Source: Spirochaetales bacterium (GTDB taxonomy: Bacteria > Spirochaetota > Spirochaetia > Sphaerochaetales > Sphaerochaetaceae). Taken from it: a stretch of DNA of 33,458 nucleotides. The notes under the pieces are model-generated. The model did no database searches, was not told the DNA's origin, and saw only the letters and a program-made list of their open reading frames with translations. The DNA is taken from assembly GCA_012514185.1 (NCBI GenBank), contig JAAZAT010000114.1:1-33458 (forward strand), written 5' to 3'. The translations under genes were made by a program, and so were the position numbers. Below, piece by piece: positions 1 to 33,458 of this stretch (position 1 is the first letter of the stretch; the number at the start of each line of letters is the position of its first letter).

Positions 1-581
1 CCGGATACCCCGGACTTGAGTTCCCGTTTGAGACCATGGACGAAGCCATCACGATGGCTCAGGACATGCTTGCAAAGGCTGGATATCCCAACGGAGCCGG
101 CTTCCCGACTGTTTCCATCCTCTACAATACCAACGAGGGTCACAAGCAGATTGCTGAATTCATTCAGCAGGAGTGGAAGAACAACCTGGGCATCAACGTA
201 GTTCTTGAGAACCAGGAATGGCAGACCTACCTCTCCAACCGCAACCAGGGCAACTTCCAAGTCGCTCGCGCCGGATGGGTTGGTGACTACCAGGATCCGA
301 ATACCTTCCTCGACATGTTCCTCACCGGAGCCGGCATGAACGGTGGAAAGTATACCAACGAAGTCTATGACGTCCTGATCAACGAAGCTGCAAGAATGCC
401 CGCCGGTGAAGACCGCTTTGGTGTTCTGCGCACAGCTGAGGACATCATGATCAACGAAGACCAGGCTCTCATGCCTCTCTACTACTACGTAACGATCAAC
501 ATGATCGATACCAACAAGTGGGGTGGATGGCACAACAACACCATGGACTACCATCCGGTCAAGGACATCTACAAGAAGTAG
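1..581 (+). CDS. Oligopeptide-type ABC transporter substrate-binding protein, C-terminal part
   Basis: This is the C-terminal part of a family 5 extracellular solute-binding protein (OppA/DppA type). It would capture peptides or similar ligands outside the membrane for an ABC importer. The open frame enters from the left edge (first full codon at base 3), so roughly the last 193 residues are present and the start is missing. Recognisable features are the lobe sequence around 'EWKNNLGINVVLENQEW', the 'ARAGWVGDYQDPNTFLDMF' block (the OppA-family segment with Trp, Asp and Pro) and the closing 'ALMPLYYYVTINMI' strand. The frame ends in a lysine-rich tail. A strong intrinsic terminator follows 20 bases later and no permease gene follows, so this is the last gene of its unit. 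Family assignment is firm; the ligand cannot be told. Confidence 0.9.
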   Translation, partial: GYPGLEFPFETMDEAITMAQDMLAKAGYPNGAGFPTVSILYNTNEGHKQIAEFIQQEWKNNLGINVVLENQEWQTYLSNRNQGNFQVARAGWVGDYQDPNTFLDMFLTGAGMNGGKYTNEVYDVLINEAARMPAGEDRFGVLRTAEDIMINEDQALMPLYYYVTINMIDTNKWGGWHNNTMDYHPVKDIYKK

Positions 582-602
582 TTGTACGATTTCTGCACTT
601 TC

Positions 603-632
603 GATCCCCGGGCTTTCCCGGGGATCTTCTTT
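603..632 (+). terminator. Intrinsic terminator after the peptide-binding protein
   Basis: A perfect 10-bp GC-rich stem (GATCCCCGGG, bases 603-612, with its complement at 617-626) closes a CTTT loop and is followed by TTCTTT. It ends the transcript of the substrate-binding protein. Confidence 0.92.
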
Positions 633-649
633 GTGCCGCCTTGCATTCC

Positions 650-678
650 TTGACATCCACCACCCGCCTTCCTAGAAT
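650..678 (+). promoter_or_regulatory. Sigma-70-type promoter for the small membrane protein
   Basis: TTGACA at 650-655 and TAGAAT at 673-678 are separated by exactly 17 bp. The match is 6/6 for the -35 and 5/6 for the -10. It lies just after the terminator and 37 bases before the next start codon, so it is well placed to drive the 715-1107 gene and possibly hppA. Confidence 0.8.
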
Positions 679-714
679 GGAAGTAGTTGAGGAAAAACAA
701 TGCAGGAGGGTCAC

Positions 715-1107
715 ATGTTCAGCTTTCAGGCACGTTTGCCTTGGTTGCTGGTTATCATCGGCCTGACTTTATATTTCCTCGGCTTTCCGATGCAATTCAC
801 CAGCACCGTGCCCTCAAAGCTTGCATCGGGAAACACTCCTGTCCAACTCCAGAAGATCACTCATTTCAGCGGGCAGGACATGATCAGCGAGACGGCGGAT
901 CCAGTTCCAAACAGGGCAAGAGTGATTTTTGAAACCTTGGCGGGTATGGTTTGCAGCCTGGCCGGGATTGCAATTTCATTCAAGCACCGCAGGTACGAAC
1001 ACCTTTCAGACAGCATACCCACATCCAAGGATTACCTTGTAGTCTACATGCACGACCGGGATGGGAAAAAACGCCGACCTTTGTTCTCTTGCAATGGCAG
1101 GCCTTGA
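715..1107 (+). CDS. Small membrane protein of unknown function
   Basis: A 130-residue protein that I do not recognise. The ATG at 715 is chosen over the in-frame ATG at 700 because AGGAGG (703-708) sits at ideal spacing before it. A hydrophobic segment at about residues 9-26 (LPWLLVIIGLTLYFLGF) and a second at about 72-88 (ETLAGMVCSLAGIAISF) predict two membrane helices joined by a polar loop of about 45 residues. The C-terminal 40 residues are basic and polar. It has its own near-consensus promoter and ribosome-binding site, which argues that it is real. It is followed by hppA after 63 bases with no convincing terminator. A short inverted repeat (GGCAG 1096-1100 with CTGCC 1111-1115) spans its stop codon but has no clear T-run. 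Function unknown. Confidence 0.65.
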   Translation: MFSFQARLPWLLVIIGLTLYFLGFPMQFTSTVPSKLASGNTPVQLQKITHFSGQDMISETADPVPNRARVIFETLAGMVCSLAGIAISFKHRRYEHLSDSIPTSKDYLVVYMHDRDGKKRRPLFSCNGRP

Positions 1108-1170
1108 GCTCTGCCTATTTCCATCGAGAACACATCATGGTGCACAGCACCCTATAAGGCAGGTTTTTCT

Positions 1171-3249
1171 ATGATTACCATTATTCAGTTGGCTTCAATA
1201 GCAATATCACTGTTCGCCTTCGGCATGGCATTCTGGTTGTACACCTGGGTCAAGGCCCAGCCCGCCGGCAATAGCAAGGTCGAACATATTGGATCGTACA
1301 TCCAAAGAGGTGCCAATACATTCCTCAAGAGGGAGTACACGATCCTGGCCCGTTTTACCGGTATCGTCGCACTGGCAATCCTGGTCTTCATCCCCACTCC
1401 GATCTGGAATGGGACCTTGGACAACGTCATCATGGCCATTGCGTTTCTTGCCGGCGCCGCCTTCTCCGCCCTGGCAGGCAAAGTCGGAATCCAAGTGGCG
1501 ACCATCGCTAATCGCAAAGCCGCAACAGCGTCGCAGACCGGCATCAAGTTCGCTTTCCTCGCAGGCTTTCGAGGCGGAGCGGTCATGGGCATGGCGGTTG
1601 TAGGCACCAGTTTGCTCGGAGTAACCCTCGTCCTGATGATCACAAACGATGCAACCGCCATTCTTGGATTCAGTTTTGGTGCCAGTTCACTGGCTTTGTT
1701 CGCCAAGGCCGGAGGAGGAATTTTCACCAAGACTGCTGATATCAGCGCAGACCTCGTCGGGAAGGTGGAACTCGGGATCCCCGAGGATGATCCACGAAAC
1801 CCGGCTGTCATCGCAGACAATGTCGGGGACAATGTGGGAGATGTGGCCGGTATGGGAGCCGACCTGTTTGACTCCAATGTCGCCAGCATGGCGGCCTCTT
1901 TGGTGATGGGCATCAGTCTCGACGGGGGAACATCCACCAAGAATGTCTCCACCGTATTTTGCTTTGCAGCCCTGGGCCTTCTAGCTTCCATCATTGGAGT
2001 CGGAACGGCAAAAATGGGAAAGTCGGACAATCCCAACCATGCGCTGAACAGCAGCACCTATGTGACTACAGCCTTGTATGTCGTACTTACCGCACTTGCA
2101 ACCCAACTGCTAGGGTTCTCCTGGCGGTTGTGGACGGCCGCGATCATCGGCCTTGGAGTCGGGACCATCATAGGCATCGCAAGCGACTACTATACCAATG
2201 ACGAGAAGCATCCCGTCCGGCATGTTGCAAAAGCGTCAGAAAATGGTCCGGCATTCACCATCCTGGGCGGAGCATCCTATGGATTTCTCAGTGTGTTTCC
2301 GGCGATGGCAGGAATAGCGGCGGCAGCCTTGGCGGCGTATCTTGTCTGTGACCCGCTCGGCCCGGGCTACGCCATGTTCGGCATCTCCATGGCAGCTGTC
2401 GGCATGCTCTCCATTGTCGGTATGATCATATCCAACGACGCCTACGGCCCTATTGTCGACAATGCCCGAGGGCTGGTTGAGATGGCTGGCCTGGGAGACA
2501 AGGCCTTGGCGGTTACAGACTCACTCGACAGCGCCGGCAACACGGTGAAAGCAGTGACCAAAGGCTTCGCCATTGCAGCAGCCGGCCTGACCGTCATCGC
2601 CCTGCTCGGGGCTTTCATGACGGAAGTCAACGAGGCTGCCGAAGCTTTGGGGATGGGAGAAAACTTCTTGCGCGGCTTTGATATCATGAATCCGTATGTC
2701 TTCTTCGGACTCTTGACGGGAGCCGCCATTCCTGCAGTATTCAGTGCCATGCTGATATTGGGAGTCGACCGGAATGCACAGCGCATGATTGCTGAAATCC
2801 ATCGTCAATTCAAGACGATCAAAGGCTTGAAAGAGGGTGTGGAAGGGGTGGTGCCCGAGTATGACCGATGCATCGACATTGCCACCGTCGGCGCCCTGAA
2901 AGAGCTGATCCCTGCCGGGCTTATGGCCATCATCGCGACGTTGCTGGTAGGGTTCATCGGCGGCGTGCAAGCGATCGGAGGCTTTCTGGCAGGAAACATT
3001 GTCAGCGGCCTTCTCCTGGCCCTCTTCATGTCCAACAGCGGAGGACTCTGGGACAACACCAAAAAGTATATCGAGTCAGGCAAGTTTGGAGGAAGAGGTT
3101 CCGACGCCCATAAGGCGGCCGTCGTCGGAGATACCGTCGGCGATCCCTTCAAGGACACCGCAGGACCTTCGATCAACACCCAGATCACCGTCGTCTCACT
3201 CATCTCTTCGCTGATGTCCACGGTGTTTCTCACCGCATCCTTGTTCTAA
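1171..3249 (+). CDS. hppA: Membrane-bound proton-translocating pyrophosphatase, K+-independent type
   Basis: This integral membrane enzyme hydrolyses pyrophosphate and pumps protons (or Na+) across the cytoplasmic membrane. At 692 residues it is full length for the family and rich in hydrophobic helices throughout. The family's active-site blocks are intact: ADLVGKVE at 193-200 with the following EDDPRNPAVIADN, the aspartate cluster DNVGDNVGD at 216-224, and near the C-terminus GDTVGDPFKDTAGPSIN. The segment GNTVKAVTKG places Lys at residue 460, where K+-dependent enzymes have Ala. By family knowledge this marks the K+-independent subgroup, whose characterised members pump H+. The ribosome-binding site is modest (AAGG/CAGG, 6-13 bases upstream). 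A terminator follows the stop directly. In fermenting bacteria such a pump recovers energy from biosynthetic pyrophosphate. Confidence 0.97.
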   Translation: MITIIQLASIAISLFAFGMAFWLYTWVKAQPAGNSKVEHIGSYIQRGANTFLKREYTILARFTGIVALAILVFIPTPIWNGTLDNVIMAIAFLAGAAFSALAGKVGIQVATIANRKAATASQTGIKFAFLAGFRGGAVMGMAVVGTSLLGVTLVLMITNDATAILGFSFGASSLALFAKAGGGIFTKTADISADLVGKVELGIPEDDPRNPAVIADNVGDNVGDVAGMGADLFDSNVASMAASLVMGISLDGGTSTKNVSTVFCFAALGLLASIIGVGTAKMGKSDNPNHALNSSTYVTTALYVVLTALATQLLGFSWRLWTAAIIGLGVGTIIGIASDYYTNDEKHPVRHVAKASENGPAFTILGGASYGFLSVFPAMAGIAAAALAAYLVCDPLGPGYAMFGISMAAVGMLSIVGMIISNDAYGPIVDNARGLVEMAGLGDKALAVTDSLDSAGNTVKAVTKGFAIAAAGLTVIALLGAFMTEVNEAAEALGMGENFLRGFDIMNPYVFFGLLTGAAIPAVFSAMLILGVDRNAQRMIAEIHRQFKTIKGLKEGVEGVVPEYDRCIDIATVGALKELIPAGLMAIIATLLVGFIGGVQAIGGFLAGNIVSGLLLALFMSNSGGLWDNTKKYIESGKFGGRGSDAHKAAVVGDTVGDPFKDTAGPSINTQITVVSLISSLMSTVFLTASLF

Positions 3250-3254
3250 TAGCC

Positions 3255-3289
3255 AAGCAGGCCCTTATTGCGGGGCCTGCTTCCGTTTT
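3255..3289 (+). terminator. Intrinsic terminator after hppA
   Basis: A perfect 10-bp stem (AAGCAGGCCC 3255-3264, complement 3273-3282) with an 8-base loop is followed by CCGTTTT. It begins six bases after the hppA stop codon. Confidence 0.88.
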
Positions 3290-3292
3290 AAC

Positions 3293-3321
3293 TGGACTGA
3301 ATGAGCGGCGTTCGGTATAGT
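3293..3321 (+). promoter_or_regulatory. Probable promoter of the threonine aldolase operon
   Basis: TGGACT (3293-3298) and TATAGT (3316-3321) are spaced by 17 bp, immediately after the hppA terminator and 24 bp before the ltaE start. The -35 matches 4/6 and the -10 matches 5/6. The position between a terminator and a gene start supports it. Confidence 0.55.
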
Positions 3322-3345
3322 TTTACAGAAGCAGGAGGAGCGAGC

Positions 3346-4371
3346 ATGCAGGTATTTGACCTCAGAAGTGATACGATTACAAAACCCACCTTGGAAATGA
3401 GAAAAGCAATGGCCGCAGCTGAAGTCGGGGATGATGTCTATCGGGAAGACCCCACTACGATCAAACTTGAAAGACTGGCAGCCGAGCTTACCGGAAAAGA
3501 ACGAGCTCTTTTCGTCTCTTCGGGGTGCATGGGCAATCTTATCAGCCTGTACATCCAGGCAGGACGGGGTAAGGAAGTCCTGTGTGCAGCCAACAGCCAT
3601 ATCATCCAGCATGAGATCGGCTCCATTGCAGCCATAGCCGGAGCCCTGCCGATCACCATCCAGGCAACCCGGGGAGTGCTCAACGCAACCGATCTTCAGT
3701 CCCTGGTCAAGCAAGGTTCCTACGATATGGCTACCACGGCCCTCATCGAGGTGGAGAATACCATCGGAGGATACTGCTACCCTCTTGAGAACCTTGAGAT
3801 GATCAAGGACTTTGCATCCACCCACAACCTGAAGGTTCACATGGATGGAGCGAGGGTCTTCAATGCACAGGCAGCCACCGGCATTCCGGTCAAGACCTAT
3901 GCCAAGTATGCCGATACCATCACCTTCTGCCTCTCCAAGGGCCTGGGCTGCCCGGTGGGGAGCATGCTCTGCGGTGACAAGGAGTTCATTGCCCAAGCCC
4001 TTACCGTACGCAAGCTGCTCGGAGGAGGCATGCGCCAAACCGGCATTCTCGCTGCTGCAGGCTTGTATGCCCTGGAACATCATGTCGACCGCCTGAAGGA
4101 CGACCATGCACACGCAAAGGCAATCGCCGACACCCTGGTCAAGACCGGGTGGGCTGATGTGGATATCCAAGGGGTAGAGACCAACATCATCTTCTTCACC
4201 GTCCCCTCATTCAGCGCCCAAGATGTCGTGAAGCAACTTGCACGCATCGGCATCCTGGCAAACACAGAAGGAGAAAGTGTGCGTCTGGTCACCAATCTCG
4301 ACCTAAACGATGAGGACACCCGAAAGGTCTGCTCCCTGCTCTCGTCATTCGATCCCGGGGCTCTTGCATGA
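3346..4371 (+). CDS. ltaE: L-threonine aldolase (low-specificity, PLP-dependent)
   Basis: This enzyme cleaves L-threonine or L-allo-threonine to glycine and acetaldehyde using pyridoxal phosphate in the cytoplasm. The protein opens with the family signature DLRSDT(I/V)TKPT followed by 'AEVGDDVYREDPT'. It contains HMDGARVFNAQAA, and the cofactor lysine lies in 'TFCLSKGLGCPVGS' at Lys198. At 341 residues it is full length for the beta-eliminating lyase family. The ATG at 3346 is preferred to the in-frame ATG at 3301 because AGGAGG (3333-3338) lies seven bases upstream and homology begins here. It is the first gene of a three-gene unit: its stop overlaps the next start as ATGA. Confidence 0.95.
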   Translation: MQVFDLRSDTITKPTLEMRKAMAAAEVGDDVYREDPTTIKLERLAAELTGKERALFVSSGCMGNLISLYIQAGRGKEVLCAANSHIIQHEIGSIAAIAGALPITIQATRGVLNATDLQSLVKQGSYDMATTALIEVENTIGGYCYPLENLEMIKDFASTHNLKVHMDGARVFNAQAATGIPVKTYAKYADTITFCLSKGLGCPVGSMLCGDKEFIAQALTVRKLLGGGMRQTGILAAAGLYALEHHVDRLKDDHAHAKAIADTLVKTGWADVDIQGVETNIIFFTVPSFSAQDVVKQLARIGILANTEGESVRLVTNLDLNDEDTRKVCSLLSSFDPGALA

Positions 4372-5162
4372 AGACAACACTCATCTGTTTCTCTGGAACC
4401 GGAAACAGCTATTATATCGCAAAGCGTCTGGCAGGCGAGCTTGGAGACTGCCAAATCCTGATGATTCCTCACCTGATGCAAGACCAGAGCTTCCAACTCA
4501 CCGAACAGGTTGGCTTTGTCTTTCCTGTCTATAAAGGATTTCCCCCCAACCTGGTAACCCATTTCATCCAGGAAGTCTTTGCAAAACAGGACCTGAGTCC
4601 GGTCAAGTACCTCTTCCAGATTGCCACAAGGTACATGTTCCAAGCATACACCTTCCAGGCCATGGATGTGGTACTCCGGGAAAGCGGGGCGATCACCAGT
4701 TATGTCAACCATGTTGTCATGCCCGATGGGTATGTGAAACTGCTCTCCGCACCGACGCAGGCCAAGATCGACGAGCTCTATGCAAAGGCTGACACGAAGA
4801 TAGCAGAAATCGCCCAGGATATCAGGGATGAACAGATCAGGCTTCCCTCCCGTCCGCCGTTCAGCCGGATGGCCATCAACCACTTCATGGTACCCATCCA
4901 TCGCGCCTTCATGGATACGGCCCTCGATTTCACCGTCACCGATGCCTGCATCTCCTGCGGCCTGTGCTATCGCATGTGCCCTTCCTTCAACATCGAGATG
5001 GTGGAAGGCAAACCCGAATTTGACAGGGCCTGCACCGGCTGTTTGGGTTGCTACCACCGCTGTCCGACCCAGGCAATTGTTTTCAAGCAGAAGGTGAAAA
5101 GCGGAAGATATCCCAATCCGCGTTCGACTTACACCGTGGAGTATCGCCCTGATGTTGTATAA
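4368..5162 (+). CDS. EFR1-type flavodoxin/ferredoxin fusion protein
   Basis: A 264-residue redox protein with an N-terminal flavodoxin-like domain and a C-terminal bacterial 2[4Fe-4S] ferredoxin domain. The N-terminus carries the FMN phosphate loop 'FSGTGNS' at about residues 8-14. The ferredoxin part has two complete CxxCxxCxxxCP motifs: cysteines 194, 197, 200, 204 and 222, 225, 228, 232. The architecture matches the family often annotated EFR1 (ferredoxin-like with flavodoxin domain), whose members are thought to shuttle electrons in anaerobes; the specific partner is unknown. Its start overlaps the ltaE stop by 4 bases and its end overlaps the next start by 11, so translation is probably coupled. 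Why it sits between two PLP enzymes is unclear. Confidence 0.88.
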   Translation: MKTTLICFSGTGNSYYIAKRLAGELGDCQILMIPHLMQDQSFQLTEQVGFVFPVYKGFPPNLVTHFIQEVFAKQDLSPVKYLFQIATRYMFQAYTFQAMDVVLRESGAITSYVNHVVMPDGYVKLLSAPTQAKIDELYAKADTKIAEIAQDIRDEQIRLPSRPPFSRMAINHFMVPIHRAFMDTALDFTVTDACISCGLCYRMCPSFNIEMVEGKPEFDRACTGCLGCYHRCPTQAIVFKQKVKSGRYPNPRSTYTVEYRPDVV

Positions 5163-6399
5163 TTTTGATCGGTCAGTCGACCGCCGTTCCTCACTCTCGG
5201 TCAAGTGGAACAAGGAAGCAATCAAGAGCCTGTGCGGAAATCCTGATGCAGAACCGTTTTGGGTAGCAGACATGGATTTTCCTGTCGCCTCAGAAGTGGC
5301 GCAAAAGGCTCGAATCCTCAGCGAACATGCCATTTACGGCTATCCGTATGCAAACAACCAACGGCAAGTCTTCTGTACGTGGGCACAAGAGAGGCACAAG
5401 CTGGATATCCAGCCCGCCCAAGTGGTGATCAGCCAAGGGGTGCTCACCAGCATCGCCGTTCTGGTGGAGCTGCTTACTGATGAGGGGGACGGCATCATCA
5501 TACCGCTTCCCGCTTATCAGCCGTTCATCAGGATTGTCAACAACCTGCACCGGAATGTGCTAGGCTGGCCTCTGTTGTACAACCAGGACAGCCGTGCATT
5601 CAGCCTTGATTGGGATGCCTATGAACACCTCTGCAAACAGGCCAAGATCCTGATTTTCTGCTCTCCCCAGAACCCCACGGGGTTGGTCTTTTCCGAGCAG
5701 GAGCTTGTCCGCTTGTGTGAGATAGCCAAGCAGAACAACGTCGTCATCATCTGTGATGAGATTCATGCAGACCTGAGCTATGGCAAGCACATCACGCTGC
5801 TTGAAAGCGCAAGACAGGTCGGCTGTGAAGCCGTGGTGTGCATGGCCCCATCAAAAACGTTCAACATCGCCGGGGAGCACTACTCGGTCACCTTGTTCAA
5901 CAATCCTGATTTAAAGCAGCGCTTCTTGACCCGCCTCGGGCAGCTCTTCATTGCCGACCCTTCCCTGGTTGCCACAACCCTCGCCCTCGCCTCCTACCAA
6001 CACGGCTCAAAATGGCTTGATGAGTTGCTCGTCTACCTGCAAAAGAATGCAGACCTCATTGAGCGAACCCTGCTCAAGGAAGTGCCATCCATCGTATTCA
6101 TCAAACCGCAGGCTTCCTTCATCGGCTTGTTGGACTGCTCGGCCATCCTGGATTTGGTCGAACTCGATGCACAGGCGCATCCCGAGCTCTATGACAGCTC
6201 TGCCAGTTCTCAGGGAGGCCTGCTCTCCCGGTTCTTCGGCCAACGGGCACACCTGGCTTTCAACGACGGGACCTGGTTCGGAGGGACGGCTTACCGCCGG
6301 TTCGTTCGGCTGAATTTCGGCACGCAGCGTTCAAACATTGAACGCGCCTTGAACCACATCAAGGAGGCAGTTGCTTTTTTGGAAGCAACCTACCGCTGA
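5152..6399 (+). CDS. patB: PatB/MalY-family PLP-dependent C-S lyase (aminotransferase fold)
   Basis: A 415-residue fold-type I PLP enzyme of the MalY/PatB group. Characterised members are cystathionine beta-lyases or cysteine-S-conjugate beta-lyases, releasing thiol, pyruvate and ammonia. Visible family marks are the opening 'NFDRSVDRRSSLSVKWN', 'FWVADMDFP', 'CSPQNPTGLVFS', 'CDEIHADLSY' and the cofactor lysine in 'APSKTFNIAGEH' (Lys235). The C-terminus contains the 'FVRLNFGTQRSNIERAL' block seen in this group. The start at 5152 lies inside the end of the EFR1-type gene, which indicates translational coupling. The 3' end overlaps the convergent SGNH hydrolase gene by 10 bases. A general aminotransferase role is the alternative, but the N-terminal block favours the C-S lyase group. 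Confidence 0.9.
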   Translation: MLYNFDRSVDRRSSLSVKWNKEAIKSLCGNPDAEPFWVADMDFPVASEVAQKARILSEHAIYGYPYANNQRQVFCTWAQERHKLDIQPAQVVISQGVLTSIAVLVELLTDEGDGIIIPLPAYQPFIRIVNNLHRNVLGWPLLYNQDSRAFSLDWDAYEHLCKQAKILIFCSPQNPTGLVFSEQELVRLCEIAKQNNVVIICDEIHADLSYGKHITLLESARQVGCEAVVCMAPSKTFNIAGEHYSVTLFNNPDLKQRFLTRLGQLFIADPSLVATTLALASYQHGSKWLDELLVYLQKNADLIERTLLKEVPSIVFIKPQASFIGLLDCSAILDLVELDAQAHPELYDSSASSQGGLLSRFFGQRAHLAFNDGTWFGGTAYRRFVRLNFGTQRSNIERALNHIKEAVAFLEATYR

Positions 6400-7382
6400 A
6401 AGGGAATCAGAGGGGCAAGCGACTTGGCCAGGAACGAAATCCCCCTGTGGTCGGGATGCAGGAATTGGTCATCGTAGGCATCCCTGAGTGAGAGGGAAAG
6501 ACCGTCCGCAACTTCGACACCGGCAAAGCATCTCGTAGCCTGCACCATTGCCTGGGTCAGCTCCTTGAAGCTGCCCATCCTCTTGTCCTGCAAAATATCG
6601 GTGCGATAGAGCGGGGTCAGCAGGAGCACCGGGACCTTGGGATAGAACTTGCGGATTCGCCCCAACAGGGCGAACATCTCACCGCGTACTTCAGCAAGGT
6701 TCTCCCGTATCGTCCAATCATTGGTGCCTACAGAGACCAGAATCGAGGCAACAGGTTCAGCGAGCTCCAGCTTTTGCACCAGCTTGGCATTGATCATCGC
6801 CCCGGCAAGGCCTTGGTTGATAACCTGCACCCCAAGAAGGGAACCCAGCCGGCTTGCCAGATCCTGGGAAGGATGGTGGATGCCCACCCCCTGGATGATT
6901 GAATCCCCGAGCAGAAGGAGCGTCCTTTGCTGCTTGGGCCTAGGCGCAACCTCCCCTTCCAATCTCACGCCCACCTGATGGTGCAGGGGTAGATGGATGG
7001 TTATCTCCTGATTTTCCTCGAATACGAGTTGTCCGTTTGCCAGTGGATGGTGGGACAGCTTTCCGTCGATGCTCACATCGATCGACTCGGAAAGGTCAAG
7101 CGGCCGGCCGTAGAGGGCGGCGAAATCGAGCACTTGATCATCTCGTTTGGCAAGCAACGACTGATGGTACCGCTTGATATGCACCACGGCTTTGCCTTGG
7201 GTGGTGAAGCGCAGGCAGATCGATGCACTTGTCTTGGCCATGGCCCGATAGAGCGGATGAGAGTTGAACGGCACGCCGTCACTCTCATTGAATCGCAGAA
7301 ATTGTACATACCCATCCTCGAGATGACGGTACGAGAGAGCGTTGTGAGCCAGTTCAAAGATCGAGAAGTGTTCGTTTTCCAT
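6390..7382 (-). CDS. SGNH/GDSL-family hydrolase with N-terminal jelly-roll-type domain
   Basis: A 330-residue putative carbohydrate or lipid esterase. The C-terminal half (from about residue 153) is an SGNH hydrolase: 'LLLGDSIIQGVG' holds the nucleophile Ser161, 'GLAGAMIN' supplies Gly192, 'VGTNDW' supplies Asn221, and 'DDQFLHPDHRG' holds His309 with an Asp at 304 or 305. The first 150 residues look like the beta-sandwich domain that precedes SGNH domains in SsfX3-like acyl-esterases. The ATG at 7382 is chosen because AGAGG precedes it and homology starts soon after; longer frames upstream are out of character. The start lies 29 bases inside the aldolase gene, so the two are cotranscribed. 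No signal peptide is visible, so the enzyme is probably cytoplasmic and may deacylate imported sugars. Confidence 0.85.
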   Translation of the reverse strand: MENEHFSIFELAHNALSYRHLEDGYVQFLRFNESDGVPFNSHPLYRAMAKTSASICLRFTTQGKAVVHIKRYHQSLLAKRDDQVLDFAALYGRPLDLSESIDVSIDGKLSHHPLANGQLVFEENQEITIHLPLHHQVGVRLEGEVAPRPKQQRTLLLLGDSIIQGVGIHHPSQDLASRLGSLLGVQVINQGLAGAMINAKLVQKLELAEPVASILVSVGTNDWTIRENLAEVRGEMFALLGRIRKFYPKVPVLLLTPLYRTDILQDKRMGSFKELTQAMVQATRCFAGVEVADGLSLSLRDAYDDQFLHPDHRGISFLAKSLAPLIPFQR

Positions 7383-8031
7383 ATACCTCTTCCCAGTTCT
7401 TCGAGAAATCCTGGACGGCCTTGGTGATCGAGGGCATGGCAAGACCTGTGCTGAGCAACGAGTAGGGAACCGTACAGCAACTGGCCCCGTTTGCATACGC
7501 GGTCGTAATCTCGTTGATGTTCTTGAAGCTTGCCGCCAATACCTGGCAGCTGGTGCTGTTCGCCCATAAAAGAGAGCTCAACTCCTTGATTACCTTTGCC
7601 GCATCGATATCGATGTTCAGCATCCTGTTGTAGTAGACCGCCAGGTATCGCGCTCCGCTGAGCATGGCAAGAATTCCCTGCAACGTTGTGTAGATGGCGG
7701 TTGCCGTAACATTGACCCCTCTCTTGGAGAGGATGCGGATCGCCTCAAGCCCCTCTTGTGTAACTGGAATCTTGACGAAGGTTGAAGGTCCGAGCAATGA
7801 GATGATTTTCTCTGCTTCAGCAAGGATTGCAGGGCAGGCGGTACTGACGACCTGCACATGCAGGCTTCTCTCTTCTCCGATAAGCTTTCTGATCTTTTGC
7901 ATGTGCAGAAAGAAATCAACACCGCCTTCAGCCTTGATGATGGTTGGATTGGAAGTCACCCCGCTGATGGGATAGGTCGCAAGGCCTCTCTCGATTTCAG
8001 CAAGATTCGCAGTATCAAGCATAAGTTCCAT
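7354..8031 (-). CDS. Transaldolase-family protein, fructose-6-phosphate aldolase type
   Basis: A 225-residue class I aldolase of the short transaldolase/FSA group. These enzymes form a Schiff base with a ketose donor and make or break ketose phosphates. The sequence has 'MLDTANL' with Asp6, 'GVTSNPTII' with Asn28, the Schiff-base lysine in 'TFVKIPVT' (Lys87), and the block 'TAIYTTLQGILAMLSGARYLAVYYNR' matching the FSA segment 'A..YVNR'. Its length fits FSA/TalC-like enzymes and not the roughly 320-residue classical transaldolases. The ATG at 8031 is chosen because AGAGG lies upstream and the conserved strand begins at residue 4. It follows the AraC-type regulator by 50 bases on the same strand and overlaps the SGNH hydrolase by 29. 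FSA versus true transaldolase activity cannot be decided here. Confidence 0.88.
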   Translation of the reverse strand: MELMLDTANLAEIERGLATYPISGVTSNPTIIKAEGGVDFFLHMQKIRKLIGEERSLHVQVVSTACPAILAEAEKIISLLGPSTFVKIPVTQEGLEAIRILSKRGVNVTATAIYTTLQGILAMLSGARYLAVYYNRMLNIDIDAAKVIKELSSLLWANSTSCQVLAASFKNINEITTAYANGASCCTVPYSLLSTGLAMPSITKAVQDFSKNWEEVYGKRTLLDL

Positions 8032-8081
8032 GGCATACCTCTGCATCCATCATGCCATAGATGCGATGGCGGGGGCTAGTA

Positions 8082-9218
8082 TCAGAAGCTTTGTTTCTTG
8101 GATCGGAATTGATTCGGTGTCTGTCCATAGGTTCGTTTGAACAGACTGTAGAACCGATGGACCGAACCGAATCCGCACTGTTCGCTGATCTGGGCGATGG
8201 TTGCATTTGAGCGGGTCAGCAGCAAGCAGGCCTGCTCGAGCTTCTCAAAGGTTATCTCCTCCCATATCGTATGCTTGCGGAATTGCCGAAACCGCATCTC
8301 AAGGGCGCGCCTGCAAATCGCCGCCTCGTTTGCAACATCGCTGGCTGTCAAACCCGACGTGGCACGTGCTTTTATCAAGCGAAGGGCATTGGCCACCTGC
8401 TCATCCTCGCAGAGTACCAAGCGGGTGCTCTCTCGCTCGGTAACGGGGCCGGGAGCGATGCGCCTCATGTGCATCCCGCTTTGCCTGTTGCCCAGCATCG
8501 CATCGAGCATGGCCGATGCCTCATACCCGATGGTCTTGCAGTCGGGCTGGATGCTGGAAATTGAAGGGCTGGCCAGTTCGCAAAGCAGCGTCTCGTTGTC
8601 CACCCCAAGCACCATGATGGAGCTGGGGATGCTGATCGAGAGCCGCTGGCAGGCAAGCTCGACCTTCATCGCCGACAGGTCGTTGCAACAGAACAAGCCG
8701 ATGGGTTTTTCCAACCCCGCCAGCCATGATTCCAGCTCTTGCGACGGCTCATACAACTGCCTCCACCAGGAAAGCGGACGTGAAAAAGAAGCAATATCTG
8801 AAGGATTCATGCTGAGGCTGCTGGCAAATCCCACAAAGCGCTCCCGTGCCCAATGCACTTGGTCGACTCCGCACCAGGCGACATTCCTGCTGCCCAGTTT
8901 CTTCAGGTAGGTGCCGGCGCTCACCCCGGTCTGGTAGTCGTCATTGCGCACTTGGCTGAAGAGCTTGAGCGTGGAGGAGCCTGCAATATCAACAACCGGG
9001 ATCCCCAAGGAAGCACAAAAGAGGGCTTCCTGGTCATCTTCGATGCGGGCAATCAGGGCATCACACTCCGCCAAAGCCTCCTGGTCGAGGGAGAAGAACC
9101 ACGGCCCTTGCCCCCTGACCTGCCAATCACCTTTTGCCCTGGCGTATTGCACCACCCCGCTGGCGACAGCCATGTCATAGCCGTCTTGGAATCTGAGCTT
9201 CAAACCAATTTGTTTCAT
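8082..9218 (-). CDS. XylR-like AraC-family regulator with periplasmic-binding-type sensor domain
   Basis: A 378-residue transcription factor. The first ~270 residues resemble the LacI/periplasmic-binding sensor domain ('GLKLRFQDGYDMAVASGVVQYA', 'VLGVDNETLLCELASPSISSIQ'). The C-terminal ~100 residues are an AraC/XylS double helix-turn-helix ('TASDVANEAAICRRALEMRFRQF' and 'ATIAQISEQCGFGSVHRFYSLFKRTYGQTPNQFR'). This order matches E. coli XylR, which senses D-xylose; the ligand here is unknown. The ATG at 9218 is preferred to the in-frame GTG at 9236, but neither has a clear Shine-Dalgarno sequence. It is transcribed away from the aldo/keto reductase operon and towards the aldolase/esterase pair, and probably controls both. 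A 21-bp-spaced direct repeat in the divergent gap is a likely binding site. Confidence 0.9.
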   Translation of the reverse strand: MKQIGLKLRFQDGYDMAVASGVVQYARAKGDWQVRGQGPWFFSLDQEALAECDALIARIEDDQEALFCASLGIPVVDIAGSSTLKLFSQVRNDDYQTGVSAGTYLKKLGSRNVAWCGVDQVHWARERFVGFASSLSMNPSDIASFSRPLSWWRQLYEPSQELESWLAGLEKPIGLFCCNDLSAMKVELACQRLSISIPSSIMVLGVDNETLLCELASPSISSIQPDCKTIGYEASAMLDAMLGNRQSGMHMRRIAPGPVTERESTRLVLCEDEQVANALRLIKARATSGLTASDVANEAAICRRALEMRFRQFRKHTIWEEITFEKLEQACLLLTRSNATIAQISEQCGFGSVHRFYSLFKRTYGQTPNQFRSKKQSF

Positions 9219-9240
9219 CTTCGGTGAGTGTATCACACTA

Positions 9241-9267
9241 TTCGCAAAACGATATAGCTTTTTCGCA
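9241..9267. promoter_or_regulatory. Direct repeat TTCGCA with 21-bp period: likely AraC-type operator
   Basis: TTCGCA occurs at 9241-9246 and again at 9262-9267, exactly 21 bp apart, in the 104-bp divergent gap. Two direct half-sites two helical turns apart is the arrangement known for AraC-family activators (the araI1/I2 sites). The second half-site lies 10 bp before a weak -35 TTGTAA (9277-9282), which pairs at 16 bp with TATGCT (9299-9304). It would instead overlap the -35 position if TAATAT (9280-9285) is the -10. Either geometry suits activation of the aldo/keto reductase operon. Confidence 0.5.
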
Positions 9268-9322
9268 TATCAAGCATTGTAATATCTGAGAAACCCCGTA
9301 TGCTTGAGATGAGGAGGACCGC

Positions 9323-10336
9323 ATGAGTCATACAAGCATTACCATTCCCGCCACGGGTGCACAATTGCCGGTGATCGGAGTAGGAACCTTCGGCAGCGAC
9401 CATGTCAGCGCCGTCGAAATGGCCCAAGCCGTCAAGCTTGCCTTGGAAATCGGCTATCGCAACATCGACTGTGCCAGCGTCTACGCCAATGAGAAGGAGA
9501 TCGGGGAGGTGCTCCATGCAAGCACCATACCCAGAGAAGAGCTTTGGATCACAAGCAAGGTCTGGAACGACATGCATGGATACAAGAACGTCATTGCGTC
9601 GGCAAAACAGAGCCTGAAGGATTTGCGCCTTGACTACCTCGACCTGTACTTGGTCCACTGGCCGTTTCCCAACTACCATCCACCCAAGTGCGATGTCTCC
9701 AGCCGCAGCCCGGACGCGCGTCCCTACATCCATGAAGAGTTCATGGAAACTTGGCAAGCCATGGAGGAGTTGGTCCGAGAGGGATTGGTCCGCCATATCG
9801 GAACCAGCAACATGACGGTGCCCAAGCTGAAGCTGCTCTTGGACTCGTGTTCCATCAGGCCTGCGGTAAACGAGATGGAGCTGCATCCCTGTTTCCAGCA
9901 GACAGCATTTCGATCCTATCTGGCCGAGCAGGGCATCATCCCGATCGGCTACAGTCCGCTCGGCTCCCCCAACCGTCCCGAGCGTGATACCACCAGTGAG
10001 GATGTAGTGGACATGGAGCACCCGATCGTTGTCGAGCTTGCCAGAAAGCACAACGTCCACCCGGCCTCAATCTGTTTGAAATGGGCACGGGGCAACGGCA
10101 TCGTACCCATTCCTCAATCAACCAAGGAGCGGAACCTGAGAAGCAACCTCGAAAGCGTGCTCGGCGACCCGTTGAGCAAGGAAGAACTCATGCTTCTTGA
10201 ACGTGCCGAATGCAACAACCGCCTGATCAAGGGCCAGGTATTCTTATGGAAGGAAGCCGATTCATGGCATGACTTATGGGACGAAGAGGGAACCATCCCT
10301 TGTCCCGAGAACTATCGCAGAGGAGGAAAGCGATGA
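9323..10336 (+). CDS. Aldo/keto reductase
   Basis: A 337-residue NAD(P)H-dependent oxidoreductase of the AKR superfamily, probably reducing an aldose, ketose or similar carbonyl in the cytoplasm. The catalytic tetrad is visible: Asp49 and Tyr54 in 'NIDCASVYANE', Lys79 in 'ITSKVWND' and His112 in 'YLVHWPF'. Cofactor-binding segments 'IGTSNM', 'IGYSPLGSP' and 'IPQSTKERNLRSNLE' follow in the usual order. GAGGAGG (9311-9317) gives a strong ribosome-binding site for the ATG at 9323. Its stop overlaps the next start as ATGA, so it is coupled to the zinc alcohol dehydrogenase. An insertion after the VHWPF motif ('PNYHPPKCDVSSRSPDARPY') makes the loop longer than in small AKRs. Substrate unknown. Confidence 0.93.
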   Translation: MSHTSITIPATGAQLPVIGVGTFGSDHVSAVEMAQAVKLALEIGYRNIDCASVYANEKEIGEVLHASTIPREELWITSKVWNDMHGYKNVIASAKQSLKDLRLDYLDLYLVHWPFPNYHPPKCDVSSRSPDARPYIHEEFMETWQAMEELVREGLVRHIGTSNMTVPKLKLLLDSCSIRPAVNEMELHPCFQQTAFRSYLAEQGIIPIGYSPLGSPNRPERDTTSEDVVDMEHPIVVELARKHNVHPASICLKWARGNGIVPIPQSTKERNLRSNLESVLGDPLSKEELMLLERAECNNRLIKGQVFLWKEADSWHDLWDEEGTIPCPENYRRGGKR

Positions 10337-11400
10337 CCAAACGCATGATGAAAGGGGCGATGCTGCCCGGCAACAGCACCGTTGCATTCGCAGAGTATGA
10401 AGTACCCAAGCCGGGACACGGCCAGGTATTGGTGAAGACCAAGTGCACCACAATCTGCGGCAGCGATATCCGCTGCATCTACCGCGAGCACTTGGGCAAA
10501 GGCCCTGAAGGGTATCAGAATGTGATCGCCGGCCATGAACCCTGCGGCCAGATCGTCGAGGAAGGCGAAGGCCTCAAGCGGTTCAAGAAGGGCGATCGCG
10601 TCATCGTCTACCACATCAGCGGCTGTGGGGTCTGCCATGAGTGCCGCCAAGGGTTCATGATCAGCTGCACCAGCGACAAGCGGGCGGCCTATGGCTGGCA
10701 GCGTGACGGGGGCATGGCAGAGTACCTGCTCTGCGATGAGAAAGACCTGGTCCTGCTTCCGGACGAGCTCAGCTACGCCGACGGAGCGCAGGTTGCCTGC
10801 GGCTTCGGAACCGTGTATGAAGCCATCGAAAAAATCGGGGTGAGCGGCAACGATGCAGTCTTGGTCGTCGGCTTGGGCCCGGTGGGATTGGCCGCCCTCA
10901 TGCTGGCAAAGGCGATGGGAGCAAACAAGCTCATCGGCATCGAAGGCCAAAGCGCCCGCATAGAACTGGCAAAGAAGCTGGGTCTTGTGGACCACGTCTT
11001 CACCCCCTCAGAAGAGAATGTCGCCCAAGTCAAGGCTGTTACCGGAGGCCATGGGGTCGAGCGGGCCTTTGACTGCTCGGCAAGCGATCCAGGAAGGGCT
11101 ACAGCGATCAAAGCCACCCGCAAATGGGGCAGGATTGCATTCGTCGGGGAAGGCGGGACGGTCCACTTCAATCCCAGCGAAGATATGCTGCACGACCAGA
11201 AGACCATCTATGGCAGCTGGGTCACCAGCATCTGGAAGATGGAGGACTTGGTAGAGAGACTGGTACGTTGGAACATCCATCCCGAGGATCTCATCACCCA
11301 CCGATTCCCGTTGGAGAAGGCTGATGAAGCGTATGCCCTGATGGCAAGCGGAGCCTGCGGCAAGGTGGCTGTCTGTTTTGACGAGGAGCTTCCTAACTGA
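10333..11400 (+). CDS. Zinc-dependent alcohol dehydrogenase (MDR family)
   Basis: A 355-residue medium-chain dehydrogenase that oxidises a sugar alcohol or secondary alcohol with NAD(P)+. The catalytic zinc ligands are present: Cys42 in 'ICGSD' and His68-Glu69 in 'AGHEPCG'. The structural zinc cysteines are also present at 98, 101, 104 and 112 ('GCGVCHECRQGFMISC'). The Rossmann loop is 'VVGLGPVGL'. The ATG at 10333 is chosen because GAGGAGG lies just upstream and it overlaps the previous stop by 4 bases; the longer open frame upstream is the end of the reductase gene. The pair with an aldo/keto reductase suggests an oxidation-reduction interconversion of a polyol or sugar, under the divergent XylR-like regulator. 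The 3' end overlaps the convergent LacI-family gene by 8 bases. Confidence 0.92.
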   Translation: MTKRMMKGAMLPGNSTVAFAEYEVPKPGHGQVLVKTKCTTICGSDIRCIYREHLGKGPEGYQNVIAGHEPCGQIVEEGEGLKRFKKGDRVIVYHISGCGVCHECRQGFMISCTSDKRAAYGWQRDGGMAEYLLCDEKDLVLLPDELSYADGAQVACGFGTVYEAIEKIGVSGNDAVLVVGLGPVGLAALMLAKAMGANKLIGIEGQSARIELAKKLGLVDHVFTPSEENVAQVKAVTGGHGVERAFDCSASDPGRATAIKATRKWGRIAFVGEGGTVHFNPSEDMLHDQKTIYGSWVTSIWKMEDLVERLVRWNIHPEDLITHRFPLEKADEAYALMASGACGKVAVCFDEELPN

Positions 11401-12478
11401 AGACCTTGTCGAATCGGGGGGAGTGGTCATACCGGGAGGCCTTGGACTTCCCGTCGGTGACGATCCCCCCGTTCTCTTTCATCGCATGGATGGTGGGTTC
11501 CAGCACGATGGTGGCAGGAAACCCCTGCCTGTCCCCTTCCATCCGGCGGATCAAGAGCCTGGCGGCCGACTTTCCGATCAGATCAAGCGGCTGGGCAACT
11601 GCATAGTGGCAGAACTGCAGCAACGGGGCATAGTAGAGATAGTCGAAGGCGGCAAACGCCATGCGGCTATGCATCTGCCGGCCCTCGTGCGCCATCAGAT
11701 AGCTGGTGGCCCCGATATGGACCATGTCATTGACCATAAAAAAAGCATTGGGACACCCTGCCATGGAAAGAGCTTGCTGCATCAGGGTGTAGCCGGCTTT
11801 CTGCGTCATGCCACCAAGGAAAATGAACTCTTTATCGACCTCAAGCTGATGAGCCTTCATGGCATCCAAATATCCGTGGAGGCGCTCTACTGAAGTATGA
11901 ACGTGGGCGTCACCTCCGAGAAAGCCGATACGTGTCCTCCCCTCCCGGATGAGGGCTGAAGTGACGTCATAGGCTCCCTGCCGGTTGTCGGTCAGGATGA
12001 CGTCACAGTTCATGCCCTCGATTTTCCGGTCGATCATCACAAACGGGGTGTTGGAAAGCGAAGGGTTGGTGAAGTGCGTCCCGACATCACTGACGGGAAT
12101 GACCACCAAGCCATCCACATTGCGCTCGAGCAGCAAAGAGAGCTTGCGCTTCTCCTCGGCCACCGAGTTCTCGGAACTGCAGACAAGCAGGGCATATCCA
12201 AGAGGTCCGAGCAGATGCTCCAACTGCTCGACAATTTCCGTGAAAAAGGTATTTGAAATTTCCGGGACCATGATGCCGATGCTTTTGGTGACCTTGAGCT
12301 TGAGCGACCTGGCTACCGCATTTCGCTGATAGTGCAGCATGGCCACCGCCGAGAGCACCTTGCGTTCTGTCTCGGGGTTGACCACCCCGAGCTTGTTTAA
12401 AACCCTGCTAACCGTGGCAATGGAGACACCAGCCAACTTGGCAACGTCCTTGATGGTTGCTGTCTCACCCTTGTCCAT
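11393..12478 (-). CDS. LacI-family transcriptional regulator
   Basis: A 361-residue sugar-responsive repressor. The N-terminal helix-turn-helix ('TIKDVAKLAGVSIATVSRVLN', about residues 8-28) and the hinge ('NAVARSLK') are typical. The rest is the periplasmic-binding-like sensor starting at 'SIGIMVPEIS'. AAGGGG precedes the ATG at 12478. It is the fourth and last gene of the Mgl-like transporter operon, 14 bases after the permease stop, so it is probably autoregulated. Two TGTAAAC-type palindromes upstream of the operon (16311-16324 and 16387-16400) fit a GalR/GalS-like operator and are its likely targets. The inducer is presumably the transported sugar. Confidence 0.95.
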   Translation of the reverse strand: MDKGETATIKDVAKLAGVSIATVSRVLNKLGVVNPETERKVLSAVAMLHYQRNAVARSLKLKVTKSIGIMVPEISNTFFTEIVEQLEHLLGPLGYALLVCSSENSVAEEKRKLSLLLERNVDGLVVIPVSDVGTHFTNPSLSNTPFVMIDRKIEGMNCDVILTDNRQGAYDVTSALIREGRTRIGFLGGDAHVHTSVERLHGYLDAMKAHQLEVDKEFIFLGGMTQKAGYTLMQQALSMAGCPNAFFMVNDMVHIGATSYLMAHEGRQMHSRMAFAAFDYLYYAPLLQFCHYAVAQPLDLIGKSAARLLIRRMEGDRQGFPATIVLEPTIHAMKENGGIVTDGKSKASRYDHSPRFDKVFS

Positions 12479-12492
12479 TGCATACCCCTTGT

Positions 12493-13485
12493 CTAGCTTC
12501 TGCGTGCGTATTTCTTCATATCAAAGTAGACAGCCACGATGATGATGAAGCCCTTCACCAACTGCTGGTAATAACTGTCCACACCGAGGAAGGACATACC
12601 GTAGTTGATCAGGCCCATGGTGAATACACCGACCATCATCCCGCTGACTGAACCTACACCACCGCTTTGGGAAACTCCCCCGACGGTGACGGCTGCGATG
12701 GCGTCCAACTCCATGCCATTGGCGGTAAGCGAGTTGGCAAGGCCAAGGCGGCTTGCAAGCAGTGTACCAGCAATGCCGTATAAAATGCCAGCATAGGTGT
12801 ACACCATCATCAATTCACGTTCGACATTGATGCCGGATACCCGTGCAGCCTGGGCGTTGCCGCCGATTGCATAGAAGTTGGTACCTTGCCTGGTGTGCCT
12901 GAGCACCACCCAGACGATGAAGGCGGCGATGATGACATAAATGATAAGGTTGGGAATCGGACCGACACTGCCTTGGCTGATGTTCTTGAAGTTTTGGTTC
13001 AACGAGCCAACTACGGCAGCCTTCGTGTAAATAAGCTGCAAGCCCTTGGCGATGGACATCGATCCAAGCGTAGCGATGAACGGAGGCAGTTTTCCGTAGG
13101 CGATCAAATACCCGTTGAACAGTCCGAACAGCCCGCCGGCCGCCACCGCTGCAACTACGGGAACGATGAGGGGGAAGCTCTGCCCTGCATAAATTGCCGA
13201 AGCATAGTCGGGGTTCTGGGCAAAGGATGCCGCCACGCTGGCCGTGAGGCAGACGACATACCCGATCGAGAGGTCGATGCCCTTGGTGATGATGATCATG
13301 CCGACACCGAGTGCTGCAAACGAGCGGACCGACTCGGCGATCAGCAGGTTGCGGATACTGTTCCAACGAAGGGCGTTTCCCTTGGTAAGGACGGAAAGCA
13401 ATAACAGCAGGCCGACGAAGGTGACCCAGGTTGTGTACTGGCTCGCTAGTTTCTTACTGTCATTCAGTAGTTTCTTCATTTCCAT
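12493..13485 (-). CDS. mglC: Sugar ABC transporter permease, MglC-like
   Basis: A 330-residue inner-membrane permease of the CUT2 (ribose/galactose) family with about eight or more hydrophobic segments. Family blocks are visible: 'ALGVGMIIITKGIDLSIG', 'GLFNGYLIAYGKLPPFIATLGSMSIAKG', 'FYAIGGNAQAARVSGINV' and 'ELDAIAAVTVGGVSQSGG'. The end 'FLGVDSYYQQLVKGFIIIVAVYFDMKK' resembles galactose permease MglC. The ATG at 13485 follows AGGGAG at a slightly long spacing (11 bases); the in-frame ATG at 13479 is an alternative. It lies between the ATPase gene and the LacI regulator. Only one permease gene is present, so it is expected to act as a homodimer. The substrate is a monosaccharide, galactose-like only by analogy. 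Confidence 0.92.
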   Translation of the reverse strand: MEMKKLLNDSKKLASQYTTWVTFVGLLLLLSVLTKGNALRWNSIRNLLIAESVRSFAALGVGMIIITKGIDLSIGYVVCLTASVAASFAQNPDYASAIYAGQSFPLIVPVVAAVAAGGLFGLFNGYLIAYGKLPPFIATLGSMSIAKGLQLIYTKAAVVGSLNQNFKNISQGSVGPIPNLIIYVIIAAFIVWVVLRHTRQGTNFYAIGGNAQAARVSGINVERELMMVYTYAGILYGIAGTLLASRLGLANSLTANGMELDAIAAVTVGGVSQSGGVGSVSGMMVGVFTMGLINYGMSFLGVDSYYQQLVKGFIIIVAVYFDMKKYARRS

Positions 13486-13508
13486 TTTCGGTCATTCTCC
13501 CTCTTATC

Positions 13509-15011
13509 CTACATGAACTGGGTGGCAAGGCGCATGATGGCCTCCTGGCTGCACTGCTGCTTGTCCAGCATGCCGGTGCAACGGCCGTTGCACAGCACCA
13601 TGACACGGTTGGACATCCCGATCAACTCAGGCATCTCGGAGCTGACCATGATGATGGCCTTTCCCTGCTCAACCAACTGGCACATTATCTGATAGATTTC
13701 ATACTTCGCCCCGACGTCGATACCGCGGGTCGGCTCATCCATGATGAGGATGTCAGGCAACGTCATCAACCAGCGGCTAATGATTACCTTCTGCTGGTTT
13801 CCCCCTGATAGATTCTGGATCAGCGTCTCCATGGTAGGAGTCTTGGTGCGCAGGGCTTCATTATACTTGGCCGCTTCTTCTTTGAGCTGCTTATGCTGCA
13901 GAAGTCCGATTTTACTCAGGTACTCCTTCAGCGAGGCAATGGATGTATTGGTGGAGATGTCCAACAGCGGAAAGATTCCACTGCCTCTCCGGTCCTCGGT
14001 AATCATACCCAGACCGTGCTCGATGGCTTTGCGGGGAGTGATGTTGGAAACCTCCTCACCTTTGATGAAAATCTTTCCTTCGCGGATGGCGCGCACTCCG
14101 AAGATGGCCTCCATCAGTTCGGTACGCTGTGCACCTACCAAACCACCGATACCCAGTATTTCACCCCGCTTCAGCGAGAAGGAGATGTCCTTGAAGGAGC
14201 GGGAATTAAGTGCGGTAAGGTTTTCCACACGCAGGATCTCTTCTCCGATGCTGCTTTTTACGGTGGGAAAGCGGAGGTTTGCATCCCGACCGACCATCAG
14301 GTTTATCAGTCTATCATTGGACAAATCCGAAACGGGATAGGTCCCGATCATTTTCCCGTCCCGCATGACACTCACTTCATCAGCAATGGCAAAGATCTCT
14401 TCCATCTTGTGGGAGATGTACACCACCGCGACATTGTGGGCCTTCAGTTGGCGGATGATCTTGAACAGGTGGGCCACCTCATTATCAGTGAGCGAGCTGG
14501 TAGGCTCGTCCATCACCACCACACGGCTGTTGTAGGAGACCGCCTTGGCAATCTCACAGGTCTGCTGCATCGAGATGGACAGCGAGCCGATTCTGCAATC
14601 GGGCTTGATATCGATCTCAAGGCGCTTGAGCAGCTCCTTGGTATCCTCATTCATACGCTTGTGATCGATCAAGCCCGTCTTCTTCAAGGGCTCGCGACCA
14701 AGATAGATATTCTGGGCGACCGAGCGCTCAGGAACATTGGAAAGTTCCTGATGAATCATTGATACCCCATTCTGCAGGGCGTCATGGCTATCCTTGAAAT
14801 GATGGATTTCACCATTGAGCTTGATGGTCCCCTCGTCTTCCTTGTAGATGCCGAACAAACACTTCATCAACGTCGATTTGCCCGCACCATTCTCGCCCAT
14901 GAGGGCATGTACCGTCCCGGGTTTCACCCGGAAGGTGACACCGTCCAAGGCTCGTACTCCGGGAAACACCTTGGTGATCGACTCCATTTCCAAGGCGAAT
15001 GTGCTTTCCAT
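13509..15011 (-). CDS. mglA: Sugar ABC transporter ATPase, MglA-like, two ABC domains
   Basis: A 500-residue CUT2 ATPase with duplicated nucleotide-binding domains, powering sugar uptake. The first domain has Walker A GENGAGKST (residues 39-47) and Walker B 'VVVMDEPTSSL'. Its signature 'LSISMQQ' departs from LSGGQ, as is usual here. The second domain has a degenerate Walker A 'GGLVGAQRTE' but a full signature 'LSGGNQQKV' and 'ILIMDEPTRGID'. This asymmetry is normal for RbsA/MglA proteins. AGGAAG precedes the ATG. It sits between the binding protein and the permease. Confidence 0.94.
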   Translation of the reverse strand: MESTFALEMESITKVFPGVRALDGVTFRVKPGTVHALMGENGAGKSTLMKCLFGIYKEDEGTIKLNGEIHHFKDSHDALQNGVSMIHQELSNVPERSVAQNIYLGREPLKKTGLIDHKRMNEDTKELLKRLEIDIKPDCRIGSLSISMQQTCEIAKAVSYNSRVVVMDEPTSSLTDNEVAHLFKIIRQLKAHNVAVVYISHKMEEIFAIADEVSVMRDGKMIGTYPVSDLSNDRLINLMVGRDANLRFPTVKSSIGEEILRVENLTALNSRSFKDISFSLKRGEILGIGGLVGAQRTELMEAIFGVRAIREGKIFIKGEEVSNITPRKAIEHGLGMITEDRRGSGIFPLLDISTNTSIASLKEYLSKIGLLQHKQLKEEAAKYNEALRTKTPTMETLIQNLSGGNQQKVIISRWLMTLPDILIMDEPTRGIDVGAKYEIYQIMCQLVEQGKAIIMVSSEMPELIGMSNRVMVLCNGRCTGMLDKQQCSQEAIMRLATQFM

Positions 15012-15051
15012 GTGACTTCCTCTTTCCTCTACTTCTATCGGCGTTCATGAA

Positions 15052-15079
15052 GTGCCTCCCGCCCGAGGGCGGGAGACAC
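15052..15079 (-). other. Intercistronic hairpin after the Mgl-like binding protein gene
   Basis: A 12-bp stem (15052-15063 with 15068-15079) with a 4-base loop lies between the binding-protein stop and the ATPase start. One pair is G-U in the minus-strand transcript and a mismatch on the other strand, so the structure is meant for this transcript. No T-run follows on the minus strand. It most likely stabilises the binding-protein message or damps read-through, giving more binding protein than ATPase. Confidence 0.7.
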
Positions 15080-15088
15080 AAGATCTCA

Positions 15089-16165
15089 TTACATCAGGTC
15101 CTTGTAGTTGGCCTTGGTGACGGGCTTGAAGGGAACCAGGTAGCATTGTGCGATGACGGCGGGATCATTCGCCGGCTCTTCGCTGATGACCTGGCTTGCG
15201 GGAGCAATGCCCCAAGCGGTCATGCCGGTTGCACTACCCTTGGTAGCCATGGCATAGGCGAGCTCGAAGGCCGTGCTGCTCTGTCCGACGGAGTCCTGCA
15301 GAACGGTGGCATAGAGCTTGTTCTGGTCCATGGAGTTCAAAGCGTCGGCGGTTGCATCGATACCGATGACCGGGAAGGTCAGGATGGTGCCGTCGCTGGG
15401 ATCGTTGTCCACCAAACCGTTGGTGATCAAGGATTCCACTGCGCCGAGGGCCATGCCGTCGTTCTGTGCCACTACGATGTTGAACTTGCCGCGGTGGGCT
15501 GCAAGCCAGGTGTCCATCTTCTCTTGTGCCTTGTCAGGAGACCAGTCGGCGGTGTCCCTGGCGATCAGGTTGACGGTGTAACCCAGGCTCTTGAGGGTGT
15601 CGAGCAAACCAGCTTCACGGCTGATCTGGGCAGGGTGGCCGAGCTGACCGAGGAGGTAGAGCATGTTCAGGACCTTGCCGGGTGCCTTTTCAGGATTCTT
15701 GGCGAAATATTCGTCGATGATCTGAGCCTGGTACTGGCCGGCGACCAATTCGGGGGAGGAGGCAAGATAGAAGTCCTTGCCGACTTTCAGCGCTGCAACG
15801 GAGGGCTGGATGTTGGAGAATGCTGCTCCACCACCTGCTGCCTTGATCTGCTGAGCCATCTGCTCGGTGGCGCTGGTATCCTGAGGGATGATCACAAAGT
15901 ACTTGTATCCCTGGGTGATGAGGGTGTTCAGCTGGTCAAGCTGGCGGGCTACGTCGCCCTGTGCATCCTGAAGGTTCAGGTCCACGCCTTTCTCGGCTGC
16001 GAGCTTGCGCAGGTTGTCGGCATAGTCTTTCACGAACTGTTCGTTCAGGTTTCGGATCAGGGCTCCGATCTTCACCTTGTCACTCTTTGCTTCGGAGGAA
16101 CCCTGAGCAAAGACAGCAGTACCCAACAGTGCGAGCACCAACAGAACGGCCACTAGTTTCTTCAT
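15089..16165 (-). CDS. mglB: Sugar ABC transporter substrate-binding protein, MglB-like
   Basis: A 358-residue exported sugar-binding protein (periplasmic binding protein type I, CUT2). The signal peptide is clear: MKKLVAVLLVLALLGTAVFAQG, with cleavage expected after the 'FAQ' or 'FA' motif. The mature part has 'KIGALIRNLNEQFVKDYADNLRKLA', 'QLDQLNTLITQGYKYFVIIPQD' and 'VIGIDATADALNSM', the last resembling galactose-binding MglB ('VDA..EAL'). The ATG at 16165 is chosen over the upstream in-frame ATG because AAGGAG precedes it and the signal peptide begins here. It is the first gene of the binding protein-ATPase-permease-LacI operon. Sugar specificity is not determinable from sequence alone. 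Confidence 0.94.
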   Translation of the reverse strand: MKKLVAVLLVLALLGTAVFAQGSSEAKSDKVKIGALIRNLNEQFVKDYADNLRKLAAEKGVDLNLQDAQGDVARQLDQLNTLITQGYKYFVIIPQDTSATEQMAQQIKAAGGGAAFSNIQPSVAALKVGKDFYLASSPELVAGQYQAQIIDEYFAKNPEKAPGKVLNMLYLLGQLGHPAQISREAGLLDTLKSLGYTVNLIARDTADWSPDKAQEKMDTWLAAHRGKFNIVVAQNDGMALGAVESLITNGLVDNDPSDGTILTFPVIGIDATADALNSMDQNKLYATVLQDSVGQSSTAFELAYAMATKGSATGMTAWGIAPASQVISEEPANDPAVIAQCYLVPFKPVTKANYKDLM

Positions 16166-16273
16166 AGAAAACTCCTTTCGTATGTTTCCAGGATTACGCT
16201 TCCTGGCAAGCTTGTTTTGCATCGTTCCCACATCACGTGAGACGATTTTTCCGATACCTTTTGTGCTACGAGT

Positions 16274-16302
16274 ATCTTCCCACTGGTTTTTCTGTTTGTC
16301 AA
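16274..16302 (-). promoter_or_regulatory. Possible promoter of the Mgl-like operon
   Basis: On the minus strand TTGACA (16302-16297) is a perfect -35; 17 bp on, GAAGAT (16279-16274) is a weak -10 (3/6). It would give a leader of about 100 bases. An alternative is TTTACA (16392-16387, inside the second palindrome) with TATTAT (16371-16366), but that spacing is only 15 bp. Confidence 0.4.
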
Positions 16303-16310
16303 CGAAAAAA

Positions 16311-16324
16311 TGTAAACGTTTACA
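16311..16324. promoter_or_regulatory. LacI-family operator 1 (perfect palindrome TGTAAACGTTTACA)
   Basis: A perfect 14-bp palindrome with a central CG, the hallmark of GalR/LacI-family sites. It lies eight bases upstream of the TTGACA -35 of the Mgl-like operon and 146 bases before its first gene. The last gene of that operon is a LacI-family regulator. Confidence 0.8.
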
Positions 16325-16386
16325 GTTTTTCTGATATTCTTTACCATCGGTACAATATTAAGTGCATAATACAACTATTAGTTGAG

Positions 16387-16400
16387 TGTAAACCTTTACA
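16387..16400. promoter_or_regulatory. LacI-family operator 2 (TGTAAACCTTTACA)
   Basis: This 14-bp site differs from the palindrome at 16311-16324 by one base. The two centres are 76 bp apart, roughly seven helical turns, a spacing that would allow repression by DNA looping. Confidence 0.72.
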
Positions 16401-16409
16401 ATCATGCAC

Positions 16410-16438
16410 AAAAAAACCAGCTTCCCTCAAGAAGCCGG
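16410..16438 (-). terminator. Intrinsic terminator of the DeoR/dehydrogenase/kinase operon
   Basis: On the minus strand an 8-bp stem (16438-16431 with 16424-16417, one G-U pair) closes a 6-base loop and is followed by seven T residues (16416-16410). It lies 23 bases after the kinase stop codon and ends the 11-kb operon. Confidence 0.85.
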
Positions 16439-16460
16439 CATACAAGTTTACCAAGAGAAC

Positions 16461-17888
16461 TCAGGGAAGGAAGACCTTCACTTTCTGCTCCAACCGAATC
16501 CTGTCACGACCTTCCTGCAGACTGGACAGCTCTCCGGTAGCCCATGCCTGGACAACCAAGTTACCCAAGGCAGTGGCTTCGACCGGACCGGCGTACACGG
16601 TAAGACCGGTCAAGTGTGCAGTCCACTGGTCAAGGATTTCATTCTTGCACCCTCCTCCGATGATGTGCAAGGAGGTGAACTTGGTCTTGAGGACCTCCTC
16701 CAAATCCTTGATCGCCTTCTGGTATGCACGGGCAAGACCACGGTAGATCGCCACCATGTATTCACCTTTTGAGGAGGGACGGACCAGGTTGTGTTCATCA
16801 CACCAGCCATTGATCCGGTCGATCATCAGGTTGTCGTAGGTATTCGGCTTGAGAAAGCGTCCGTCAGCCGGGTCGATATACCCCTGGTAGCCCTGGCAGA
16901 GCAGCGTCTGCTCATCGAGGTCCTTCCAGCTGATCGGCTTTCCTTCCTCGCGCTCCCAGTGCCTGACACACTCCTGCTGAATCCACATACCCATGATGTT
17001 TTTCAGAAACCGAACATTCCCGCTGGCTGCAATCTCATTGGTGAAGCCGCTCTCCAAGGCGGTTCGGTCGGTCAGGGGCGCGGCAAGCTCCACACCCAGC
17101 AGAGACCATGTCCCGCTGGAGATATAGAGCGGTGTTTCTCCCTTGGCAGCCGGAACCGCAGCCACCGCACTTGCCGTGTCGTGGGCGGCGCTGGCGATGA
17201 CCACCACGTTCTTGGGGGCGCCGACTTCGTGGGCCACATCCTCGGTCAAGGGACCAAGAATGGTGCCGCTGTCCACTATGTGGCCGAACAGCGATCGGTC
17301 GAACTGCATCTCATCGATGATGTCCCAGGCCCAATCGCCGGTCCTCGGATCATAGAGCTGGGTGGTCGAGGCATGGGTCCGTTCGTTCTTCATGACCGAG
17401 CACAACCAGTACGCCAGTAAATCGGGGACCGACAGATAGTGGCGGGCGGCTTTCAGTGCATCAGGCCTGTCCTGCTGCATGGCGGCAAGCTGATACAAGG
17501 TGTTGAACGGCTGGAAGGCAATGCCTGTCCGTTCATAGATGCGCATCTTGCCGCCGAGGCGGGAGGAAACCTTCTCGATCATGCCGTCGGTCCGGCTGTC
17601 ACGATAGTGATAGCACAGCGAAACCAGACCCCCGGCCTCATCGGTGAGGACATAGTCGACACCCCAGGTGTCGATGCCTATGGAGGTGATCTGGTTCGGG
17701 TACTCTGCAAAGGCTTTCTTCAACCCCGTCTTGATCTCACTGAACAGGCTTTGGAGGTTCCAATAGAACGATCCAAGAATCTGGTCATTGTGGGTCACAA
17801 ACCGGTGTACCACCTCAAACTCTTTCAGGTCCCCTACGAGGACCCGACCGTTTGAAGCTCCCAAGTCGATGGCAATATGCTTGTTCAT
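16461..17888 (-). CDS. rhaB: RhaB-like FGGY sugar kinase
   Basis: A 475-residue carbohydrate kinase of the FGGY family, closest in pattern to rhamnulokinase, which phosphorylates L-rhamnulose at C1 with ATP. Matching blocks are 'IAIDLGASNGR' (Asp8 in the phosphate-binding loop), 'GIDTWGVDYVLTDEAG', 'YRDSRTDGM', 'ERTGIAFQPFNTLYQL', the catalytic base Asp237 in 'SAAHDTASAVAAVPA', 'NIMGMWIQQECVRHW' and 'IIGGGCKNEILDQWTA...AGPVEATALGNL'. The ATG at 17888 follows AAGGAG and replaces a longer frame with no homology. It is the last gene of the operon, two bases after the SorE-like reductase. No rhamnose isomerase or rhamnulose-1-phosphate aldolase is in the window, so the ketose it phosphorylates may not be rhamnulose. 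Kinase family is firm, substrate open. Confidence 0.92.
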   Translation of the reverse strand: MNKHIAIDLGASNGRVLVGDLKEFEVVHRFVTHNDQILGSFYWNLQSLFSEIKTGLKKAFAEYPNQITSIGIDTWGVDYVLTDEAGGLVSLCYHYRDSRTDGMIEKVSSRLGGKMRIYERTGIAFQPFNTLYQLAAMQQDRPDALKAARHYLSVPDLLAYWLCSVMKNERTHASTTQLYDPRTGDWAWDIIDEMQFDRSLFGHIVDSGTILGPLTEDVAHEVGAPKNVVVIASAAHDTASAVAAVPAAKGETPLYISSGTWSLLGVELAAPLTDRTALESGFTNEIAASGNVRFLKNIMGMWIQQECVRHWEREEGKPISWKDLDEQTLLCQGYQGYIDPADGRFLKPNTYDNLMIDRINGWCDEHNLVRPSSKGEYMVAIYRGLARAYQKAIKDLEEVLKTKFTSLHIIGGGCKNEILDQWTAHLTGLTVYAGPVEATALGNLVVQAWATGELSSLQEGRDRIRLEQKVKVFLP

Positions 17889-17890
17889 CC

Positions 17891-19165
17891 TTACTCCTTG
17901 ATGCGTTTGGTGCAATGCTCGAGCAGATAAGCCTCAGCCTCAGCCGACCACAGGCCGTTGTGCTTATCTACCAACTTGGCAAGTTCGGCGAAGACCGGAT
18001 TGGTCTTGCCAAGCTCGGCAAGGTCTGAGAGCGCCACCAAGGGGAAGTCCAGATGCGTGTACATCATTTTCTTGCCGCCGGGGATGTTGGGCAGGTTGAT
18101 CACGGCCTCAGGCACTGCCGAAAGGCCTCCGATGTGGGTGACCATGGCCGAGGGATTGATCAAGCCCTTCTCCATCAGCATCAGCGATTCGCGCATATCG
18201 GCGGTGTTGCCGCCGCTGGTTCCTACGATGTGGGTGGAGGCATAGTGGACATTGTAAAAATTCAGGCTGGCTGTGAAATCGGTCTTGTTCGGACCTGCAA
18301 AGAAGTTCAAACACCCATCCTTGGCTAGAATGGCGTCAGCCTGCTCGACCAATGCTCTGACCGGTGCCATCACCATTACATCGTCATAGCCTTTCCCATC
18401 GGTAAGCTCCATCAGCTTGGCAACCGGGTCGCTGCACTCCTTGGTATTAAGATAGATCAGCTCCACCCCGTTCGCCTTGGCATCCTCGATGCTGTACAGG
18501 CTTGCCGCCCGCTTGAGCCTGGCAACATCGATATCGGTAACCACCAGCCGTCCGGGTTTGCGATAGGTGTTGTGCAGGGCATAGTCGATGGCTGAAAGCC
18601 CCATGGGACCGACACCGGCCAGGATGGCCAGATTGCCGCCTTCCACGATTCCCATCTGGTGGACATAGCTGCCGTTGGTTGTGTGGTACATCGCATGGAA
18701 GGTGCCCACGACGCAACTGACCGGCTCTGCAAGGCTTCCCAGGAAGAAGGCATCCCCGTCATAGGGAAGCAGGCAGTCGAGCTCCATCACCTGCTTGGGA
18801 ATGACCACATAGGTTGCATCACCGCCGATATAGGGGAAGGAGTAGCCCGGGGCATCCAGAGTACCCTTGTAATTGAGCGCAGGCTGGATGGAGAATCGGG
18901 AGCCCACCTTGAACTTGGACTGCCACTTCTCACCGACCTCTACGATCTCACCGCAGAACTCATGGCCGAGTATGATCGGGTTCTTATCGATATCCTTGGG
19001 AATTCTCTTATGATTGGGTCCCTGCTCGGCGGCCTTGTGGTCGCTCATGCAGATACTGTTGGTAATGACTTTTGCAAGGATCTCATCCTCTGCAATCGGG
19101 GGAAGTTCGAACTCTTCGAGCCTGAGATCATTGACTCCATAGAGTCGGATGGCACGTGTTTTCAT
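17891..19165 (-). CDS. sorE: SorE-like L-sorbose-1-phosphate reductase (zinc MDR dehydrogenase)
   Basis: A 424-residue medium-chain dehydrogenase. Family members of the SorE type reduce L-sorbose 1-phosphate at C2 to D-sorbitol 6-phosphate. Catalytic zinc ligands are Cys39 in 'SICMSDHKAA', His68-Glu69 in 'ILGHEFCG' and Glu147 in 'SLAEPVS'. The structural-zinc cysteine loop is missing, as in SorE. Strongly SorE-like stretches include 'YIGGDATYVVIPK', 'YHTTNGSYVHQMGIVEGGN', 'DGCLNFFAGPNK', 'NVHYASTHIVGTSGGNTADM' and 'MVTHIGGLSAVPEAVINLP'. The nucleotide loop is 'LAGVGPMGL'. AGGAG precedes the ATG. It lies nine bases after the SDR gene and two before the kinase. The natural substrate could be another ketose 1-phosphate, given the rhamnose-type transporter in the same regulon. 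Confidence 0.88.
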   Translation of the reverse strand: MKTRAIRLYGVNDLRLEEFELPPIAEDEILAKVITNSICMSDHKAAEQGPNHKRIPKDIDKNPIILGHEFCGEIVEVGEKWQSKFKVGSRFSIQPALNYKGTLDAPGYSFPYIGGDATYVVIPKQVMELDCLLPYDGDAFFLGSLAEPVSCVVGTFHAMYHTTNGSYVHQMGIVEGGNLAILAGVGPMGLSAIDYALHNTYRKPGRLVVTDIDVARLKRAASLYSIEDAKANGVELIYLNTKECSDPVAKLMELTDGKGYDDVMVMAPVRALVEQADAILAKDGCLNFFAGPNKTDFTASLNFYNVHYASTHIVGTSGGNTADMRESLMLMEKGLINPSAMVTHIGGLSAVPEAVINLPNIPGGKKMMYTHLDFPLVALSDLAELGKTNPVFAELAKLVDKHNGLWSAEAEAYLLEHCTKRIKE

Positions 19166-19174
19166 TGATGTCTC

Positions 19175-20335
19175 CTAATTCAGCATGACCTGGCCGCCGG
19201 TCACCGGGACCGCCTGGCCTGTCTCGTAGGTCTGTTCGACTATGTAGAGGATCGCCTTCATGACATCGTCGGTTCTGCAACCGCGATTCATCGGGACCTT
19301 CGATTCATAGAACCGTCTTACATCTGCAACCGTCTTGGCCCCGGGGACCTTGCCGGCATTGAGGTACTGTACAAACAAGCCCTTCTCGGGGTCCGACCAT
19401 AGCGGACCGTCAAGGAAATTGCCCGGGCAGACGGCATTCACCTTGATATTGTCCTCGACCAATTCCAGGGCAAAACTCTGCGTCAGGCCGATGGTGCCGA
19501 ATTTCGCCCCGGCATACGCTCCATTCTTGTTCGACCCTTCGAGGCCCGACTTGCTGGAGATGGCGATGATATCGGTATAGTAGGAAAGCGAAGGGATATT
19601 CTGCAAAGCCATCTGGGATGCAGCAAACTTGGTGCAGATGAAAAAGCCGGTGTAATCAACATTGGTGACAAACTGGAAGTCCTTCAAAGGCATCGATTTG
19701 ACCGACCCTGCCCGTAGCACCCCGGCATTGGAGATGAACAGGTCGAGGCCTCCGGTCTGCCTGGCCACCTCGTCCATCATCTGTGCAACCGATGCCTCAT
19801 CGGTCACATTCACGGTAATCGGCTTGGCTACCGTGATGCAGGCTTCATAGTTGAGCTCATCGGCGAGTTTCTTCGCTCCTTCTGCGTTCATGTCGGCAAT
19901 GTAGACAAAGGCTCCCAGCTCTACGAGCGATCGCACCATGCCCTCGCCGAATCCTTGGGCGCCACCGGTCACCAGGGCGATCTTGTCCCGCACCACATCA
20001 GCGCGGCTTAGGGAAGGCGCAAGGGTGGGAAGGGCGCTCACCCCCTCTGCACGGGCGGCTTCGTCATAGTTGGTACCCAGTCCATACTGCAGATCCAAGC
20101 CCTCGATTGCTACAACCGCAGGATAGAGTTGGCGCTCTTCTGTATAGGCTGAAAGCAAGCGCTTCCAACGAGAAGCGGTCTCTTCAACCGAAGAGCCTTC
20201 CTTCACCCCAGGCAGAAGCAACGAGGGTTGCCTGCTGGTTGTTTGGTGCACAAAGAGGCCTTTCTGACCATCAAAGGTCAATCCCCTGACTAGCGGTGCT
20301 ATTTCATTGGCCAGATTGGAAGTAAACGTCGTCAT
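19175..20335 (-). CDS. Short-chain dehydrogenase with N-terminal extension, sorbitol-6-phosphate dehydrogenase-like
   Basis: A 386-residue protein with an SDR domain from about residue 117. The nucleotide loop is TGGAQGFG (123-130), then 'NAG' (203-205), and the catalytic Ser261, Tyr274 and Lys278 ('SSKSG', 'YAGAK'). The C-terminal part 'CPGNFLDGPLW...VPMNRGCRTDDV...TGQAVPVTGGQVM' resembles sorbitol-6-phosphate 2-dehydrogenase (SrlD/SorD). The first ~115 residues are not SDR; 'YPAVVAIEGLDLQYGLGTNYDEAARAEGV' resembles the end of the class II aldolase domain in RhaEW-type aldolase-dehydrogenase fusions. No aldolase zinc ligands are visible, so this looks like a remnant or a related non-catalytic domain. 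CAGGAG precedes the ATG, which overlaps the PHP gene stop by 4 bases. Confidence 0.87.
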   Translation of the reverse strand: MTTFTSNLANEIAPLVRGLTFDGQKGLFVHQTTSRQPSLLLPGVKEGSSVEETASRWKRLLSAYTEERQLYPAVVAIEGLDLQYGLGTNYDEAARAEGVSALPTLAPSLSRADVVRDKIALVTGGAQGFGEGMVRSLVELGAFVYIADMNAEGAKKLADELNYEACITVAKPITVNVTDEASVAQMMDEVARQTGGLDLFISNAGVLRAGSVKSMPLKDFQFVTNVDYTGFFICTKFAASQMALQNIPSLSYYTDIIAISSKSGLEGSNKNGAYAGAKFGTIGLTQSFALELVEDNIKVNAVCPGNFLDGPLWSDPEKGLFVQYLNAGKVPGAKTVADVRRFYESKVPMNRGCRTDDVMKAILYIVEQTYETGQAVPVTGGQVMLN

Positions 20336-21660
20336 ACAGTCTCCTGGAATTTCTCGATGATCGCGTAGGGATTGGAACAATCCATCGACCGTCCCAACCG
20401 GGCGTAGTGCTCAAGCCTGGTTTGCAGGCTTTTTTCGGCAAAGGGGTTTTGCGGATGAAACAACCCCAGTTTTGCATCGACGCTGCTCAGTTTCTCATGG
20501 GCGACCAGAGCCCAGGCAGAGTCGACAAGATGGCGTGCAGCAGGCTCAAGCAGCTCGGGGCAATTCATGCTCTGGCGGCTGGAGTTGATGTCCACCCCGC
20601 TGATCTCCATCAAGCCCCGCTCTTTGGCAAGCGACTGCAGACGCAGCATCTGCTGTACGGTATTGCGCGGCGGCATATAGGTGACGGCAGGAAAGCCGAT
20701 ATCCACCAGCAAGTCCATCAGCTCGACAAGAAAGGAGTCCTCAAACTGCTCGGCCTTCTTGTCGCCGGTGACGCTCTCGGCGATATCCCCGAGGTAGGCA
20801 TAGGCGGCGATGGCTCCGATACTGTGGGAAAAATCGACCACCTTGCGTACATCCATGCACTCATCCCTGCCCGGTTGGATGAAGAAACGGGGAAGGAAGT
20901 TGCTCTTGTATATTCCGAGCAGGTCATAGGCATAGTGGGGATTGTTCTCGTCCAACAACAGGGATTGCAGTTTGGAAGAGAGGGAAAGACCGAGCGAGGA
21001 AGTCAGAAACCGGACCAGCTTCTCCCCTTTGCCGAACATCCGGATGGTCTGGTCGGCCATGGCATAGAGAATGTGCCGCTCGGTAACCGAGCCTCCCTCG
21101 CTGTGACGGGAGAGAGGCAGTACATCGCGCTCAAAGTCCAGGTCGAAGCCGTAGCGGCTCACCAGGGCCTGAAGCGCTTCAACCTGTGCCTTGTTGCGCT
21201 TGTTGCGGACTTCCTGCAGCGGCTTTAAAAAGGAAGCGACCGCAGGAATGTGTTGTTTTGCAACCCCATGGATGCACAGATAGACGATGCCTTCGCTGTC
21301 GGGGTTGTTGATCTTCCGGTTCGCAAGCGGTGTGTCGAGAAAGCTCACCCTCAGTTCAAAACCCACGGTTGTCGCGATGCCGATGTTCCGACCAGATTCC
21401 AGCATCTCGGCGGCTGCCCCGATGCTGTCATGGTCGATGCTTCCCACAATTCCCAGACCGGCCTTCCAGGCTGCATAGGCGGCCGCAGCAGGCTCATACG
21501 GACTGAAGGAATAGGTGGTATGCACATGGTTGTTCACCTCCTCGGTGACCTTGCGGCCAAGCGATCCGCTTTGTATCAGCGAACCAAGCTCGGCCGTGGC
21601 GGCCATGCGAGTCGAGACATCACGATCATTGACAGCACATTCAAGCTTCTGTATATCCAT
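20332..21660 (-). CDS. PHP-domain metal-dependent phosphoesterase-like protein
   Basis: A 442-residue protein whose first ~110 residues carry PHP-domain metal motifs: 'NNHVHTTYSFS' with His45 and His47, 'VGSIDHDSI' with Asp76-His77, and 'GFELRV' with Glu102. Further candidate ligands are His in 'LCIHGV', 'SRHSEGG' and 'VDFSHSIGAIAAYAYLGD', plus 'ISGVDINS' near the C-terminus, so the PHP barrel may span the whole chain. PHP proteins are trinuclear-metal phosphoesterases (histidinol-phosphatase, polymerase-associated and others). It overlaps the SDR start by 4 bases and lies nine bases after the E1 gene, so it belongs to the pathway. It could be a sugar-phosphate phosphatase or a hydrolase; I cannot assign a reaction. 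Confidence 0.8.
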   Translation of the reverse strand: MDIQKLECAVNDRDVSTRMAATAELGSLIQSGSLGRKVTEEVNNHVHTTYSFSPYEPAAAAYAAWKAGLGIVGSIDHDSIGAAAEMLESGRNIGIATTVGFELRVSFLDTPLANRKINNPDSEGIVYLCIHGVAKQHIPAVASFLKPLQEVRNKRNKAQVEALQALVSRYGFDLDFERDVLPLSRHSEGGSVTERHILYAMADQTIRMFGKGEKLVRFLTSSLGLSLSSKLQSLLLDENNPHYAYDLLGIYKSNFLPRFFIQPGRDECMDVRKVVDFSHSIGAIAAYAYLGDIAESVTGDKKAEQFEDSFLVELMDLLVDIGFPAVTYMPPRNTVQQMLRLQSLAKERGLMEISGVDINSSRQSMNCPELLEPAARHLVDSAWALVAHEKLSSVDAKLGLFHPQNPFAEKSLQTRLEHYARLGRSMDCSNPYAIIEKFQETV

Positions 21661-21669
21661 GGTTCTTCC

Positions 21670-24123
21670 TTATACTCCCTTCCGGCTCGTCCTGAAGAAC
21701 TCACCATCGGTGAAGTTGTGCTTGCTCGTATAACCGGGAAGCGGAAGAATCTGCTCATGGATGGCATCCAGGATGCTGGAAGGCTGGGCGAAGTAGTACT
21801 CTTCCATCTCAGCAGGCGGGGTGATCCAGTTCTTTGAACCTGCAACCACGATCGGGGCATCGAGGTAGTCGAAAGCGAGCCTTGAAAGGTTGCTTGCCAC
21901 CGTGTGAAGGTAGCTGCCGCGCTCGGCGCTGTCGGTTACCATGACGCAGCGACCGGTCTTCTTGACCGACTCGATGAGCATCTCGTACTTGAGCGGGTTG
22001 ATCCACCTCAGGTCGATGACCTCGGCTGAAAGACCAAGCTCTGCAAGCTTGTCGGCAGCAGCGATGGCGGTGTACAAGGCGGGTCCGAGGGCCACCAAGG
22101 TGACATCCTTTCCTTCACGCCTGATGGCGGGCTCCCCTTCGGGAATCTCGTAGTAGCCCTCGGGAACGCCTCCCTTTTCGAACATCTCGCCGATTCCGTA
22201 GAGCTTCTGGCTCTCGAAGAAGACCACCGGGTCGGTTCCACGCAGTGCGTAGTTGAGCATGCCCTTCACATCGTAGGGGGTCGCCGGGTACATCGCCTTC
22301 AGGCCCGGAACCGAGGCGACCATGCTGGTCCACTCCTGGGAGTGCTGGGCACCATACTTGTTGCCGACCGACACGCGAAGCACCAACGGCATCTTCAGCA
22401 CACCGGCACTCATGGCCTGCCACTTGGGCATCTGGTTGAAGACCTCGTCCCCTGCACAGCCGAGGAAGTCGCAGTACATCAACTCAACGACGGCCCGTCC
22501 GCCGGCCATTGCATAACCGACTCCGCTGCCGACGATCGCCGACTCGGCAATCGGGGAGTTGAAAAACCTTGACGGAGGAAGCAACTCGGTCAGACCGCGG
22601 TAGCAGGCAAACGCCCCACCCCAGTCACGGTGGTCCTCACCGTAGGCGATCATGGTCGGGTCGATGGAGAAGCGATGGGCCATGGCTTCGAATACCGCAT
22701 CACGGTACTGATACTGGCGGGCTGCAGGATACTCCTTTCCGTTCTCATCATACGCGTAGCGATTTCGCTTGGCGATCTGCTGCACCCTCGGATTCTCCTC
22801 AAGGCTCTGCAGCAGCACCGGCTTTGCATCGTCAAACTTCTCGACACTGCCGTTGGAGAACATCACCGACTCAATGAAGACTTCATCCACCATCGGGCTG
22901 AGCTTGGGATCGACGGTGATCTGCAGCGTCATTCTCATCTTCTCTTCAAGGAGCGCGTCCATGCCATCAAGGTCGGCTTGCTGGACTACCCCGTTTTCGA
23001 TCAGGTAATTGCCGTAGGCCACAATCGGATCCTGATTGCGGAACGCTTCCAGCTCCTCCTTGGTCCGGTAGGTCATCGCATCGCTGGGGCTGTGGCCGCT
23101 GTAGCGGTAGGTCAGCGTATCCAGGAAGGCGGGGCCTTCTCCCTTGAGCAGCAGTTCCTTCTTTCGGGCCGTAGCATCGGCTACAGCCAGCGGGTTGAAA
23201 CCATCGACCCGTTCGGTGTGCATGGAGTGCTCGTTGATGGCGGCTCCCACCCGGGCTGCCACCTTGTAGCCCATGGTCTCTCCGATGGGCTGGCCGCCCA
23301 TTGCATAGAGGTTGTCAAAGCAGTTGAGCATGAACGGAGGATAGCCGGGATTCTCCTCCCACAAGGTCTTGTACTGGTCCATGGAGGAGAGCACCAAGCC
23401 TTCGTAGACAGGACCGCGGGCGAGCGAGCCGTCACCGATGTTAGCGATGACGATACCCTTTTTGCGGTTGATCTTCTTATACAGGGCAGCTCCTACTGCA
23501 ATGGTGCAGGAGCCACCGACGATGGCGTTGTTGGGCATGCTGCCGAAGGGCTTGAAGAAGGTATGCATCGAGCCGCCAAGGCCTGCGTTGAAGCCCGTCT
23601 TCTTGGCATAGATCTCAGCCAAGGCGCCATAGAGCACAAAGTTCTCTGCAGTGTCGCGAACGTCCTTGCCGGGGAAGTGGGAGGCGATTACCTGGTAGGT
23701 CTGTCCGTTCATGAAGCCTTCCATGATGGCAAGCAGGTCCTTGTCCTCCATCTTGTAGATGGCGGACATGCTTTTGGCCAGAATCTCGCCATGGCTGCGG
23801 TGCGAGCCGAAAATCTGGTCCTCGGGCTCCAGCACCATCGCCTGGCCGACCGCTGCACTCTCCTGTCCTGCAGAGAGATGGGCGGGACCTTTGTGGTTGT
23901 AGCTGATCCCCTGATACACCCCTTCCTTCTTGATGGTGTCAAGCATCGTCTCAAACTTGCGGATGAGAAGCATGTCATAGTAGGCACGGACCAGGCGGTC
24001 CTTTCCGTACAGCTTGAGCTCCTTCTTGAAATCACTCTGGTACTGGTTGACCGGAATAGAAGGTGTCTTGATGATTTGTTTTTCCCTCAGCGTTGCGGGA
24101 TCAAACGGTAGTGTTTTGGACAT
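21670..24123 (-). CDS. Fused E1 alpha-beta subunit of a thiamine-dependent 2-oxoacid/acetoin-dehydrogenase-type complex
   Basis: An 817-residue single chain equal to E1 alpha (about 1-420) plus E1 beta (about 470-817) of the pyruvate/acetoin/branched-chain type. The alpha half has 'SHRSHGEILAK', 'GLGGSMHTF', 'NAIVGGSCTIAVGAAL' and the thiamine motif starting 'GDGSLARGPVYEGL' (230-). The motif's Asn is in 'NCFDNLYAMGG' (271), about ten residues later than usual because of an insert around 'DQYKTLWEENPGYPP'. The phosphorylation-loop region 'TYRYSGHSPSD' is present. The beta half has 'YGEDHRDWGG', 'FNSPIAESAIVGSGVGYAMAGGRAVVE' and 'YGAQHSQEW'. AAGGAG precedes the ATG. With E2 and E3 just upstream, a full complex making acyl-CoA is expected. 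Pyruvate, acetoin or a deoxyketose phosphate are possible substrates. Confidence 0.9.
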   Translation of the reverse strand: MSKTLPFDPATLREKQIIKTPSIPVNQYQSDFKKELKLYGKDRLVRAYYDMLLIRKFETMLDTIKKEGVYQGISYNHKGPAHLSAGQESAAVGQAMVLEPEDQIFGSHRSHGEILAKSMSAIYKMEDKDLLAIMEGFMNGQTYQVIASHFPGKDVRDTAENFVLYGALAEIYAKKTGFNAGLGGSMHTFFKPFGSMPNNAIVGGSCTIAVGAALYKKINRKKGIVIANIGDGSLARGPVYEGLVLSSMDQYKTLWEENPGYPPFMLNCFDNLYAMGGQPIGETMGYKVAARVGAAINEHSMHTERVDGFNPLAVADATARKKELLLKGEGPAFLDTLTYRYSGHSPSDAMTYRTKEELEAFRNQDPIVAYGNYLIENGVVQQADLDGMDALLEEKMRMTLQITVDPKLSPMVDEVFIESVMFSNGSVEKFDDAKPVLLQSLEENPRVQQIAKRNRYAYDENGKEYPAARQYQYRDAVFEAMAHRFSIDPTMIAYGEDHRDWGGAFACYRGLTELLPPSRFFNSPIAESAIVGSGVGYAMAGGRAVVELMYCDFLGCAGDEVFNQMPKWQAMSAGVLKMPLVLRVSVGNKYGAQHSQEWTSMVASVPGLKAMYPATPYDVKGMLNYALRGTDPVVFFESQKLYGIGEMFEKGGVPEGYYEIPEGEPAIRREGKDVTLVALGPALYTAIAAADKLAELGLSAEVIDLRWINPLKYEMLIESVKKTGRCVMVTDSAERGSYLHTVASNLSRLAFDYLDAPIVVAGSKNWITPPAEMEEYYFAQPSSILDAIHEQILPLPGYTSKHNFTDGEFFRTSRKGV

Positions 24124-24146
24124 AATAACTCCTTATCATTGCATCC

Positions 24147-25499
24147 CTACAGGGTATGGTCGAGCTGAAAGCAAGCATCCTTGATCAACTCGGACACACT
24201 GGGATGGGGAAATACGATCTCTTTGACATCCTGGACACGCAACTCGGCCTCAATGAGAGCCGAAGCGCCCCAGATCATCTCACTGCTGTAGGGTCCAAGC
24301 AGGTGGACACCGACGATGGCCCCGGTTTGTGCATGGCAGATGACCTTCACCAAGCCCGCACCTTTTTTGCCGTGTTCGGCCAAGAATCTGCCATTGGCAC
24401 GCATTTGCACCGTCTGGCTCCTTACCGGGATGCCGAGCTTCGCTGCTTCGGCTTCCGTGATGCCGCATCCGGCGGACTCAGGGTTGCCGTAGACAGCCCA
24501 GGGTATTGCCTGATAGCGCATGCGCATCGACTTTGATCCGAAGATATTGGAGACAGCCACCTCAGCCATGCGTGAAGCGCTGTGGGCCAAGAGCGAACGG
24601 CCGTTGACATCGCCGATGGCATAGACTGTGGCCAGGTTTGTCTGCATCCGGTCATTGACCACCACGCCCTGCCTGCCGATGTCCAGACCCAGCTTCTCGA
24701 GGCCCTGGATGTTGGGCCTGCGGCCCACGCTCATCAGGACCAGGGAGGCTGCGATGGATTTCTTCTCTCCCTTTGCATCGGTGTAGAGCACAGCCTCGGG
24801 GGTAATTTCCTCGACCTTGCATCCCAGGTGGAAGTCCACGCCCTTCAGCTCGCGGCGCATCAGCTTGGCAAACTCGCCGTCCATCATCGGAAGGATTTCA
24901 CTCATCATCTCGATGACGGTGACCTTGGTTCCGATCATGGAGAAGAAGGAGGCGAATTCGATACCGATGACTCCTCCGCCGATCACCACCAGCGAAGCAG
25001 GAATTTCCTTGATCTCCAAAATCCCGTCGCTGGTCAACACATGGCTCAGCTTGGATCCGGGAATCGGGGGAACGAAGGGAGAACTTCCGGTTGCGATGAT
25101 CAGGTACGAACCTTCGTAGACCGTTTCTCCTACCTGCACATGATGGGCGTCAAGAAAGCGTGCCTCGCCGAACACGGTCTGGACCTTGTTCGATTTCATC
25201 AAGAACTCGATGCCGCTGCGCAGCGTCTTGATCGTCTCTTCCTTCCAAGCCATGGCATCCAGAAGGCTGAAGGAGACGCCCTGCGCCTGCACTCCGAACT
25301 GCTTGCCGTCCTGGGCATGGGTATAGAGCTTGGCGCTGTTGAGCAGACTCTTGGTGGGGATGCAGCCGCGGTTGGTGCACACTCCCCCCAAGTGCTCTTT
25401 CTCAATGATGAGAACCTTTTTTCCCAGGGCCCCTGCCCGCTCGGCGGCAACATATCCGCCGGGGCCGCTGCCCACTACAATCAAATCAAAGCTATCCAT
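24147..25499 (-). CDS. lpdA: Dihydrolipoyl dehydrogenase (E3)
   Basis: A 450-residue FAD-dependent disulfide oxidoreductase that reoxidises the lipoyl group of E2 with NAD+. It has the FAD loop 'VGSGPGGYVAA', the redox disulfide in 'GGVCTNRGCIPTK' (Cys41, Cys46), the NAD loop 'VIGGGVIGIEFASFF', 'VYAIGDVNG' and the C-terminal His-Glu motif 'HPSVSELIKDA'. Length is normal, slightly short. TAGGAG precedes the ATG. It lies nine bases after E2 and 23 before E1. It is presumably dedicated to this complex. Confidence 0.95.
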   Translation of the reverse strand: MDSFDLIVVGSGPGGYVAAERAGALGKKVLIIEKEHLGGVCTNRGCIPTKSLLNSAKLYTHAQDGKQFGVQAQGVSFSLLDAMAWKEETIKTLRSGIEFLMKSNKVQTVFGEARFLDAHHVQVGETVYEGSYLIIATGSSPFVPPIPGSKLSHVLTSDGILEIKEIPASLVVIGGGVIGIEFASFFSMIGTKVTVIEMMSEILPMMDGEFAKLMRRELKGVDFHLGCKVEEITPEAVLYTDAKGEKKSIAASLVLMSVGRRPNIQGLEKLGLDIGRQGVVVNDRMQTNLATVYAIGDVNGRSLLAHSASRMAEVAVSNIFGSKSMRMRYQAIPWAVYGNPESAGCGITEAEAAKLGIPVRSQTVQMRANGRFLAEHGKKGAGLVKVICHAQTGAIVGVHLLGPYSSEMIWGASALIEAELRVQDVKEIVFPHPSVSELIKDACFQLDHTL

Positions 25500-25508
25500 A
25501 CCCTGCTC

Positions 25509-26825
25509 CTACATGGCCAACAAGAGGTCGATCGAGGCGATATTGTCCATCAAGGCCTTGAGGAAGCGTGCCGCATCGGCACCGTCGACAGCTTGGTGGT
25601 CCATGGTCAGCGACAAGCCGATGTGCTCCACGAAGGCCACATCGCCGTCCTCATCCTCGATAGGCTTGAGGACTATGGTTCCAACTCCCAAAATGGCTAC
25701 CTCAGGCACATTCAGAACCGGGGTGAACGCCTCGATGCCGAACGATCCGACGTTGCTGACGGTGAATGTCGAGCCTGTCAGTTCATCAGGCTGGGCGGTA
25801 CCGGCTTTACACTTGCCGATGAGTTCTTTGGTTCCTTCACTGAGTTGCTTCAGGCTCAACTGTTCGCTGCTACGCAGTACCGGCACCAACAAGCCCTTGG
25901 CTGTATCGGTGGCCACTCCAAGATGGACATGGGAGAAGCGCAGGATCTTGTCACCAAGGAAGTGGGCGTTGAAGGCCGGGAACTGCACAAGCGTTCTGGA
26001 GACGGCAAACAGCACCAAGTCGTTGATGGTGATGCCTTGCAAACCGAGCTCAGGCTTGGATGCCTTGAATCCCGCCCTGAGACGCTTCAGAGCACGGGCG
26101 TCTGCGAAGGCGTGCAGGGAGAGCTGACAGGTCGAATGCATCGATTCCATCATCCTTCTTGCCGTTACCTTGCGAACTCCCTTCACCGCAATCTCAGTGA
26201 CTTCTTCGGCGACGGGCTCAACGACGGCAGCCGGCTCACCAGCCTTTGCCGCCAAATCGCTTGCGAGCACCCTGCCGCCTATACCGCTTCCGCTTGCAGG
26301 AGCTTGGATGCCCTGCTCAAGGGCTTGCTTTTTGGCAACCGGGGAAAGGGGCTGACCCTTGGCTGAAAGCACATCACGCTCGATGATTCTTCCCTTCGGG
26401 CCGGTAGGCTGAACGGCAGAGAGGGGGATACCCAAGGAATCTGAAAGATGCCTGGCCCTCGGGCTGGCACCTGTGGCTTGGCCTGCCGCAGCAACAGGGG
26501 ACTCAACAACGGCCGCAACCGATACATGCACCTGCTCTTCGATTTGTTGTTTCGGTACTTCAGCGGCCGAAGCCTCGACCTTCTCTCCAGCTTCGCCGAC
26601 AACGGCGATGGGGACCATGACCGGAACCTCGGCACCTTCTTCAAACAGGAGGGCAAGTACCACTCCTTCGGCGGTCGACTCAACGTCGATGGTGGATTTA
26701 TCGGTCTCGGCTGAACACAGCACATCACCGACGGCTACCTTGTCTCCGGGCTTCACCTTCCATTCCACGATGATGCAGGACTCGACCGAGTTTCCCTGCT
26801 TGGGCATCACAACCTGTTGCGCCAT
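25509..26825 (-). CDS. Dihydrolipoamide acyltransferase (E2) with two subunit-binding-like domains
   Basis: A 438-residue E2 core protein. Domain order: lipoyl domain (about 1-80) with Lys43 in 'ETDKSTID'; an alanine-rich linker; a peripheral-subunit-binding domain at about 121-153 ('SPRARHLSDSLGI...TGPKGRIIERDV'); a second, similar stretch at about 161-192 ('SPVAKKQALEQGI...GSGIGGRVLASDL'); and the catalytic acyltransferase domain (about 212-438) ending in 'LSLTMDHQAVDGADAARFL' with the DHxxxDG motif. It transfers the acyl group from thiamine/lipoyl to CoA and scaffolds E1 and E3. Two subunit-binding-type repeats in one E2 is less common than one. GAGGAG precedes the ATG. The gene lies 13 bases after the DeoR regulator. 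Confidence 0.93.
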   Translation of the reverse strand: MAQQVVMPKQGNSVESCIIVEWKVKPGDKVAVGDVLCSAETDKSTIDVESTAEGVVLALLFEEGAEVPVMVPIAVVGEAGEKVEASAAEVPKQQIEEQVHVSVAAVVESPVAAAGQATGASPRARHLSDSLGIPLSAVQPTGPKGRIIERDVLSAKGQPLSPVAKKQALEQGIQAPASGSGIGGRVLASDLAAKAGEPAAVVEPVAEEVTEIAVKGVRKVTARRMMESMHSTCQLSLHAFADARALKRLRAGFKASKPELGLQGITINDLVLFAVSRTLVQFPAFNAHFLGDKILRFSHVHLGVATDTAKGLLVPVLRSSEQLSLKQLSEGTKELIGKCKAGTAQPDELTGSTFTVSNVGSFGIEAFTPVLNVPEVAILGVGTIVLKPIEDEDGDVAFVEHIGLSLTMDHQAVDGADAARFLKALMDNIASIDLLLAM

Positions 26826-26838
26826 CTATGCTTCTCCT

Positions 26839-27594
26839 CTACTGTGCGATAATGACCTCAACCCCCTGCTCTTCGAGCTGGGCGATGAGGTCGGTAGGAA
26901 ATCCACTGTCTGTGACAATGGTATCAATCTCTGTTACCGGCATGATTCGTACGAATCCCCGATTGCCCACCTTCGACGAGTCGACGCAGAGCACCCTGCG
27001 GGTGGCCTGGGCGCACATGCGCTGGACAACCTGGGCATTCTCCACCAAGCTGGTGGTAAGCCCATGCTCCATTGTGAACCCGTCGGTGCCGAAAAAGGTG
27101 GTCTTTACATGGTAATCTTCAATTTGGCTGATGGCAGCCGGACCTACGAGGGCCTCTGCCTGGCTTCGGTACTCACCACCGACAAGGGTGATGAGCAATT
27201 GGGCATTCGCCCTGGCATACGGCAACAGGAGGGTGGAATTGGTAACCACCTTGACATTGCGCTTGCCGAAGAGGTAGCGGGGGATCAAGGAGCAGGTGGA
27301 ACCGTTGGTGATCATGATGCAGTCGTTGTCCTTGACCAAGGTGGCTGCAGTTTTGGCGATCAACTCTTTCTGGGTGTTGTTCGAACCATCGCGGAAGGCA
27401 GCCTGCGGCGAGGAGGCGGCCACCACTCTTCCATGGGAGCGGACGACCAGCCCTTTGGCGTCGAGGTCCCTCAGGTCGCCACGGATGGTAACGGCAGAAA
27501 CACCCAACTCTTGGCTGAGCCGGGTGACCGGGTACTCCTCTCCACTTTTCAGCAGCTGGAGAATTTTTTCCTCACGGGGGGAAAGTCCTAACAT
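26839..27594 (-). CDS. DeoR-family transcriptional regulator
   Basis: A 251-residue sugar-phosphate-sensing regulator. The N-terminal winged helix ('LSPREEKILQLLKSGEEYPVTRLSQELGVSAVTIRGDLRDLDAKGLVVRSHG', broken here only for description) is the DeoR signature. The C-terminal domain has 'MITNGSTCSLIPRYL', 'VVTNSTLLL', 'LVGGEYR' and 'DYHVKTTFFGTDGFT', typical of DeoR effector domains that bind phosphorylated sugars. The ATG at 27594 is chosen because CAGGAG lies eight bases upstream; the longer TTG-started frame begins inside that site. It is the first gene of the eight-gene operon. A direct repeat CGAAAG-N5-CGAAAG at its own promoter, repeated upstream of the rhamnose-type transporter, is the likely operator. 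Confidence 0.94.
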   Translation of the reverse strand: MLGLSPREEKILQLLKSGEEYPVTRLSQELGVSAVTIRGDLRDLDAKGLVVRSHGRVVAASSPQAAFRDGSNNTQKELIAKTAATLVKDNDCIMITNGSTCSLIPRYLFGKRNVKVVTNSTLLLPYARANAQLLITLVGGEYRSQAEALVGPAAISQIEDYHVKTTFFGTDGFTMEHGLTTSLVENAQVVQRMCAQATRRVLCVDSSKVGNRGFVRIMPVTEIDTIVTDSGFPTDLIAQLEEQGVEVIIAQ

Positions 27595-27619
27595 CCAGTT
27601 CGCTCCTGCTTTCAATTTA

Positions 27620-27636
27620 CTTTCGTAACGCTTTCG
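27620..27636 (-). promoter_or_regulatory. Predicted DeoR operator, CGAAAGCGTTACGAAAG
   Basis: Read on the minus strand this is a direct repeat of CGAAAG with an 11-bp period, starting directly after the -10 box of the DeoR operon and covering the expected transcription start. A 15/17 identical copy lies at 32851-32867. Repression by occlusion of the start site is the natural reading. Confidence 0.7.
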
Positions 27637-27665
27637 ATTCTATTATGACTGAGCGAATAAATCAA
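27637..27665 (-). promoter_or_regulatory. Promoter of the DeoR/E2/E3/E1 operon
   Basis: On the minus strand TTGATT (27665-27660, 4/6) and TAGAAT (27642-27637, 5/6) are 17 bp apart in the 92-bp gap between rhaM and the DeoR gene. Transcription would begin near 27630. No terminator is visible between rhaM and this promoter, so read-through from the transporter operon is also possible. Confidence 0.62.
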
Positions 27666-27686
27666 GCAGAAATGAAAGGAAAATCC

Positions 27687-27998
27687 TCAATCCATGTGAA
27701 AGACTTCTTCCAATGGTATGGAGATCGGCGATTTGTCCGGGTTCGTCTCCATCAAATCGGACATATAAGCCCACCACTTCTGGACGATGGGATTTGCACC
27801 CAAGTCCTGGGAGCCTGTTTCGCCCTGCACACGCTGGAAGGCGAAGAGTTTTCCCGTCTCGCGTTCAAGGAAAATCGTATAGTCATACACTCCGCTTTCA
27901 CTGAGCAAAGCCTTCAACTGCGGCCAAATCTCATTGTGACGCTTCTGGTATTCGGCCTCACATCCTTTCTTCAACTGCATGACAAATGCATTGCGCAT
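27687..27998 (-). CDS. rhaM: L-rhamnose mutarotase
   Basis: A 103-residue enzyme that interconverts alpha and beta anomers of L-rhamnose (and some related sugars) so that the isomerase or kinase sees the right form. It matches the RhaM/RhaU family along its whole length: 'NAFVMQLKKGCEAEYQKRHNEIWPQL' with the active-site His, 'GVYDYTIFLERETGKLFAFQRV', 'VQKWWAYMSDLMETNPDKSP' with the paired Trp, and the C-terminal 'LEEVFHMD'. AGGAGG precedes the ATG. It is the last gene of the rhamnose-type transporter operon, nine bases after the second permease, as in rhizobial rhaSTPQU clusters. No rhamnose isomerase accompanies it. Confidence 0.94.
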   Translation of the reverse strand: MRNAFVMQLKKGCEAEYQKRHNEIWPQLKALLSESGVYDYTIFLERETGKLFAFQRVQGETGSQDLGANPIVQKWWAYMSDLMETNPDKSPISIPLEEVFHMD

Positions 27999-28007
27999 GA
28001 AATCCTC

Positions 28008-29045
28008 CTAGTGTTGTGCCTGCAATCTGAGCTTTCGGTTTGCCTTGTACAGGTCCAGCAATCTGGGAAGCAGGACTGCGATGATCAGCAGGCTTCCGAT
28101 GACGATGGTCATCAGCGTACCGCTGAACTTGAGCAGGCCCATGCCGAATTTCAGATAGCCGACGAGCAGGGAGCCGATGAACACCCCGAAGACAGTGCCC
28201 TTTCCTCCGGTGATCGAAACTCCACCGAGAACCACCAAGGTGATGATTTCCAAATCCCAGCCGGTTGCAATGTTTGAGCGGACCGAAAGGATGCGGCTTG
28301 CCAGCAGCATGGCCGTCAGGCCGCAGAAGAATCCGGTGATGGTAAAGTTGATGATCCTGGTGAGTTTGACGTTCACACCGCTGAACCGGGCGGCCTCAGC
28401 GCTGTTTCCGATGGCATACAGCCTTCTGCCGTACGTGGTCTTATGCAGGATGAAGGCAAAAAGGAGCATCAGGGCAAGGTAGAGCACGAACTCGTAGGGA
28501 ATGATGGTGTTGGGGATGAACTCCTGGCCGAAGACCCCGAAACCCTCGGGGAAACTGGTGCGGGCCTGGTCGCCCAAGAGTCCGATCGAGATGCCCCGAT
28601 AGATGGACTGGGTTGCAAGGGTGACGGCTATGGCCGGCATGTTCAGACCGGTTATCATCACCCCGTTGAACAGCCCGGCAAGGGTGCCTACCAGGAGGGA
28701 GATCAACAGCAGGGAGGGGATCGATGCCCCACCCTGGGCTGCGTTTCCGACTGCATAGGCGCACAAGGCTATGATCGAAGCGATCGATATGTCGATATCA
28801 CCGCACATGATGATGAAAATCATCGGCAGGGCCATGATCGCCTTCTCGCTGAACTGGAAGGTCGCGTTCATCAGGTTGAACCAATCCAGGAAATAGGGAG
28901 TCCGATTGGTGAAGAACACAAACATCAAGGTGAAGATGATGACCAAGATCACTTCCCACTTGGTAAAGAACTCGATAAGCCGATTTTTGATTGACATCTC
29001 GTTGATGAGCCGGCTTTTTGCAATAAAATCTTGTTTCTCAGCCAT
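28008..29045 (-). CDS. rhaQ: Rhamnose-type ABC transporter permease 2
   Basis: A 345-residue CUT2 permease with many hydrophobic helices. Family blocks are 'MIFIIMCGDIDISIASIIAL', 'GLFNGVMITGLNMPAIAVTLATQSIYRG', 'YAIGNSAEAARFSGVNV' and 'EIITLVVLGGVSITGGKGT'. The N-terminal ~30 residues are charged and cytoplasmic. AGGAGGGGG precedes the ATG. It follows permease 1 by three bases and pairs with it, as RhaP and RhaQ do in rhizobia. Gene order (binding protein, ATPase, two permeases, mutarotase) supports the rhamnose assignment; which permease equals P or Q is a guess. Confidence 0.9.
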   Translation of the reverse strand: MAEKQDFIAKSRLINEMSIKNRLIEFFTKWEVILVIIFTLMFVFFTNRTPYFLDWFNLMNATFQFSEKAIMALPMIFIIMCGDIDISIASIIALCAYAVGNAAQGGASIPSLLLISLLVGTLAGLFNGVMITGLNMPAIAVTLATQSIYRGISIGLLGDQARTSFPEGFGVFGQEFIPNTIIPYEFVLYLALMLLFAFILHKTTYGRRLYAIGNSAEAARFSGVNVKLTRIINFTITGFFCGLTAMLLASRILSVRSNIATGWDLEIITLVVLGGVSITGGKGTVFGVFIGSLLVGYLKFGMGLLKFSGTLMTIVIGSLLIIAVLLPRLLDLYKANRKLRLQAQH

Positions 29046-29048
29046 AGC

Positions 29049-30050
29049 CTACCCCCTCCTCTGTGCCAGTAGTTTTGCACTCTTGCGTTGGTCGGACAGG
29101 GTATTCAGAGCCAAGGCGATCAGGATGATCAAACCTTGGACCAGAGTCTGCCAGAAAACCGACAAATACACGACCGGCAGTGCATTGGTGACAACACCCA
29201 AAAAGAGGGTTCCCAGCACAACGCCGATGATCCCGCCGGCTCCACCGGAGAAGTTCACACCCCCCAGCACACAGGCGGCAACCGCCTGCATCTCAAAGCC
29301 GGTGGCCATCTCGTTGACCGCCGAGGCATACCGGGCGGTCCACAAGGCACCGGCAAGGCCGCAGAGCGTCCCACTGATCAAAAATACGACGACCCTGACA
29401 CGGTTCTCATTCACTCCCACGAACTTTGCTGCCGTGGGGTTGCCCCCGATGGCGTAGACTTCGCGTCCGGTCCGAGTGAAACGGCTGAAATAATAGAAGA
29501 CTGCTATGACAACAAAGGCGATCCAGAGAAGGTATGAGATGCCCAAAAATGTAGTACGGGGAAATCCGATGTATGAAGGGGTCATCTCATGAGCGGTGAC
29601 CCAGGTGCCCTTGCTGAGCACGAAGGTAAGACCGCGATAGATGTTCACGGTCCCCAAGGTGGTGATGATGGGCGGTATTTTCCCATACGCCACCAACACT
29701 CCGTTGAGCAAGCCCATCAAGAGCCCGATGAGCATCCCGACAAGCAGCAGGACCAGCGGGGATACCGATGGATGCGATTCGTTGATCATTCCGCAGGCCA
29801 TGCCGGTGAAGGCGATGATCGATCCCACCGAGAGATCGATGCCGTTGGAAAGAATGACATAGAACATACCGATTGCAACGATGGAAAGAATCGCCATATC
29901 GTTGAGAATCCTGTTGATGTTCTCGGCGGAAAGGAATTGGGGTGAGCGGATGGTGATGGGGACCAAAAGGACCACCAGCAAGAGCATCAGGGTCAACTCC
30001 CTGCGCTCAAGAGCCTTTTTCAGCAGTGATGAGGGAGCATGTTCAGGCAT
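29049..30050 (-). CDS. rhaP: Rhamnose-type ABC transporter permease 1
   Basis: A 333-residue CUT2 permease. It shows 'AIGMFYVILSNGIDLSVGSIIAFTGMACG', 'GLLNGVLVAYGKIPPIITTLGTVNIYRGL', 'YAIGGNPTAAKFVGVNE' and 'MQAVAACVLGGVNFSGGAGG'. The ATG at 30050 is chosen because AGGAGG precedes it and the upstream in-frame extension is arginine-rich sequence belonging to the ATPase gene in another frame. The start overlaps the ATPase stop by 8 bases. It differs clearly from the second permease, so the channel is probably a heterodimer. Confidence 0.91.
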   Translation of the reverse strand: MPEHAPSSLLKKALERRELTLMLLLVVLLVPITIRSPQFLSAENINRILNDMAILSIVAIGMFYVILSNGIDLSVGSIIAFTGMACGMINESHPSVSPLVLLLVGMLIGLLMGLLNGVLVAYGKIPPIITTLGTVNIYRGLTFVLSKGTWVTAHEMTPSYIGFPRTTFLGISYLLWIAFVVIAVFYYFSRFTRTGREVYAIGGNPTAAKFVGVNENRVRVVVFLISGTLCGLAGALWTARYASAVNEMATGFEMQAVAACVLGGVNFSGGAGGIIGVVLGTLFLGVVTNALPVVYLSVFWQTLVQGLIILIALALNTLSDQRKSAKLLAQRRG

Positions 30051-31560
30051 GTGAGGCCTCCTGGGCAACCGTTGCAATCGCATAGCGCATGACCGTCTCC
30101 GCCGTGCATGTCCGGGCATCGAGAATGGCGGTCTGGCAGCCTTCATGCATGACCAGGATCCGGTCGCTCATCCCCATGATCTCCGGCAGTTCGCTGGAAA
30201 TGAGAATGACAGCCACACCTTTGGCGGCCATGTCGCAGATGAACTGGTGCACCGCTGCCTTGGTGGCGACATCGATACCTTTGGTCGGTTCGTCGAGAAT
30301 AAGAATCTTGGGTTTTGTTCCGATCCACTTGGCCAGAACGACTTTCTGCTGGTTGCCACCCGAGAGGGTCTCTGCATCGACATGGTAGCCGGCTGCCTTG
30401 ATCTCCATCTGCTTTCCATGTTCCAAAACGTAGGACTTCTCCTCCTTGGAGCGGGTAATGAGGCCCTTGAATGACAACAGCTTGAGAACCGGCAGGGAGA
30501 TGTTGTGGGTCAAGCTCATTTTCAGCACCAGGCCCTGTTTCTGGCGGTCCTCGGGAACCAAGGCGATGCCCTTGCGCATGCTCTCTTTGGCACCCTTGGG
30601 CATAAACGCCTTGCCTTCGAGATACATGGTGCCTTCACTGGCCTTGTCGATGCCGAATATGGTACGGACAACCTCGCTGCGGCCAGCCCCCACCAAGCCG
30701 AACACCCCCAGGATTTCCCCCTCATGGAGTGTAAAGGAGATGTGCTTGAATGCACCGAGCTGGCTCAGCTTCTCGACTTTGAGAATCTCTTTGCCCCATA
30801 CAGGTGCATGCTCGGGATAGAGCTGGTCGATCGAGCGGCCGATCATCATGTTGATGATCTGGTCCTCGGTGCTCTCAGCAACCTTCCCCTCCCCTATATA
30901 TTGTCCATCACGGTAGACGGTGTAGTAATCACAAATACTGAAAATCTCATCGAATTTATGAGAAATGAACAAAATGGCTTTTCCGCTCTCCTTCAGCGAG
31001 CGGACAATGCGGAAGAGGTCTTCGACCTCCCGTCCGGTGAGTGCGCTGGTAGGCTCGTCCATGATGACCAGCTTGGCATCGAGGGAGAGTGCCTTGGTGA
31101 TCTCAACCATGTGCCGCTTGGCAACGCTGAGGTTCTTGACCAAGGTGTCGGGGTCGATATCCAGCTGCATCCGTCCAAGCAGTGCCTTGGTCTGTTCGGT
31201 CATCGCCTTCCAGTCAAGCTTCTTGGTCTTGGGATTGCGCAGATGGTGCCCCATGAAAATATTCTCGGTGACACTGAGCTCGGGAAACATCGAGGCTTCC
31301 TGATGGATGGCAACAATGCCTGCCTGCTGGGCCTCGATGGCATTCTTGAAGAAAATCTCCTTGCCTTCAAGCACGATGTTCCCATGGGTGGGTATGTACA
31401 CCCCGGTCAGGATTTTCACCAAGGTTGACTTTCCAGCTCCGTTTTCCCCGATCAAGGCATGCACTTCGCCCGAGCGCAGTGTCAGCTTGACATCATCCAG
31501 GGCACGGATACCGGGAAATATCTTGGTTAGATTGGTAACTTCCAACAATGCGTCCGGCAT
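30043..31560 (-). CDS. rhaT: Rhamnose-type ABC transporter ATPase, two ABC domains
   Basis: A 505-residue CUT2 ATPase. The first domain has Walker A GENGAGKST (residues 38-46), 'HQEASMFPELSVTENIFMG', a non-canonical signature 'LSVAKRHMVEI' and Walker B 'LVIMDEPTSALTG'. The second has a degenerate Walker A 'GLVGAGRSEV', a full 'LSGGNQQKVVLA' and 'ILILDEPTKGID'. 'PEDRQKQGLVLKMS' is typical of the RbsA group. AAGGAGG precedes the ATG. It is separated from the binding-protein gene by a 68-base gap containing a strong hairpin. Confidence 0.94.
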   Translation of the reverse strand: MPDALLEVTNLTKIFPGIRALDDVKLTLRSGEVHALIGENGAGKSTLVKILTGVYIPTHGNIVLEGKEIFFKNAIEAQQAGIVAIHQEASMFPELSVTENIFMGHHLRNPKTKKLDWKAMTEQTKALLGRMQLDIDPDTLVKNLSVAKRHMVEITKALSLDAKLVIMDEPTSALTGREVEDLFRIVRSLKESGKAILFISHKFDEIFSICDYYTVYRDGQYIGEGKVAESTEDQIINMMIGRSIDQLYPEHAPVWGKEILKVEKLSQLGAFKHISFTLHEGEILGVFGLVGAGRSEVVRTIFGIDKASEGTMYLEGKAFMPKGAKESMRKGIALVPEDRQKQGLVLKMSLTHNISLPVLKLLSFKGLITRSKEEKSYVLEHGKQMEIKAAGYHVDAETLSGGNQQKVVLAKWIGTKPKILILDEPTKGIDVATKAAVHQFICDMAAKGVAVILISSELPEIMGMSDRILVMHEGCQTAILDARTCTAETVMRYAIATVAQEASHA

Positions 31561-31587
31561 TGTTCCTCCTTATGCAAGCAAAACAGA

Positions 31588-31615
31588 CGGCTCCCGCCGA
31601 AAGCGGCAGGAGCCG
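31588..31615 (-). other. Intercistronic hairpin after the rhamnose-type binding protein gene
   Basis: A 12-bp GC-rich stem (31588-31599 with 31604-31615) with a 4-base loop; one pair is G-U in the minus-strand RNA and a mismatch on the other strand. TCTGTTTTGC follows, a poor T-run, so at most partial termination. Placement and build mirror the hairpin at 15052-15079 in the other sugar transporter operon. Confidence 0.72.
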
Positions 31616-31628
31616 AAGATGATGATTC

Positions 31629-32636
31629 TTAGAAAGTGAACTGTTCTACGTTGTCCTTGTTGAATACGTACGGATAACCCATGTAGATGATTCCATCTTT
31701 CTCAACCTTCATGGAATCCATGCGGCCTGCGGGAATGGACTCGCCGGCAGTTCCCTTGACGGTGCCGTCAATGAGGCCGTTCAGGATGTAGGTGGAGGTG
31801 TAGCCGAGGTCGATCGGATTCCACAGAGCCATCTGGCGGCAGGTGCCGTCGAGGATGTAACCCTTCATTTCGGAGGGCAGTCCAAGACCGGTGACTTCCA
31901 CGATACCGGCCTTGCCGGCATCCTTGACAGCCTGTGCGGTTGCAAGCAGACCAACAGTGGTCGGGCAAATGATCGCCTTGAGGTTGGGGTACTTCTGCAT
32001 CAAGGAGACAGCTTCACGATAGCTCTTGTCCGGGGCGTCGTCGCCATAGACGACTTCCACGAGCTTCATGTTTGCATACTTGGCATCCTTGATCTCTTCC
32101 TTCATCCAATTAATCCAGAGGTTCTGGTTGGTAGCCTGGGCGGAGGCGGAAAGAACAGCGACATCACCCTTGGAGCCGGTAAGTTCGGCTGCAAGCTGAA
32201 TCTGCTGGCGGCCGATGAGCTCGGCATTGCTGGGAAGCAGGTCGACGATGCGTCCGCCTACGTTGATGCCGGAGTCAAAGCTGATGACCTTGATGCCGGC
32301 TGCCATGGCCTTCTTGGTGACGGGAATCAGGGCATCGGCGTCGTTTGCGCTGATGGCGATTCCGGCGACTCTCTGTGCAATGAGGGTCTCGATGATTTCA
32401 ATCTGGCCTTCAGCAGTTGCCTGGGGAGGACCCATGTAGGTGGTCTTGATCCCGCCAAGCTCGGCAGCAGCTTCCTGGCTGCCTTTGAACACTGCATCAA
32501 AGAAAGCATTTCCCATGCTCTTTACGAGAATGACAATTTCCTTCTCCGATTTTACTGCCTGTTCTTTGGCTCCCTGGGCGAAAAGACCAGTGACGACCAA
32601 GCTGGCGATGAGTACAAACAACAACGCTTTCTTCAT
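31629..32636 (-). CDS. rhaS: Rhamnose-type ABC transporter substrate-binding protein
   Basis: A 335-residue exported sugar-binding protein. The signal peptide MKKALLFVLIASLVVTGLFAQG ends in the same FAQG pattern as the other binding protein here. The mature part has 'MGNAFFDAVFKGSQEAAAELGG', 'GPPQATAEGQIEIIETLIAQRVAGIAIS', 'KVISFDSGI', 'LSASAQATNQNLWINWMKEE' and 'GTCRQMALWNPIDLGYTSTYILNG'. This pattern is shared by rhamnose-binding RhaS and AI-2-binding LsrB. The mutarotase in the same operon, and the absence of any lsr metabolism gene, favour a rhamnose-type sugar. AAGGAG precedes the ATG. It is the first gene of the operon. Confidence 0.92.
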   Translation of the reverse strand: MKKALLFVLIASLVVTGLFAQGAKEQAVKSEKEIVILVKSMGNAFFDAVFKGSQEAAAELGGIKTTYMGPPQATAEGQIEIIETLIAQRVAGIAISANDADALIPVTKKAMAAGIKVISFDSGINVGGRIVDLLPSNAELIGRQQIQLAAELTGSKGDVAVLSASAQATNQNLWINWMKEEIKDAKYANMKLVEVVYGDDAPDKSYREAVSLMQKYPNLKAIICPTTVGLLATAQAVKDAGKAGIVEVTGLGLPSEMKGYILDGTCRQMALWNPIDLGYTSTYILNGLIDGTVKGTAGESIPAGRMDSMKVEKDGIIYMGYPYVFNKDNVEQFTF

Positions 32637-32793
32637 ACAAACTCTCCTTTTTCGAAATCATTCCGATAGACTCGGAATCTATTTGTACCTGGACATGCCA
32701 GGGCAAACAGCACAATGCAGAGAGAGCAGGTTGCTCTTTCATAGCTATAAGTGTGACAGCTTTTTTGAATTCCGCAATGACTGAATAGTCATT
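32637..32793 (-). promoter_or_regulatory. Leader of the rhamnose-type operon with four inverted repeats
   Basis: The 264-bp gap between this operon and the symporter gene holds four short inverted repeats: ATTCCGA/TCGGAAT (32660-32666, 32672-32678), CCTGG/CCAGG (32688-32692, 32698-32702), AGAGCA/TGCTCT (32723-32728, 32732-32737) and AATGACT/AGTCATT (32776-32782, 32787-32793). If transcription starts near 32794, the first three lie in the leader and the fourth at its very start. I recognise no known riboswitch. They may be operators, RNA stabilisers or an undescribed control element. Confidence 0.4.
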
Positions 32794-32800
32794 TTTTAGC

Positions 32801-32829
32801 ACTATTTTATCATGCTGTTGGATTGTCGA
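32801..32829 (-). promoter_or_regulatory. Possible promoter of the rhamnose-type transporter operon
   Basis: On the minus strand TCGACA (32829-32824, 5/6) and AATAGT (32806-32801, 4/6) are 17 bp apart, giving a start near 32794 and a leader of about 158 bases. The predicted DeoR-family site ends 22 bp upstream of the -35. The match is moderate. Confidence 0.4.
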
Positions 32830-32850
32830 TGCTTTATCACGGAATCAAAA

Positions 32851-32867
32851 CGAAAGCGATACGAAAA
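32851..32867 (+). promoter_or_regulatory. Second predicted DeoR operator, CGAAAGCGATACGAAAA
   Basis: A direct repeat of CGAAA(G/A) with an 11-bp period, identical at 15 of 17 positions to the site at 27620-27636, but in the opposite orientation relative to transcription. It lies 215 bp upstream of the binding-protein start and upstream of the candidate promoter, so it could act as an activator site or a distal repression site. Confidence 0.6.
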
Positions 32868-32900
32868 GACAAGGTTGATAAACGAAGGAGTAATGAAGTA

Positions 32901-33458
32901 TCACCACGTATCTCTTCTAAAAAGCCGGGCTCCCAGTAAGCCGACAAAGGTTTGCTGCAGCAGGATGCCGATGACAACAGGTAAAGCGGTTCCCGGGTCG
33001 AAATAGGTGGTTGCCAGCACCAAGGCGGCGCTGATGTTGCGCATCCCGCCGGTGAACGTCATGGAGACTACAGAGGCGCGGTCCTCATGCAGCACATACC
33101 TGCCAAGCGAGTAAATCAGTACAAAACCCAAGGCGATGACCACCAGGTTCATCAAAATGAGCCGTAGATAAACTGCAGAAAAGGTAAGTGTGCCCGACAG
33201 CGATGCAACATGCAGGACGATGACCAGCATCATGCACACCTTGGTGACCGGACTGAGGTATGGGCGGGCTTTGGTGCAGGCCTCTGAAGCTGCTTGCTTG
33301 ACCAGCATGCCCAGCAGGGAGGGGATGACAATCATATACAAGAGCGAGACGATCATGCCTTGGAAATCCAGCTTCACCGCCGAGTCGGCCAACAGGCGAA
33401 CCGTAAGGGGGGTCAAGAGCGGTGAGAGCAGGGTATCGAGCAGGATCAAGGCCAGTGC
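32901..33458 (-). CDS. Bile acid:sodium symporter-family membrane protein, C-terminal part
   Basis: The C-terminal ~185 residues of a membrane transporter; the start is beyond the right edge, and the TTG at 33449 is an internal Leu codon. Repeated hydrophobic helices, 'SLLYMIVIPSLLGML', 'SVVSMTFTGGMRNISAALVLATTYF' (with the GGMRN-type crossover motif) and 'GILLQQTFVGLLGARLF' fit the BASS/bile acid:Na+ symporter family (10-helix fold). Such proteins move organic anions with Na+; the substrate is unknown. It lies upstream of the rhamnose-type operon on the same strand. No clear terminator is seen in the 264-bp gap after it. Confidence 0.78.
   Translation of the reverse strand, partial: ALALILLDTLLSPLLTPLTVRLLADSAVKLDFQGMIVSLLYMIVIPSLLGMLVKQAASEACTKARPYLSPVTKVCMMLVIVLHVASLSGTLTFSAVYLRLILMNLVVIALGFVLIYSLGRYVLHEDRASVVSMTFTGGMRNISAALVLATTYFDPGTALPVVIGILLQQTFVGLLGARLFRRDTW

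Follow-up and report, generated by a model that had tools for sequence, protein, structure and literature searches.

Gene content of the window

The window analysed is the whole stretch of 33,458 nucleotides. The initial annotation had described, between positions 16461 and 32636, an operon with kinase, SorE, SDR, PHP and E1-E2-E3 genes next to one for a rhamnose-type importer and mutarotase, and this was confirmed: rhaS, rhaT, rhaP, rhaQ, rhaM, deoR and the E2, E3, E1, PHP, SDR, SorE and kinase genes lie there on one strand. For the importer's binding protein and the mutarotase, profile scores are above the model cut-offs. The features, all on the minus strand, are the following:

32901..33449, minus: SBF-family permease, 3' end only; the gene begins on contig C177, following rhaA and Ald2 (end overlap between the contigs)
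31629..32636, minus: rhaS, binding protein of the rhamnose-type ABC importer (TIGR02637, 406.5 bits, above the cut-off of 342.25)
30043..31560, minus: rhaT, ATPase of the same importer (ABC_tran domains; position conserved in relatives)
29049..30146, minus: rhaP, permease of the same importer (PF02653)
28008..29045, minus: rhaQ, permease of the same importer (PF02653)
27687..27998, minus: rhaM, L-rhamnose mutarotase (TIGR02625, 117.6 bits, above the cut-off of 99.6)
26839..27615, minus: DeoR-family regulator of the module (PF00455 and PF08220)
25509..26825, minus: E2 acyltransferase with lipoyl domain (PF00364, PF02817, PF00198; motifs)
24147..25499, minus: E3 dihydrolipoyl dehydrogenase (TIGR01350, 486.7 bits, above the cut-off of 408.8)
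21670..24123, minus: E1, fused alpha-beta, thiamine diphosphate, proposed to cleave a 1-deoxyketose 6-phosphate (profile matches; own clade)
20332..21660, minus: PHP-fold protein, candidate tetrose phosphate isomerase or phosphatase (predicted model, fold matches)
19175..20335, minus: SrlD/SorD-like SDR with an additional N-terminal domain, proposed 6-deoxyhexitol-phosphate dehydrogenase (homology)
17891..19165, minus: SorE-like reductase, proposed 6-deoxyketose-1-phosphate reductase (49.8-51.3% identity to annotated SorE)
16461..17888, minus: RhaB-like FGGY kinase (best model TIGR02627, 433 bits, below cut-off)
15089..16231 (open reading frame), minus: second sugar importer, binding protein (63% identity to the G300 protein)
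13509..15011, minus: second importer, ATPase (65% identity to the G300 protein)
12493..13485, minus: second importer, permease (70% identity to the G300 protein)
11393..12478, minus: LacI-family regulator (40% identity to the G300 regulator)

By domain search the importers adjoining the module are of the ABC type, and no L-sorbose PTS importer was found beside the module within the window. Judging from the protein identities, the second importer resembles the one that adjoins fucU-fucI in genome G300. A role in autoinducer-2 breakdown was set aside because the RhaS model far outscores LsrB on the binding protein (406 against 156 bits).

E1, with its alpha and beta parts fused, is encoded together with a lipoyl E2 and with E3. 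The best NCBIfam models for E1 and E2 are parts of pyruvate dehydrogenase, but the scores remain below the cut-offs for both E1 (229.5 against 454 and 183.2 against 393.85) and E2 (249.4 against 722 and 246.4 against 445). Furthermore, E1 falls in a clade of its own, separate from the 13 other E1s compared, which come from related genomes. This clade takes in alphaproteobacterial cousins, whose sugar gene clusters also encode an AcoC-type protein resembling the E2 of acetoin dehydrogenase. Given these scores and this placement, a dedicated pyruvate dehydrogenase was set aside as unlikely.

For the SDR, the SrlD model gives a better score (225.6 bits) than the RhaEW model does (132.1 bits), and the Ser-Tyr-Lys of this protein is invariant in 46/46 sequences. 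Its N-terminal domain has no NCBIfam match and might, as a guess made by eye, be what is left of the aldolase half in a RhaEW-like fusion. The predicted model of the PHP protein (pLDDT 94.3) has the PHP fold and matches metal phosphoesterases of the TrpH/RNase AM type. H45, H47, H77, E102 and D357 are invariant in 55/55 sequences and H196 is kept in 54/55, while the usual full set of metal ligands is altered. Indeed, F52 (53/55, with Tyr in the other 2) occupies the place of the Asp of HxHxxxSD in 3e0f, and N359 stands at what we take to be the place of the usual last His. The high-Z rows of the structure alignment contain no isomerase, an absence which is uninformative there.

Distribution of the module and association with rhamnose and fucose genes

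The block DeoR-E2-(E3)-E1-PHP-SDR-SorE is found repeatedly, in members of the Spirochaetota, Kiritimatiellota/Verrucomicrobiota and Atribacterota. SorE is present in 54 and the SDR in 68 of the 80 PHP loci, and a tblastn match to DeoR was obtained in 36/80. Among the 247 genomes of the phylum, rhaA or fucI is found in all 10 genomes that carry the PHP gene compared to 36 of the 237 that do not. The neighbouring mutarotases and importers are of rhamnose or fucose type, and the module accompanies L-fucose genes as well as L-rhamnose genes. E1 is absent at 20/80 PHP loci. A search of 13 of these 20 genomes, some of which are incomplete bins, returned a strong E1 elsewhere in 6, a 40% match in 1 and none in 6, the last being an observation that counts against the route proposed below; SorE is present in 4 of those 6.

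The best evidence for a route through the module comes from a replacement pattern within one genus. In G269, which lacks PHP, fucI lies together with fucO-like, kinase and class II aldolase (PF00596) genes. Its genus mate G300 keeps fucU, the importer, LacI and fucI with the module beside them, and no PF00596 protein was found in its genome. When all genomes were compared for how close fucI lies to a class II aldolase gene, the contrast was weak (1/9 versus 15/30, p 0.056); 10 of the 15 come from a single genus, and this distance was not retained as a clean test.

In the genome of the window itself, contig C177 overlaps the end of the window contig by 127 bases and places rhaA, Ald2, fucU and fucI beside the cluster. 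Here rhaA reaches 616.7 bits with NF002203 (cut-off 572) and fucI matches PF07881 (E 1.3e-81). Hence the isomerase, described initially as unaccounted for, is present in this genome, as rhaA and as fucI. Ald2 is an aldolase-like gene that adjoins rhaA in this and in many module genomes. Its motifs are kept in 9/9 aligned sequences while its score is far under all bifunctional aldolase cut-offs, and its position beside rhaA is evidence against the proposed route. Among the findings that would contradict its reading, the initial annotation had named a normal rhaA/rhaD route regulated by this DeoR protein; with rhaA and its aldolase-like partner, half of such a route is in place. Its deoxysugar reading is partly supported: it is strengthened by the association with L-fucose genes and by the module adjoining fucU-fucI in G300, and needs correction as to the presence of the isomerase and of Ald2. 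The possibility that Ald2 is a C4 epimerase steering the route to erythrose 4-phosphate was set aside because the aldolase-type Glu is retained in all nine sequences; AraD has Asp at this position.

Proposed route and alternative explanations

Taken together, these data lead us to lean towards a pathway for the 6-deoxyhexoses L-rhamnose and L-fucose that proceeds without lactaldehyde and whose lower half is the module. The reactions of SorE, SDR, E1-E2-E3 and PHP, including their stereochemistry and the tetrose isomer, are proposed from the sequences. RhaA or FucI would form L-rhamnulose or L-fuculose, which the FGGY kinase would phosphorylate at C1. The SorE-like reductase would then reduce C2 to give a 6-deoxyhexitol 1-phosphate, and the SrlD-like SDR would oxidise C5 to give a 1-deoxy-2-ketose 6-phosphate (CH3-CO-CHOH-...). 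The E1-E2-E3 complex with thiamine diphosphate would attack this methyl ketone, yielding a tetrose 4-phosphate, acetyl-CoA and NADH. Rhamnulose 1-phosphate and fuculose 1-phosphate have the same 6-deoxy end and differ only at C4, a centre lost in the cleavage; since C4 would become the aldehyde carbon, both should give the same tetrose. This would be D-threose 4-phosphate if SorE orients its substrate as it does L-sorbose 1-phosphate. The tetrose phosphate, which PHP may first isomerise, would enter the pentose phosphate pathway. A transketolase lies close to the module in 7/88 loci (the 1 of the 7 tested is above its cut-off), and such neighbours suggest a phosphorylated tetrose.

Four other explanations were weighed. 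The complex could be a dehydrogenase for pyruvate or some other 2-oxo acid, oxidising an end product of the usual aldolase route, with SorE and SDR doing a side job. The best models of E1 and E2 and the possible aldolase route offered by Ald2 are in its favour, but we regard it as unlikely given the scores below cut-off and the separate E1 clade; moreover, it leaves unexplained both the tight SorE-SDR-PHP partnership and why G300, a genome lacking any class II aldolase, carries the module. An aldolase route could also be the main one, with the module disposing of a lactaldehyde-derived compound, for example acetol or methylglyoxal. Besides Ald2 next to rhaA, this could draw on L050, where SDR and Ald2 domains form one fused protein, an arrangement known from the RhaEW type. 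However, G300 has fucI and the module without a class II aldolase to form lactaldehyde, and the SDR scores favour SrlD over RhaEW; we hold this to be the least probable of the four.

The substrates may instead be ordinary ketose or hexitol phosphates rather than 6-deoxy ones: SorE and SDR would form a ketose 6-phosphate, from which the complex would release a tetrose phosphate and an acyl-CoA of the glycolyl type. SorE and SrlD act on L-sorbose 1-phosphate and glucitol 6-phosphate, respectively, and L050 also has a mannitol-1-phosphate 5-dehydrogenase-like domain in its fusion, which may indicate a wider substrate range. Yet rhaA and fucI are the genes with which the module is statistically associated, and the importers and mutarotases nearby belong to the rhamnose or fucose type; we rate this slightly less likely than the 2-oxo acid dehydrogenase. 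Comparably improbable is a variant of the proposed route in which PHP or a HAD protein dephosphorylates at an early stage, leaving a free 1-deoxyketose as the substrate of the complex. The phosphoesterase fold of PHP is consistent with it, as is a HAD-phosphatase-like family in 5/88 loci (the 1 member tested has a beta-phosphoglucomutase-family hydrolase as best model, below cut-off). On the other hand, early dephosphorylation would waste the ATP of the kinase, the PHP ligand pattern is altered and the transketolase neighbours point to a phosphorylated tetrose.

Comparison with known systems

Mucin, algal fucoidan, pectin and plant gums have L-fucose and L-rhamnose among their major sugars, and the anaerobic use of the two is commonly assumed to run via lactaldehyde to 1,2-propanediol and propionate. 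We give even chances to the broader proposal of a third kind of 6-deoxyhexose catabolism in several phyla, in which both sugars would be converted through 1-deoxyketose 6-phosphates into acetyl-CoA and the same tetrose 4-phosphate, with neither lactaldehyde nor 1,2-propanediol formed, and the alphaproteobacterial E1 cousins would do the same with other 1-deoxy sugars. No prior description of a route from deoxyhexoses to acetyl-CoA was found in the open-licence PMC literature. If true, it would change the products predicted for many uncultured Spirochaetota, Kiritimatiellota and Atribacterota, and give functions to the PHP, SorE-like and fused E1 families, now named only generically. It could also fill reported gaps in fucose and rhamnose use, such as fucK not being identified in two Pontiella strains (PMC7356697), or the 'non-conventional' rhamnose use of termite spirochaetes (PMC13067680). 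PMC7356697 also reports some 1,2-propanediol made from fucose by Pontiella sulfatireligans, in which the module is present, and this speaks against the proposed route.

The phosphorylative rhamnose/fucose pathway (RhaA-RhaB-RhaD or RhaE; FucI-FucK-FucA) shares importer, mutarotase, isomerase and kinase with the present system, but splits its intermediate by an aldolase, whereas here the intermediate would be rebuilt by SorE and SDR before thiamine-lipoate cleavage. In the L-sorbose pathway of Klebsiella (SorE and SorD), a SorE-like reductase and a SrlD/SorD-like SDR are common to both; here an FGGY kinase and an ABC importer replace the PTS, the proposed substrate is 6-deoxy and a cleavage complex follows. 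The breakdown of autoinducer-2 by LsrK-LsrG-LsrF likewise has a related importer and an FGGY kinase, and cleaves a phosphorylated ketone to form acetyl-CoA; however, LsrF is a thiolase-like lyase in place of a thiamine-lipoate complex, and the best model of our binding protein is RhaS, not LsrB. To our knowledge, no characterised complex forms acetyl-CoA directly from the methyl ketone end of a sugar phosphate, as the fused E1 would if the proposal is true. Acetoin dehydrogenase likewise has a thiamine E1, a lipoyl E2 and E3, and splits a methyl ketone that adjoins a carbinol into acetyl-CoA and an aldehyde, as proposed here. Its AcoC-type protein occurs in the alphaproteobacterial cousins only and not in the window, where E1 is fused and of its own clade, E2 has a catalytic domain and the proposed substrate is a sugar phosphate.

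Gene content of the operon and its surroundings

The genes described in the initial annotation are real: rhaS, rhaT, rhaP, rhaQ, rhaM, deoR, E2, E3, E1 (a fused alpha-beta thiamine diphosphate E1), PHP (a PHP-fold protein), SDR (SrlD/SorD-like), sorE and rhaB all lie on the minus strand of the window, and these 13 genes either overlap or are separated by 2 to 71 bases. Using profile models, curated cut-offs were passed by RhaS, RhaM and E3; the kinase, SDR, E1 and E2 matched their best models with scores below the equivalog cut-offs. The SorE-like reductase shows 49.8-51.3% identity to annotated SorE, and the active-site motifs of E1, E2, E3 and SDR are all intact. Two further features of the window are:

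19994-20335, minus strand: N-terminal domain of the SDR (~115 residues), with a confident fold in the structure model and no NCBIfam match
7354-8046, minus strand: fructose-6-phosphate aldolase/transaldolase-like gene (NF009299, 273.4 bits, exceeding the cut-off of 214)

The second of these may encode a protein handling sugar phosphates coming from the module, i.e. the block running from DeoR to SorE; a relative of its family is found near the module in 4/88 loci. As a separate observation, E. coli YggP (L104:8001-9278), encoded next to cmtBA, shares 52% identity with the SorE-like reductase of the window and, given this resemblance, may act as an oxidoreductase on ketose or hexitol phosphates.

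The source genome is distributed over 315 contigs and is ~86% complete. One of them, C177, ends in a sequence identical to the last 127 bases of the window on the opposite strand. Toward the window, its genes run fucI, fucU, AraC-type regulator, rhaA, Ald2 (class II aldolase-like) and the beginning of an SBF permease gene, with fucI and the AraC-type regulator on the opposite strand. For the isomerase step, which the initial annotation left unaccounted for, rhaA and fucI are therefore present. In G005, a relative whose E1 is 97% identical to that of the window, a single contig contains in order AraC, rhaA, Ald2, the SBF permease, rhaSTPQ and rhaM, and continues with the block as far as rhaB. 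Beyond rhaB, the window contains a second importer, 63-70% identical to the set located between fucU and fucI in genome G300, and a LacI regulator (40%).

Association with rhamnose and fucose genes

The module very probably serves deoxyhexoses. In a sample of 247 genomes of the phylum (PHP in 10, rhaA in 18, fucI in 39), rhaA was found in 7/10 genomes with PHP compared to 11/237 without (p 3e-7), fucI in 9/10 compared to 30/237 (p 2e-7) and either gene in 10/10 compared to 36/237 (p 2e-8). Counted by genus, the latter becomes 9/9 compared to 15/117 (p 8e-8), all these p values ignoring ancestry above genus. Furthermore, 50 of the 59 genomes reached via PHP loci gave a rhaA match in 39 cases, 36 of them strong.

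Two genomes of the same genus, G269 and G300, display a natural replacement. G269, which is without PHP, groups FucI with a kinase, a class II aldolase and an alcohol dehydrogenase assigned by eye as FucO-like; an AraC-type gene, FucU, an ABC importer and LacI belong to the same cluster. G300 keeps FucU, the importer (78-82% identity), LacI (56%) and FucI, but the alcohol dehydrogenase, kinase and aldolase are all absent from its fuc locus and a complete module, including its own FGGY kinase, adjoins FucU. Moreover, no protein of the class II aldolase family PF00596 was found in G300, whose genome is 99% complete, while at least one was present in each of the 36 other fucI genomes searched and also in G118 and G000. 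G160 and G263 have fucI without a nearby PF00596 gene and carry two and one elsewhere, respectively. G263 also contains a second SorE (L137:11033-12280, 61% identical), apart from the module, one gene from fucU in a fucI/LacI stretch. When every fucI genome is counted, the contrast becomes weaker than for the G269/G300 pair: a class II aldolase lies within 10 kb of fucI in 1/9 genomes with PHP and 15/30 without (p 0.056), 10 of these 15 belonging to one genus and the sole PHP case being the window's own genome, via Ald2.

Predicted chemistry and alternative routes

SorE and SorD act on L-sorbose 1-phosphate, with reduction at C2 and oxidation at C5. From L-rhamnulose or L-fuculose 1-phosphate, the SorE/SDR pair would yield a 1-deoxy-2-ketose 6-phosphate. 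According to a stereochemistry derived by hand, with SorE facing its substrate as on sorbose, rhamnulose would give 1-deoxy-D-sorbose 6-phosphate and fuculose 1-deoxy-D-tagatose 6-phosphate, and cleavage would release D-threose 4-phosphate from both, because they differ only at C3 (the old C4), the aldehyde carbon after cleavage. With the opposite facing, both sugars would lead to L-erythrose 4-phosphate. Since each facing predicts the same tetrose phosphate from both sugars, one complex could serve L-rhamnose and L-fucose. The tetrose phosphate would need an isomerase before entering the pentose phosphate pathway. PHP, which retains numerous Arg, Lys and Asp residues as invariant positions and has lost at least one usual metal ligand, is a candidate for this isomerase, but it might equally be a phosphatase. 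We infer the SorE, SDR and cleavage chemistry, the product stereochemistry and the role of PHP alike, and lean slightly towards the predicted mechanism yielding acetyl-CoA and tetrose phosphate.

Several findings count against the predicted mechanism. An aldolase route for rhamnose may run beside the module, given that Ald2 has aldolase motifs, kept in 9/9 aligned sequences, and adjoins rhaA in many module genomes. It does not do so in all: rhaA and Ald2 are 12 kb apart in G032, and no Ald2 is found near rhaA in G042 and G232. Of the normal rhaA/rhaD route, which the initial annotation had opposed to its own proposal, rhaA is present next to Ald2 on C177; by profile comparison, Ald2 is only distantly like RhaE. 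In Pontiella sulfatireligans a rhaA-rhaM-Ald2-kinase operon (L115) is separate from the module (L064). PMC7356697 reports some 1,2-propanediol formed from fucose by this strain, names fucA and fucO in a figure legend, lists acetate, H2, ethanol and lactate for the sister strain F1, and states that fucK was identified in neither.

Other loci, also weighing against the mechanism, bear on the substrate and on the cleavage enzyme. At L050, a mannitol-1-phosphate 5-dehydrogenase-like domain is fused to PHP and an Ald2-like domain to SDR (8804-11326 and 11323-13293), which fits hexitol-phosphate chemistry, but also a wider substrate range. E1 is missing from 20 of the 80 best PHP loci; 13 of these genomes were searched, and a strong E1 was found elsewhere in 6, a 40% match in 1 and none in 6 (G044, G056, G046, G047, G050 and G055, at E 1e-120). 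SorE is present in G044, G056, G046 and G050. These six are either incomplete bins or a variant using another cleavage enzyme.

Distribution of the module and comparison with known pathways

Scanning genome contigs with a PHP alignment gave at least 567 relatives, the best named matches among those listed being from Sphaerochaeta (Spirochaetota). At the best 80 of these loci, many of them truncated by contig ends, tblastn detected SDR in 68, E2 in 48, E3 in 44 and DeoR in 36, as well as E1 in 60, SorE in 54 and a RhaB-like kinase in 38. FucI-like genes occur in 5 and rhaA in 3 of the 80. The commonest order, DeoR-E2-(E3)-E1-PHP-SDR-SorE, is found in Spirochaetota, Kiritimatiellota/Verrucomicrobiota and Atribacterota, with kinases of several FGGY types that either follow SorE or sit between it and SDR. 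A transketolase family lies near the module in 7/88 loci of two phyla, and the single member tested exceeds its cut-off. In G019, the module neighbours include what we take, by eye, to be GH105 and GH4 enzymes.

Two plasmid-borne alphaproteobacterial E1s are 50-51% identical to the module E1 over 97-100%. In a tree for which the program warns of long branches, they share one side of a branch (support 100/100) with the module E1, apart from 13 other E1s whose genomes belong to the same genus and class. The one on Rhizobium pRL8 (L145:10830-16484) lies beside a lipoyl-domain protein, a PfkB-type kinase, a psicose-epimerase-like protein, a FucU-like protein and importers, and a neighbour has acetoin dehydrogenase E2 as best model (152.9 bits, cut-off 307). 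The Pleomorphomonas one (L146:10366-15579) has as neighbours an AcoC-type protein (202.1 bits, cut-off 307), a lipoyl protein and a XylB above its cut-off which, speculatively, could supply 1-deoxy-D-xylulose 5-phosphate. These plasmid sugar clusters may represent another pathway of this type.

Our literature search, covering open-licence PMC papers, found no description of the proposed acetyl-CoA-forming deoxyhexose route. The main text of PMC3870299, where alternative rhamnose enzymes are catalogued, does not contain "acetyl-CoA", "pyruvate dehydrogenase" or "Spirochaet". Within the spirochaetes, PMC13067680 terms the rhamnose use of two termite species non-conventional, owing to a RhaK-type kinase.
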